A model generated the notes under the pieces. That model was not told the origin of the DNA and did not search any database. It saw only the letters and a program-made list of their open reading frames with translations. A stretch of 64,000 nucleotides of DNA. Source: Lunularia cruciata (lineage: Eukaryota; Streptophyta; Marchantiopsida; Lunulariales; Lunulariaceae). The position numbers and the translations under genes are program-made. This document shows positions 1 through 64,000 of this stretch, one piece after another (within the stretch, counting starts at the first letter, position 1; each line of letters opens with the position of its first letter). The stretch lies in contig OX419760.1 in the NCBI GenBank assembly GCA_948567375.1, positions 806,001 to 870,000 on the forward strand, given 5' to 3'.

Positions 1-515
1 TTGGAGGATACAATTAGAGTTTTGTCTGCTTTTGCACTCTACCTAGAGACATTGAGTTTATAAGTTCAACTCATATATGCAAGTTATGGAGTCTACAAGT
101 AATCAACTTTCCTCTTACTTCCCATTAGAATTCTGTTTCTAGTAAGAGATTAAAGAGCTATAGACTCTTCTTTAAGAGAGGATGCTTTTTGTAGCTTGTT
201 TTATGAGACAATTTGTTTAGGCTACAATACATGCTCAATTATTCACTCATTTTGAGAACACACAAGTGGTAAGGTATTTCATCATGATAAGGTGCTATAT
301 CCCTAGAGCCTCCTATTTGGCACGTGCTTCCCAAGCTTAGATGTACTCTTATCCCATCTGCATACATTTTATAGAATGATATGCCAACCTCTCTTTACTC
401 TATTTGAACTATGCATATTCTCACAACTATTAGATGAAGTAGTATATGTTATAGATAGCTCTTCCCTCAACTATGGGAGGATGAAGTCCTATATATTGCT
501 TATTATACCATAAAC
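1..515. other. AT-rich stretch, nothing recognised
   Basis: I see no credible coding region, RNA gene or repeat boundary in this AT-rich stretch. It may be decayed transposon DNA continuing from outside the window. Confidence 0.4.
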
Positions 516-1030
516 TTATTCTAGTTCATGTGCTCTAGTGATAACCTTACTAGCATATAGGTTTTTATACCATGGTTGCACTTTTCTCTTGGCATTTATG
601 TCAATAATTAAATCTTTTTGATTTCCAATTATATATTTGTTTTGCTCACAACATGTTACTAGGCCTTGCTTGCATAACACTTCTTTCTTGTATTGAATTT
701 GTATCACTAGACTCTCTTTCTAAGACTCACTAAGATGATTCACAAAAATCTCATTTATATCAATAAATATATGTACACTCACACCCTTACCAAAAAACTT
801 CATTGATGCATTTTTACATGATAGAGTTAGGATGCTCTCTTTTGGAGGACAAGACTCCGGATCTTGGCTCCATATCTCCTTTCTGACCAAGGACTTTTGG
901 TTCATGTTTGAGGAGTTTACTATGGCACTACATTTATGTTTAGGTTTACCACACCTACCACTTTTAGGGCTATGAGACCAATGTGCATGTGGATCTCCAA
1001 TATGATAAACATGACATACACATTTTACAA
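516..1030 (-). pseudogene. Decayed Cys/His-rich reading frame, unknown family
   Basis: On the minus strand one frame runs from about 1030 to 516 with a single internal stop near 708-719. Its N-terminal part is rich in Cys and His: two Cys separated by one residue, then several His, then a GRCGKP segment followed by His and Cys. The later part is charged and unremarkable. I do not recognise the family. The spacing does not fit a standard CCHC knuckle. Continuity of one frame across about 500 bp with clustered Cys/His suggests a former protein, perhaps transposon-borne, but no neighbouring gene supports a function. Confidence 0.3.
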
Positions 1031-1084
1031 TATGTTATAGATGTAGAGCACACTAGAGTTCATGATCCCATCCACAATACAATT

Positions 1085-1727
1085 GTATAGATTGTAGTAA
1101 TATCGAATTAGCAAAACCTCATTTAGAATTATTTTTTTGACTACTAGGCAATCAATTATGCTTGCTTAAAGAAGTTGCATTGCAAACCTGACTATCACTA
1201 AGTAAGGATTTAATATTTGACGCCCTTGGTGGAAACAATACAAAATTTGGTACCACATGAACTTCACATGTAAGAAGTCTAAGCTAGAACTCCGATAGGT
1301 TTGGTGGTACTCCCATAAGGCAGAATGATTCTTCTAGCATTATGAATCTGATAATACATAAAGCACCTTGGCAATGAAGAAATTCCATGCTCTAAATATG
1401 TTAATCACTAGATTATAGTAATATCAAATTAGCAAAACCTCATTTAGAAGTTTTGTTGACTACCAGGCAATCAGTTATGCTTGCTTGAAGAAGTTGCATT
1501 GCAAACCTGAAGATCACTAGGTAAGGATTGAATCTCTTATGCCCTTGGTGGAAACATACAAAAATTTGGTACCACATGAACTTCACATGTAAGAAGTCTA
1601 AGCTAGAACTCCGAGAGGTTCGATGGTACCCCCTAGGCAGAAAGATTTTTCTAGCATTATGAATCTGATAGACACATAAAGCACCTTGGTAATGACAAAA
1701 TTCCATCATCTAACTATGTTAATCACT
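1085..1727. repeat. Two-copy tandem duplication, 321-bp unit
   Basis: Units start near 1085 and 1406; the shared landmark 'aatatc(g/a)aattagcaaaacc' recurs with a period of 321 bp. The copies differ at scattered positions and by small indels, so the duplication is not recent. The second unit contains an 89-codon minus-strand open frame that I do not recognise; the first unit holds a broken version of it. Confidence 0.85.
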
Positions 1728-1868
1728 TCTAAGTGGTGAACATCTATATATGCAAGATCCTAGATCATCTTGGGAATTTAGAAAATTCAGTATAATGGGA
1801 TTAAATGGCTTTTTGGAGTTATGAACTATGTAGACTAAATTCAACCTTGCGGGGCAATAACCTTTATA

Positions 1869-2334
1869 CTTGGTCTGAGATGATCAGGTGATAGTGGCGG
1901 ATGTTGTGGTTACAGACCATATGCATGATGTAGTTTAGGAGGGAGTGATTACTCATCCTCTCGGATGGGCGGTGAGCAGTGCTGCAACACACAAGGTCAC
2001 CTCTTTGTTCGTCTAGCATTGGAGTTATATGGAGCAATAGACATGACGTTTGACATATTTGTGCATGAGAGCTTATCATATTAGACGTCAGTGGTATCAG
2101 TCTCACTCTCATACATTGTATCATACTTTAGAAAGCATGTGTCCATTGCTCTTCAGAGCATTGGTTGGTGCAATTCCTAGGAGTCCAATCATTCTAGGTG
2201 ATGTTTCTGCAGACACTCCGGATGTTTATAGACGTTACAAAATTGCATAACGAAATTGCATAGCTTGGATATCTTAGGTGTGGTAGTGCAGATTTCTCAT
2301 ATGGAGACCATTGTCTTTTTGTCTCTCCCTTGTA
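1869..2334 (+). mobile_element. 5'-truncated LINE fragment: endonuclease C-terminus plus 3' UTR
   Basis: This plus-strand fragment matches the 3' end of the LINE at 4187-13140 in the opposite orientation. It starts inside the restriction-like endonuclease at the conserved ADVVVTD strand, continues with several stops through the terminal region, and then carries the same 3' UTR, ending in the shared tail gtctctccc(t)ttgta. The 5' truncation is what target-primed reverse transcription commonly produces. It is too degraded to encode anything. Confidence 0.8.
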
Positions 2335-4183
2335 TGAGGTCTTCCATCCTTCTTGTGTTCTATGAGATAGGCTCGCTTGCCTTGCGAGGACATAGACGGG
2401 ATACAGAAGAATAGAAAAGGAATATAGAGAACCAAATCACCCCGGTGTATTTGCAGAGATTATCCTACGTGGTCGCCTTTATCTCTTTGCGGAGTAACAG
2501 ACCTATCTTCCATCACTACCATGATACCTATTCCCTCCGGTGTTGTCCTTCGCTATGCTAGGATCTTATCAGGATGTCAGGAAACAACAGCAAACTTTGT
2601 AATCTTGTCGGAACTCTGTTGAGGAGGAGTAGCGCCTCCGCTGTAGGTTCTAGCAGGAAGCTACAGAAGACATGGAGACGAACTGTAACGGATAGAAACG
2701 CATGCGGTTCCCACGATGTCCTCCAGAATTACCCTCGCACTTTTCGACAACTTCCTGGACGGCAGGAGAAGTGAGCAACATAGGAGGTGGAGCTTCAAGC
2801 TGCAGAGCATATCAGGAATTTTGCCTCCTATACCGTAGAGTGACGTGGAAGAACGTTTCTTGAAGGACTCTACGTGACGGTGTTTTCCGTTACTTCCACA
2901 GTAACCAAATCTGCAACGGCAAATTCGTCGTGCATACATACATCGTGCCTATAAGCTCACCGCCAAATAAGTTCACCGGATAAATGGGTCGTCTCTTGGC
3001 ACACAACATCCAAGTCATAAATTCGGTCATGCAACTTCTCTCAATCAGGCACATATATGAGGTTGTCAGTGGATTGAAAGCCCTACCGAGGAAGCATCAG
3101 ACTTGACAAGACTACTATCACTTACATCGACATTTTCTCATAACATGATCTGCAAACCCATAAGGCAAACTGTTAGCACAAACCGCGTGAGTATTCCTGA
3201 CCTGTGTAGTGTAAAACTATGAAATAATCATCCTACCATCATCAGCCACACAGCAAACGGAAATTGCTGAAAGGAATTCAATCCAGTAATATACAAAAAC
3301 GCTTGGATCTGGTTCCTAAACAATAACACTTGGATCTGGTTCTTAAATATGATCCGGAGCACCATACAACGTACATCGGTTCCTCTGCAGTAGTAGTAAG
3401 GAAATCATGTCAGTACCTGTTCCTAGATGCATGATGGGCCACGGCGTTTAAGAGTAAAGATCTTGTCAGGCCTATCCAAAATCAGCGCGCTGGATAAACG
3501 AAAAGTCTGCTTTTCGAGTTCAAAAAAGACAAGGCACATAGAACGCATGAAGGATAGGAAAACCCATCAAACCGTACTAAGAGAGACAAAAAGATTAAAT
3601 AAAATTAGGCCCCATAATATCGATAAAAAATCTACCCTACCGCACCTATCGCATCTGTTCTGCACTTTTTCAAGCTCAGGAACACGGTTTAAGTGCACCA
3701 CTTCCTTGCGATAACCTGCACAACGATAACCTGCACTGTGAGCATTATTGTGAACAAAGTATCGGAAAGGATAGGAACAACAGCAGCTTTGCTGTTGACA
3801 ATTGTCAGTGCGCACTGTTAGCATTATTGTGAGCAAAGTATCGGAAAGGATAGGAACAGCAGCTTATTTGTTGACAATTGTCAGTGCTCTGCATCGGTAT
3901 TCTCACGGCCTTCTACAAGCGCCACGTTGATTGATTTACCTGCTTGCATGATTACTTTTGACTAAAATTAGACGAAGACCGTTGCTTTGGACTTTGGTTT
4001 TTCTGGACTCTAAGACATGTTTAGGACACGTCAAAGTGGTATTTGGATGAAAATCAAATCGATTTATATTGTTAATCGGTGCGATGCAAATCGGCGTAAT
4101 ACAAATACGAGTGAGGGTAAATTTGAAGTTAATAATCACCAATAAGTGGAAAGGCGAGATTAAGAAAAAGGCGAGAAAGGAAG
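2335..4183. other. Unrecognised region with a short tandem repeat
   Basis: No gene is recognisable here; short open frames on both strands give no familiar motif. Base composition is less AT-rich than the flanks at about 2400-3500. At about 3734-3890 a roughly 79-bp unit occurs twice, built around 'gcattattgtgaacaaagtatcgg' (first 20 bases shared) and an inner inverted repeat 'ttgacaattgtca'. This could be low-copy host sequence, but I see nothing that proves it. Confidence 0.4.
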
Positions 4184-4186
4184 CTT

Positions 4187-4433
4187 ACAAGGGAGAGACA
4201 AAAAAGGTAACATGGGGCTAAGCCCCAATAGAGTCTATATGAGAAATCTGCCCTACCGCTCCTAAGGTATCCGAACTATGCAAGTCATACGGTCTACACA
4301 CAATTAGAGCATCCGAAGAAACATCACCTAATATGATTGCTCTCCTATGGATTGCACCAGCCACTGCACTCTATAGAGCAAGGTACACACGCTGTCTAAA
4401 ATATGCTACAAAGTATGAGAGAGAGTGGTACCC
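4187..4433 (-). other. LINE 3' UTR
   Basis: This non-coding tail is shared with the copies at 2100-2334 and 14057-14144 (plus strand). Conserved blocks are 'ggtgcaatcc', 'taggtgatgtttct', 'tcttaggtg(t)ggta' and the terminal 'gtctctcccttgta'. Because the three copies diverge right after this terminus, it marks the 3' end recognised by the element's RT. Confidence 0.75.
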
Positions 4434-4931
4434 CTAACGCCTAACATGATAAGCTCTCGTGCACTCCTTGACAAATGTGTCAAATGCCGTGTCCATCGCT
4501 CCATATAACTCCAAGGCTAGAGGAACAAAGAGGTGACCTCGCTGCATGCCCCTATACTTGGAGATCTTGCAACATGCTGCTGCACTTGCCGCCCATCCAG
4601 GGGGATAGGTAATCACTCCTTCCGAAACTATATCCCATGTAGGGTCCGTAACCACAACATCTGCCACTGTCACTTGATCATCTCGGACCAAATTTAAGTC
4701 TGCCTTGACACATGTTGTGTGCAAAGCATACGAACGCTCCCTCCAAGCCAAGTATCCACTCTCTTGTGCCATAGCAAACACTATATCCCTAATGGCATCA
4801 TGGGTAGCTATCCTCTGTCCTCCAAAGGGACACCGTGTCATGTGGACTTTTGCTGCATCTAGTGTAGAACCACACTCACAAGTGAGTAATGAAGATGCAG
4901 ATGGGTGGACCAAACCTAAGCGAAACCTCAT
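4434..4931 (-). pseudogene. LINE C-terminal zinc knuckle and restriction-like endonuclease
   Basis: This 165-codon frame starts with CECG, then H-x3-C, completing a C-x-C...H-x3-C knuckle, then a RIATHDAIRDIV helix, and then a strand ending KADLNLV followed by VTVADVVVTDP. The knuckle followed by R..H and a (P/A)D...(V)D core matches the restriction-like endonuclease of R2-type elements, which nicks the target for priming. The expected Pro of the PD motif is Ala here (KAD). The assignment is by pattern only. The frame ends at a stop just before the 3' UTR. Confidence 0.65.
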
Positions 4932-5111
4932 TGCTCTAGAGAAAGTAGCTGGTGCGAGTCAAAATGCCCTAATTCACGATCGAGCTAGGATCCAAGAGCC
5001 TGCACCCTTGCCAGAGCAAGAGCAAAGACGTGCTCTAGTAGCTTGAGGAATGGACGAGTCGACTAAGAGAGAATGTAGCGTATGCTCATAATGTCGCTCC
5101 ATCAAGGAAGA

Positions 5112-5814
5112 CTATAAAATTTTAGTCCAATATGACGATAATAAAGCAAAAGGTTGAAAATCCTCTCGTGCTTGTGAGGATAGACTATCTCTTGTCTGCC
5201 GTAATAACACCTGGAGAGAAAAGGATCTTCCCTCCACCTCTATCACATAAGTCTCCAAAACCAACCTATCAACAACCACAAAACAAGAGGAAAGTATTGG
5301 TACCGAGAGAGCCCAACTACCCAAAAATGCTATAGGTACCGTCTCCTCCATAGATAGCAAGCCAAACCCACCACATGAGATGGGCAGAGCCATCTATCTA
5401 TGTGCCAAATCCCCTGTCACACTCAAAAGTCCCTAGTCCAATAATATCACCAAAGACTCCCATAATCATCTTATCAAATGCTATCAGAAGTGAAAGGAAG
5501 GCCGATGAGGGAGGAACTATGCGGATGAGGTAGGATGGACGACAAGCAATATTGGAAGAGAGTATACCAAATGCCACTTGCGAATCTCCTAGTAACGGAA
5601 AGTCATCCACATGGAGAACATCCTCTACAAGGGTAGCATCTAAGAAGCGTGTGACAAAATCCTCTGATCCTACTGGCACTCCAAGAACACGAAGTCCATC
5701 TATGGATGTGATACACCCGTATGGAATCTCAAGGTGGGGAGGGATACTTAAAGGGGACCATGCCCTACACTTTGACACCTTGACTCTCAAGCCTACTAGA
5801 TGTAGCTTGGTAGT
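5112..5814 (-). pseudogene. LINE reverse transcriptase, thumb/connection half
   Basis: This continues the RT on the other side of the chromovirus. The bases flanking the 5-bp TSD join in one frame (DYL on one side, TTKLHLVGL on the other), showing a single former ORF. Visible are KVSKCRAWSP, 'SIDGLRVLGVPVGS' and LGDSQVAFGIL, a conserved block after the RT active site in this LINE group. One frame break lies near 5395; the second part (5393-5112) is less conserved. Confidence 0.75.
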
Positions 5815-5972
5815 CAAGTTGTAACAATATGGAGTTTAGCAACATAGTTAGTAAGGCTAACAAAGTAGAGAAGAAGCCAAATTAGCCTAGAGTATTCCAA
5901 AATCATCTAGAAAGCTTCTTGGGGAGCTTCCTGACTAGTTAACTTGCGCTCCAAGCAAGTAGCTCCTAGAAG

Positions 5973-6111
5973 GAAGCTTCTAGAAGCTTCTAACTAGCTT
6001 AGGTTGCACGCCAAGTAGGCGGCTTCTAGAAAGAAGCTTCTTGAGAAGCTTCTTAGTTAACTTGGCTTGCACTCTAAGAAAGTTGCTCAAGGAAGCTTCT
6101 TGAGAAGCTTC
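5973..6111 (+). promoter_or_regulatory. Heat-shock-element clusters in the 5' LTR
   Basis: At 5973-5990 the sequence is GAAgcTTCtaGAAgcTTC, a perfect four-unit match to the HSF consensus of alternating nGAAn/nTTCn pentamers. Two more clusters follow: GAAgcTTC at 6033-6040 and 6045-6052, and at 6092-6099 and 6104-6111. The TATA box lies 21 bases after the last one. The perfect cluster is kept in the 3' LTR at 11190-11207. Heat-shock-factor-driven LTRs are known from the ONSEN copia family of Arabidopsis; the same use here is inference. Confidence 0.65.
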
Positions 6112-6132
6112 TCAAGTGCCTTGTATGTTACC

Positions 6133-6140
6133 TATAAATA
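6133..6140 (+). promoter_or_regulatory. TATA box of chromovirus LTR
   Basis: TATAAATA occurs in the U3 part of the 5' LTR; the same word is at 11350-11357 in the 3' LTR. Confidence 0.7.
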
Positions 6141-6241
6141 CCAAAGCATTCATGCTGGGCATTCGGAGTTTTCCCTCATTCAAGTGTCCCAATGTGAGTT
6201 TCCATTCTCCTATTTCTCTCCTCGGTCTCGGTCTTTTACAT

Positions 6242-6253
6242 TGGTATCAGAGC
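6242..6253 (+). other. Primer binding site, tRNA-iMet
   Basis: TGGTATCAGAGC begins one base after the LTR end. It is the standard plant retrotransposon primer site complementary to the 3' end of initiator tRNA-Met. Confidence 0.9.
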
Positions 6254-6511
6254 ACTAATGGGATGGATGGAATTTATGGACCACCAAATCCACTTCCACC
6301 AAACCAATGGGATTTTTGCATCCAAATACTACCCAAGCATTGTTTCACACAATTCATCACCCCGCACTTTGGACAAGATTTTTTGCATATGATCACCATA
6401 TCTGAGGAACCCTTGGTGCTTCCGGTTGTAACTTATGGAGAACAATGGACGTGCTATTTCTGTGTGTTAGTAAATTAGATAGATTGGTAGTAGTGTGATA
6501 GAGTAGCAACC

Positions 6512-7420
6512 ATGGCGGCAATACTCAATGTTATCCTTGCTATGCAACAACAAATCAAGCACCTTACTTAGTTATTGGATAAACGAGATCTTTGACAACA
6601 AGAGCAGGTGGAGAGAGTACCAATTCGAGAAGGAGAAGATTGGATCAGATTCTCTAAACCCAAGGTATTTGAAGGCAAGAATCTTCCGGGTGTAGTGGAG
6701 AATTTTGTGTTTGATTGTGAATGTTATTTTGAAGCTACCAATCTACAAGACAAACAAAAATAGATTCTCTTGGCTTCTAGCCAATTGGATGGAGTAGCAA
6801 AGCTATGGTAGAGATTCCGAGTGGAGCAAGTTGAACAACAATTTTTTGCACCAATTTTGACATGGGTAGAATTCAAGAGCGCAATAATTAGTCAGTTCCA
6901 AGCTATAAACGCCACACAAGCTGCACGGGATAAGTTGGCAGAGTTGAAACAACTTGGCTCTGTAAGAAGTTACATCACGTTGTTCCAAAACACCATCATG
7001 CAAATTCTACATATATTGGAAGGTGAAGCTCTAGATAGAGTTGTGAGGGGCTTGAAGGCGAGAACCAAATTAGAGTAACCATGCAAGAGCCACAACACTT
7101 GGAGGAAGCCATGCGGTTGGCCAAATGTTTTGATTCCTTGGTGGCAACAACTTGGTCTCGACCTTGATCTCCACAGAGCCTACCAATATACTACCCACAA
7201 GTGGAGGAGCTAGCGCCAATGGAGATTGATGTCCTTCAACAAAGACCACTTGGCACGACAGATAGAGAGAAACTACAACAAAAGGGTGGTTGTCTTTATT
7301 GTTGCCAATTGGAGCATCGCATTGCTGAATGTCCACTCAAGAATGGACGACCTCGACAAGTTGCTTAAGTGGAGGTTGTGGAGCGGAATGATTAGGGAAA
7401 CAAAGAATCCCAATAGGAGA
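6512..7420 (+). pseudogene. gag: Chromovirus gag (capsid/nucleocapsid)
   Basis: Reading from the ATG at 6512, gag is recognisable through several stops. A capsid part contains VFEGKNLPG, 'WVEFKSAIISQFQA' and 'ELKQLGSVRSYITLFQ', and the longest open part is 6821-7075. A zinc knuckle CLYC...H...C (C-x2-C-x4-H-x4-C) lies near 7290-7335. Gag packages the RNA in virus-like particles in the cytoplasm. It is not functional here. Confidence 0.8.
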
Positions 7421-7442
7421 TTTTGAGCCGCCTATTGGGAGC

Positions 7443-7760
7443 TTGATTAGGTCCAATGGGATTGAAAGCTTGACCTATGCAAGTTTGCTTCACTTGCAAG
7501 GTACAATATCTAATTGGGATTGTAGGATTTTGGTTGATTCAAGAAGTTCAAAGAATTTCATATCTATGCAAGTAGCAAAAGAATTGGGTATTCCTATCAA
7601 GCTAGTGATTGGAAGTAGTTTGATGATGACAGATGGTAGAAAGGGTTCTGCATTCTGCACCTCGCATCTTGTTACCTTCAAGATTGGGAAGGAGTATTTG
7701 GAGTGTATGAGGTTTGTAGTGGCACCTCTACACTATGATATCATTCTATGTCTACCTTAG
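7443..7760 (+). pseudogene. Chromovirus aspartic protease
   Basis: A 105-codon open frame contains 'ILVDSRSSKNFIS', the protease active-site region. The usual DSGSS triad is DSRSS, so the Gly next to the catalytic Asp is lost. 'LGIPIKL' and the downstream hydrophobic strand fit retropepsin. It continues with stops to about 8160, a low-complexity Lys/Glu-rich linker before RT that includes a repeated 57-bp motif (gatgag ... aagtttg) at about 7880-8020. Confidence 0.75.
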
Positions 7761-8230
7761 CTTGAATATTATAAGGTTCAATTTGATTGGACCCGACACC
7801 AAATTCAAGTACAACACCAAGGTAGGAATTTCCGATTAGGTTGTCTGGCACCTCTGAGTAAGACACCTAAGAATAGTCAACCCCAAGATGAGAAGTTTGT
7901 TGAGAGGGTAGCCATAGAGCAAACCTAGAAGGGAGATGAGTCCCAAGATGGGAAGTTTGCCAAGAAGGCAACTAGGGAGCAAGCTTGGAAGAGAGATGAG
8001 TCCCTAGAAGAGAAGTTTGTTGGTAAAGCATCCATAGAGCAAGCTTTGGAGGAAGATAAGTCTGTATTTGTGGTGTGGATCAAGCCGGTTGCACAAGAAC
8101 AATCTACGGAAGGCCAAGAGCCCCATCAAGCAATGGTTGATTGGATAATTAAGGAGTTTGTGGACGTGTTCTAGATAATCTGCCAAAGGGATTACACTCC
8201 AATTGAGGTATGCCCTTCAAGATCAAGTAA

Positions 8231-8756
8231 TTGCCAAGGAGTACTCCAGTGAGTAGACTGATCTATCAACTCTCACCAAAGGAGTTGAAAGAGTTACAAA
8301 CAACACTTACAGAGTTGTTAGAGAAGGACTTCATACAACATAGTACCTCTCCTTGGAGAGCACCGGTACTATTTGTTCCAAAGAAGGATGGAGGACTTTT
8401 TTTCTATATTGATTATTGTGGGCGTAATAAGCAAACCATGAAGAATGCATATCCCTTGGATCAATGACTTGCTTGATCAACTAAGTGGAGCACGCTACTT
8501 TTCCAAGCTAGATCTTTGTAGCAGCTATTGGCAAATTCCTATTGATAGAGAGGATGTGCAAAAGACTGCCTTTTGCACAAGGTATGGGCATTTTGAGTGG
8601 AAAGTTCTACCTTTCAGACTCACTAATGCTCCAACATTCTTCATGGATCAGATGCATTGGGTGTTGGATGGACTACTGGATAGATCTGTGGTGGTGTTCT
8701 TGGATGATATCTTAATCTATAGCAAGACAGAGGTGGAACATGTGAATCATGTGTGA
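8231..8756 (+). pseudogene. Chromovirus reverse transcriptase
   Basis: There are two overlapping frames, 8231-8467 and 8445-8756, joined by a frameshift near 8460. Present are '[16 protein letters not shown]' (fingers), motif A 'FSKLDLCSSYWQIPI', motif B 'LPFRLTNAPTFF' (normally FGLTNAPATF) and motif C FLDD at 8697-8708 with both Asp. The RT copies genomic RNA to cDNA within particles. The frameshift and altered motif B make it inactive. Confidence 0.9.
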
Positions 8757-8801
8757 GAAGTCCTAAGACAACTACAACAATGGAAATTTTACTGCAAGAA
8801 G

Positions 8802-9520
8802 TTGAAGTGTGCCTTTTGGCAGAAGGAGGTTACCTTCTTGGATCATAAGATCTTATTTGAGGGGATTAAGATGGAGGAAGAGAAAATCAAGGCCATTACT
8901 AATTGGCCTACTCCAAAAGATGCTACAAAAGTACGGGCATTCAATGGATTGGCCAATTTTTACCGATGGTTCATCCATTATTATGCTCATGTCACTGCAC
9001 CATTGACTGATCTCTTGGGAAAGAACTTGAGTTTCCAATGGACCACCAAGCATGAAGAAGCATTCCAGAAGTTAAAGCATATGGTATCTTCAAGACCCAT
9101 TCTTCAACCATATGATCCTCAACTACCTTGTGTGGTTGATTTTGATGTTTCTAACTTTGCAATTAGAGCAATGCTGCAACAAGAATTCCCAGATGGACTC
9201 CATCCCATTGCCTTTGTGTCTTGCCAACTCAATACAGCTGAACAAAACTACTCTACTTGAGATCAAGAACAACTTGCAATGGTATACGCTACCAAGGTAT
9301 GGAGGTATTACCTCTTGGGGAAACAAGTGATCATGCAAACTAATCACAAACCATTGTTGCAGACCTTATACTTGGAACACATAAGGAGTCAACATCATCA
9401 ATGTGAAGAACAACTCCAATTGTATGACATCAAACTTGAGTACAAACCAGATTGGTTCTATGTCATCCCTGATGCTTTATCACAACGACTTGATTTGAAG
9501 TCTCTTCCTCTCATCATAGT
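8802..9520 (+). pseudogene. Chromovirus RT connection and RNase H
   Basis: Frames 8802-9260 and 9279-9713 cover the RT thumb ('NGLANFYRWFIHYY'), the RNase H start (VVDFDVSNFAIRAML, normally with a catalytic DAS), 'CQLNTAEQNYST' and 'MQTNHKPLLQTL'. A stop at 9258 separates the two parts. RNase H removes the RNA strand during cDNA synthesis. Confidence 0.85.
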
Positions 9521-10830
9521 GGCAATTTCAACGGTATCAATTGACTCCAAGGTCCAAAACAAGTTTCAGTCAGCTCTACACCAAGATCTCTTCTTCCAAA
9601 TGATACATGGTTGCCTTACGGCATGTGATAAGGAGTACAACACCTTCTCTATCAAGGAGGGCCTTTTATTCCATGAAGACCGGATCTATGTTCCAACTAA
9701 AGGTGATCTTTGACTTGTGTGCCTTCAAGAAGCCCATGATTTACCCATTGTTGGTCACATGGGTGTGGACAAGACCTTGGGTACCCTCCAACGTCAATGG
9801 TGATGGCCGAACATGACAAGAGATGTTCAAGAAATTGGTCCGATTGTGTGAGAGCTGCCAACGTAACAAGGCTAGCAACCAAAAGCCAAGTGGACTCCTT
9901 CAACCACTCACCATTCCATCCACTTGCTGGGAGCATGTGAGCTTGGATCTCATCACATCTTTGCCAAAGACAAAACAAGGACACACCGCAATTGTGGTGT
10001 TTGTGGATAAGCTTAGTAAGCAAATCTACTTGGCACCAACCTGTGATACCATGGATGCTCCAACCTTAGTGCAAATCTACTTTGACAATGTCTTCAAGCA
10101 TCATGGGATGCTATGTGTACTCATCTCCGATCATGATCCTCAATTTACTAGGAAGTTTTGGCAAGCACTCTTCTAGATACTTGGCACCAAGCTTGCTTTG
10201 TCCACGACCTATCATCCTCAAACTAAGGGACAAACCAAACATGAAAATCGTACATTGGAGGATATGCCATGTGCCTTTGTCAATGTCTACTATACCAATT
10301 GAGATGAATATCTTGTAGCTGCAAAATTGGCCTACAACAATTCCAAACAGGCAAGCACCAGATTTTCTCTTTTCTTTCTTAATTTTGGCCAAGATCCATT
10401 TGTTCAAGATTCTCTTCTTGCTCCCTCTCCATCTCAAATTCCTCATACTTCCACTTTCTTGACCACTATATCCCACTCTCTCCAACAAGCCAAGTCTCAC
10501 CTCCTTGTTGCTCAAAATTGCCAAAAACAATATGCGGACCACCATCATTGTGATCTCACCTTTGAAGTTGGTGATAAAGTCATGCTATCCTCTAGTAACC
10601 TCCCTCTCCCACTTGATACCCAAGTTCGTAAACTTGCCCCTAATTGGATAGGACACCTTGATATCACCAAAATTGTCTCTCCTGTTGCTTATCAACTTGC
10701 CTTGCCTTGTCATATGCGTATCCATCCTATCTTTCATGTTTCCAAGTTTAAACCCTTTGTTCCTTACCCCTCTTTCTTTTCCTCTTGAGTCCAACCTCCC
10801 CCTCTTCCTGTCCCTATCAATGATCATGAG
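9520..10830 (+). pseudogene. Chromovirus integrase
   Basis: The zinc-binding HHCC region is at about 9725-9870 (GHMGVDKT ... CESCQRNK) and the core at 9930-10260: Asp in SLDLITSLP, Asp in ISDHDPQF. The region that should hold the catalytic Glu reads KGQTKHENRTLED where GQTER is usual, so the Glu is probably replaced. The GPY/F-like C-terminal domain is at about 10570-10770 ('GDKVMLSS', 'LAPNWIGHLDITKIV', 'HPIFHVSKFKPF'). Several stops are present. Confidence 0.85.
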
Positions 10831-10996
10831 GAGTATGAAGTTGATTGTATCCTTGCACGTTGCCATATTCAACAAGGCCTTGCCAACATACGGAGTACAA
10901 GATCCTTTGGAAAGGGTATCCCCTTTATGATGCCAAATGGGAACCTCTTTCTCACCTCCAGAATGCGTAGATGGCCATCCAAGAATTCAAAGCTTC
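10831..10996 (+). pseudogene. Chromodomain at the integrase C-terminus
   Basis: EYEVDCILAR is followed, after a frameshift, by KILWKGYPLYDAKWEPLSHL and MAIQEF. This is the chromodomain pattern EYEVExIL...VKWKGYxxxxxTWEP...F, with the aromatic W, Y and W of the fold. Such domains steer chromovirus integration to chromatin carrying particular histone marks. Confidence 0.85.
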
Positions 10997-11022
10997 ATTG
11001 GCAATTAAGACGTCACCAACTA

Positions 11023-11036
11023 GCGGCGGGGGAATA
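11023..11036 (+). other. Polypurine tract
   Basis: GCGGCGGGGGAATA lies directly before the 3' LTR start (TGTAAC at 11037). It is the plus-strand primer site. Confidence 0.8.
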
Positions 11037-11461
11037 TGTAACAATATGGAGTTTAGCAACATAGTTAGTAAGGCTAACAAAGTAGAGTATATGCCAAATT
11101 AGCCTAGAATATTCCAGAAGCATCTAGAAAGCTTCTTGGGAAGCTTCCCAACTAGTTAACTTGCGCTCCAAGTAGATACTTCCTAGAAGGAAGCTTCTAG
11201 AAGCTTCTAACTAGCTTAGCTTGCACGCCAAGTAGGCGGCTTTTGGAAGGAAGCTTCTTGAGAAGCTTCCTAGTTAACTTGGCTTGCACTCTAAGAAAGA
11301 GGCTCAAGGAAGCTTCTTGAGAAGCTTCTCAAGTGCCTTGTATGCTACCTATAAATACCAAAGCCAAAGCTCATGCTAGGCATTCAGAATTTTCCCTCAT
11401 TCAAGTATCCCAAAGTGAGTTTCCATTCTCTTATTTCTCTCCTTGGTCTCGGTCTTTTACA
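11037..11461 (+). repeat. Chromovirus 3' LTR
   Basis: This 425-bp partner of the LTR at 5820-6240 has a 4-bp indel near 11362 and about 7% substitutions by eye. The TATA box (11350-11357) and the perfect heat-shock-type cluster (11190-11207) are retained. Confidence 0.95.
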
Positions 11462-11466
11462 CAAGT

Positions 11467-12401
11467 AGTCAAAGGCCTACCTAATCTGATCTACAGGGCC
11501 TACAATGTGTATCATCCACCAAGGAGGGAAATACACAATCTGGCATGGCCAAAGTAGTAAATAAGAGAGCTCTAAAGTGAGCTATGGCAAATAAGGGCTC
11601 CCCAAAGGATCTCCATGATGTGTACCAATAGCTAACTCCAAGACGGTGACTCTTTCCTATGAACCAGCATGTTGGTAGTAAAGGGAAGCAGGAGAGCCAT
11701 AAAAAGACCGCACAAAAGGAATGAGACTCACCAAGGATCCACCAGCCTCCCTAAGCTCTCTAAAGATAGATGTCCATGAGACGCTATTAAAAGAATTCTC
11801 AACATCCACTTGTAGGATGACCTACTTTGGATGGATATCTAGGAGTGTTCTAATGCCTAAAGATATAGCCTCACATCCTCCAAGTGTAGCTACTCCAAAT
11901 TGATGTGGACTAAGGTACTGTCAAAAGTGAGAAAAATGTTGAAGGACAATGGTACAACTGACCAAACACAAAAAGATCTCTCCAATGGCAATCGGTCTAA
12001 TGCTCCCTGTGTCCTTCTCCATCACGAGAAGTTGACTAGCACCAAACACCCGACTAACAAACATAGGAATGTCTCATCTCGCTACTGCTATAGCCACCTA
12101 AAACAACTTGGTAAAACTACTAGAACAATCATCTGCCTGGAAGTAATCTCTAAGGTGCTCATAAACCATCTCTGACAAGCCTCTTGAGGAAATGCAAGGG
12201 GCAAGGGGCAATGCACAATGCTTGTGCAAAAAGTGACCTATCAAGACATAAAAGTTGCTCAAGTTGATAATTTAAGACCTCTAGTGGTAGTCCCTCTACT
12301 GCTATAGGATGTAGTGAACATAAGGAAGCGATAGTCTCATCAGTAGAACTTTCCATAGAAAAAGGGTGTAGCGCTCTACTAAACTCTCCCGCTTGATCCA
12401 A
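11467..12401 (-). pseudogene. LINE reverse transcriptase, palm half
   Basis: After a short open part (12401-12159) the RT fingers/palm follow in broken frames. Recognisable are motif A (LQVDVENSFNSVS, near 11795), 'IPFVRSFYGSPASLYY', motif B-like GTHHGDPLGEPLFAIAHF, and motif C as VDDTH at 11505-11519, so both catalytic Asp are present. The VDDTH form in place of FADD/YADD is a feature of this LINE group. The frame is interrupted by stops, and at 11466/11462 by the TSD of the inserted chromovirus, about 45 bp past the active site. Confidence 0.8.
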
Positions 12402-12776
12402 TGTCCTACACCGTCGTAATCAAGTGGACTCTATGGTATCCTATGGCGATGCCTGTCTCCTAAATTGTGTAGCCCTAATAGACTCCTCTTGAAGGGCCAC
12501 CCAATCCTCCGCTCAAAATTGACAAAATCTAGCAGCCACCTCTCTATGCCCTACATGTCCTCCTCTAGCATAGCAAAGACACCATCAAGGGAGTAAGAGG
12601 AATAAGAACCATGCTAACTCGTCCAAGGGATCACGTGCCAAACAATCAAGTGGTACGCAAAAAGCATGTCTAGCCTCATCATAGAGTGTGCGGGGTAGCC
12701 TATGGAATAGACATGGACATGGAAAACTAGTCTCAAATAACCCCAAAATACAACCCGCCTGAGAAGCTAACCACTC

Positions 12777-13136
12777 CTACGACTCAATCGGTATCCTTAA
12801 AACAATCAACAATGGGATATAAGAAGCGTGTGTAATCTCAAGTGTCACTATTGTCAATGTGGTTGCTTGTCTCACGTGAGCATCCCAAGTGGTCCAATCA
12901 TAGTCCTTGTGCATCCTTCCTACATGTGTCTTCACACCTTGCGAGGTAAAGCGTCGATGACACATCGAACATGGTGTATCCCAAATTGTTGTAGGCGACC
13001 CCACATGGGAAAGTGTAGCCTTTGCTACCACAAAAATTAATGATAGTAACACATGATGCTCCTCTCCATATCTCCCCATATCTACAAAACCACAACCCCT
13101 CACATGCCAACTCACATAAGTAAACAATCTCTCCAA
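12777..13136 (-). pseudogene. LINE ORF N-terminus with C2H2 zinc finger
   Basis: An open 119-codon stretch begins with Met at 13136. It contains a C2H2 finger with spacing C-x2-C-x11-H-x4-H (CSMCHRRF ... VKTHVGRMH) around residues 57-77. N-terminal fingers of this kind sit upstream of the RT in R2-type elements and are thought to help target-DNA binding. Downstream the frame breaks, but the same protein continues to about 12480 with 'RTLYDEAR', 'LARDPLDELAWF' and 'RGGHVGHRE' stretches typical of the pre-RT region of such ORFs. Confidence 0.7.
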
Positions 13137-13140
13137 ACCC

Positions 13141-14056
13141 TAAAATCTATAAACTCTCATAACTTTCAATTTCCATCTCCAAAATTTTCAAACTAAATTC
13201 CGAAGGAGCTTAATCATGAAAACCAAGAGATTGGAAATGAAAATTCCCAACCTATCACTCTCAATGTGTAACAATCGCTCTAAACCCTAAATTTAGAAAT
13301 TTAGTGACATTGTTAAGTTGGATGATCATTATTAATAGAACGTTACATATTATTTGAAAATTAAAGAACAAAATATTAGAACGTTACATATTATTTGAAA
13401 ATTAAAGAACAAAATATTACATGTGAAACTAAATCACATTATTCAAATTTCCTTTTAAATTATTTATCATCTTACTCCCTTATATCTCCTTATTCATACA
13501 TTATTGTAGTTATCATATTAGGTTACTTTTCTCATGTAATGTGCCCCTTATCATTTATAAACAAGTTTTCCTAATCAAACACAAGATGCCAAGAAGGATT
13601 GAGTTCTAGTTTGCAAATTAAAAACAACATTTCACCAAGTAGAAAGTAATTAGATGACATTTTGCTCTTAAAGCTCTTAGTTAAAAGACTTTATGCTTGT
13701 GCAATGGGCACGTTAGTTAAGAGGACACCCTTCATAAGACTATTCTAAAATTATCCTTGCTTTTATGATGATTTATGTGCGAATTCATTGGTGTTGAGAT
13801 TGAAAAATTCTGTAAATTTCCCTTTTAATGTACGTTTGTATATCAGATTTGTTGAGTTATGAAGAATTTTAAACTAATTAATTTAGAAATCCTTTAAGTG
13901 GTGTAGTATTTAAGTGGTTCAATTGATCTGAAAATTACATAGAATATAATATCTCACCCACTTTTGGTTCATTTAGATACTGAGAGGGAAAACATGTAGT
14001 TGTTTTCAGCATTCATTCTTGGTATCATTTTATTCACTTTCGGATCATGCACAGCT
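13141..14056. other. AT-rich flank beyond the LINE, with a 41-bp tandem duplication
   Basis: I recognise no gene here. At 13337-13418 a 41-bp unit starting agaacgttacatatt is repeated exactly twice. The first 150 bases may be the LINE 5' UTR, but no second copy is present to test this. Confidence 0.5.
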
Positions 14057-14144
14057 CTGATATCTTAGGTGTGGTAGGGTAGATTTCTCATATAAACTCT
14101 ATTGGGGCTTAGCCTCATGTTACCTTTTTTGTCTCTCTCTTGTA
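14057..14144 (+). mobile_element. LINE 3'-tail fragment
   Basis: An 88-bp match to the LINE 3' UTR, from 'tcttaggtgtggta' through 'attggggcttagcc' to the terminal 'gtctctctcttgta'. It is a third copy of the same 3' end in this window and an extreme 5' truncation. Confidence 0.75.
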
Positions 14145-14313
14145 AGACCTGATGAGGTCTTCCCATCCTTCGATTTTCCTACACGGTCGCCTACTTCATC
14201 ATCATGAGGTGATTCTTCTTTAGAAACCTTGATGATTAGGACTGCTCAACTGTGTAATCTTGAACTATCAATATAACTTCTCTACCTTTGCTATTATGGT
14301 CCATGATAATATC

Positions 14314-14399
14314 TTATCTCAATTTATGATGTCCAGATTGTCCTTAGACATCCTTGAGGATGTCAAAGGACAGTCGGGACATCATAAATCGAGATAAAT
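14314..14399. repeat. Near-perfect 40-bp inverted repeat (hairpin)
   Basis: The arms at about 14314-14353 and 14360-14399 pair at about 36 of 40 positions plus one G:U wobble, around a loop of a few bases (ccttgagg centre). The arm core reads ttatgatgtcc. It could be a small fold-back element or a microRNA-like precursor; the sequence alone cannot tell which. Confidence 0.8.
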
Positions 14400-14637
14400 A
14401 TGTGTTATATAGTTGTTTATTGGACTCAAATATATTAAAAAGCACCTAGACAATAATAAATAGACTAAAAATAATCTAAGACTGACCATTTTGTATATTT
14501 TATGTCTATTTGATGGGGTCTTCCCATCCCTCTTGTTTTCTACGTGGTCACCTTTGCTTTTTATGTCTCCATCTGTGGAAGGAGATATTTTCATACAAGA
14601 AGGGGGCTTGAATTCTAGAATTTATAGTAGCAATTAT

Positions 14638-15240
14638 TGTCGTGCGTATATACATTGCTACACAACATACATCACTGTCAACATCATACACTATAGAAGC
14701 ACAACTCACATATAAGTCATACATAGACTCTAAAGTGCCACAATAATCAGATTGCTTAACACTTTCAACTCAACTCAACTCAGATTAGTACTTGATCTGT
14801 CACTCTATAAACTGCCAACAACTGGGCACTGATTACAGTCAAGCCACACCCACTCAAGCATAGAGAATCCAAGTGACGCTCGCCGGCCTCTGTCCACCAT
14901 AGCCAAGAACTCGAAGGCTCAACATCAGAGAAGTGAGCTCTCTGGAGCTCACTTTGAAACTATACCTCCCTGGACTCGAGCTAGCACTGGAACCCTAACG
15001 GTCCCGCTGATGGCACACTCGATGGTGCGAACGGTGCAAAGTGACGGTGGGCCCCACCGTGAAGTCAGTACCCCAAACACCAAATCAGACAGTTGGAAAG
15101 TAGTCCTTGAGAAACTACTAGAATAACTCTAACTACTATCATTGGAACTCCAGTGTCCAAGCAACTAGATGCGGAACTACAAATGGCGTGACAACTATCG
15201 TGCGTATATACATTGCTACACAACATACATCGCTGTCCTT
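14638..15240 (-). repeat. 3' terminal split repeat of copy 1 (A'-B-A)
   Basis: Read on the minus strand: A' remnant (15240-15196), 2-bp spacer (15195-15194), block B (15193-14755, about 439 bp, begins TGTCACGCC), block A (14754-14638, about 117 bp, ends GCACGACA). Block B equals the 5' terminal block 23478-23031; block A equals A' in copies 2 and 3. Because the TSD sits outside A, A belongs to the element. This is not a simple LTR. Confidence 0.8.
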
Positions 15241-16190
15241 TCTTCACCGTCTGAACCACTCTCTCTGCTAAGCCATCTGCCTCAGGGTGATCTCGGGATG
15301 TAGTACGATGATCAATCAAAGCCTTCTCACACAAGACCTGAAACTCTCCCAAGAACTCTATACCCTGATCAGTCACAACCTCAGCTGGTGCACCAAAATG
15401 ACTAAGAACTTGATCCAGGAACGAGTAAGCTGTCCCTTCACTAGACTTGTCAGGAAGTGCCACCAACTCAATCCACTTGAAGAAGTGCTCCACCATCACC
15501 AAAACATACCGATGATGTCTCACAGTCAGCGGTAAAGGTCCGGCAAAGTCCAAACTCCAATGGTAACCCAATCCCATGATAGGTAATGGGTGTAACTATG
15601 GCGTAGGAGCATTGAATGATGCTCTAACTCGGTCACAAACCACACATTTGGCAACAAATTGCTATACCTCGGTCTGCATACCACGCCACTAATAATGACT
15701 CTGGAGTAAGCTATATGTACGCTTTACTCCAAAATGTCCTAGCTCCTCATGAGCATGACGGACCAACTGTGGTCTCTGTGATGGAAGTGGTACTACTCGC
15801 ACTCTACCATCCTCCCATACACGCAAAAGGTGTCTACCCTCCAATCTGAACTGTCTGGCTTGTTGAAGAACACGGTCTCTCTCCTTGGCCCCAACTGTGC
15901 CACCCACAACACCAATGCAAAGATAGTCCATCACTAAGACATCATCATGAATGTCTCGCTGAACTGTACCAATATCTTCACTCTCTGGATCTGTGACCTC
16001 AATAACTCCTCCTGTATGCGCTGAGAGAGATACCACCAAAGTCTCTGCAAAAATACACAGAAAGGCCGATGCATGCCAACCTGGCACTATCTCCTCATCT
16101 GTCTCACCATGCCAACGTGCTCCGGTCTGATCCTGCTGGCTGGGACATGGGTTTCTACTCAACCCATTTGCATCACGGTTCACCACTCCA
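15241..16190 (-). pseudogene. Integrase (DDE), truncated, copy 1
   Basis: The zinc-binding part HAHEELGHFGV...CVVCDRV (HHCC) lies at about 15735-15625. The catalytic core has Asp in SLDFAGPLP, Asp in VVTDQGIEF and Glu in HPEADGLAERVV, so the DDE triad is intact. After VQTVKKG the frame runs straight into the terminal block A', so the integrase C-terminus is deleted in this copy. Two stops lie near 15690 and 15660. A DDE integrase agrees with the 5-bp target duplication. Confidence 0.85.
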
Positions 16191-16267
16191 AGTCTGTGAT
16201 CAACCGTGAAATCACACTCCTGTAAAATCAGAGCCCATCGTGCAAGCTTCCCTGAAAGCTTGTCAGA

Positions 16268-16740
16268 CTACATCAACCACTTCAGCGGCTGATGATCAAT
16301 GATGAGAGTGAAGGGGTTACCAAATAGGTAACATCGGAAATGTGCTACTGCCCAAACTGCTGCCAAGCACTCTCCCTCATATGAACTATACTTCACCTCC
16401 GCTGAATTGTTGGAGCGACTAGTATAGGCCACCACAAACTCCTTCTCCTCATCATCATGCTGGGTGAGCACCGCTCCAAGCCTCAACATACTCCAATCAG
16501 TGTGAACCTGAAATGGTCGTCCCCTGATTGGTCTCCTCAAAATAGGAGCAGATGTCAACCTCTCCTTGAGCTCTACAAAAGCTCTCTCTTGCTCATCTCC
16601 CCAACACCACTCCTGTGTAAGCTTGGTCAGCTTCGTCAAGGCCTTGGCAATGGCACTAAATCCTCTAACATAGCGGTGATAGAAGTTCGCCAACCCAAGG
16701 AATGCTCACACTCTGCTCACATCCGTAGGCCAAGGAATAC
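16268..16740 (-). pseudogene. RNase H and RT connection, copy 1
   Basis: The 141-codon open part begins in the RT connection (ANFYHRYVRGFSAIAKAL) and runs through the RNase H fold: HTDWSMLRLGAVL, KYSSYEGECLAAVWAV (catalytic Glu) and IDHQPLKWLM. The first Asp of the usual TDAS is kept. It ends at a stop at 16268-16270. Confidence 0.85.
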
Positions 16741-17500
16741 ATGCAATAGCCTCTACCTTGGTCTGCTGGACACCAAGTCCTCCGGGGTAGATAGTGTGAC
16801 CCAAATACTCAACCTGCTCGTGGAAGAACCTACACTTCCCAGGATGTTATTTGAGTCCATGAGATCTCCACCTCTCAAACACCTCCAACAACTATCTCTC
16901 ATGCTCCTCCACAGTAGTGCTATAGACCAAAATGTCATCAATATAACACTGAGCAAAATCCAATCCAGCTAGGATCCTATCCATGACCCTATGGAACTCA
17001 GCAGGAGCGTCCTTCAACCCAAATAGTAAGAACCTCCACTGATATAACACATCCTTGTCGTGAGGATCAATAGCCCAAAATGCTATCTTGGACTTATCCT
17101 CCTCCCTGATCGGCAACTGATGATATCCCGCTTGAAGATCCAAAGTACTGAAGACCTTTGTATGCCTAATCACATCAAAAATCTCCTCCGGTGTAGGCAT
17201 GGCATACCGATCAGCCATGGTCTGTCGGTTGATAGGACGGTAATCTCCACACATCCGCCTATCTGTATAGTTGCCATGCATATCCTTCTTGGCTGGCATC
17301 ACTGTCGCTGATGCATACTCTCCATGTGAAATCTCCACCAAACCAGCCTAAAAAAGGTCACTACTCCGGCTCTGAATCAATGTCCTCTCCATATCACTAT
17401 ATTGATAAGGATGTCGGAAAACAAGTGTGTCGCTAGTCAGCTCAATCCGTATACCAAGTCCCTTCAGAGCACCCAAATCCTTCATACTGAAGGCAAAACA
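16741..17500 (-). pseudogene. Reverse transcriptase (Ty3/gypsy type), copy 1
   Basis: The long open part 17341-16892 holds CGDYRPINRQT, motif A 'FSTLDLQAGYHQLPI', motif B LLFGLKDAPAEFHRVMD and motif C YIDD at 16934-16945. All three catalytic Asp are present. This is a Metaviridae-type RT. Downstream stops lie near 16890-16700. A TAG replaces a GAG codon just before the open part (copy 2 keeps GAG). Confidence 0.9.
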
Positions 17501-17935
17501 ACTTGTGTGACTCTTCAAGAACCTCCAAACCCTCTGTCTTTCCTCTCCAGTAAGCTTGGGTCCAAGATCTGGCTCCCAAGTATCCTCTGTAACTGTAGTA
17601 GGAGTGGAGGACGTACTGACTAGCTGCTACACTGGGCCCTTGGGAGCAATAGTGTCATGCTCCCGACCACTAAAGGTCCCAACTTCTGTGTGAAAAACTC
17701 CCTCCACTCTGGCTGCAAGCTCCACACGTCCTCTGGCTGCATCCCATGTGGACCAAGGGTGTAATCCAAGTAGCCCACGCTCACCTGGATGGACTCCAAG
17801 TAGACCACTCTCCCTAGTAGCTACTAGATGTGTCCCAAGAATACCATGTCCACTCGGTCCATTGCACCCAGCATGTGCCTGAATCGTCTCGATAGGCACA
17901 GGGCTCACAAGTGTCCGAGTGGTGATGCTTATCAA
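17500..17935 (-). pseudogene. Linker between methyltransferase and RT, copy 1
   Basis: In frame with the methyltransferase and open until 17627, this roughly 140-residue linker is rich in Gly, His and Pro, with a short internal repeat (ESGLLGVHPGERGLLGLHP). It ends in 'EERQRVWRFLKSHTSCFAFSMKDLGAL', the segment that precedes RT in gypsy polyproteins. No separate enzymatic motif is visible. Confidence 0.6.
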
Positions 17936-18925
17936 GCACATTCTACGCTGCTCTGCCAAGCCAAGGCTCACAATCCAGGTCAAACAGTTCAGGTCCATAG
18001 CCTGACCTAACACTTGACGCCTGGATGCCTCTGACACTGCTAGAACAATGGTAATACCGGTGCAAAAACCCATTGCCCGCTCTCTCTCATCAACGTTGGG
18101 CTCCACCAATTGCTGTAATTGTGAGTCCCAAACAAGTCCAGGTCCTCCCTCTTGAAAAGCATGAGAGCCTGGGAAACTCATGAGTGTGGGAAATGCATCT
18201 CTAGGCTGTCCAACTAGGTTCACCACTGCCATAGGTGACCTATCAGCCACTACCACTGTTTGAGACTGATGTCCAGCATCCAAGATATCATCAACAAGAA
18301 TGTGGTCTAGTCGCTGAATCCCATCATAACTACGCTATAGAACCTCTTTGGGTAAGAGGTTCGTCCACCAAAGACAAAGACGATAAGCCCGTGATCCCAC
18401 TTTGGCTGCATCTAACAATACAGCAGGTCCCATCCATGAATGGACCTGATGTGTACTCGCCACCACTCTAGTGCAAGAATCACCCAACAAAAGAACGTTC
18501 TCCAAAAGGTAAGCTGGAGAAACAGACTGATGAACCTGGAGATGTCGTAGTATCCGTAACATCTCCCAAAACACACCAGAACGAGGATCCTAAAGACCCA
18601 AACCGTGGCCCGCACATGTATGTCCCTGACATGGCCATCCAGAAATCACCAAGTGAATAGGCCCATGTCTCTCTAGGTCATGCGCCCCCAGTAAAGAAAT
18701 GTCTCCTGGTAAGGCCTTCTGGTAACCTTTGACTGCTGACATCGGTAATAACTCCGAATACCAATAAGCCAAGTGTGCCACATGATGTAGAGAGACTCGC
18801 CTAGCAATCTCATCTCTCTCTACATACAAGTACCTCTGTACTTGTATACCCGCCTGTAACACCGCAGCTAGTCCGGTGCTGATCCCACCAAACAACTCCA
18901 ATAGACATATCCCCTCTATTGGATA
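17936..18925 (-). pseudogene. C5 cytosine DNA methyltransferase (DNMT3-like) within the retroelement, copy 1
   Basis: One minus-strand frame of about 330 codons carries the ordered C5-methyltransferase motifs: I, LLELFGGISTG (SAM binding, near 18890); II, YLYVERDE; IV, SGWPCQGHT with catalytic Cys at 18629-18631; VI, ENV at 18494-18502; VIII, KVGSRAYRLCLWW (near 18390); C-terminal ERERAMGF and LGQAMDLNCLTW. The run 'GIQVQRY' after motif I and the motif VIII block resemble DNMT3 more than DNMT1 or CMT. Known C5 enzymes attack cytosine through that Cys and methylate DNA. Two TAG stops interrupt it: 18590-18592 (copy 2 has CAG) and 18335-18337 (also TAG in copy 2). It is in the pol frame, between protease and RT, so it was made as part of the polyprotein. 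Confidence 0.9.
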
Positions 18926-19370
18926 CTGCCAAGCAATGAGTGTGGTATCCAGAGGTGTCAAAGCAATTGCCTCTGGAGGCTCATCCTTACACTCATTCCC
19001 TGATGGTACGAAGGCTCCACTCCAAGCCTACTGCACCAACTGATCTGCATGCTGCTACAATGCCTCCTCTGAACTCCACAATGGAACATCCAAGATGGAT
19101 GGAACAATCCCACTCATACTCCAAAGCCGAGTGATCTCCTCTGGTACTGGAGTATACTCTGCATGGGTGTTCCCCTCCAACAAGTCACCAGGCCAAGTAA
19201 CCGCACCGCTGAAAGCCAAAACTGATGCTACCATGGTCCCGGATTGTAGTGAGCCAAGACTGCCACTACTGAAGCGTACTGGTAGGCGACATACCCGTCC
19301 CTCACCAGACTGCCAACCAGGTCTATAAGAGGTTGTCTCCTCCCAATAGTCAATGCTGAAACCCATAGGG
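18926..19370 (-). pseudogene. Region between protease and methyltransferase, copy 1
   Basis: An open frame (19441-19055) follows the protease: 'AVTWPGDLLEGNTHAEYTPVPEE' (first 20 residues) and then 'LWSMSGIVPSILDVPLW'. I recognise no domain. The segment is absent from copy 2, where a deletion of about 0.65 kb joins protease directly to methyltransferase motif I. Confidence 0.5.
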
Positions 19371-19640
19371 TATAACACTGCTCCCCCAACTAGCACATCA
19401 TATGACTCAGCTATCATCGCAATAGCCTGAGCTCTCACCACCGAGCTATCAATCGGATGACCAGGCTGAACCTGGACAACAAGCTCTCCACGTGTGATGT
19501 ACTGTGTCGAACCACCACCAAGAGATGTCTAGATCTGAAATGGACACCTCTCCACATCGGTCTTCCGTAACTCCAGACCGACAACTACAGCCTTCTCCAA
19601 CATAAGGGGCTGTGCACCAGAGTCTAAGAAGACTCTCTAT
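19371..19640 (-). pseudogene. Aspartic protease, copy 1
   Basis: The active site reads VFLDSGAQPLML, with DSGA at 19613-19624, followed by 'YDVLVGGAVLYPMGFSIDYW', the second conserved strand (LVGG in place of the usual LLG). A TAG at about 19636 precedes it; the same codon is CAA (Gln) in copy 2, where the frame from gag into protease is open. Confidence 0.8.
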
Positions 19641-20890
19641 GGTGTATAGACCTTCCTTGAAGGTCCCACCAAATGAAAGATCCCCCTCTGGTTATCCAAT
19701 AGGACAACACCAGGTGTAAACCGCACTCTCTCAAAGGCCGGTCTAGCTGGCAACTCCTCCAGTCTAGCCGTTGCTGCCTGCCATAAACCATTGGTCGCTG
19801 AACGGATCCCATGCTCCTCAACCAAGTCAGATCCACTACCAACCACCTCTGCTCTAGTAGTAGGAACTGCACCATCCCTACTCTCACACAACGTGGCAGC
19901 CAACCGGAATACTGGGGCTGGGTCAACTCCCAATGTAAACATGTCATTGGCTGAAAATAAAGGATGCCGCATAATCAGCTGAGCCGCCCCCAACATCATG
20001 CTAGACTCAGTCTGTGTAGTAGCAGGTGGCTGACTAGCAGGTACTCCATCACCACCTACCACACCTGCACTGGGACGTCTAGGAACCATGGATGTCGTCT
20101 GTAATGCCTCAGATAGCGTGAAAGACTGGGGAAGTCTGACCTGTCTCCCAACCTCTCCTCTCTGTGGGTCCAACTCCACTGATGCTCCTCTAGGCTCTGG
20201 AGCATGTACTGCACTCCTAGTCACTGCTACAGATGCATCCACCTGTGCTGCTCCGCACATGAATTCCAAAGCATCTCTATCACCAGCATATGAGGTGGAA
20301 GCCTCAACACCCAAATCTGATCTCCTCTGAGCAATAGCCATACTAGCCAATCTTTGCTCCAACTGCTCAATCCGAGTAGCCATAGCTGTGTCAGAAGTAA
20401 GGGCAGGTACTGCACCCCTACTAGGTGTAGATCCTCTACCACCACTTCTACCACCTCGTCCTCCATGAACTGGAGCTCCTCTACTACCTGCCATAGCAGC
20501 CCTACCACTCCGTAACTCCGGGTGTAGGTCAAAACACCGGTCACTAGTGTGACCAAATCTGTGGCAGTGCTCACACTGCCTCTGTCTAACTCCACTAAGC
20601 CCTCCACTCGCTCCATAGGATCTGGGCTGTCCACCCTATCCTTGAAAACCAACTGGGCATGGTGCACTCTACTGCACTCTAGAAGAAGTCACAACCGTGG
20701 ATGAGGTCTCTCTACCAAATCCAGCTGTCACCACTCTCTCCTCCACCATGTTGAGCTCAATACGCTCAGCCAAACCAAAGACTACTGCCAAAGTGGGCGA
20801 AGTAGCCTACAACAACGTAGCATCACGAACTCTACGTCGCAACTCTCTGTCCAGTATCCCATACCAAAACTGGACTGCTTGGGCCTCAAT
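19641..20890 (-). pseudogene. gag: Gag C-terminal half with zinc knuckle, copy 1
   Basis: After the stop at 20897 the gag frame continues with 'ILDRELRRRVRDATLL', 'FGLAERIELNMVEERVV', then a CCHC knuckle CEHCHRFGHTSDRC (about 20565-20530), then a long open stretch 20494-19637 rich in Arg, Gly and Ser that leads into protease. Copy 2 has an additional knuckle upstream (CWTCGGPYHRTEC) that is deleted here. The knuckle binds the element RNA. Confidence 0.8.
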
Positions 20891-20896
20891 AACTCC

Positions 20897-21712
20897 CTAA
20901 GTGAAACTGATCAGCCGCCTCATGCGAGTATATGCCTTGCGTAGGCTCTTTCCAGCTTTCCGCTGGAACTCCTGCAAGCTCCTCAGCTTGTCAGTCCGCA
21001 CTCCCTGGTAGTTCTGCCTCAAACATAGGAAGAACTCAACCATGGGGTTAAACCCCGGTACCACACCACCTCCTGCAGCGGTACCTCCACTTGTAGTAGC
21101 ACTATCTCCAGCTAGTGCACCTCCACTAGCTCCACCAACACTACTTGAGCTAGAACTCGTGGGTATAGCCGATCTACTCATGGCCACCGAGCCTGAAGTA
21201 ATGGAGACGTAGTGTGGAGACCAATACTGTCTCCATAACTCAATCTCCTCCAAATAAGCTCTCCTGAACTCATGGTAGTCATCCATCGGCGGACCCTCCA
21301 GATGCTCGAACAACCCCTTCAATGCCATGAAGGGTGTGAACAAAGTCGGGTGCCGCATCTGCTGCAGATCACACCAACTATCAAACTCCTGGATGAAGTC
21401 ATCCAACTCAATGGTACTCACTGTACCAGAGTAACGCCTAGGGCCTTTGGAGGCCCCATAAATCTTGTCCATGTCACACAACAACGGTGCGGACACACCA
21501 AGTGCACTCTCAACTGAATCAGCTCCTGTGTCGAACTCCAACTCAGAGTCAATCTCCTCCCTCACTGGGACCTGAGATACAGGCTGATATCGAGCACCAC
21601 TTTGAGTAAACCCACTGTGTACTGCAAGGCTAACTCCTTTGGAATCTCCAAAAAACTCCGTCGTGACAAAGTAACCACACCAACAAACCCGAACCACCAA
21701 CTGCAACCGCAA
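20897..21712 (-). pseudogene. gag: Gag N-terminal half (capsid), copy 1
   Basis: A 271-codon frame ends at the TAG at 20897-20899 (shared with copy 2). The conserved block starts around MDKIYGASKGPRRYSGTV, followed by IELDDFIQEFDSWCD, a Ser/Gly-rich insert, and then 'LRQNYQGVRTDKLRSLQEFQ' and 'LRKAYTRMRRLISFT', the pattern of retrotransposon capsid helices. The true start codon is uncertain: several Met are possible and upstream residues differ between copies. Confidence 0.75.
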
Positions 21713-21799
21713 GTCGCAACCGCAAGTACCCTACCAACTGCCAACACCACCGCGTGCCAACACCAACTAAACACCACCCACTAATGTAACTCTAACCGA

Positions 21800-23030
21800 G
21801 ATAACTACACTAGGGGAAAGGGCAACCTGTAACCTGCCATCATAACATGCACTCTCACGGTCTGCAGGTCATCACTTCCTGCCTCACCGGAGAGAAACAA
21901 AGGTAGTCTGACTGGTCATCACTCCAGCCTCACCACCGAGAGCACACCAGAGCACCAACGCTCAAAAGTCAAGGCACCTCACACAAACGTGGTGCACAAA
22001 TAGGAAGCAGAGAATGGAGGGGATCCAATCACAAGAAATCTAAACGAAAACCCTCCATCTCATAACACAACACGGGACTGACTCTGCCACCATTTGGCAT
22101 TTGACATAAGAGCAGTTCGTATCTAAGTCCTAAGCTACCAGGATCACCAAGAATGGAATCAAACTGCCTCCTAGCCAAAGCTACATGTGTATAGATAACA
22201 GTGGCGCAGTCACTAGGACAACAAGTGAGGGTGGACCAGTTGGCTAGGGCACCAATCTAGGAACAAGAGATTTAGGGGTCAAACCCTGTTGCGCACAATC
22301 TAGCAAGAAAGGCAGATTTTGCCAACCAATGACCAAGATCTACTCTAAACTAGCTAGCCTCACACCAGCAAGCTGGCTTGCTAGCCCTTCTGGCCCTTCT
22401 AGGCCTTCGTAGCCTCTCATAGCCCACAGCCCTATGCCTTGAAGCCTTGAAATGCCAAAATTCAGCCAAATGAGGCCTTTCTTGTTACCACTTCAAAACC
22501 TCCTCCAAAATTGGTGAAACTTCTCCAAATCTGCAAAAGTCCTCCAAACTAGCAAAACTCCTCCAAATCTGGCCAAACAGTGAAAACTCCTCCAAATCTG
22601 GCCCAAAATCTGACGTAAAATCTGACGTAAACCCTAAAGATGGCTGTCCGCCAAATCCCCCGCTAACTTTCTACTCGAGCCAAATTGACAAAACGGGTTT
22701 TTCCAAATCACAATTTCATGAGAAGAGCTTCCAAACTCCACCTTCAATTTCACTTTCTGAGCACAACTTGTAGCAAATTGGTCCTGCCTTCACCTCCTGA
22801 GCTCAAAATCACAACACTGCTCAAAAATTGCTCCTTCTTTGCTCGAAATTTGGCCAGCGCTTCTGCACACCGTCCGCCTAACTGCCAAATTTGAATCACT
22901 TGAACGAGCTTCTGCACACTAGGGAAACACAGAACTTGAATCAAGCTACCACGATCCACCGAGCTTGGAGATACCACCAACACTCAACGTTCCTGCACCC
23001 GATTTCCCTCTGACTTCACTTCTTTGATGT
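21800..23030 (-). other. 5' leader of copy 1
   Basis: This untranslated leader of about 1.2 kb lies between the terminal block and gag and is conserved with copy 2 (43410-44457). It contains a run of related 'tccaaat/tccaaac' units at 22500-22620 and, at about 22080-22097 on the minus strand, GTGGCAGAGTCAGTCCCG, which vaguely resembles a tRNA primer site but is about 900 bp from the repeat. No ordinary primer site adjoins the repeat. Confidence 0.55.
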
Positions 23031-23478
23031 AATCAGATTGCTTAACACTTTCAACTCAACTCAACTCAGATCATTACTTGATCTGTCACTCTATAAACTG
23101 CCAACAACTAGGCACTGATTACAATCAAGTCACACCCACTCAAGCATAGAGAATCCAGGTGATGCTCGCCGGTCTCTGTCCACCATAGCCAGGAACTCAA
23201 AGGCTCAACATCAGAGAAGTGAGCTCTCTCGAGCTCACTTCGAAACTATACCCCCTGGACTCGAGCTAGCACTGGAACCCTAACGGTCCCACTGACGGCA
23301 CACTCGACGGTGCGAATGGTGCAAAGTGACGGTGGGCCCCACCGTGAAGTCAGTACCCCTAACACCAAATCAGACTGTTGGAAAGTAGTCCTTGAGAAAC
23401 TACTAGAATAACTCTAACTACTATCATTGGAACTCCAGTGTCCAAGCAACTAGATGTGGAACTACAAATGGCGTGACA
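23031..23478 (-). repeat. 5' terminal block B of copy 1
   Basis: This 448-bp block begins TGTCACGCCATTTGTAG at 23478 on the minus strand and ends CAATCTGATT near 23031, where the leader starts. It matches 15193-14755. Block A does not follow it, unlike at the 3' end. Confidence 0.9.
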
Positions 23479-23483
23479 TTATT

Positions 23484-26400
23484 GGCATGGAGCAATTTCC
23501 GTAAACACAATTGACCACCCCCTAAATGGAAGTGCACACCAAGATGAATAGAGTGTTCAAATAAGAAATTGATGGGTTCTTTATGGCACAGCCTTAAAGA
23601 GAATTTTGGTACCCTAAAATAAGGTGTAGTAAAATTGAAACATCAGTAAAATGTTTTATGGGTCCTATGGTGCATTTGAGCATTCTTTTCTGAGACGGGC
23701 GAGCAAAGGGTTACGAGTATGATTAGGTAACCTTAATAACAAAGAATAATTATATTGAAAGGGTAGCCAGTACTAATGTGACATGTGTTACAATATCAAA
23801 GGAGAGATTCATGATACCTTGGCCTTGGCCATAAATATTTGAATCTGCTTGCGTTGCAAAAACTCTAATTGATATCCGAGTCATTTTTAGACACAAGTAT
23901 GTGCAAGTAATTTGAATTTGGTTCTCACCAATTTCCTCACTAAATAGAAGATGGGGTGCAAAGAGGACAAACAAGATCACAAAATTATAAGGCAAATTGA
24001 AATTGAAGATGAGTGCAAAAGGCAACCTTGAACATGTGAATAGGTGACAAGGAAATATTTTAAATATGAAGCATAGATTGTTAGCAAAATGAAATTATGT
24101 CTGACTGACTTTGATGAAATTGTACACAATTAATTAAATCTATAGAATCAAGAAGTATGAAGACTGATAAAAAAACACCTTTGCAAGGTGAAATCAAAGT
24201 AGTATTGTCTATGATGACCCATTTAAGAGCTCTTCTTGAAGTTTGTTGTTTGTTCCTCTTGGATTCCAAGACCTTCTCAACCTTGTATCAATTGGATCCT
24301 CTTCCATACGGATTGGAGTAGACTCTATGGGTTCCCAAGGTACTACTATTGGGTTGATGTGTACTAGAAGGAGAGGAGAGGATGAGAAGTTTAGAATGGT
24401 ACATCCTCATTTTGCACAATTATTGTATTATTTAGATAATCTTGAACACTTTAAACAAATTCAATGTGGTTGTGCTGAGAAACCTATGCAAAAGAGTACT
24501 TATTGCTCTTGAGTCCATGTGGAGGAGATGGGTGTCACTTTTTGACATTTGTGGTGATTATATGTCTACACATATCATCTTAGTCGCATTTGTGCACTTC
24601 AATTATATGGCCACTTATCTAGTGAAATTTGACAAAATCCAAAGTCTATGAATGAAGAGAAGTTATACAAAAAGTTTGCAAGTTATATGAATTATTACAA
24701 AGCTGCTTGTGATTGGAAAGTGAAGTCCACTAAGAAGGTTTGATAGAAAGTGAATTGAACAAGGATGGAGAACCATCAATGACAAAATTGAATCAAAAAT
24801 GTTTCCTTTCTAGAGGATGGATTAAATGTTTGGAAGTAAGGCAAATATCTCACCTTACAATGGTAAGTTTAGTTGTAAGAAAGTCTTGAAAGATAATGTA
24901 GAGCTCTACCAAGATAATGAGATGGAAATAATCCATGACAATGAGGATGAAATGAATGTGAAAAAACTTGAAATTTCATTTTTAGGTATAGTTCCCAATG
25001 CCCAAGACCCTTCCTCCTTCTCTTCTATGTTTTTCATGTGGCACTAGAATACACTCTCGGGTCGGATCTACACAAGGTGGACAATAGATCATATTCTTTT
25101 ATTACATGTCAATCAAATTTGGAACATGTTTCATTTTCCGAGCTTCAATTGCTGCCTACAGCCTTCCTTAGACTTGAGTAATAATCCTAAGTATGAAATA
25201 GATCTAAAATCTATTGAAATGGACAATCTGTTGGAAACCAAACTCAAAAAAGTGGCCAAAGGCCGTAGGACTGCTCAATAGGTTGGGATACTATTTGACA
25301 AAAAAAGGGTGGATATTCTAGAAATTTATGATTTAGGGCTTTACCCAAGACCAATAGGAGAGGCACTTTGGCCTTTCTTCTCCATATACAACCTCAACAC
25401 ATAAAGGAAAAACACAATGTTCAACTTGAATCTGTTAAGCATGTTGCTAGCATTCATTTTGTGCCAGGATCAAATTGTTTTTTACTTTCATTTGGAGCTA
25501 TCGTAACATGAGCTAATCATGCTATAATCACAACTTAACGATAACAAGAAGCTTTAATATCTACCATTTTCTTGAGTCTAGTCTTTATTGGGTTTCAAGG
25601 AATTCAATATATAGAGGCCTCTCTTAGGTAAACTAAGACCTAAGGTCACCGAACCAACACCCAAAAAAACTTTTAAAATGACTTGCTAAAAAAATATGTT
25701 GGAAAATAGAAGACAAAAATCATTTTGAAAAATACATAGATCTATATTTGAATAGATTAAAAATATCATGTGTGAAGAGGATCCGTATTGGTTCTTTAGG
25801 TCAATTAAATGGTCAAAATAGCCAAAATAGAATGAAAAGTATGGTAGAACATCTTTATATTTTTTTGATCAAACTGATTGTGCAAAAACACAACCTAACT
25901 ACCTATGTTGGTTTTAGGTATATGTACTTACTTGTGTAAGGTCATTTGAGCTTGTATTTGGAGTGTGGCATTAATTAATTTAGCCTATAATGCTTAGTAC
26001 TCAAACATTAGCAAGAGATATTTTTGCTATCTCTTTATTACAAATTTCAAGCAAATTCACTTGGTGTCCTTGAACTAATAAGCATCTTTTGGTTAACCTA
26101 GCCTGCTCCATCCCTCAAGGACCAACAAGGGGTAGTACAAGAATATATGCATGTTGTTCATCAACTACACCTTTTGGTCTGATCTTAGGCCCTAACTCAC
26201 CCTCCATAGATGAACCTTGTGGTGGAACCTTAGGTTTTTGGTGCATTGGGTTCTCACCAATGCTTCCTTTACTCAAGCCAACATTCTTGCTTCCACTTCA
26301 TCCAACCTGCTCACATTGATGCATCTGCCTAAGGCAGAATGCTCCCCCACCAATATATTTTGACATCCCATAGCTTTTGCAGACCGCTTAGTCTCATTCA

Positions 26401-28024
26401 CCTTCAGCACAAGAACGCTTGATCAGTGAGCTATTACGCATTCTTTCAAAGGTGGATGCTTTTATGTAAACCTCCGGGGTGTCTTTGCACTCCTACCTCC
26501 TTTACTCCTTTAGCGGTCATTTGGGGACCTTTGTTAGTGATATGGGTTGTTCTCCTCTTGATAATGAAGCTTTTCTCCCACTATCTCATTGGTTGACCCG
26601 TACTCCCTATTGAGTCCTATCTAGTATTTAGAGTTTGCCTTGATTTGGTATTGTTCTTGCAGCCCGCACCAAAATAGTGCTTTACTTCTTTTCATTTTCA
26701 CTTATAAAGACTTCATTATTAGAATGAGTAATTTGTCATTAATTGATTTTTTAAAATTTTTTTATGTTTATTATGGTCTGTCTTTCTTGCCATACCAACA
26801 GAGGAGGAAAGAGCAGCCCTAGATAAGGATAAAGAAGATGGTGATGGTGAATGGGAGCATGAATCAAAGGTAGGGTGTGTGAGATTGGGACCTTCTTCCA
26901 CCTTGGCTTCCTTTATGTAAGATCTTTCCAATCAATCAAAATTGAGAATTGAGTCCATGGAAGCAAAAGAAAGATGCAGATTGGAAAAAATAAAAGCTCA
27001 ACAATCAGCCAATATCAACAAGATACAAGTGAACGCAAAGGTGGAAAATAAGTTGAGGTGCAAAAGATGAGATCCAAAGTAGAGAAACTCTGCATAAAAG
27101 AGAGATATGCAAAGTCAAGGTGCTTCCATTCAATGACATTGGAATTGGCTAGGTCAAGGAAAACACCTAAAGAGATCAAATTTATAATGAGTACTATTAG
27201 TCAAATAGATGGCATATCTTTAGATGATACTAATGCTCTAGGGATCATAGCTACCACATAAATCCCAAATTTCTAATTTTTATTCCAGACTACCATAGTG
27301 ATTACATTTACTTGGATTCTATAGAGTAGCCAAAAAGCAAAAATATGTTAGGCTTTCCTATGGAATAACTGATTTTACAAAATAAGTTCACATGTTGCTA
27401 GCATTTTACATACTACTCTTAGCAATAGAGTATTATTACAAAAAAGATTGTTGATAGATAGTAGAGTATTACCAAGTAGAATGTGAATAGCCAAGTATTA
27501 TAGAATGTGGATTTTTGTATCTCCCAAAAGAGAAAAATAAAATAAAATAAGATAAGATAAGATAAGATAAAATAAAATATTTTGAACAAGTTTTCATATT
27601 GATTTTTGTTTCTATATTGATTTTGGAGGGTTGTTTGGAATTTTTTTTATTGTTTTTTGGAAGGTTGCAATGAATTTATGTTATTTTTATGATTTTTAGA
27701 TCCAAACAAGTTCTCATGGCTAGGTAAATGATTATGGTTAGATCATTTGATGACCTAGTCTATAAAAAGGTTGCATTATTCTATAAAGTTGGCCAGACAA
27801 GAGTTGTGTTATAAATCACATGTCAATCATAAGCAAAGTTGAGTAGTAGTTGGGACAATGAAGAATTAAGTTATAGTCATATTAAGGCCATTATAGTTAT
27901 ATAAAGATTATAGTCTAGTCTAGTTATAGTGATATATCCAACTTTCTCGAATTTCAAATGAATTTTTTTCCCCTATATTATACCTTTTCTTAATTTGAGT
28001 TTCTAAATGGACCATTAGTCTAGA
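23484..28024. other. AT-rich region of decayed sequence, no gene recognised
   Basis: Short open frames on the plus strand (24243-24651, 24826-25047, 26089-26319, 27058-27261) show no known motif. The frame around 26800-27060 is rich in Glu/Lys and has charged, coil-like character (EAKERCRLEKIKAQQSA), so old coding DNA is possible. A pentanucleotide microsatellite (aataa/gataa units) occupies 27533-27580. I see no element boundaries. Confidence 0.45.
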
Positions 28025-28028
28025 GTCT

Positions 28029-28671
28029 TGTTGTGTGTATATACATCGCTCTCAACATCATACACTATAGAAGCACAACTCACACATAAGTCATACATAG
28101 ACTCTAAAGTGCCACAATAATCACATTGCTTACCACTCTCAACTCAAATCAACTCAGATCAGTACTTGATTTGTCACTCTATAAACTGCCAACAACTGGG
28201 CACTTATTACAGTCAAGCCACACTCAACATAGAGAATCCAATTGACGCTCGCCGGCCTCTGTCCACCATAGCTAGGAACTCAAAGACTCAACATCAAAAA
28301 AGTGAGCTCTTTGGAGCTCACTTTGAAACTATACCCCCTGGACTCAAGCTAGCTCTGAAACCCTAACGGTCCCGCTGACGGCACACTCAATGGTGCAAAC
28401 GGTGCAAAGTGACGGTGGGCCTCACCGTGAAGTCAATACCTTGAACACAAAATTTGACCATCAGAAAGTAGTCTATGAGAAATTGCTGAAATAACTCTAA
28501 CTACTATCACTGGAACTCCAGAGTCCGAGCATCTAGATGCGGCACTACTAAATGGCATGATAGCTGTTGTGCATATATACATCGCTACACAACATACATC
28601 ACTGTCAACATCATACCCTATAGAAGCACAACTCACATATAAGTCATACATAGACTCTAAAGTGCCACAAT
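28029..28671 (-). repeat. 3' terminal split repeat of copy 2 (A'-B-A)
   Basis: A' is 28671-28565 and complete (about 107 bp), the spacer is 'gc' at 28563-28564, B is 28562-28119, and A is 28118-28029. A' and A are near-identical, starting with ATTGTGGCAC and ending in ACAACA on the minus strand. The order repeats that of copies 1 and 3. Confidence 0.85.
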
Positions 28672-28860
28672 TGCCACCCTAGGTGGCGGTAAGGTCCCTC
28701 TTACTCCAGATAGCCATCTACTCTAAGTATATGGTATACCCTCTAATGGGCAAAATGGGAGTTTGTGGTATACCCTCTATCACACACTAACATAGTAGTA
28801 GCCAGAAGAGCCACATAACATACACCTCAAACCTGCACGTACAAGTGCCAAGCTTGGGTC
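28672..28860 (-). other. 3' untranslated segment of copy 2
   Basis: Non-coding sequence between integrase and A', matching 61491-61850 of copy 3 in part (for example 'gtacaagtgccaagcttggg'). It is cut by the nested element at 28860/28861. Confidence 0.7.
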
Positions 28861-29547
28861 TGTGAGCCGGCCTGTCTCTCACTCAGGATGAACCTCTAGT
28901 GGCTATTATGGTAGCACACCATGGACTAAGAAGGCAAGGAACCCGAACTCCATCATACTCCTCCAAGGCTAACACTCCAAGACTCAAGACATTGCTCACT
29001 AGAGAACTCAATGAGAGAGATAGTTGCAAATGAAAGGATGATGAGTACCTCCTCACCCCTTGTTTATATACTTGTGAAAGAGTTACGTACCAAAGTTACT
29101 AATTACCGTAGTAACTCAAGTTACTAGACTAAAAGTCAAGTAAAGTCAAAAGTAGAAAGGAATATCCATTCACATGAGCATATTCCCCTAAGCATGTGGT
29201 CTTATCTTGACCCAACCACTAAGTCAAGGATTCCTTCACATGGGCTATCCTTGGACTAAAGAAGAATCCAAAACAAAAAGGCTTGCGGGCCCAAGAGTTC
29301 TCAACTCTTTCCTCAAAGCCAAACACCTAGGAATAATACCAAGTCAACACACTAAAATCCAAAATAGTGGTGCTCATCTTTTCTACTTCCTCTAAAGTAA
29401 AGTCCCCTCTATCTTAGCTATGACTAAATTTAGATAACCATGACTAATATAGAACCATCCTTCATCTCTATAAATAATATCTCTTAAGTACTTGTAATAC
29501 CAAGTTAAATATCACAATACCACACACATGCACAAATGTGTGTTACA
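28861..29547 (-). repeat. 3' LTR of nested gypsy element
   Basis: A 687-bp LTR. On the minus strand it begins TGTAACACACATTTGTG and ends GGCCGGCTCACA. TATATAAA is at 29070-29063 on the minus strand. Confidence 0.95.
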
Positions 29548-29561
29548 TTTACCCCCGGACT
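29548..29561 (-). other. Polypurine tract of nested element
   Basis: On the minus strand AGTCCGGGGGTAAA directly precedes the LTR start TGTAAC. Confidence 0.8.
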
Positions 29562-29589
29562 AAGTTTTCACTTTGTCCTCAAAGTGAAG

Positions 29590-31213
29590 GCCTCTCTACC
29601 TTCTATGGTACATCTTCAACTTATCATGGTTAATCCTATCAAAGTGTCTTCCTCCCAACTCCTTGAGATCATAAGTGTAATTGCCCCACACCTTCTCTAC
29701 TATGAAAGGTCCAAAGTACTTAGGCAAAAACTTCTTTTGCACTCTCTTGAATCGAATGGAACCAAACAACATTACCCAATCACCTTCTTTGAAAAGCTCC
29801 ACCTTCTTCTTGCCTTGCCTCTTGTCATAGCTCTCCTTTTGTTTCCTTTGGGCTTGGTCCACTTGAACCATAGCAACTGCTCTTGCCTCTTCAAACTCCA
29901 TGAGTTGATCCTTCCTTGACTTCTCATCACCTCCTTGTGCTTTATTCTATCTCCTATGAATGCTTTGGAAGGTAGGAAGATCAAAGTGAATAGGTTAGGT
30001 AGACTCAATACCATACACCAATTGAAATGGAGAAAATCTGGTGGAAGTCTTCATGGTTGTCCTATACTCCCACAAAACTGCATGAATCCTCTTGTCCCAA
30101 TGATGTTTAGCCCCCTCCATTTCTGCATCTTTGGCCAACATCATGCACAAGGTCTGATTGGTTCTCTCTACCAAGCCATTGGAATTTGGCTTATAGAATG
30201 TAGTTACTTTATGTGTGATAGAGAAATGTCGTAGCATGGCTGTAGTAATGCTTCCTGTAAACTCTCCTCCTCTATCAGAAACTAACTCCAAAGGGCATCC
30301 AAACCTAGTGATAATGCATTCATAAAGAAATCTACCCACTTCATCTTCATTCTTGTCCCTCAATGGTCTAGCCTCAACCCACTTGGTAAGGTAATCAGTA
30401 ACTAACTACCACAATGTACCAATTGTTCCTTGGGGTTCTATTGAGAGGACCTACAAAATCAATTCCCCACTTCTCAAAAGGTCCTAGCAATGGAATTGAT
30501 CTAAGTGGTGGAGTGGATGTAGACTTTCTAGCAAAAGCTTGAAAAACATGACAAGTTTTGCAATAATAAAGACAATCCTTGAAAATCACTCTCCAATGGT
30601 AACCTGCATCTAGAATCTTGAAAGCAGTCACCTTTCCTGCAAAGTGTCCTCCACATACTAAACCTTCATGAAACTCCTTTATGAGTAGGATAGACTCTTC
30701 CTTACCCACTGCTCTTTGAAGTAGACCATCTGCTCCTTGGTGAAAAAGAATATCCTCCACCATTGTGTAAGGTCTAGATCTTGCTGCAAGGGCCTTCCTC
30801 TCCCTAGCATGCATCCCTTCTGGATAGTTACCTCTTGTCACAAAGTCCACAATCTCCTTGTACTCCATTGGAACCTCTTGAGTGACTGAGATTGTCATGA
30901 GCTCCTCATCCAGGAAGGAATCATCCACTAGCTCATCTCCATCATGATCATAGGCTCTAGATAACAAATCAGCATTTGCATGTTTCTTTCCTGGCCTATC
31001 CTCAATGGTGTAGTCATACTCAGACAAGAGTATCATCCATCTTGCTAGTCTCCCTTCAACATTAGGCTTGTTGAAGATGTACTTCAAAGCCTTGTGATCC
31101 ATGACAATGGTGGCTTTCCCTCCAATCAAGTAGTGTATAAACTTCTTGAGACCAAAGATCACTCCCAACCCTTCTCTCTTCGTGACAGAGTAGTTCTTCT
31201 CTGCTGAAACCAT
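29590..31213 (-). pseudogene. RNase H and integrase of nested element
   Basis: The 272-codon part 31213-30395 holds the RNase H tail (VMDHKALKYIF, 'DYTIEDRPGKKHANADLLSR'), the integrase zinc-binding region (HEGLVCGGHFAGKVT ... CKTCHVFQ) and the first catalytic Asp (WGIDFVGPL). After a frameshift near 30400, 30363-29995 carries Asp in SDRGGEF and Glu in NGLVERTNQTL. A third part, 29901-29596, is the GPY/F-like C-terminus (EGDWVMLF ... KYFGPFIVEKV). The DDE triad is intact, and few repairs separate it from an open frame. Confidence 0.9.
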
Positions 31214-31276
31214 CTGCCTACTAGCATAAGCTATTGGATGATCATGCCCATCTTGGTCTAATTGACTAAGAGTGCA

Positions 31277-32749
31277 TCATATAGCTACATTAGAAGCATC
31301 TGTGTAGAGGATGAAAGGCTTACTCCAATCAGGTTTAGCATGAATTGAAGCTACAACAAGGGATTGCTTGAGCTCCTCAAAAGCTTTGAGAGCCTCCTTG
31401 TCCTCCAAAATCACCATGTAATCTACACCCTTCTTCATGTAGATGGTCAATGCATAAGCCTTGTTGGAAAATGAGAAGATAAACCTCCTATAGTACCCAA
31501 CCATCCCCAAGAATTGGCGTAACTTTGTCAAGCTTGAAGGGAATGGAAGGTCTGAGATTTTCCTTACCTTCTCAAGATCAACTGCTATTCCATCCTTGGA
31601 GATGATGTGCCCCAAAAGTAGACCTTCTTCACATCCAAAATTGCACTTCTCTAGGTTGAGTGATGCATTTGCCTCATCCAAGCGTTGCAAGGTGATTAGG
31701 TGCTCAAAGTGCTCCTCCTTGCTCCCATAGATACAAAAGTCATCAATGAAGTCTCTCACAAATTTCCCAATGAAAGATTCAAATACCTTGTTCATGAACC
31801 GTTGGAATGTGGTTGGAGCATTGCAAAGCCCAAAAGGCATGACCTTGAAAGCGTAATTTCCCCAAGGTGTGGTGAATGTGGTGAGTTGTTGATGCTCTGG
31901 TGCAATCTTGATTTGGTTATATCCACTATAACCATCTCCAAAACTGTACCTCTCATGACCTACAACCTCATCCAAGATCTCATCAATGAATGGCAATGGG
32001 TAGAAGTCCTTCTTGGTAACAGCATTGAGCTTCTTGTAATCCACACATACCCGAAGCTTGCCATTCTTTTTCTTCACAATGACAATTGGAGACACCCATT
32101 CTGAATTCTCCACCTCAAAGATAAATCCTGCCTCCTTGAGCTTATCAATCTCCTCCTTCACAACCAAAGATATTGGTGGGCTAATGCGACGTTGCTTTTG
32201 GCGGATTGGTCTTGCATGTGACTCCACCTCTATCTTGTGCTCCTCCAAGGTGACTTCCTTCAAATCCTTGGAACTAAAAGCAAACATATGGATGAACTTG
32301 CGGAAAATCTCCTCAAATCTCACCTTCTCCTCCTTGGTAACATTTGGGCCATACTTGAGGGTAGCTAACCTTCTCTCTACCTCCTCAAGTGTTAATGGTG
32401 ATTTGTCTGGGTCCTTCAAAACCTTTGGCTTAGGTGCAAAATCCATAGCACACAAGGAATACACATCTGAATCAGATTCAGATTCATCCTCTTCCGTGGA
32501 AGTCTCCTCCTCCATGCTTGTGTCCACACCTGAAGCTCTTTCTTCAGAATCTGATTCCCAATAATCAGAAGATGGTGTATCTGAATGTGAAGTGTTGGTG
32601 GTGTTTGTCACAGGAACAGTGACTCTATGGTTTGATGGCCCAATCCTCAAGTACCCTTTGTGCCATCGATCAATTGTGCGTGCTGCTCTCGACCATGGCC
32701 TCCCAAGAAGTAAGTCATAGCTTGAATCCTTCAAGACTTGGAAAGTCAT
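31277..32749 (-). CDS. Protease C-terminus and reverse transcriptase of nested element
   Basis: A 490-codon open frame. The first 40 residues are the protease end (LLLGRPWSRAA), then a Glu/Ser-rich acidic linker, then RT: 'VSPIVIVKKKNGKLRVCVDY', motif A YSFGDGYSGYNQI, motif B VMPFGLCNAPTTFQRFM and motif C FIDD at 31739-31750. All catalytic Asp are present. The frame stays open into the RNase H start (LYTDASNVAI), where a break lies at 31276-31214. This is the best-preserved coding stretch in the window, about 1.5 kb. Confidence 0.9.
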   Translation of the reverse strand: MTFQVLKDSSYDLLLGRPWSRAARTIDRWHKGYLRIGPSNHRVTVPVTNTTNTSHSDTPSSDYWESDSEERASGVDTSMEEETSTEEDESESDSDVYSLCAMDFAPKPKVLKDPDKSPLTLEEVERRLATLKYGPNVTKEEKVRFEEIFRKFIHMFAFSSKDLKEVTLEEHKIEVESHARPIRQKQRRISPPISLVVKEEIDKLKEAGFIFEVENSEWVSPIVIVKKKNGKLRVCVDYKKLNAVTKKDFYPLPFIDEILDEVVGHERYSFGDGYSGYNQIKIAPEHQQLTTFTTPWGNYAFKVMPFGLCNAPTTFQRFMNKVFESFIGKFVRDFIDDFCIYGSKEEHFEHLITLQRLDEANASLNLEKCNFGCEEGLLLGHIISKDGIAVDLEKVRKISDLPFPSSLTKLRQFLGMVGYYRRFIFSFSNKAYALTIYMKKGVDYMVILEDKEALKAFEELKQSLVVASIHAKPDWSKPFILYTDASNVAI

Positions 32750-32755
32750 GAGATT

Positions 32756-33330
32756 TTAAACTCCCATAACTGAAACTACCACTTTATCTATTACCCCTAT
32801 TGGTCGAACTTGTTGCTTGTTTGCCATGCTCACCACAAATGTTGAAGGTCTTGAGGGTATCATACCCAACTTCTTCATCAACCTTTCTGACATGGCATTC
32901 ACTGCTGATCCTCCATCAACCAATGCATCCTTGATGTTGTGACCATTCACTCTCACATCAATCTTGGAGGCATATACATGAGCCTCCCATGGTGCTAATT
33001 TGGCATCCACTACCCCATACTGGAGCTTTTGCCTTCTTCTTCCTCTTGCTCCTTGTAGAACTCAAACCACCTCTAAGCTCCTTTCTCAAAGTAGGTTTCA
33101 AAGCAATCAATTTGCCCACTGTGATGTTAGCCTTGTGACTACCAACATCCTCCAACACATTGTAGTTCCATTTATTGCTTTGAAATCAAGAAATCCTCCA
33201 TCCCCAACTTCTTCCTTGGAGTCTTTGTTGTTGATGGTGTTGAGGTGCGAGTGCTCCTAGTAGACATAGGAGTATCCTTGCTTGAAGTAAATCCTTGAGA
33301 AGAATGAACATCCTCTGCAAAACAAGCTCT
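32756..33330 (-). pseudogene. Aspartic protease of nested element
   Basis: The frame 33010-32756 contains KDALVDGGSAVNAM, the retropepsin active site (DGGS), with MKKLGMIPSRP following. A TAA at 32756-32758 separates it from the rest of pol. Upstream, 33158-32958 continues in another frame, so a frameshift lies near 33000. Confidence 0.8.
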
Positions 33331-33339
33331 CTTCTTCTC

Positions 33340-34374
33340 TTATGCCAAAAGCTCCAAATTAAGACCCTTGGAGTTTGAGCACTCTCCCTTCTCATACTTA
33401 CTCTCAACCACATCTATGGATGCTATCCCCTTACCTTTGTTGGGATTAGGAGCCACTTGGGTTTCACTACCTCCCTCTTTCCCTCTATTGGCTCCCTCAT
33501 AACCCCTTCCTTCATGGTAAGTGGAATTTGGGCAATTCCTTTGGATATGGCCTCTTCCTCCACAACCAAAACAATTTCTATCATTGAAATTGTTGGCTGG
33601 TTGGCCTCCTCTATATGGATAGTTTCCATAACTCCTAGACCCTCTCCCGACATTCTGATCCACCTCTCTCTTCTCCCATAGTTGCACCACATTGATCTTG
33701 AGATCCACAAGTTGTTCTGTGATGGTTTGGAGTGGATCTTTTGGTGGAGGTGCAAGAACTGGAGCAACTAATACTTGTGGTGCAACCCTTGTCACCAAAG
33801 TATCAGAAGTTCCACCATACTTGTAGCCTTGAGGAGGATGCACAACCTCCTTCACCACCAAATCACTCTCATCTCCTTCCAAACTCTCCTCCATACAAAT
33901 TGCAATCTTGATAGCTTCAACCTTGGAAGAAGGTTTCTCATATCTCACCTTGCTTCTAATTTGTAGTCTCAACCCTCCCACAAAATTCTTGGTGAGCATG
34001 GCCCCTATGCCAATCATTGTAGTCTCCACATCATCTCCATCCTTCCTCAACACTATGTGAAATCTGGACTCTAACTTTTCCACTCTTTCCACATAGACTC
34101 TCACTTTCTCTCCTTCTCCTTGCTTGAGAAATGTAACCTCACTCATCAATCTCTCATAACTCTCATCAGGAAGAAAGTTCTCAATGAGTGTTGAAGTCAA
34201 AGTCTCCCAAGACTCCTCTTCCTCATCTCTCCTCTCTCTCTTTTGGTATTCTGACTCATACCATGTAAGTGCTGCATCCTCAAAGAAATATAGTAATAAT
34301 GAGGCCCACTCATTCTTCCTCCTCTCATTTTTTCCTATGCAAGCTCTCTTGAAGTCTCTCACAAAGGCCTCCAC
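33340..34374 (-). CDS. gag: Gag of nested element
   Basis: A 344-codon frame with retrotransposon capsid (LTWYESEYQKRERRDEE, 'WETLTSTLIENFLPDESYER', VERVEKLESRF) and a CCHC knuckle CFGCGGRGHIQRNC at about 33560-33600. Gag forms the cytoplasmic particle and binds RNA. A stop lies just upstream of Met 34374, after a segment reading KLSVFFSKDG, so the original start was further 5'. It ends at a stop at 33340. Confidence 0.85.
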   Translation of the reverse strand: MEAFVRDFKRACIGKNERRKNEWASLLLYFFEDAALTWYESEYQKRERRDEEEESWETLTSTLIENFLPDESYERLMSEVTFLKQGEGEKVRVYVERVEKLESRFHIVLRKDGDDVETTMIGIGAMLTKNFVGGLRLQIRSKVRYEKPSSKVEAIKIAICMEESLEGDESDLVVKEVVHPPQGYKYGGTSDTLVTRVAPQVLVAPVLAPPPKDPLQTITEQLVDLKINVVQLWEKREVDQNVGRGSRSYGNYPYRGGQPANNFNDRNCFGCGGRGHIQRNCPNSTYHEGRGYEGANRGKEGGSETQVAPNPNKGKGIASIDVVESKYEKGECSNSKGLNLELLA

Positions 34375-34651
34375 ATCTTATCCATCCTTGCTAAAGAAAA
34401 CCGAAAGTTTCCCCATCTTAACCCCTCACTATCTTTCTTTTCTCTCAATTTTTTTTTTCTCTTTTCTTTTCTCTCACTCTATTACTAATAGAGTATATAC
34501 ATGACTAACACCATCTGAGAATAATCCACTCTAGGGAACACAAAAGGTTCAGGTTGCTCCAAGATTTCTATAGCAACATCAAATCCTAGAGTGCATATTA
34601 ATCTAACTCTCATGGATAGTTTATCCGTAAGTTGAAAGATTATCTCCATCA

Positions 34652-35010
34652 CTAATCTTGAGAACTAGCTGATGAAGGTGGTAGTATTTCTGTAGTTGTA
34701 CTAAGGCTCTCTCCAAGATCCTTCACCAAAGTCTCCAAAAGTGCTTTTACTCCACTACACTCATGTCCTTTTGGAAGTCCTTCCACTCCACAAATCTCAC
34801 ATAACTCCTTGGTCTTAGATCTTCTCCCTCCTAATCTTGGTGAAGAAGGTCCAACATGCAAACCCCAGTCAAGTAAGCCTCTCCTTTCCCTCAATATCTT
34901 GCTTTCAAATTTCAATGGACATGAACTTGCCTTATGTCACTTCTCTCCACATAGAAAGCACTTAGACTCACTCTTTCCTCCAAGTGGTGTAGGTTTTTGA
35001 ATCCTCTCAA
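34652..35010 (-). pseudogene. Extra zinc-knuckle frame upstream of gag in nested element
   Basis: Between the leader and gag, the minus strand encodes CFLCGEK(stop)HKASSC, a C-x2-C-x4-H-x4-C knuckle with one in-knuckle stop. It continues in the same frame into an 87-codon open part with LCEICGVEGLPKGHEC, a second Cys/His cluster. It is separate from the gag knuckle. It may be an N-terminal part of a longer gag or a separate accessory ORF; I do not know its role. Confidence 0.5.
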
Positions 35011-35985
35011 CACTCTCTTCAAATTCTCTTGTATTTATTTATATATTCAAATTGTAAACTCTCTTTTCCTCAAATCCACCCCTAAAATCACCTCAAACCC
35101 TTGGGGAACCTTGCATAATCTCAATTTCCACTCTTGATGACCCTCCATGTTCCCAAGATGAATCTAAACACTCAAACATGCTTTTTGTTGATCTCAAACT
35201 CCTCATGCATGAGATCTCCACTTTGCAGAATTGACCCTTCCTCACAATGTCACTCAAATCTCCCAATCACTATGTCACAGTCCTCTGAAATTTTTCACAT
35301 TTGATCACAACTCTAGGGCGTCCCTCCCTGCAAAATTTCAGATCTTTTCATCGAGCCATTTGGCCTAGACACCTTTCTATTCAGCACCCATATTTCAGAT
35401 TTGGTCTGAAAACCACCCCCTTCACTTAAAAAACTCATTACTCCCTGCACAAGAACGATCTCTCTCCATTTTTTGTGGCAGAAGGTAGGATACAATGCAC
35501 TGAATTTTCTTAAAAATTGTCAGGACAATTCACTAAAAATTGAAGAAATGGCAGACTCTGTACAATTTTCCAGAGAGCATGCAGTTGCGGGAGCACTTTA
35601 CCCTATCAACTTTCAAAACTTCTAGCCCAATGCGCATAGAAGCTCTCACAATAATTTCAAGTGTGCTAACTGAAAGATAACCTAAGCTATCATGTGTAGA
35701 AATCTTAAATCCAGATCTCAAACTTGAGATTTTGCCCAAAATCACCTGAATCCCCAAAATCTGCAATCCACCTCACACAATCTCTCCAGTTCCTCTCATG
35801 TGTACAAGTTGTACAAAATCACCTCAAAGACATCATAATGAACTATAGGGTAAACAAATGGATCTTGGTTCTCTAACATAAGTTCAGCACTCTACTCTCC
35901 TAATGTTCTCTCCAAGTGAGCTCTCATAGCCTCCTTCTGCCTAATGTAAAATTGAACGCGGAACATTATCTTGCCTTCTAGAGAG
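35011..35985 (-). other. 5' leader of nested element
   Basis: About 1 kb between the primer site and the zinc-knuckle frame. Short minus-strand frames (35766-35533, 35495-35313) show no motif. Confidence 0.6.
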
Positions 35986-36003
35986 GTCCCGACAACGGAA
36001 TCA
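35986..36003 (-). other. Primer binding site, tRNA-Glu type, nested element
   Basis: Four bases after the 5' LTR end, the minus strand reads TGATTCCGTTGTCGGGAC. It matches the complement of the 3' end of plant tRNA-Glu at 16 of 18 positions, as I recall that tRNA. It fits worse to tRNA-Asp. Confidence 0.6.
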
Positions 36004-36007
36004 AAAA

Positions 36008-36694
36008 TGTGAGCCGGCCTGTCTCTCACTCAGGATGAACCTCTGGTGGCTATTATGGTAGCGCACCATGGACTAAGAAGGCAAGGAACCCGAACTCCAT
36101 CATACTCCTCCAAGGCTAACACTCCAAGACTCAAGACATTGCTCACTAGAGAACTCAATGAGAGAGATAGTTGCAAATGAAAGGATGATGAGTACCTCCT
36201 CACCCCTTGTTTATATACTTGTGAAAGAGTTACGTACCAAAGTTACTAATTACCGTAGTAACTCAAGTTACTAGACTAAAAGTCAAGTAAAGTCAAAAGT
36301 AGAAAGGAATATCCATTCACATGAGCATATTCCCCTAAGCATGTGGTCTTATCTTGACCCAACCACTAAGTCAAGGATTCCTTCACATGGGCTATCCTTG
36401 GACTAAAGAAGAATCCAAAACAAAAAGGCTTGCGGGCCCAAGAGTTCTCAACTCTTTCCTCAAAGCCAAACACCTAGGAATAATACCAAGTCAACACACT
36501 AAAATCCAAAATAGTGGTGCTCATCTTTTCTACTTCCTCTAAAGTAAAGTCCCCTCTATCTTAGCTATGACTAAATTTAGATAACCATGACTAATATAGA
36601 ACCATCCTTCATCTCTATAAATAATATCTCTTAAGTACTTGTAATACCAAGTTAAATATCACAATACCACACACATGCACAAATGGGTGTTATA
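36008..36694 (-). repeat. 5' LTR of nested gypsy element
   Basis: A 687-bp LTR near-identical to 28861-29547. On the minus strand TATATAAA at 36217-36210 is a good TATA box. The element's start reads TATAAC where the partner has TGTAAC, a single G-to-A change in the terminal dinucleotide. Confidence 0.95.
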
Positions 36695-38220
36695 GGTCCA
36701 TAGTACCATCATTGTTTGGGAGGTGGCATGGCGCACAATTGTGCACATGATCCTTCCAAACAACACCATCACGTCTTTCTAACACAAGGACTCTAGATGG
36801 CAAATCCTCACGCACTCTCAAGATAGTGCGGCCTGTCAAAACATCAAGTGTCATTGGTGCTATCTGTTGTAGATATACATAGTCTCCTAGATGAAATTGA
36901 CGGATTGAGGGTCCATAACCTCCTCCTTGAATGGTAGCATAGCGTAAAGTATCTCTATGCTGAGCAATTGTCAAGTTCTCAAAGGCCATTGGCATCACTC
37001 TCCGAAAGATCTCTGCTCGTTGAGAACATGCGCTCATCCATACATCGGGGTCATCCAAGTCCAAAACTACAATAGCATCTCAAGAAATGGCTGCAAGTAA
37101 ATCTGGATCTTGTCCATAGAGTAGAAAGTATGGAGAGAAGGATGCTAAGGAGGCTTGCCGGCTGAACCGATAGCCCATGGCCAACCAAGGTAATTGGAGA
37201 TCCCAATCTCCCAAGTGGCCTCTCTGCAAACCATACTTTTGTAATCCTCTCTTCACCATCTGAACCACTCTCTCTGCTAGGCCATCTGCCTTAGGGTGAT
37301 CTCGGGATGTAGTATGATGATCAATCAAAGCCTTGTCACACAAGACTTGAAACTCCCCCAAGAACTCTATACCCTGATCTGTCAAAACCTCAGCTGGTGC
37401 ACCAAACTAACTAAGAACTTGATCCAAGAATGAGTACTGTCCCTTCACTAGACTTGTTAGGAAGTGCCACCAACTCAATCCACTTAGAGAAGTGCTCTAC
37501 CATCACCAAAACATACTGATGATGTCTCACAATCAGCAGTAAAGGTCCGGCAAAGTCCAAAATCCAACGGTAACCCAATCCCATGATAGGTAATGGGTGT
37601 AATTGTGGCATAAGAGCATTGAATGATGCTCTAACTCGGTCACAAACCACACATATGGCAACAAATTGCTGTACCTTGGTTTGCATACCGTGCCACCAAT
37701 AATGACTCTGGAGTAAGCTATATGTACACTTTACTCCAAAATATCCTAGCTCATGAGCATGGATATTTTGGAGTTTAGGATATCATGGCTCCTCATGAGC
37801 ATGATGGACCAATTGTGGTCTCTGAGATGGAAGTGGTTCTACTCGTACTCTACCATCCTCCCATACACACAAAAGGTGTCTACCCTCCAATCTGAACCGT
37901 CTGGCTTGCTGAAGAACACGGTCTCTCTCCTTGGCCCCAACTATTCCACCCACAACACCAGTGCAAAGGTAGTCTATCACTAAGAAATCATCATGAATGT
38001 CTTGTTGAACTGTACCAATATCTTCACTCTCTGGATCTGTGACCTCAATAACTCCTCCTGTATGCGCTGAGAGAGATACCACCAAGCCTCTGCAAATATA
38101 TACAGAAAGGCCAATGCATGCCAACCTGGCACCATCTCCTCATCTGTCTCACCATGCCAACGTGCTCCGATCTGATCCTGCTGGCTGGGACATGGGTTTC
38201 TTCTCAACCCACGTTGAGTA
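36690..38220 (-). pseudogene. Integrase, copy 2
   Basis: The N-terminal part (38207-37783) reaches the zinc-binding HHCC near 37640; the core (37686-37080) has Asp in ILDFAGPLL, Asp in MTDQGIEF and Glu in LAERVV. The C-terminal part, 37064-36690, is lost from copy 1. It includes 'IRQFHLGDYVYLQQ' (GPY/F-like strand), GRTILRVREDLPSRVLVL and a conserved end 'NCAPCHLPNNDGTMD', also present in copy 3. No chromodomain is visible. A small inverted duplication at about 37741-37790 disrupts the frame. Confidence 0.85.
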
Positions 38221-38224
38221 GAAA

Positions 38225-38332
38225 TGGGTTGAGCAGGGTGATTTCATGGTTGTTCATAGACTTGGAGTGGTGAATTGTTGTTCATCTACGGTTCACCACT
38301 CTAGGTCTATGAACAACCGTGAAATCATACTC
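38225..38332. repeat. Fold-back inverted duplication in copy 2
   Basis: Arms of 36 bp (38239-38274 and 38292-38327) are complementary at 33 of 36 positions around a 17-bp loop. Copy 1 has only one arm, at about 16190-16225, so about 70 bp here is an inverted copy of adjacent sequence, probably from template switching. Confidence 0.85.
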
Positions 38333-38870
38333 TTGTAAAATCAGAGCACATTGTGCAAGCTTCCCTAAAAGCTTGTCGGACTCCATCAACCACTTCAGTG
38401 GCTGATGGTCAGTGATGAGAGTGAAGGGATTACCAAATAGGTAACATTGGAAATGTGCTACTGCCCAAACAACTGCCAAGCACTCTCCCTCATATGAACT
38501 ATACTTTGCCTCCGCTGAATTGTTGGAGCAACTAGTATAGGCCACCACAAACTCCTTCTCCTCATCATCATGCTGGGTGAGCACCGCTCCAAGCCCCAAC
38601 ATACTCCAATCAGTATGAACATGAAATGGTCATCCCCTGATCGGTCTCCTCAAAATAGGAGCAGATGTCAACCTCTCATTGAGCTCTACAAAAGCTTTCT
38701 CTTGCTCATCTTTCCAATACCACTCTTGTGTAAGCTTGGTCAGCTTCGTCAAGGCCTTGGCAATGGCACTAAATCCTCTAACATAGCGGCAATAGAAGTT
38801 TACCAACCCAAGGAATGCTCCTACTCTGCTCACATCCATAGGCCAAGGAATACGTGCAATAGCCTCCACC
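38282..38870 (-). pseudogene. RNase H and RT connection, copy 2
   Basis: Frames 38869-38630 (VNFYCRYVRGFSAIAKAL) and 38602-38282 (LGAVLTQHDDEEKEF, SSYEGECLAVVWAV, ITDHQPLKWLM) are separated by a stop. The domain matches that of copy 1. Confidence 0.85.
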
Positions 38871-38879
38871 TTGGTCTAT

Positions 38880-39730
38880 TGAACACCAAGTCCTACGGGA
38901 TAGATAGAGTGACCTAAATACCGAACCTACTTGTGGAAGAACCTACACTTCCCGGGATGTAATTTGAGTCCATGAGACCTCAACCTCTCAAACACCTCCA
39001 ACAACTGTCTCTCATGCTCCTCCACAGTAGTGCTATAAACCAAAATGTCATCAATATAGCACCGAGTAAAATCCAATCCAGCTAGGATCCTATCCATGAC
39101 CCTCTGAAACTCAGCAAGAGCGTTCTTTAATCCAAATGGTAAGAATTTCCACTAATATAACACATCCTTGCCGTGAGGATCAATAGCCCAAAATTTTGTC
39201 TTGGACTTATCCTCCTCCCTGATCAGCAACTGATGATATCCCGCTCAAAGGTCCAAAGTACTGAAGATCTTTGCATGCCCAATCGCATCAAAAATCTCCT
39301 CCGGTGTAGGCATGGCATACCGATCAGCCTTGGTTTATTGGTTGATAGAACAGTAATCTCCACACATCCGCCTATCTGTATAGTTGCCATACATATCCTT
39401 CTTGGCTGGCATCACTGTTGCTGATGCATACTCTCCATGTGAAATCTCCACCAAACCAGCCTCAAAAAGGTCACTACTCCGGCTCTAAATCAATGTCCTC
39501 TCCATATCACTATATCAATAAGGATGCCAAAAAATTGGTGTGTTGCTAGTTAGCTCAATCCGTATACCAGGTCCCTTTAGAGCACCTAAATCCTTCATAC
39601 TAAAGGCAAAACAACTTGTGTGACTCTTCAAGAACCTCCAAACCCTCTGTCTTTCCTCTCCAATAAGCTTGGGTCCAAGATTTGGCTCCCAAGTATCCTC
39701 TGTAACTGTAGTAGGAGTGGAAGACATCTG
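38880..39730 (-). pseudogene. Reverse transcriptase, copy 2
   Basis: Collinear with copy 1 (16741-17500) but more damaged: the frame is broken at several points between 39500 and 38900. The equivalents of motifs A to C can be followed by alignment to copy 1. Upstream, 39727-39515 is open across the pre-RT segment ('VWRFLKSHTSCFAFSMKDLG'). Confidence 0.75.
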
Positions 39731-40029
39731 ACTGGCTGCTACACTGGGCCCTTGGGAGCAATAGTGTCATGCTCCCGACCACTAGAGGTCCCAACCTTTG
39801 TGTGAAAAACTCTCTCCACTCTAGCTGCAAGCTCTACACGTCCTCTAGCTGCATCCTATGTGGACCAAGGATGTAATCCAAGTAGCCCACGCTCACCTGG
39901 ATGGACTCCAAGTAGACCACTCTCCCTAGTAGCTACTGGATGTGTCCCAAGAATTCCATGTCCACTTGGTCCATTGTGCCCAACATGTGCATGAATTGTC
40001 TCGATAGGCACATGGCTCACAAGTGTCTA

Positions 40030-41015
40030 AGTGGTGATGCCTATCAAGTGCATCCTACGCTGTTCTGCCAAGCCAAGGCTCATAATCCAAGTCAAACAGT
40101 TCAGGTCCATAGCTTGACCTAACACATGACGCCTGGATGCCTTTGACACTGCTAGAATAGTGGTAATACCGGTGCAAAAACCCATCGCCCGCTCTCTCTC
40201 ATCAGTGTTAGGCTCCACAAACTGCTGTAACTGTGAGTCCCAAACAAGTCCAGGTCCTCCTTCTCAAAAAGCATGAAACCTGGGAAACTCATGAGTGTGG
40301 GAAATGTAGCTCAAAGCTGTCCAACTAGGTTCACCATTGCCATAGGTGACCTATCAGCCACTACCACTATTTGAGACTGATGCCCAATATCCAAGATATC
40401 ATCAACAAGGATGTGGTCAAATTGCTGAATCCCAACATAAGCGCACTATAGAACCTCTTTGGGTAAGAGGCTCGTCCACCAAAGACAAAGACAATGAGCC
40501 CATGATCCCACTCTGGTTGCATCTAACAATACAATAGGTCCCATCCAAGAATGGACCTGATGTGTACTCGCCACCACTCTAGTGCAAGAATCACCAATCA
40601 AAGGAACATTCTCCAAAAAGTAAGTTGGAGAAATAGACTGATGAACCTAGAGATGTCGTAGTATCCATAACATCTCCCAAAACACACAAGAACAAGGATC
40701 CTGAAGACCCAATCCTCTACCAGCACGTGTATGTCCCTGACATGGCCATCTAGAAATCACCAAGTGAATAGGCCCATGTCTCTCTAGGTCATGCGCCCCC
40801 AGTAAAGAAATGTTTGTTGGGCCTTCTGGTAACCTCTAACTATTGACATTGATAATAACTCTGGATATCGATAGGCCAAGTGTGCTACATGATGTAGAGA
40901 GACTCGCCTAGCAGTCTCATCTCTCTCTACATACAAGTGCCTCTGTACTTGTATACCCGCCTGTAACACCACAGCTAGTCTGGTGTTAATCCCACCAAAC
41001 AAGTCCAATAGACAT
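40030..41015 (-). pseudogene. C5 cytosine DNA methyltransferase (DNMT3-like), copy 2
   Basis: Motif I reads MDLFGGINTRLAVVLQAG, close to the classical DLFxGxG; IV reads SRWPCQGHTRAG with the catalytic Cys kept; VI is FLENV; the C-terminal LGQAMDLNCLTW is present. At the stop codon of copy 1 (18590) this copy has CAG, giving RGLGLQDP. Further stops and a frameshift lie after motif I, and the TAG after KEVL (40446-40448) is shared with copy 1. Retained Cys and Glu in both copies indicate the family spread with an active enzyme. Confidence 0.88.
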
Positions 41016-41022
41016 ATCCCCT

Positions 41023-41997
41023 CTACTGGATACTGCCAAGCAATGAGTGTGGTATCCGAGTCTCCAAATTATAAATTGCAGCCTTCCCCAACATAAGGAG
41101 CTGCGCACCAGAGTCTAACAAGACTCTTTGTGGTGTATAGACCTTCCTTGAAGGTCCTACCAAACAAAAAATCCCCCTTTGGTTATCCAATAAGACAACA
41201 CCAAGTGTAAACCGCGCTCTCTCAAAGGCTGGTCTAGCTGGCAACTCCTCCAGTCTAGCCGCTGTTGCTTGCCATAAACCATTGGTCGTTGAACGGATCC
41301 CATGCTCCTCAACCAAGTTAGCTCCACTACCAACCACCTCTGCTCTAGTAGTAGGAACCGCACCATCCCTACTCTCACATAGTGTGGCAGCCAACCGGAA
41401 TACTAGGGCTGGGTCAACTCCCAATGTAAATATATCATTGGCCAAAAACAAAGGATGTCGCATAATCAGTTGAGCCACCCCCAACATCATGCTAGACTCA
41501 GTTTGTGTAGTAGCTGGTGGTTGAGTAGTAGGTAGTCCATCATGTACTCCATCACCACCTACCACACCTGCAATAGGACGTCTAAGAACCATGGATGTCA
41601 TTTGCAATGCCTCAGATAGCGTGAAAGACTGAGGAAGTTTGACCTGTCTCCTAACCTCTCCTCTTTGTGGGTCCAACTCCATTGATGCTCCTCTAGGCTC
41701 TGGAGCACGTACTGCACTCCTAGTCACTGCTGCAGATGCATCCACTTGTGTTGCTCCGTACATGAAGTCCAAAGCATCTTTATCACTAGCATATGAGATG
41801 GAAGCCTTAGCACCCGAATCTGATCTCCTCTGAGCAATAGCTATACTAGCCAATCTCTGCTCCAATTGCTCAATCCAAGTAGCCATAGTTGTGTCAGAAG
41901 TAAGGGCAGGAACTGCACCCCTACTAGGTGTAGATCTTCTACCACCACCTCTACCACCTTGACCTCCATGAACTGGAGCTCCTCTACTACCTGCCAT
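41023..41997 (-). pseudogene. Gag C-terminus and protease, copy 2
   Basis: A 324-codon frame runs from the Arg/Gly-rich gag tail into the protease active site VLLDSGAQLLMLG. There the frame jumps, through a deletion of about 0.65 kb, into sequence just upstream of methyltransferase motif I. The unbroken gag-to-protease frame shows that the two were one polyprotein in the parent element. Confidence 0.85.
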
Positions 41998-42039
41998 AGC
42001 AGCCCGACCACTCCGTAACTCCGGGTGTAGGTCAAAACA

Positions 42040-43400
42040 CCGGTCACTAGTGTGACCAAATTTATGGCAATGCTCTCATTGCCTCTGTGCTGGCTGTGAT
42101 GCACCCGAGGTATCAGGTCCACTACCCTAAGTACACTCTGTCCGATGGTAAGGTCCACCACAAGTCCAACAAGCAACACCGCCACTCACTGGCTGCTACT
42201 GACCCAAAAATGAGAGTAAGGGTCTAACTCCACTAGGCCCTCCACTTGCTCCATAGGATCTAGGCTGTCCACCCTATCCTCAAAAACCAATTGGGTGTGG
42301 TGTACTGTGCTGCACTCTAGAAGAAGTCATAGCCGTGGATGAGGTCTCCCTACCAAATCCAGATGTCACCACTCTCTCCTCCACCATGTTGAGCTCAATA
42401 CGCTCAGCCAAACCAAAGACCACTGCCAAAGTAGGCAAAGTAGCTTGTAACAATGTAGCACCATGAACTCTACGTTGCAACTCCTTGTCTAGTATCCTGT
42501 ACCGAAACTGGACTGCCTGGGCCTCAGTAACTCCCTAAGTGAAACTGATCAGCCACCGCATGCAAGTGTATGCCATGCATAGGCTCTCTCCAGTCTTCCG
42601 CTGGAACTCCTGCAAGCTCCTCAGCTTATCAGTCCGCACTCCCTGGTAGTTCTACCTCAAACACAAGAAGAACTCCACCATGGGATTAAACTCCGATACC
42701 ACATCACCTCCTACAGCGGTACCTCCACTTGTAGTAGCACTATCTCCAAATACTGCACCTCCACTAGCTCCACCAACACTACTCGAGCTAGAACTTGTAG
42801 GTATAGCCAATCTACTCCTGGCCACCAAACCTGAAATGATAGAAACATAGTTTGGAGACCAATAATGTCTCCATAACTTGATCTCCTGAACTCATGGTAG
42901 TCGTCCATCGGTAGACCCTCCAGATGCTGAAACAACTCCTTCCATGCCATGAAGGGTGTGAACAAAGTTGGGTTCTGCATCTGCTGCAGATCACACCAAC
43001 TATCAAACTCCTGGATGAAGTCATCCAACTCAATGGTACTCACTGTACCAGAGTAATGCCTAGGGCCTTTGGAGGCTCCATAAATCTTGTCCATGTCCTA
43101 CAACAATGGTGCGGACACACCAAGTGCACTCTCAACTAAATCAGCTCCTGTGTTGAACTCCAACTTAGAGTCAATCTCCTCCCTCACTGGGACTTGAGAT
43201 ACAAGCTGATACCAAGCACCACTCCGAGAAAACCCACTGTATCTTGTAGGGCTAACTCCTTTGCAATCTCCAAAGAACTTCGTAGTGACAAAGTAACCAC
43301 AACAGCAAACCCAAACCACCAACTGCAACTGCAAGTCGCAACTGTAAGTTGCAACCGCAAGTGCCAACACCACCACGTGCCAATACCAACTAAGCACCAC
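42040..43400 (-). pseudogene. gag: Gag (capsid and zinc knuckles), copy 2
   Basis: Capsid frames are 43400-43098 and 43094-42711, followed by 42480-42280. Two zinc knuckles follow: CWTCGGPYHRTEC (about 42172-42134) and a second whose first Cys is mutated to TGA (EHCHKFGHTSDRC, about 42080-42045). The TAG stop after LISFT is shared with copy 1 (42535-42537 here). Confidence 0.75.
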
Positions 43401-44460
43401 CCACTAATGTAACTCTAACCAAGATGACTACACTAGGGGAAAGTGCAACCTGTAATCTGCCATCATAACACGCACTCTCACGGTTTGCAGGTCATCACTT
43501 CTTGCCTCACCGGAGAGAAACAAAGGTAGTCTGATTGGTCATCACTCCAGCCTCACTGCCAAGAGCACACCAGAGCACCAATGCTCAAAAGTCAAGGCAC
43601 CTCACACAAATGTCATGCACAAACAAGAAGCAAAGAATGGAGGGGGTCCAATCACAAGAAATCTAAACAAAAACACTCCATCTCATAACACAACACGGGA
43701 CTGACTCTGCCACTTTTTGGCATTTGACATAAGAGAAGTTTGTATCTAAGTCCTAAGCTACCAGGATCACCAAGAATAGGATCAAACTGCCTCTCCTAGC
43801 CAAAGCTACATATGTATAGATAACAGTGGCACAATCACTAGGACAACAAGTGAGGGTGGACTAGTTGGCTAGGGCACCAGTTTAGGAACAAGAGATCTAG
43901 GGGTCAAACCTTATTGTGCACAATCTAGCAGGAAAGGCAGATTTTGCCAACCAATGACCAAGATCTACTCTAAACTAGCTAGCCTCACGCCAACAAGCTG
44001 GCTTGCTGGCCTTTGTAGCTTCTCATAGCCCTATGCCTCAAAATGCCAAAATTCAGCCAAATGAGGCCTTTCTTCTTGCCACTTCGAACCTCCTCCAAAA
44101 TTGGCAAAACTTCTCCAAACTTAGAAAAGTCCTCCAAACTAGCAAAAGTCCTCCAAATCTGGCCAAAATCTTCAATTTGACTTTCTGAGCCCAACTTGCA
44201 GCAAATTGGACTTGCCTTCACCTCCTGAGCTCAAAATCACAACCACTACTCAAAATTTGCTCCTTCTTTGCTCAAAATTTGGCCAGTGCATCCGTACACC
44301 GTTTGCCTTACTGCCAAATCTGCATCAATTGAATGAGCTTTTGCACACTAGGGAAACACTGAACTTGAATCGAGCTACCAATGATCCACCAAGCTTGGAG
44401 ATACCACTAACACTCAAAGTTCTTGCACCCAATTTCCCCCTGACTTCACTTCTCTGATGT
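43401..44460 (-). other. 5' leader of copy 2
   Basis: Collinear with the leader of copy 1, about 150 bp shorter through a deletion in the 'tccaaat' repeat zone near 44170. No gene. Confidence 0.6.
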
Positions 44461-44908
44461 AATCAGATTGCTTGCCACTCTCAACTCAACTCAACTTAGA
44501 TCAGTACTTGATCTATCGTTCTATAAACTTCCAACAACTAGGCACTGATTACAATCAAGCCACACCCACTCAAGCATAGAGAATCCAAGTGATGTTTGTC
44601 GGCCTTTATCCACCATAGCCAAGAACTTGAAGGCTCAACATTAGAGAAGTGAGCTCTCTGGAGCTCACTTTGAAATTGTACCCTCTAGACTCGAGCTAGC
44701 TCTGAAACCCTAACGGTCTTGCTGATGGCACACTTGATGGTGCAAATGGTGCAAAGTGACAGTGGGCCCTACCGTGAAGTCAGTACCCCAAACAAAAAAT
44801 CTGACCGTCAAAAAGAAGTCTCTAAGAAACTACTAAAATAACTCTAACTACTATCATTTGAACTCCAAAGTCCAAGCATCTAGATGCGGCACTACAAATG
44901 GCATGACA
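44461..44908 (-). repeat. 5' terminal block B of copy 2
   Basis: 448 bp, beginning TGTCATGCCATTTGTAG at 44908 on the minus strand. It matches 28562-28119 and is followed directly by the leader, with no block A. Confidence 0.9.
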
Positions 44909-44913
44909 GTCTT

Positions 44914-45997
44914 TTCTCCATATAATGAGTCTAATGGTGGCTTGTTTAGACTCCACTTTAGGCACTATTTGAGGCCTTGATTGTGAGGAAAAGGAGTTAT
45001 TGAGTGACACATCATGACTTGTGTTTATAGACTTACAAAATGCAAATCTTTGGATGAATTTATCATGAGGATGGCTTGCATTATATATATATTACAATTC
45101 CATTGTGTATTATTTTTGTATAACTCTAGATTATATCATAAACAACTCAACTTCAACTATGGAATATATCATTATAATAGAAGTCTATATTTTACACAAC
45201 TCAAGGCTTATGGATGCAAAATGAAGATAATCCAAGGGCATTGTGTGCTCAAATGATGCAAAATGTAGAAATATAAATGGTGAGATGTACATGTAGCACT
45301 CATTGATATTGGGTGAGTAGTTTTTTCCTCTGTGTATCATCTAGCTCATTATTGAGTGGTATTCTCTATACATGTGTCCTTTGGCTCAATATCAATTGGA
45401 AGGTGCTCTACTCTAATATGCTCTAGATTAGAATCAAACTACACAATAATAGATCTCCTAATCAACACTAGACTATATCTCCACATGAGCTCCCACTCCC
45501 TACCATGCATGGAAAGGTCTTGGAATATAGTAGCTAAACCTTCATAAGGATCTATACTATAATCTAGCATATAAAGCAACCAAAAGTCCATTCTTCAATG
45601 AGGAACTCAATGGCTAAAACATACGTGACTCCACTAAATCTATCTAAGAGCGCTAGGAGGAGGTCCAATGATGAAGTATCTAACACACTAAATAGAAAAG
45701 GAGTAAAAGCAAAAGGATTTAAAGCACCATGGGACTGGTTATGACAATATGGAAGAAGTGCACCATCAACTATCAATATATCTTGAAGACATAAACCTAA
45801 AGCAATAAATGCACTATAAGATCTATGCAAGAAACTTCTCCAACTGTTGTGATATTTATCCTCTCTATCAAGTATGGTCATGAGCTAGGCTCCCATATGT
45901 ACTCCCTCATGCAATAAACCCTCATCACACATGGAGCAAAGGAGATGCTCTGTCTTTCTTTGGGTGCTTTTAGCCCAAATCATAACTCCAAAATGTG
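44914..45997. other. AT-rich spacer, no gene recognised
   Basis: Short frames (for example 45881-45564, minus strand, and 45014-45256, plus strand) have no identifiable motif. It may be decayed element sequence. Confidence 0.4.
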
Positions 45998-47690
45998 TGT
46001 GGCAACCTAATGTTGATGTACTTATAGTATAAATGGTAAGAATAGGTGATTCCCATGAGGATACAAGTCGGAATTGACTAAAAGTGAAAAATTATATCAC
46101 AATATAACTAGTATATATTATTGCATGTTTAACCTCTTGGGCAAAAACCACTCCCAAAAGAGGGGAGAGATATCCAAAGTGGCATCCTACAAGAAAGAGA
46201 AATTAACCACCATACAATCAAAAGATCTAATCTAACAAGACCTTGATAATGGTAGTAAACTTCAAGCCAAAGGGCTCTCCTTCTTGAAGGGACCTGTTTT
46301 ACTTTGGTGGCTATTCCCTTCACACAGTGATATTTCACCATGAAGGTTGGTTTTCAAACCAAAGGTTCTTTCACCTTGATGCAGTTGATGATCATGAACA
46401 TCTCTTCCTAGAAGATGCAATCCAAACAAAATCCAAAATTGATTGTCTACTTGGTTTTCTATTCATGGTTCTCTTAATGCTCCATCATTCCCATACCCTT
46501 CTTCATATTAACTTGCTTGTTCAAAATGTCAAGGACAACTTCCTTGATAATGTGCAAATTTCTTGCCTAAGTAGTCAAGCATTCATTCTTGTTGAATGTC
46601 AACTTCCACTATCTCCTTTGCAATCTCTTCTAGATGGTCTTACACCATCTCCATGTTTGCCAAGGTAGTTGGTCTCTCCAAATTGAAATAGTTTTTTTGT
46701 TCTTGCATTTCAACTTTGATTTCCTCCTAAATAGTGGCCTTCTCCCTCTCACAAATTTTCTCCTTCTTTTGTAAGGTCTTTGCAAGCTTCTTGACTCGAG
46801 ATTCCACTATTTATAGCTCCTCCCAATGAAAAACTTTTGCTACCACAAGAGATATCCCTACCTTCTATATCTCTCCCTTTAGCACATCACTCTCTTCCTC
46901 CTAGGCCTTTACCTATTCTTCTAACTTGAGGCATTGACATACTTCTTCCTCTTACAACTTGGACATCTTCTTCCTTTATGGCCATTTTTCCTTAATCTCC
47001 TTCTTCAAGGCATGATCTTCTTCCTTGAGTTTGGTTGCCTCTTGTTCTAAATCATTACTTCATTCCTCATCTCCAAATAATAGGCACAAATGTCTCACAA
47101 TTCTTTCCTTGCCTTCTTCTTTCCCTTATCTCCTGCTTGCGCTAGATGGTAAGAACATCAAGCAATGGTCACATAGTCTAGGATTCCCTTGTTGGATTTT
47201 TTGTAGATGGGTAGAAGCTATTTTATGAAGTTGAGAGTTGGGCCCACCTTATGAGCTATTAATTGGGAAAGGGGCACTACTATGATCTATGTAACCTCCT
47301 TCCTACTCAAGCTTTCTCCTCGCTCAATCTTGAATGAGGCCAAGGATCCACTCTCCGTTCTCTCAATATCTACAAAGACAATTGACTCCTACTATTTAGA
47401 TATTATTTTGGTTGGTATTGGTGCCTCTATCCTAGATGATCCTTTGTTTTGCCTTTGATTGTGCTGGTGAAGTTGTTCTTGTGCTTAAGGAGTAGCATTA
47501 TCTTGGCACAAACTAGCATCTTCTATCTCAAGTACTTCTTTTGCACAAAGGATGCACTTTTCTCTTAACTCTACCTACCCTATGGTTTGGAATAAAGGGC
47601 ATCCCTAAACCTTCTACCATGCTTTTCTTTAGGCTTGTGGTTGTAATGCTCAAGGATGGGTGTCTTGTTCCTCCTCCATAAAATTGTCCA
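45998..47690 (-). repeat. 3' long terminal repeat of the decayed gypsy element
   Basis: Shares with 55257-57683 an initial block of about 560 bp ('cctcttgggcaaaaaccactcc') and a second block corresponding to 56560-57660. About 0.7 kb of the partner is missing near 46580. Confidence 0.65.
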
Positions 47691-49440
47691 TTTGGAGAGA
47701 AGTTGGGGCTGAGGTGGATTGTACTTCTCCATCTTTGTGAGCTTCTAGTGTATCCTTGTTGGAAGAGATGACAATCTATGTGAATGATTGTTTGCTTGTC
47801 ATGGGCATAGGATCTGGCTATGGTCATACATCTTCTTCTTCTTCCTACAAGATGATTCTCCTTGTTCTCTTGGTGGCCTTTGCCTTTAGCTTGGCAAGGG
47901 TAGCAGGTCACTTTTTGGGTATCGGTTCCGGACCAATTTCCTCCTTTATTTACTTCTCAAAGCCTAAAATGTTATATGCTTCCCTTTACTTCCACATATT
48001 TCCTTATGTAGGCAAACTCCACATCTTCCTCTATGTATTTGTGCATCATCAACACTTTTTTTGAGGCTTGTCAAAGTGTCCCTTTTAAGAAGAAGTGGTC
48101 AGGGTACTTCTTCTTCTCTTTTACAATCAGCAATTGCATGCTCAAGTATAAATGGATGACAAAGGCAAAGAAGAGAGTTACTCTGCCTTCTTTGTTCATT
48201 GATCCTATGAGCTCTCTTGTTCTAGCCTAGAATATTACTACCTAATTCACTTGTCTTCCTTGGTACGACTACTAAGAGAAGATAGCTTGGCTATTATTTG
48301 AATAAGTTGTTCATTTAAACTTGAACAACTTCATGACTGATTATACCAAGATAGAATCAGTCATGATATTTCTTATAGGATCATTAATTCCAAGGACAAA
48401 CCAACCAGTTTTAGTCTTCTTGTAAAAAAAGGTAGACTTGAATTTATCTTCAAAGGTCAAATCAAGTCTAGTCTAAATGCTATCCAAAATCATGCCATGA
48501 GGGGGTGAATTACTACACCCTAGCACTTTCTACCAATGCTTTTTTATCCAAGCAAAAATATTCTCTCTAAAATTGGTCAGCTTTAGACCTCAATTGTCAC
48601 AAATTTTATGCAACAAAGCATGATCACTCAAAGCACAATTCCATAGCAAGAATATGAGCTTCTTGCTGCAAATCAGCTCCTATCTATTACACAATTCCCA
48701 TTTGACTAGCCCAGGATACTTAATGATGAAGTTTGAAGCTTTACACATCTTTCATGACACAAACAAGGTAGCTACTTCCTTTCCTTTTTATCCACTCATC
48801 CTTCTCCGCTCTTGTTTACTCTTTCTACTTCCTAATTGTGTAGTCTCTCTTTCTCAAAACACACAAGTCTAAGCAAAGGTTTCTTGTCAAGGGAGAAGGT
48901 AGTGTGGCTAATCTGGCTGAGATGAATGCTGCAAAAAGTGAAAAGATTCTAGGCTCCAGACAAATATTTATCATGTTGGTTCACCCATTACAACCTTTTG
49001 GTAAGTGCATCCTTTGGTGAGCCCTCACTACCTGCATATATGCATGGTTAGCCCAATCCAATGGTCAATATCATAGTTCTTGATCTGTTGGCATTGTCTT
49101 TATGCGGGTTGCTTCAAGCCAAAGGTCTTTTAGGGCAAATGATAATTTTGGGCAAAGTTTATCCCAAGACAAAGGCATGCTTTTAGTGCAAAGATCCTCT
49201 GAGGATCTTAGGAAAAGGACTCCCTTGTAGAAAGCTATCTTGATTGACCATTTTCTCTTGTTTTTTTTACCAAATAACTGTTCTTATAATTTTTCTAGCT
49301 AGCATCTACAAAACAACTTTAAAAGCATACTGCAAGCAACGGTGCAGTGTCACATGCTTCCTTCTTCAAATTTAAGCATCCCCACAAACATCAAGGGACA
49401 TCCTCATTCTTCTCATTATAGTAGTTCCAAACATGCCATC
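47691..49440 (-). other. 3' non-coding part of the decayed gypsy element
   Basis: I see no gene or motif between the integrase end and the long repeat; short frames such as 47756-48064 are not recognisable. Confidence 0.4.
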
Positions 49441-50460
49441 CATTTACTTAAGTTGCAAGTAGATTTACTTCTACGTCAACCAATTGCAACAATCCATTTT
49501 GTATAGTTTTTTTATGCAATACAATCCCATCCAACATAGATGTAACTTCCCAAGGAAGAACTTGTATTTGTTGCCATACAACAACACCAACTCTCTTGTT
49601 GCAATGTTGATAGGTCCTTCCTTTTGATCATGAAATTCCTTTCTTTTGATATACACTTCTTGTATATAGTTTAGGTACTCATGTTTTTTCTCCTTCAAGA
49701 ACATTAGTTCCCAAATCTAAGTTTCCTAGCTTGCCTCTTTGGCATTATTCCTTTAATAGGATTTTATAGGTGGGTATCTCAAACTCAACTAGTAATATGA
49801 GATGAAACCCATAGGTGAGAAAGAGTGGAGTTTGCCTTATGGTTATCTTTTTTGTAGTGCAATATATCCACAAGGCCACTAGCAATTTGGTATTACAATC
49901 ATATGCATAATTCATTGTTACCTTGTTCAAGATTTTGCACGATAATCCATTGGCCTTCCTCATCAATCCATTTTCCTTTAGGTTGCAAGGAGTGTCTTTT
50001 TAATGTTTAAGTTGAAAATATTGGGTGAGAGACCCTTCTACCTTGTTCAAGAAATGAACTCCCGTATCACTCATTAGCTCTAGTGGACATCTATATCAAG
50101 AAATGACATTTTTGAAGAAGAAATTTGTGATTGAATTTGTGTCATCATTTTGGGTAGCTTCTACTTCCACCATTTTTTGGCATAATCAATATAGACTAGC
50201 TTGTATCTCTTCTTGATAGTTTTTGTGGCAAGTTGTACAGGCCTTGCAAAATCAATCCCCTAATTCTAGAATGGGTTGAAGGAGCCATGAGAAGAAGGTG
50301 TTGGTCAACCTATTTGTTGGCATGCATTGCACCATTTGATGAATTCATGCACATCCTTGTACATTGTTGGCCACCAATATCCTATTGCTGAAATTTTCTT
50401 CACTATGTCTTTCAAGGCAAAGTGTCCTCATGCTACTTCCATATGTAGGGCTTATATCAC
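49440..50460 (-). pseudogene. Integrase remnant of decayed gypsy element
   Basis: Frame 49966-49745 holds ANGLSCKILNKVT and 'ALWIYCTTKKITIRQTPLFL', the C-terminal core of gypsy integrase. In NGL-x-x-K the catalytic Glu region is degraded. Frame 49704-49471 follows with 'ATRELVLLYGNKYKFFLGKL', the GPY/F-like segment. Confidence 0.7.
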
Positions 50461-50717
50461 TCCTCCTACTTTGTATGATTCTAAGCAATGCCAAAGAACC
50501 TCATTGGCAATTTGAACAAAGTAGTTCCCTTCAATTGGTATGGTCCTATTTTGTCCGAAAGACTATTCTGTGTTTTGAATCCAACCCTTTTGGACTTTGC
50601 AATGAGTGTAGGTATTGCAACTTAGAAGAGTATCATGTTGCATTGATTGTCAAAATTGGAAAATTTCCTTATCTGAAAATAAGCCATTTAGAACTTTGTC
50701 TTGATAGTACTTTTTAG

Positions 50718-52403
50718 TCATGATAGAAAATCAACATTCTTGTGTTGTAACCCTTTCATGACTTGTACCATGTAGGAAAATTCTTGTAGTAGTAGTTCCC
50801 ATTGTGCAATTTGTCTTGACAAATTGGCGTTCCGTACCAAATATTGCAATGCATAGTGGTCTACATGGAAGAAAAATTTGTATCCCAATAGGTAGTACAA
50901 AATCTCTTATAGTGATATACCATCCAAAGGGCTTCCCTCTCCATAGTGGTGTTGTTTTATTCTTCCATAGATAATTGTCAATTGGCATGAGACACGAGGT
51001 AGTCTTTCTTGTTCTCATTCTACTGGCTTAGGACTACTCCAATAGCCATTGAGGAATAATCCACATACAAATGGAAAGTGTCTTTCTAATCAACTGCTTG
51101 TATCATTGGAGCCTCCATCAACTTGCTTTTTAGGATAACAAAGGCATCTTCCTACACCTTTGTCCAAATATGATCTTTAGCCTTTTTTTAATAGTTTGGT
51201 TAGGAGTGCCGCTTATATTGCATAGTTGGAGATAAATCTCTTGCGGAAGCCTATGTGGCCTAGAAAGACTCATAGCTCTTGGGAGCTTCAAGGAAGTAGA
51301 TTACCTTTACCTTTTATTCATTTATCTTAGTTCCTCTTCTTGAATCCCAATGTCCTAGAAGAATACCTTCTGTCATGATGAGTAAGAACTTCTTGAGGTG
51401 TAACAATAATCTAGACGTCTTGAATCTTTTGAATGTCTAGTGGAGAAATGAGAGATGATCCTTTTTTCATCCAAAAACATAGAAGTCCTTAATGAAGATC
51501 TCTAGGAATTTTTGCATGTAGTCCTTGAATATGGTACTCATCATTTGTTTAGAAATTGTAGGCGCATTGCACAACCAAAATGGCATCTGGTTGTAAGCAT
51601 ACATTCCCTAGTTGGTGGTGAAGGTAGTCTTGTCCCTATCTTCTTATTAAATGGAGGCCTCATTATATCCTAAAAAGCCATCTAGGAAACTATAGCACTT
51701 GTGCCCTACAACTTGGTCTAAGATTAGATTAGAGAAAAGTAAAGGGTGGTGATCTTTCTTCATGGCTGCATTTAGCTTATGAAAATTCTAACACAAACTA
51801 ATTTTTCCTTTCTTCTTGGGTACTACTACAATTGGAGACACCTATTCACTACTTACATTAGAAAGATGATGCCAATGTTGAGATACTTATCAATGTCTTC
51901 CTTAAACCAACAACAAGTAGTGGAGATTTAACCAACACTAATGTTATTGGATAGGAACCAATCCTTCTTCTAGGTCATATGATGTTCCCCAAAATATCTA
52001 GGGATGATAGGCATTGGATCAATCTTCCAAGTAAAGATGTCTTGATATTTGCAAAAGAGGCAATCATAGTACACCAATTCCTCTTTTGACACAAACTTGG
52101 AAATCTTTAGTGATTTCTCTTTTGTGATTTGCCCATCCTTGCAATCATCAAGGTTGATAATACCTTGAACATGACTAATGGGATTGATTCCCAAGAGTGT
52201 AAATTTTCCTCCCCAACTTCAAGACAATTGTTCCCTCTAGCCTGAAGTTCAATTTTGTAATACTCTAAGTAGTTCACTCCATCTTCTTCTAACAAGGCTT
52301 TGGCCTGATCCAAGGTTCTCTCTATGTACACCCTTTGTTTGAAGATAAGGCTTCTCCTAGATGAGGAACTTTCTTCCAACACACCATCACGGATTTTGCT
52401 CAA
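50718..52403 (-). pseudogene. RT and RNase H remnant of decayed gypsy element
   Basis: Pre-RT frames at 52403-52107 and 52194-51970. RT motif A appears as YSFLDGFLGYNE near 51680, motif B as MPFWLCNAPT near 51570, and motif C as FIKD in place of FLDD. RNase H reads HVDHYALQYLVRNANL at 50900-50718. The altered catalytic site confirms it is dead. Confidence 0.75.
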
Positions 52404-52780
52404 GTGGAGTTGGGGTAATTTGTAATTTGTGTTGGTACCACTTGATCATTACCTTTTCTCCATGCAACCAAGGTCTTCTTATCAGCACTAGGTAGCTTAT
52501 CTTGGTTACAAGACAAAGAACAATGTAATCTACTTTAAATGTTACCCCACCTATGGTATTTGAACATTGGACAACATTCCCAAACATCTTCATCAAGTTT
52601 GATATAGAAATAGGAGAATACAAGGTGTTGGTTCAAAAGTTGCATATCCTAGCTTGAGTGCCATTTCTTTGGTCATGACATTTACTCTTGAGCCGGAATT
52701 GATGGGTACTGATTGAATCATACATCTCAATTTCTACTTCAAGGGATCCAAGTTCTTCTAACTCTATTTGGTAGATCATA
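52387..52780 (-). pseudogene. Protease remnant of decayed gypsy element
   Basis: Frame 52623-52387 contains 'ISYLVLIRRPWLHGEKVMIK', the LLGRPWL-type end of gypsy protease. The active-site end near 52700 (SRVNVMTKEM) is broken. Confidence 0.6.
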
Positions 52781-52999
52781 GGTAGATCTGATCACTTCCT
52801 TGCTTGTACTCATCAAAGCACAAGTGTCAGTTGCTTCTTGTACAACTTATTGTCTTCCCACAATTTTTTGAACATAATATTGCTTTAGAAGATCCTAGGT
52901 CAGCAAGGATATTGTATTATGACACTCCAAGAAGAGAACTAGCTCTTCTCCTTTGTTTATTTTTTGGTTCACTCTTTGGGATTGGAGTGTTTGATACAA

Positions 53000-54790
53000 A
53001 GGTTTTGGGACCAAGATGCTTGGACTCAAATGTATTTGTCTTCAAAATTGTTGTATTCAACTCATCAACTATTGATTTTGTTGCGGTAGGTTGTTCAATT
53101 GATCAAGCATACTGGTCAACAAAGGTTTCATATCTATTATCTTGTCCTTCCTCCAAGAGTTTTTGCATGTCTTTTTAGATATCTGTAGGATAGGATGAGG
53201 AGGGAACAAAGGTTTTCATAGGAAGAGGTATTTGTCAAGTATTTGGACTTCTCACATTCAGACTGGTCCTAAACCTTGGTTAGCAATTGCTACTTCCTTG
53301 CCGGATAAGATCTTCTTAAGTTGTGCTTGACCCTTGTCTTGTCTATCAATGCATTCAAGGTATTAAAGGTGGAGGTGTGACAAGGCAATTGCTTGGTTTA
53401 ATGTGTTATTATTGGGTTCACCTCCAAAGCATGCCATCCCTCTTCATTTGATAACACTAAGTCATTTAACTTTTCCTCTTCTAGCTCATGTAGTGCACAT
53501 CCATATCTCCTTTAGCAGAGAGAGTGTAAGATACAAACCTTACAAGTGGTCTCAAAATATGAAGGTGAGGATAAGTAGACCTTATATGCCCGATAGCTCA
53601 ATCAGTACCACACAAAAAATTGTAGGAGAGTGATCTTCTTGGCTCAAAGCAACTCAATACATAATAGCAAATTGCTCCGCAATTGTAACATACACTTGGT
53701 GTAGCATGCTACTTGTTATGCACAACCCTCCTTGGTGGTTTTTTAGTGCCTTGATTTGTGGGTGTGTACCAAGTCATAGCCATAGGGGCTGAATGTATGC
53801 CATGAATCACAAAGACTTGGTCATCCTCCTCCGCATAGTATTTGGGTTTCTCCCACTCCTACACCCATTCCATTTGATGTATAGAGAAAGATAGCGAGCA
53901 AGGAAATTTTTTGGTGTTGGCATGACCTGACAAATAGTACACCATATGTTGGATCTAGTAAACAAGGGAAGTTTCCTTTGCAACAACTATTTGTACTTTG
54001 AAGCCTATAAACTCTTTGATGAGATCATCCAACTTCAATCCCATGCAAGAAGGTGATTTTGGCAAGCAATCTCCCTTTAGCTTAAGAGTACTTCTTTGTT
54101 CTTTCTTTTGTTCCTTCTCATCTTCAAAGGAGCATGTTGAAGATGTGTATGTATTGGTTGAGTCAAATGACAAAAAATGTTGCCTTTGGCTCAATCTCCT
54201 TGTAGGATTCTTTGTGGTTGTTTGTCCTCAAGAAGTTTTCTTTCCCATAATCATCTTGGCATATCCATATGGTTCTGCAGATTTGATGACCCTTTGTAAG
54301 GATTTGTGGCCTCATCTCTTTGACCCAAAGGTTTGTAGGTTGTCTCTCCATGAATCATGCCACTGCTTGAGCATTTGAATAACCCAAGGTTACCCCTCAT
54401 CTACAAAATTTGCTAAGTAGGCTTTTAAACCTTTTTTTGTAGTCCCTTAGTTTCTTGGTCTTCTTCTACTCCAAGCCATTAAACATAGCAAAGACCTTGG
54501 GTTCATAATCTAGCTCTATAAAGTGTTCAAAAAACAATCTCTTTATTGTTGACCAATCTTTCACATTGTCAAGGTCTTGATTGATATGCGTATATCAATT
54601 CCTTGCCTTCTTCCTTAATAGACTAGGAAATATTTGGAGTCTATCTACTTTTGTATCCTCTCAATTTGCAACGAAGATGTGTTCAAATTCCTCCATGAAA
54701 ATATCTAGGTCTTCTTCTCATCTTTCCCTTTGAACTTATGGTAGTTCTGTCTACTATATGGAGCATGATTTGCATTGATCCATAGAAAAG
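53000..54790 (-). pseudogene. gag: Gag remnant of decayed gypsy element
   Basis: In broken frames near 54740-54480 the minus strand reads DIFMEEFEHIFVAN, RLQIFPSLLRKKARN and DWSTIKRLFFEHF, the retrotransposon gag signature. The stretch 54380-53000 has no clear motif; the plus-strand frames there (53998-54378, 52804-53178) are likely chance. Confidence 0.6.
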
Positions 54791-55256
54791 AGCCTTACTT
54801 AGGTTTTATCTATCTATGAAAGAAAAAGAATCATAGCAATCTTGCTCCTAAGCACTAATTTTTTCTTGTTTGTTCAAGGAGAGCAACACTCTTGGGTAGC
54901 TTCCCTGAATCTTTGTAGTTGCTTCAATTATGAGTCTGACTTCCAAAGCAATCTCACCTTTGTTGAGGAAGACTTCTCATGGAATTGCTGGTGATTGTTC
55001 CTCTCCTATAAAAGTTGAGAAGTCATTTTGAAGGTTGGCTTTATTTTTCTCCCAAGATGAAAGATATTGCTTATGGTTTTTCTCACTTCAGCAATAAGCT
55101 CCTAAGAGCTACAATTCCATTCCTCTTAAGTTCTCTTATCTCTTGGGGAGTGTGAATTTTCTCAGATACAAGTGTACTTGGCAACACTCATGGTCCTTTC
55201 TAGTCCCTCTCCTAAAATTTCCAAGAAGTGTATCCCTTGCAATGGTCCAAAAAGCA

Positions 55257-57683
55257 TGTGACAACCCAATGTTGACGTACTAATAGTATAAAAGGTAAGA
55301 ATAGGTTGTTCCTATGAAGATACAAGTTGGAATTGACTATAGTGAAGAACAAATGTCAAAATATCACTATTATCTATTATTGCCTATTTAACCTCTTGGG
55401 CAAAAACCACTCCTAAAAGAGATACCCACAATGGCATCCTAAAAAAAAGAGAAATTAACAACTACCCAATCAAAAGATCTAATCTAACAAGCCCTTGATA
55501 GTGGTGGTACACTTCATATTAAAGGCCTCTCCCTCTATAAGAGCCTCTTTTACCTTATTAGCTAGTCTCTTCTCATAGAGATATTTCACTCCAAAGGTTG
55601 GTTTTCAAGCTAAAGGTTCTTTCACCCTGACACCATAATGAGAACACACATCTCTTCCCAAAAAGAACAATCCCAACAAAATTCAAAATCAACTATCTAC
55701 TTGGATTTTCTAATCCATGGTACTCTTAATGCTCCATTATTCCCAAAATTCTTCCTCATATTGACTCACTTTTTCAAAATATCAATACTTCCTTGATTCA
55801 ATGTAAATTTCATAAGCAAGTGGTACTTAAACACACACTCCTACTACAAGATTCCTTACCTCTACTTCACAAAGTATGGAATCAAAGATGTTAGAAAAAT
55901 CCATTCAACATAAAGACTTAAAAGAAATGTTTGATTTGAATGCTTTGTTCATGAAAGAAGTGGATATTGTTTTTGTGGGTCACAACCCATATATAAAATT
56001 TCCTAACTATTGATTGAAGAAAATCAATGGTAGAGAAAATCAATGCCCATAATCTCCTAACTACTCCTACTCCATTTAAGTGCTAATCCTACCTATTGAT
56101 CCCATCCTAAGTGCCTTCAAGATGTGTCTGCACAACTGCCACTAATTGTAGTTACTCCTTGTCTTTTATTGTACAAGCAATTAAACTATCACAATCATCG
56201 GTTATAAAACTTCTCCTAAGTCAAAATGCATTTTTAGATGAAGATATACATTAGGGCAAGGATAGAGTGTGAGGCTGAAGGATTCATTCTATACTTAACA
56301 GATTTTGATCTATACCCTTGGGCTAACATGTCTCTTCTTCCTAAAATCTACTACAAAGAGCTACCTTCACATTTGCAAATCTTAATCGGAAGGTCAACTT
56401 ATTAAGGATACCCGATAATTTCTATAGAAGCACCTTTGTGGCATCTTCAAATTTCTTCAATGTGTACTCCAAGAACATATTGGCTAAATATTGCAATCAT
56501 TCATTGGAGTAGGTTTTCATGGTCAAAGTGTGTGCTTGGGATTGGGAATGCAAAGACTTCAATTTCTCCAAGGAGACTTCTAGTATCTCCTTGGCAATTT
56601 CCTCCAGATGGTCTTGTGCCTTCTCAATCTTTGCCAATGTAGCTATCCTCTCCAAATTGAGTTGGTTTTGTTGTTCTTACATTTCAGCTTTGATTTTGTC
56701 CCAGAAAATTACATTCTCCTTCTTGTGTTTGTTCTTCTTCTTCTATAAGGTCTCTAAGAGCTTCTTGACTTGGGTATCTGCCACTCACAGCTCCTCTTGA
56801 TGATAATGTTTGTTGCCATGAAAGATACCCCTAACTTCTCTATTTCACTCTTTAACACATCAACCTCTTCCTCTTGGACCTTTACTTGTTCTTCCAACTT
56901 AAAGCATTGACACACTTCTTCCTCTTGCAACTTGGACATCTTATCTTCTTCATTAGTGTCTATTCTTCCTTGATCTCCTTCTTCAAGGCATGACCTTCTA
57001 ACCTGAGTTTAGCTACCTCTTATGCTAAGTTATTCTCTGTTTGCCCATCTGCAAATGTTGGATACAAACATCTTGGAATTCTTCCCTTGCCTTCTTCTTT
57101 TCCTTAGCTCTTCCTTTTGCTAGATGGTGAAGATCTTGAACAAGGGTCACATAGTCCATGATTCCCCCATTAGATTCCATGTAGATGGGTAGAAGCTATT
57201 CAATCAAGTTGAGAGCCATGCCACCTTGTGCACATTAAATGGGAAAGAGGCACTCCTATAATCTGCTTGACCTCCTTCTTGCTCAAGCTTTCTCCTCTAT
57301 TGGTCTTAAATGAGGCCAAGGCCCACTCTTTGCTCTCTTGATATCAATAATGATAGTTTGCTCCAGTTGTTTAGATATTAGTTTGGTCAACACAAGTGCT
57401 TGTGTCTTGGACAATCTTTCATTTTTGCTTTGATTCTGCTGGTGAAGTTGTTCTTTGGTCTTGAGAGTAGCAATGCTTTGGTACAAACTTGCATATTTTA
57501 CCTCAAGTACTTCTTTTGCACAAAGGATGCACTCTTGTCTTAACTCTACTTTCCCTATAGTTGGGAATAAAGGAGATTTTGTCATTCCAAAACCCTCCAC
57601 CATGGTTTTCCATGGGTTCAAAGGTCTGCTTTGTGTTTGTAATGCCCAAGGATTGATTTTTGTTCCTCAGACTAAAAATTGCA
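55257..57683 (-). repeat. 5' long terminal repeat of the decayed gypsy element, with a coiled-coil-like frame
   Basis: Partner of 45998-47690. On the minus strand it encodes 57621-57283 (Lys/Gln-rich) and 56939-56754, with heptad-like KLEEQVKVQEEEVDVLKSEI. Both are also recognisable, broken, in the other copy, so the frame was once part of the repeat. I do not recognise the protein. Confidence 0.55.
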
Positions 57684-58676
57684 AATTATATATTTCTAGC
57701 ACTTTATTTTCTTGGTTTAAATTTTCTTTTTATAAATTTGACCTATGTAATAGTGAATAGTGAGAAATAAAGTTAAAGATCAAGAAATCTGAAGATAAGT
57801 GGTATATAGGAATTCAAACTATTCATTAAGATTATATTTCTTGACTTTCTCTTGTAACTTAATGATAACTTTAAGAATGGTATGTGTTGTGTATATATAT
57901 TGCTACACAACATACATTGTTATCAACATCAAATACTTTAGAAGCACAACTCACACATAAGTCATACATGAACTCTAAAGTGCCACAATAATTAGCTCTT
58001 CATCAACTCAAATCACACTCAAATAGATCAGTACTTGATCATTCATTCAATCATCTGCCAACAATCAGGTACTGATTACAATCAAACCACACCCACTCTA
58101 GCTAAGAGATTCCATGTGATGGTCTTGGCCTCTATCCACCATAGCCAAGAACTCAAAGGCTCAACATCAGAGAGTGAGCTCTTTGGAGCTGCATTTTGAA
58201 GGTATACCTTTGATTTTGATTTTGACCTAGGTCTCAAGTTCTAACAGTCCCATTGGTGGCACATCTGATGATGAAAATAGTGCAAATGATGGTGGGTCCT
58301 ACCCTGTGATCAATACCTCAAACATGAAATCAGACCGTTGTCGTCGGGAAAAAAGCCCACGTGTACCCTTGAGGCTTTTGGTGTGATAAATTTTCTTTTC
58401 TCTTTTATTTGTTGTAAGAAACAGGGATTTATGATAATATGTCTTGGGTGTGGTTTTGCTACCTGGTTTTGGGAGAAAGTGAGGAGACAGAGAAGGGCTG
58501 AGGGTTTTCACAAAATGCCAAAAGATTTTGAGAGGGTTTGGCAGAGGATTTTGAGATTTCAAGAATGACAGGAGGAGTTTGGGGGCAGAGGACAGAAGGT
58601 GGGCAGGAAGGAAGGGAATCGAAAGGGATTGGAATGATCATGAAGGAGTAGTCAGGAAGGCTTTTTAGGGACAGAG

Positions 58677-59510
58677 GAAATTTCGAGTTGGACAGGAGAG
58701 GGTTTGGCAGGAGGAGAAATTCTTGAGAGGCTGGAGGGTTTGGACAGAGGAACACACACACAGAGGAAATTTCGAGTTGGACAGGAGAGGGTTTGGCAGG
58801 AGGAGAAATTCTCGAGAAGCTGGAGGGTTTGGACAGAGGAACACACATAGGAGAGAAATTTTCAAGTTGGACAGGAGAGGGTTTGGCAAGAGGAGAAATT
58901 CTCGAGAAGCTGGAGGGTTTGGACAGAGGAACACACACAGGAGAGAAATTTTCGAGTTGGACAGGAGAGGGTTTGGCAGGAGGAGAAATTCTCGAGAAGC
59001 TGGAGGGTTTGGACAGAGGAACACACACAGGAGAGAAAATTTCAAGTTGGACAGGAGAGGGTTTGGCAAGAGGAGAAATTCTCGAGAGGCTGGAGGGTTT
59101 GGACAGAGGAACACACACAGAGGAAATTTCGAGTTGGACAGGAGAGGGTTTGGCAGGAGGAGAAATTCTCGAGAAGCTGGAGGGTTTGGACAGAGGAACA
59201 CACACAGGAGAGAAATTTTCGAGTTGGATAGGAGAGGGTTTGGCAGGAGGAGAAATTCTCAAGAAGCTGGAGGGTTTGGACAGAGGAACACACATAGGAG
59301 AGAAATTTTCGAGTTGGACAGGAGGGGGTTTGGCAGGAGGAGAAATTCTCGAGAAGCTGGAGGGTTTGGACAGAGGAACACACACAGGAGAGAAATTTTC
59401 GAGTTGGACAGGAGGGGGTTTGGCAGGAGGAGAAATTCTCGAGAAGCTGGAGGGTTTGGACAGAGGAACACACACAGAGGAGAAGAATTTTCGAGTTGGA
59501 TAGGAAGGGG
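58677..59510. repeat. Minisatellite array 1, 90-bp unit, about 9 copies
   Basis: The unit runs 'gagttggacaggagaggg', 'ggaggagaaattctcgag', 'gaggaacacacacag'. Copies start near 58686, 58776, 58866, 58957, 59046, 59131, 59222, 59312, 59402 and 59494; some are 84-87 bp. Because the unit is a multiple of 3, long open frames occur on both strands; these are side effects, not evidence of a gene. Confidence 0.9.
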
Positions 59511-60385
59511 CTTGAAAGTGCAGGGCTGTGCTTGGACCAGGAGAGCAATTTCGAAATGTGAGAGTGCAGGCTGTGTTTGGACCAGGAGAGCAATTTCGAA
59601 ATGTGAGAGTGCAGGGCTGTGCTTGGACCAGGAGAGCAATTTCAAAATGTGAGAGTGCAGGCTGTGTTTGGACCAGGAAAGGAATTTTGAAATGTGAGAG
59701 TGCAGGGCTGTGCTTGGACCAGGAGAGCAATTTCAAAATGTGAGAGTGCAGGCTGTGTTTGGACCAGGAGAGGAATTCTGAAATGTGAGAGTGCAGGGCT
59801 GTGCTTGGACCAAGAGAGGAATTTCGAAATGTGAGAGTGCAGGGTTGTGCTTGGACCAGGAGAGCAATTTCGAAATGTGAGAGTGCAAAGCTGTGCTTGG
59901 ACCAGGAGAGCAATTTCAAAATGTGAGAGTGCAGGCTGTGTTTGGACCAGGAGAGGAATTCTGAAATGTGAGAGTGCAGGGCTGTGCTTGGACCAGGAGA
60001 GGAATTTCGAAATGTGAGAGTGCAGGGCTGTGCTTGGACTAAGAGAGAAATTTCGAGATGTGAGAGTGCAGGCTGTGTTTGGACCAGGAGAGGAATTCTG
60101 AAATGTGAGAGTGCAGGGCTGTGCTTGGACCAGGAGAGGAATTTCGAAATGTGAGAGTGCAGGGCTGTGCTTGGACCAAGAGAGAAATTTCGAAATGTGA
60201 GAGTGCAAGGCTGTGTTTGGACCAGGAGAGGAATTCTGAAATGTGAGAGTGCAGGGCTGTGCTTGGACCAGGAGAGGAATTCTGAAATGTGAGAGTGCAG
60301 GGCTGTGCTTGGACCAAGAGAGGAATTTCGAAATGTGAGAGTGCAGGGCTGTGCTTGGACCAGGAGAGAAATTTCGAAATGTGAA
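59510..60385. repeat. Minisatellite array 2, 45-46-bp unit, about 19 copies
   Basis: The unit is 'gtgagagtgcagggctgtgc' followed by 'ttggaccaggagagcaattt' and 'cgaaat'. Copies with ggct or gggct give 45 or 46 bp. The core 'ttggaccagga' is shared with array 3. Confidence 0.9.
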
Positions 60386-60890
60386 AGGAGTCTTGAAGGC
60401 TGAAGGTTTTGGAGATGCTTTAGGACTGTGTTTTGGACCAGGATAGGAATTTTTGAAATGTGAAAGGAGTCTTGAAGGCTGAAGGCTTTTGGAGATGCCT
60501 TAGGACTGCGTTTTGGACCAGGATAGGAATTTTCAAAATGTGAAAGGAGTCTTGAAGGGCTGAAGGCTTTTGGAGATGCCTAAGGGCTGTGTTTTGGACC
60601 AGGAGAGAACTTTCCAAAATGTGAGAGGAGTCTTGAAGGGCTGAAGGCTTTTGGAGATGCATGAGGGCTGTGTTTTGGACCAGGACAGAAATTTCGAAAT
60701 GTGAAGGGAGTTTTGAAGGGCTGAAAGCTTTTGGAGATGCCTTAGGACTGTGTTTTGGACCAGGATAGGAATTTTCGAAATGTGAAAGGAGTCTTGAAGG
60801 GCTGAAGGCTTTTGGAGATGCCTTAGGACTGTGTTTTGGACCAGGATAGGAATTTTTGAAATGTGAAATGAGTCTTGGAAGCAGATTTGT
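60385..60890. repeat. Minisatellite array 3, about 81-bp unit, about 6 copies
   Basis: The unit is 'aggagtcttgaagggctgaa', 'ggcttttggagatgcc', 'ttaggactgtgttttggacc', 'aggataggaattttcgaaat'. It contains the array-2 core extended by about 35 bp, so the arrays are related. Confidence 0.88.
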
Positions 60891-61490
60891 GTTATGAATT
60901 GTGACTAGAGTTGAGGAAACTCCATTCTAGGATCTCTCAGTCTGGTCCAGGTGAAAAGCATAATTAAATGATCTGAGTGCTGGATTTATGTTCAGTTAGA
61001 TCACTCAGTTGTTGTTTATTTTATTTTATCAAAGGGCCACCGGACCTAGGTCTATGAACTGCCAGATCCCGAACCATAGCTTGAACCTGACGAGAAAATA
61101 GGATATGAGACCAAGCAGAGGTAGAAACCATAACACCAACCTCGCATGACAAGATTGGTTTTACGAAAGTTAAGGATAAAACAAAACCTTCAGGGTGAGT
61201 CAACCTCAGAAAACTAAGCACAAGCAGCCATGTGCTCGGCGCACTCTCAAGACCGAACGTTCCCCACGACACCGTCAACAAGTAGTCCATGAGTAACTAC
61301 CAAACTACTTATATTACATTAACGACCAATTTTATACAATGTCTAAGCAATCTAGCTTCAACACCACAAATGTTGTGACAATTGTTGTGCACATATACAT
61401 CACTGCACAACATATATTGTTGTCAACATCAAACATTATAGAAGCACAACTCACACATAAGTCATACATGAACCCTAAAGTGCCATAATT

Positions 61491-63250
61491 GCCTTCCTAG
61501 CTAGCCATTAGGTCACTCTAATTCCAAAAAGTCATCTATTCCAAGTATATGGTATAACCTATGGTGGGCAAAGATCAGGAGGCCAAGTGCTATCAAACCA
61601 TATTGTTTAGTCGCTTAGTTGCTTGTTAGTCGCTTGCCTGCAATCTATACCATATAAAGGGTGAACTAATTATAGGTCAAGTACATCTAGGACATAACTT
61701 TTGTCCTTGAGGAACCACTTTTGAGAGGAGGAATCAAATATACCATATGACATCCTCTTAAACAACTATCATACTAACATAGTAGCAACTCCACCAAAAG
61801 AACCGCATAACATACACCACATATATGCATGTACAAGTGCCAAGCTTGGGTCCATAGTGCCATCAATGTTTGGGAGGTGACATGGTGCATAATTGCATAA
61901 AAAATCCTTCCAAAAAACACCATCATGTCCTTCCAACATGAGGACTCTAGAAGGCAAAAACCCCATGCATTCTCAAGATAGTACGGTTATAGTAACATCA
62001 AGTGTTATCAATGTTGTATGCTACAGATAGATATAGTCTCCTAAATGAAATTGATGAATCAAGGGTCTAGTACCTTGTCTTAAAATAGTAATATAGCGTA
62101 AGGTATCCTCATGTTGAGCAATCACCAAGTACTCAAAGGCTATCAACATCACTCTCCAAAAGATCTTTGCCCATTAAGAACATGCACTTTATCCATACAT
62201 TTGGATCATCCAAGTCCAAAACTATAGTAGCATTTCAATAAATGGCTATAGATAGATTTGGATCTCATCCATAAAGTAGAAAGTTAGGAGAGAAGGATGC
62301 TAAGGAAGGCTTTCCAACTAAATCAATAGTCCATGGCCAACCAAGGTAATGAGAGATCCCAATCTCCCAAGTGGCCTCTTTGCAAACCATGCTTACACAA
62401 TCCTCTGTTCATCATTTGAACCACTCTCTACTGAGCCATTTGCCTCAAGGTGATCTCAAGAGGTAGTACAACAATCAATCAAAGCCTTGATACACAAGAC
62501 TTGAAACTCTCCCAAGAACTATGTACCTTGATCAATCAAAACCTCAATTGGTGCACCAAAATGACTAAGAACCCAATCAAGAAACATGTAAGCCATCCCT
62601 TCATTGAACTTGTAATGAAGTGCAACCAACTCATTCCACTTTGAGAAGTGCTCTACCATAACCAAAACATACCAATGATGTCTCACAATAAATGGTTAAG
62701 GTCCAACAAAGTCCAAACTTCAATGGTAACCCAATCCCATTATAGGTAATGGGTGTAACTTTGGTGTAGGAGCATTGAATGATGCTCTAACTTGATCACA
62801 AATTGGCCACATTTTGCTATTCATCAACATATTATTATTCATCAATCTACATACCGTGCCACCAATAATGACTCTAGAGTAAGTTATATGTATGCTTTAC
62901 TCCAAAATTTCTTAGTTCCTCATGAGTATGACGGACCAGCATTGGTCTCTAAGATGCAAGTGGTACTACTCATACTTTCCCATCCTCCTATACACAAAGA
63001 AGGTGTTTTCCCTCCAATCTAAACCACTTGGCTTGTTGAAGAATGTGGTCTTTATCCTTGGCCCTAACTATGCCACCCACAATACCAATGCAACAATAAT
63101 CCATCACTAAGACATCATCATGAATACCTTGTTGAACTATACAACTATCTCTACCCTCTAGATTTGTGACCTCAATAACTCCTCTTGTATGCATTGAAAG
63201 AGATACCACCAAAGCTTCATAGAATATACATAGAAAGGTTGATGCATGCT
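61491..63250 (-). pseudogene. Integrase and 3' UTR, copy 3
   Basis: The C-terminal part at 61966-61769 ends in NYAPCHLPNIDGTMD as in copy 2. The core (62800-62240) is broken by stops. The frame 63212-62988 matches the integrase N-terminal extension of copies 1 and 2 (VVSLSMHTRGVIEVT). Heavily decayed. Confidence 0.7.
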
Positions 63251-63399
63251 AACTTGGCACCATCTCCTCATTTGTCTCACCATGCCAACGTGCTCCAATC
63301 TGATCCTATTGGCTAGGACATGGGTTTCTACTCAACCCATCTGCATCATGGTTCATCATTCAAGGTCTACGAATAATTGTGAAATTATATTCCTATAAA

Positions 63400-64000
63400 A
63401 TTAGAGCCCATTGTGCAAATTTCCTTGAAAGCTTGTTGGATTCCATCAACCACTTTAGTGATTGATGATTAGTGATAAGAGTGAAGGGGTTACCAAATAG
63501 GTAATATCAAAAATATACTACTACACATACTGTTGCCAAGCACTCTCCCTCATATGAACTATACTTCACTTCCACTAAATTTTTGGAGCATAAGCCACCA
63601 CAAATTCCTTCTCCTCATCATTATGTTGAGTGAGCACTACTCCAAGGCCCAACATTCACCAATCTGTGTGAACCTGGAATATTTGTCCTCAGATTGGTCT
63701 CCTAAGAATAGGGGCAGATGTCAACCTCTCATTGAGCTCTCTCCTACTCATCTCTCCAACACCACTCTTGTGTAAGCTTGGTCATCATTGTCAAGGCCTT
63801 GGCAATGGCACTAACTCCTCTAACATAGCAGCCATAGAGTTTACCAACCCAATGAATGCTCACACTCTACTCACATCCATAGGGCAAAGAATATATGCAA
63901 TAGCCTCCACCTTGGTCTATTGAACACCAAGTCCTCTAGGGTAGGTAATGTGACCCAAATACTCAACCTACTTGTGGAAGTATCTACACTTCCCAAGATG
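63400..64000 (-). pseudogene. RNase H and RT end, copy 3
   Basis: Collinear with 16268-16860 of copy 1 by nucleotide similarity, with many substitutions and indels. It continues beyond the window. Confidence 0.7.

Follow-up and report, generated by a model that had tools for sequence, protein, structure and literature searches.

The window, i.e. the complete stretch of 64,000 nt of Lunularia cruciata DNA that was analysed, contains two decayed Ty3/gypsy copies, both on the minus strand, copy A at 14638-23478 and copy B at 28029-44908. These elements are probably dead copies of an abundant Ty3/gypsy family with the order gag, protease (PR), DNMT3-type C5 methyltransferase (DNMT), reverse transcriptase (RT), RNase H (RH), DDE integrase (IN) and PHD finger, and with split direct repeats. 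Such an element carries the type of enzyme that is used to silence such elements, and it is abundant in a plant genome that lies nearest to liverworts and mosses.

In copy A, gag through integrase can be read in a single frame, which is interrupted by 19 stops (17 of them TAG) but never shifts. It begins with the 5' repeat A1 (23030-23478, start TGTCACG), which showed 95.6% identity over 450 positions to 14744-15193 in blastn and is flanked on the 5' side by the target duplication ATAA (23479-23482). The gag part (20400-21712) was assigned from an open frame with a CCHC-like CEHCHRFGHTSDRC and from relatives named CCHC-type, while a scan of gag and the gag-side ORFs against Pfam gave no match. 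The aspartic protease region (19250-19640) was recognised by the motif LDSGAQ, upstream of the DNMT and in the same frame, and by a PR profile built from relatives. The DNMT (17900-18961) contains two internal stops and is followed downstream by Pfam matches to RVT_1 (16892-17341, 2.4e-16), RNase H (16268-16693, 3.2e-33), the H2C2 zinc region of the integrase (15689-16186, 1.2e-6) and the integrase core rve (15236-15577, 4.4e-12, in the ORF 15065-15577). The C-terminal part of the integrase and the PHD finger are deleted. The 3' end comprises a remnant of repeat B1 (15198-15237, 97.5% identical to 14640-14679), repeat A2 (14744-15193, blastn) and repeat B2 (14638-14744), which was delimited by repeat comparison and flanks, with the end GCACGACA and the ATAA flank at 14634-14637.

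In copy B, repeat A1 (44460-44908, start TGTCATG) is bordered by AGAC at 44909-44912, as determined by repeat comparison and flanks. About 0.6 kb is absent between protease and DNMT, and the DNMT (40030-41015) is spread across three broken frames, the pieces of which are 82-89% identical to copy A. The claim of the sequence-only reading that in both copies the DNMT belongs to the pol frame, with the protease before it and RT after it, was borne out, on the minus strand. The frame-broken region from RT to integrase (37245-40030) was assigned by blastn to copy A and by its translated end, and the C-terminal region of the integrase, ending where the PHD finger starts (36695-37245), by translation and its match to copy C. 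At this point the copy is interrupted by a young nested Ty3/gypsy element (28861-36694; LTRs 99.6% identical over 685 positions, GGTC on both sides), beyond which a translated PHD-finger remnant (LRCMLCGSSG, 28790-28860) was found. Repeat B1 (28565-28671) is 96.3% identical to 14638-14744 and is followed by A2 (28118-28562, repeat comparison) and an internally shortened B2 (28029-28118, determined by eye) with the end CACAACA and the AGAC flank at 28025-28028. A third, older copy C, also on the minus strand, runs from 57877 past the window edge at 64000, and its DNMT remnants lie beyond this edge in locus L047. Within the window it comprises a region from RT to integrase (61849-64000, truncated by the edge, 78.8-82.8% identical to copies A and B), a decayed PHD finger (61680-61819, CMLCG ... 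CPRC, by translation and PF00628 in relatives), repeat B1 (61381-61489) and repeats A2 and B2 (57877-58340), the repeats being determined by blastn. Copy C, the split direct repeats, the PHD finger, the nested element and the end of copy B at 28029 are additions to the sequence-only reading.

The DNMT of copy A (18961-17900, with X at the two stops) scored 30.5 bits against Pfam PF00145 with a cut-off of 22 bits, in agreement with the proposed identification of this frame as a C5 methyltransferase. A comparison with PDB gave a match to DNMT3A at 2.4e-10, and a PDB profile search yielded DNMT3A (2.5e-19), DNMT3B (5.3e-18), plant DRM (4e-10), HaeIII (3.6e-6) and HhaI (4.7e-6). Judged by this profile search, the domain is nearest to DNMT3 rather than to DRM or bacterial enzymes; the fold of the relative P0001 also supports the assignment. 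The domain is intronless, lies inside the pol ORF and shows the canonical motif order. The catalytic Cys and Glu are retained in copies A and B, as had been read from the sequence; among related proteins having a residue at the respective site, the Cys is found in 184/188 and the Glu in 191/206. A point absent from the sequence-only reading is the damage to motif VIII of copy A, which shows AYRLC compared to AHRPR or similar in most relatives. Chance similarity of the frame is ruled out by the relatives, the best of which (P0001) matched at 8.4e-162.

Of 2161 first-look candidates in the 566-Mb genome, 123 were scored as methylase matches, most of the 123 falling on the same profile stretch as the window family. 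Since the 19 copies sampled from this genome were all drawn through their DNMT, members lacking the domain would be missed. DNMT, RT, RNase H, integrase and PHD finger were each found in 19/19 of these copies and the protease in 18/19, often broken by stops or frame shifts. In copy L022 the DNMT is free of stops, and in L018 it is nearly whole.

The ends of the elements are split direct repeats in the arrangement A-coding-B-A-B, with A alone at the 5' end and B-A-B at the 3' end. The B-A-B repeats were found in 18/19 sampled copies, and an A1 aligning to A2 within the stretch in 15/19. Insertions showed TG...CA ends with 4-bp target duplications in 14/16 cases, comprising 12/14 sampled two-ended copies and the window copies A and B; two of the complete sampled copies, L013 and L019, showed no target duplication. 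The pol order PR-RT-RH-IN with a DDE integrase is that of Ty3/gypsy, whereas the two identical full LTRs of this group are lacking; with A only at the 5' end and B-A-B at the 3' end, the element is therefore gypsy by its proteins and its insertion, but not by its repeats. The repeats correspond to those of DIRS-class elements. DIRS-class elements are not known to have target duplications, in contrast to the 4-bp duplications found here, and among the 17 proteins scanned against Pfam no tyrosine recombinase was matched, the rve integrase being found instead. With split repeats of DIRS type next to a DDE integrase, the ends would have to form in a way that is foreign to standard LTR elements. 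The junction of B1 and A2 brings the two ends of the element within 2 nt of each other (CA-2 nt-TG) and may supply the end sequences during reverse transcription. How such ends form alongside 4-bp duplications is a separate, testable question.

Since most of the divergence between copies A and B is decay after insertion, the dN/dS of this pair was set aside, and selection was instead judged from the 19 copies. Differences occurring in at least two copies were counted as shared and all others as private, with CG/CHG-type transitions left out. For the DNMT, the ratio of nonsynonymous to synonymous differences was 5:13 for shared compared to 52:22 for private differences (Fisher p 0.0012), and for RT and RNase H together 3:10 compared to 60:25 (p 0.0015). 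In both wrong-frame controls of the two regions the contrast was absent (p 0.33 to 0.96). As the shared differences are mostly synonymous, purifying selection is indicated for the DNMT as well as for RT and RNase H. The same test showed no such sign for the integrase (6:3 compared to 28:12, p 0.57). When no class of change was excluded, significance was reached neither by RT on its own (p 0.10) nor by the protease (0.08), the integrase (0.53) or the PHD finger (0.45), the counts being small.

The decay of the copies is dominated by C-to-T changes at CG and CHG, from which it can be concluded that the copies evidently become methylated after insertion in the style of plants. The sequence-only reading had suggested that the element disguises itself by means of its methyltransferase. 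This is not supported, as deamination at CG and CHG has left in the copies the signature expected of methylated DNA; any benefit of the DNMT would accordingly not be an escape from methylation.

Relatives of the family occur in Marchantia, Riccia, Calypogeia, Sphagnum and Closterium. The predicted proteins from the first four genera (P0122, P0124, P0063, P0126, P0132 and others) showed the order PR-DNMT-RT wherever enough was present, with 48-73% identity to the window copy among the matches listed, but in contrast to the window elements they are fragmentary and carry general names. The protease precedes the DNMT in 54/54 related proteins that have both, according to the PR profile built from relatives. 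A second order, RT-RH-DNMT, in most cases with IN and PHD behind it, was found in 48 proteins from metagenomic, EukProt and unnamed records. These share the RT, RH, IN and PHD parts, and their DNMT falls into the same clade where tested, but it follows RNase H, whereas in the window family it precedes RT. In a tree with two host DNMT3, two host DRM and human DNMT3A as outgroups, leaving out host MET1 and CMT, 28 retrotransposon DNMT rows lay on one side of a branch with a support of 100/100, the charophyte Closterium within the same clade. Furthermore, DNMT and RT identities co-vary across 62 proteins (Mantel r 0.78, reached by 0/999 permutations). Concerning the direction of the domain move, one tree nests the second order in the first and a tree with other outgroups and sampling shows the reverse, while both need one domain-order change. 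We tentatively propose, with slightly more doubt than confidence, one ancient DNMT3 capture by a PHD-bearing Gypsy lineage before the charophyte/bryophyte split, giving rise to a group widespread in streptophytes and other organisms, with one move within pol (PR-DNMT-RT and RH-DNMT-IN), selection keeping the DNMT, and a DDE integrase combined with DIRS-type split repeats whose ends are made by a non-standard route.

Two other readings of the frame were considered and rejected. A late insertion of the DNMT into few copies, or a chance fusion with a host gene, is extremely improbable: nothing in its favour was found in the sample drawn through the DNMT, whereas the domain occupies the same place in all sampled copies, in line with the sequence-only reading. 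Moreover, Marchantia and Closterium proteins show the same domain order, all relatives found in other species carry the DNMT, and the host DNMT3-type genes observed elsewhere in the genome (L029, L032) are apparently multi-exonic. Equally improbable is a recoding in which the many TAG codons represent glutamine instead of decay. The 17 TAG among the 19 stops of copy A and 79 CAG to TAG changes among the 115 stop alleles of the sampled copies would fit such a recoding, but 21 further alleles are CGA to TGA and 9 are TGG to TAG. In addition, the same CHG bias appears outside the frame in the A repeats (8.0% CHG compared to 1.7% CHH), and two sampled copies have a stop-free (L022) or nearly whole (L018) DNMT.

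For the role of the domain, the leading idea, which we regard as about evenly balanced, is that the DNMT methylates the element's own new DNA. The enzyme would be packaged in the particle alongside RT and integrase and would methylate the newly made DNA, either ahead of integration or during it, while the PHD finger of the integrase may help to choose the chromatin. Rather unlikely is a self-restraint or targeting role, in which DNMT and PHD finger mark new insertions for prompt silencing or heterochromatin placement, with less harm to the host and a high copy number. The abundance of the family, the PHD finger in every sampled copy and the CG and CHG decay are consistent with it. However, this decay needs no enzyme encoded by the element, as host MET1 and CMT would produce it. 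Another gypsy LTR pair of the window, in which no DNMT was noticed, showed C-to-T at 2/12 CG, 3/9 CHG and 17/160 CHH, numbers too few for a comparison. An idea similar to this self-restraint or targeting role appears in the discussion of de Mendoza et al. 2018 (PMC5890265). Clearly less probable is that the DNMT of the window family no longer methylates DNA and instead contributes to the particle structurally or by binding RNA, or acts on RNA. The closest known relative, KnitGypsy-Dnmt3, showed no activity in a yeast test that its authors judged inconclusive (PMC5890265), but purifying selection and the retention of the catalytic residues in the majority of the divergent relatives argue against such a loss. 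Since relatives of the family occur in the laboratory plant Marchantia, the question why such an element carries a methyltransferase is open to direct test.

Earlier work described DNMT capture by retrotransposons in dinoflagellates and in a single charophyte alga (de Mendoza et al. 2018, PMC5890265). According to passages of PMC12344493, which do not contain the word bryophyte, certain DNMT3 members sit inside retrotransposons, LTR Copia and DIRS being the types given, as a 2018 report had described in streptophytes and dinoflagellates; those of PMC6453930 and PMC8566409 concern host DNMT3, and those of PMC9033089 hold no relevant content. Among the matches listed for the open literature, by titles and abstract starts, no paper dealt with bryophyte DNMT retrotransposons or PHD-bearing DNMT Gypsy elements, or described the bryophyte proteins as retrotransposon DNMTs. 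SymbioDIRS-Dnmt3 from Symbiodinium resembles the window family in a DNMT3 within Pol, A-coding-B-A-B repeats and two coexisting domain orders, and its DNMT3 domains methylate CG in yeast; in contrast to the DDE integrase found here, it carries a tyrosine recombinase and is placed in another retrotransposon class (passages of PMC5890265). KnitGypsy-Dnmt3 from Klebsormidium nitens is, in the same source, an LTR Gypsy whose Pol ORF contains a non-rearranged DNMT3 domain free of introns, and which combines a DIRS-style repeat arrangement with Gypsy-type domains, as in the window family. Purifying selection is common to both, with a Ka/Ks under 0.2 for KnitGypsy-Dnmt3, and the CHG and CHH methylation of its copies (PMC5890265) is counted as a further likeness. 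The host lineage differs, being K. nitens in one case and a bryophyte in the other, and no Klebsormidium-named protein was among the matches listed in the protein searches. The window family is further distinguished by the PHD finger at the integrase end, a word absent from the main text of PMC5890265, by the 4-bp target duplications measured here, and by a probably higher copy number, K. nitens having fewer copies than Symbiodinium (PMC5890265). Altogether, the expected extension of these elements to land plants is supported, the layout being present in other bryophyte proteins as well, and by its published description KnitGypsy-Dnmt3 represents the kind of element of which this family is a land-plant member.

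The minus strand of the window carries three copies of one Ty3/gypsy retrotransposon encoding a DNMT3-type methyltransferase (DNMT). Copy A (14638-23478) keeps one reading frame throughout, starting with gag (21712) and reaching integrase, interrupted by 19 stops. Behind the DNMT of this frame, Pfam recognised RVT_1, RNase H, H2C2 and rve. Copy B (28029-44908) is 91.3% identical to copy A over 6702 aligned bases, while copy C, reaching from 57877 to beyond the window edge, is about 83% identical to A and B over some 1630 bases. The lower identity of its A repeats (84.8% compared to 95.6% in copy A), the distribution of the DNMT over three frames and a nested gypsy element show that copy B is older than copy A. 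Remnants of a PHD finger at the integrase end are present in copies B and C; copy A lost that end. The element nested in copy B is a young Ty3/gypsy (28861-36694) inside the PHD-finger region, with LTRs of 99.6% identity over 685 bp and GGTC on both sides. In the old copy C, B1 and A2 are separated by a tandem array (58671-60885) whose unit, judged by its spacing, is about 90 bp.

Other features of the window are a gypsy-like element on the plus strand (5820-11461; LTRs 91.8%) with RT/RNase H-like ORFs seen by eye, which served as a decay control too small for a comparison, and a diverged (75-79%) same-strand repeat pair of unassigned nature (45987-47686 and 55246-57681). A minus-strand ORF of 165 aa (4434-4931) with a Cys/His pattern gave no match in the Pfam scan; it partly overlaps 4226-4697, a stretch repeated inverted at 1864-2313.

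The sequence-only reading that the family carries its own C5 methyltransferase was borne out by profile search, since the DNMT frame of copy A, with X at its two stops, reached 30.5 bits against PF00145 (curated cut-off 22). Its top PDB matches were DNMT3A and 3B (2.4e-10). A profile from 29 relatives matched DNMT3A with 2.5e-19 and DNMT3B with 5.3e-18, compared to 4e-10 for plant DRM, 3.6e-6 for HaeIII and 4.7e-6 for HhaI. A structure was modelled for P0001, one of the relatives (mean pLDDT 74, pTM 0.80, weak region 262-304), and the model matched DNMT3-family structures over the domain in 50/50 rows shown (best E 9.8e-17, target-normalised TM up to 0.79). The motif order is canonical, as had been read, and not DRM-like. 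Due to a damaged motif VIII and two stops in copy A and a broken frame in copy B, neither of these copies can produce the enzyme. Among relatives with a residue at the respective position, the catalytic Cys is kept in 184/188 and the Glu in 191/206.

A PF00145 search of the assembly (566 Mb, 74 contigs; the eight contigs seen with matches comprise 60-85 Mb each, in total 558 Mb) yielded 2161 first-look candidates, of which 123 were scored and all 123 matched. Most scored matches cover profile positions of about 48-120, like the sampled copies, and numerous frames run for several hundred residues without a stop. The same genome contains two apparently multi-exonic DNMT3-type genes (loci L029 and L032) and two DRM-like genes (L030 and L031). 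Taken with the relatives described below, these features would point to a bryophyte host. For a sample of 19 copies, rows 9-29 of the match table were taken in order, except C1:65788863 and C6:13140246, the latter of which turned out to be DRM-like, and about 10 kb were fetched around each locus. Protease was found in 18/19 and DNMT, RT, RNase H, integrase and PHD in 19/19, in this order and at near-equal spacing, many of the domains being broken by stops or frame shifts. The DNMT occupies the same place in all 19 copies, which were sampled via DNMT matches, so that a later insertion is very unlikely.

The element is bounded by split direct repeats in the layout A1-coding-B1-A2-B2. Repeat A (about 449 bp) begins with TGTCACG and repeat B (about 107 bp) ends with GCACGACA. 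The 3' B-A-B repeats were present in 18/19 copies (L018 without B2; B2 of L012 in two pieces), A1 was absent from the fetched stretch in L012, L017, L020 and L027, and complete copies measured 9.70-9.96 kb (n=13). When TG and CA were taken as the ends and the flanks read by inspection, exact 4-bp duplications were found at 12 of the 14 sampled copies having both ends (ACTT, GGAG, TCTT, TCCT, AATG, CCTA, AATA, AACA, TGGT, AATC, CCTT and AGGG), the other two, L013 and L019, showing none. In the window, copy A is flanked by ATAA and copy B, whose B2 is shortened, by AGAC. Such duplications are the signature of a DDE integrase, here in an element with a DIRS-type repeat arrangement. At the B1-A2 junction the sequence is CA-NN-TG, NN being mostly GC where undecayed, so that both element ends lie nearly adjacent there, back to back. 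L019 has the lowest divergence among the copies (one A1/A2 difference in 425), and in it CATCA, the five leader bases normally following A1, sits between A2 and B2. This one case is suggestive of synthesis past A1 before the template switch, with CATCA as a possible scar.

For the analysis of selection, differences in a single copy were taken as mostly post-insertion, and those shared by at least two copies as reflecting the replicating lineage together with recurrent hits. Without CG/CHG-type transitions, N:S was 5:13 for shared and 52:22 for private changes in the DNMT (p 0.0012, n=19), compared to 3:10 and 60:25 in RT+RNase H (p 0.0015, n=19), 3:8 and 20:6 in protease (p 0.007, n=17) and 13:20 and 80:44 in gag (p 0.008, n=16). 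Wrong-frame controls showed no such contrast for the DNMT and RT+RNase H. Integrase showed no contrast (6:3 and 28:12, p 0.57, n=19), which speaks against a simple selection reading; small numbers may be the cause. With all changes kept, significance was seen for DNMT (34:33 shared, 94:39 private, p 0.005), gag (p 0.0002) and RNase H (p 0.002), and not for RT alone (0.10), protease (0.08), integrase (0.53) or PHD (0.45). The constraint on the DNMT is thus at least as clear as that on RT.

Comparison of A1 with A2 within each of 15 copies gave 158 transitions and 24 transversions in total. Changes of the C-to-T type affected 68/501 CG, 58/729 CHG and 32/1865 CHH sites, corresponding to odds ratios to CHH of 9.0 for CG and 5.0 for CHG. 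The same context bias was determined between copies A and B (CG 35.6%, CHG 21.8%, CHH 8.8%). This decay indicates CG and CHG methylation of the DNA in which the copies lie, the treatment that plant hosts give to transposons, and it explains the TAG-rich frame, CAG to TAG accounting for 79 and CGA to TGA for 21 of the 115 stop alleles that the sampled copies carry in frame. It also speaks against the earlier suggestion that the element disguises itself by means of its own DNMT.

Three protein searches, from which the best 120 of 362, all 41 and all 91 matches were used, placed relatives among the matches listed in Marchantia polymorpha, M. paleacea, Riccia sorocarpa, Calypogeia fissa and Sphagnum, so that the anticipated extension of the layout to land plants holds; more distant ones came from Closterium and many metagenomes. 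One retro-DNMT of the window family, P0028, is filed under a bacterial MAG (Candidatus Obscuribacterales, contig of 2.4 kb), which is probably eukaryotic contamination. Our own domain profiles, run on 239 fetched proteins including the window's P0121, found DNMT and RT together in 74. The DNMT precedes RT, as in the window, in 26 of these and follows RNase H in 48, with integrase and PHD behind it in 37/48; protease precedes DNMT in 54/54 proteins carrying both. Many relatives have a PHD finger at the integrase end (Pfam 2.1e-9 in P0142 and 1e-11 in P0143). In the 48 gypsy polyproteins within P0174-P0238, the DNMT is placed after RNase H and ahead of integrase, and a PHD finger is frequent. 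The precomputed table adds PF01585 in P0185 and P0231 and a chromodomain (PF00385) in P0219.

In a 33-row DNMT tree, from which P0185 was left out because its motif IV could not be recognised, 28 retro-DNMTs were separated with 100/100 support from two host DNMT3, human DNMT3A and two host DRM, every retro row in our trees coming from retro-DNMT queries and host sampling being small. Support for any one DNMT3 as the nearest to this clade stayed at 80/54. A group of 19 rows (99/99) unites the DNMT-before-RT proteins with others in which the position of the DNMT with respect to RT was unseen, and the window row falls into a six-row group with Marchantia, Calypogeia and Sphagnum (100/99). Like the 33-row tree, an earlier tree of 62 proteins and a DNMT3A segment, which contains long branches and leaves out 12 of the 74 proteins for short domains, requires one change between the two domain orders (support 73). 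Identities in the DNMT vary together with those in RT (Mantel r 0.78 and Spearman 0.59 over 1891 pairs from 62 proteins), as expected if both travelled together.

Because the DNMT sits within pol, in the protease-RT interval, it would, by analogy with gypsy biology, be packaged together with RT and integrase. The simplest reading is that it would methylate the newly made double-stranded DNA, either at integration or earlier, and the integrase PHD finger would, as judged from PHD biology, read histone tails. The gain to the element may be DNA protection, a host-sparing early silencing or targeting.

Methylation of new DNA before or at integration was proposed in 2018 for dinoflagellate DIRS elements (de Mendoza 2018, PMC5890265). 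As far as our literature searches show, the reach into land plants, the abundance, the PHD finger and the measured 4-bp duplications are new. The same applies to the two domain orders that share a single DNMT clade, and to evidence on both decay and selection from the same genome. The Gypsy-Dnmt3 kind itself is known from Klebsormidium nitens (PMC5890265), and KnitGypsy-Dnmt3, according to a figure legend there, shares the DIRS-type repeat arrangement with the window family.
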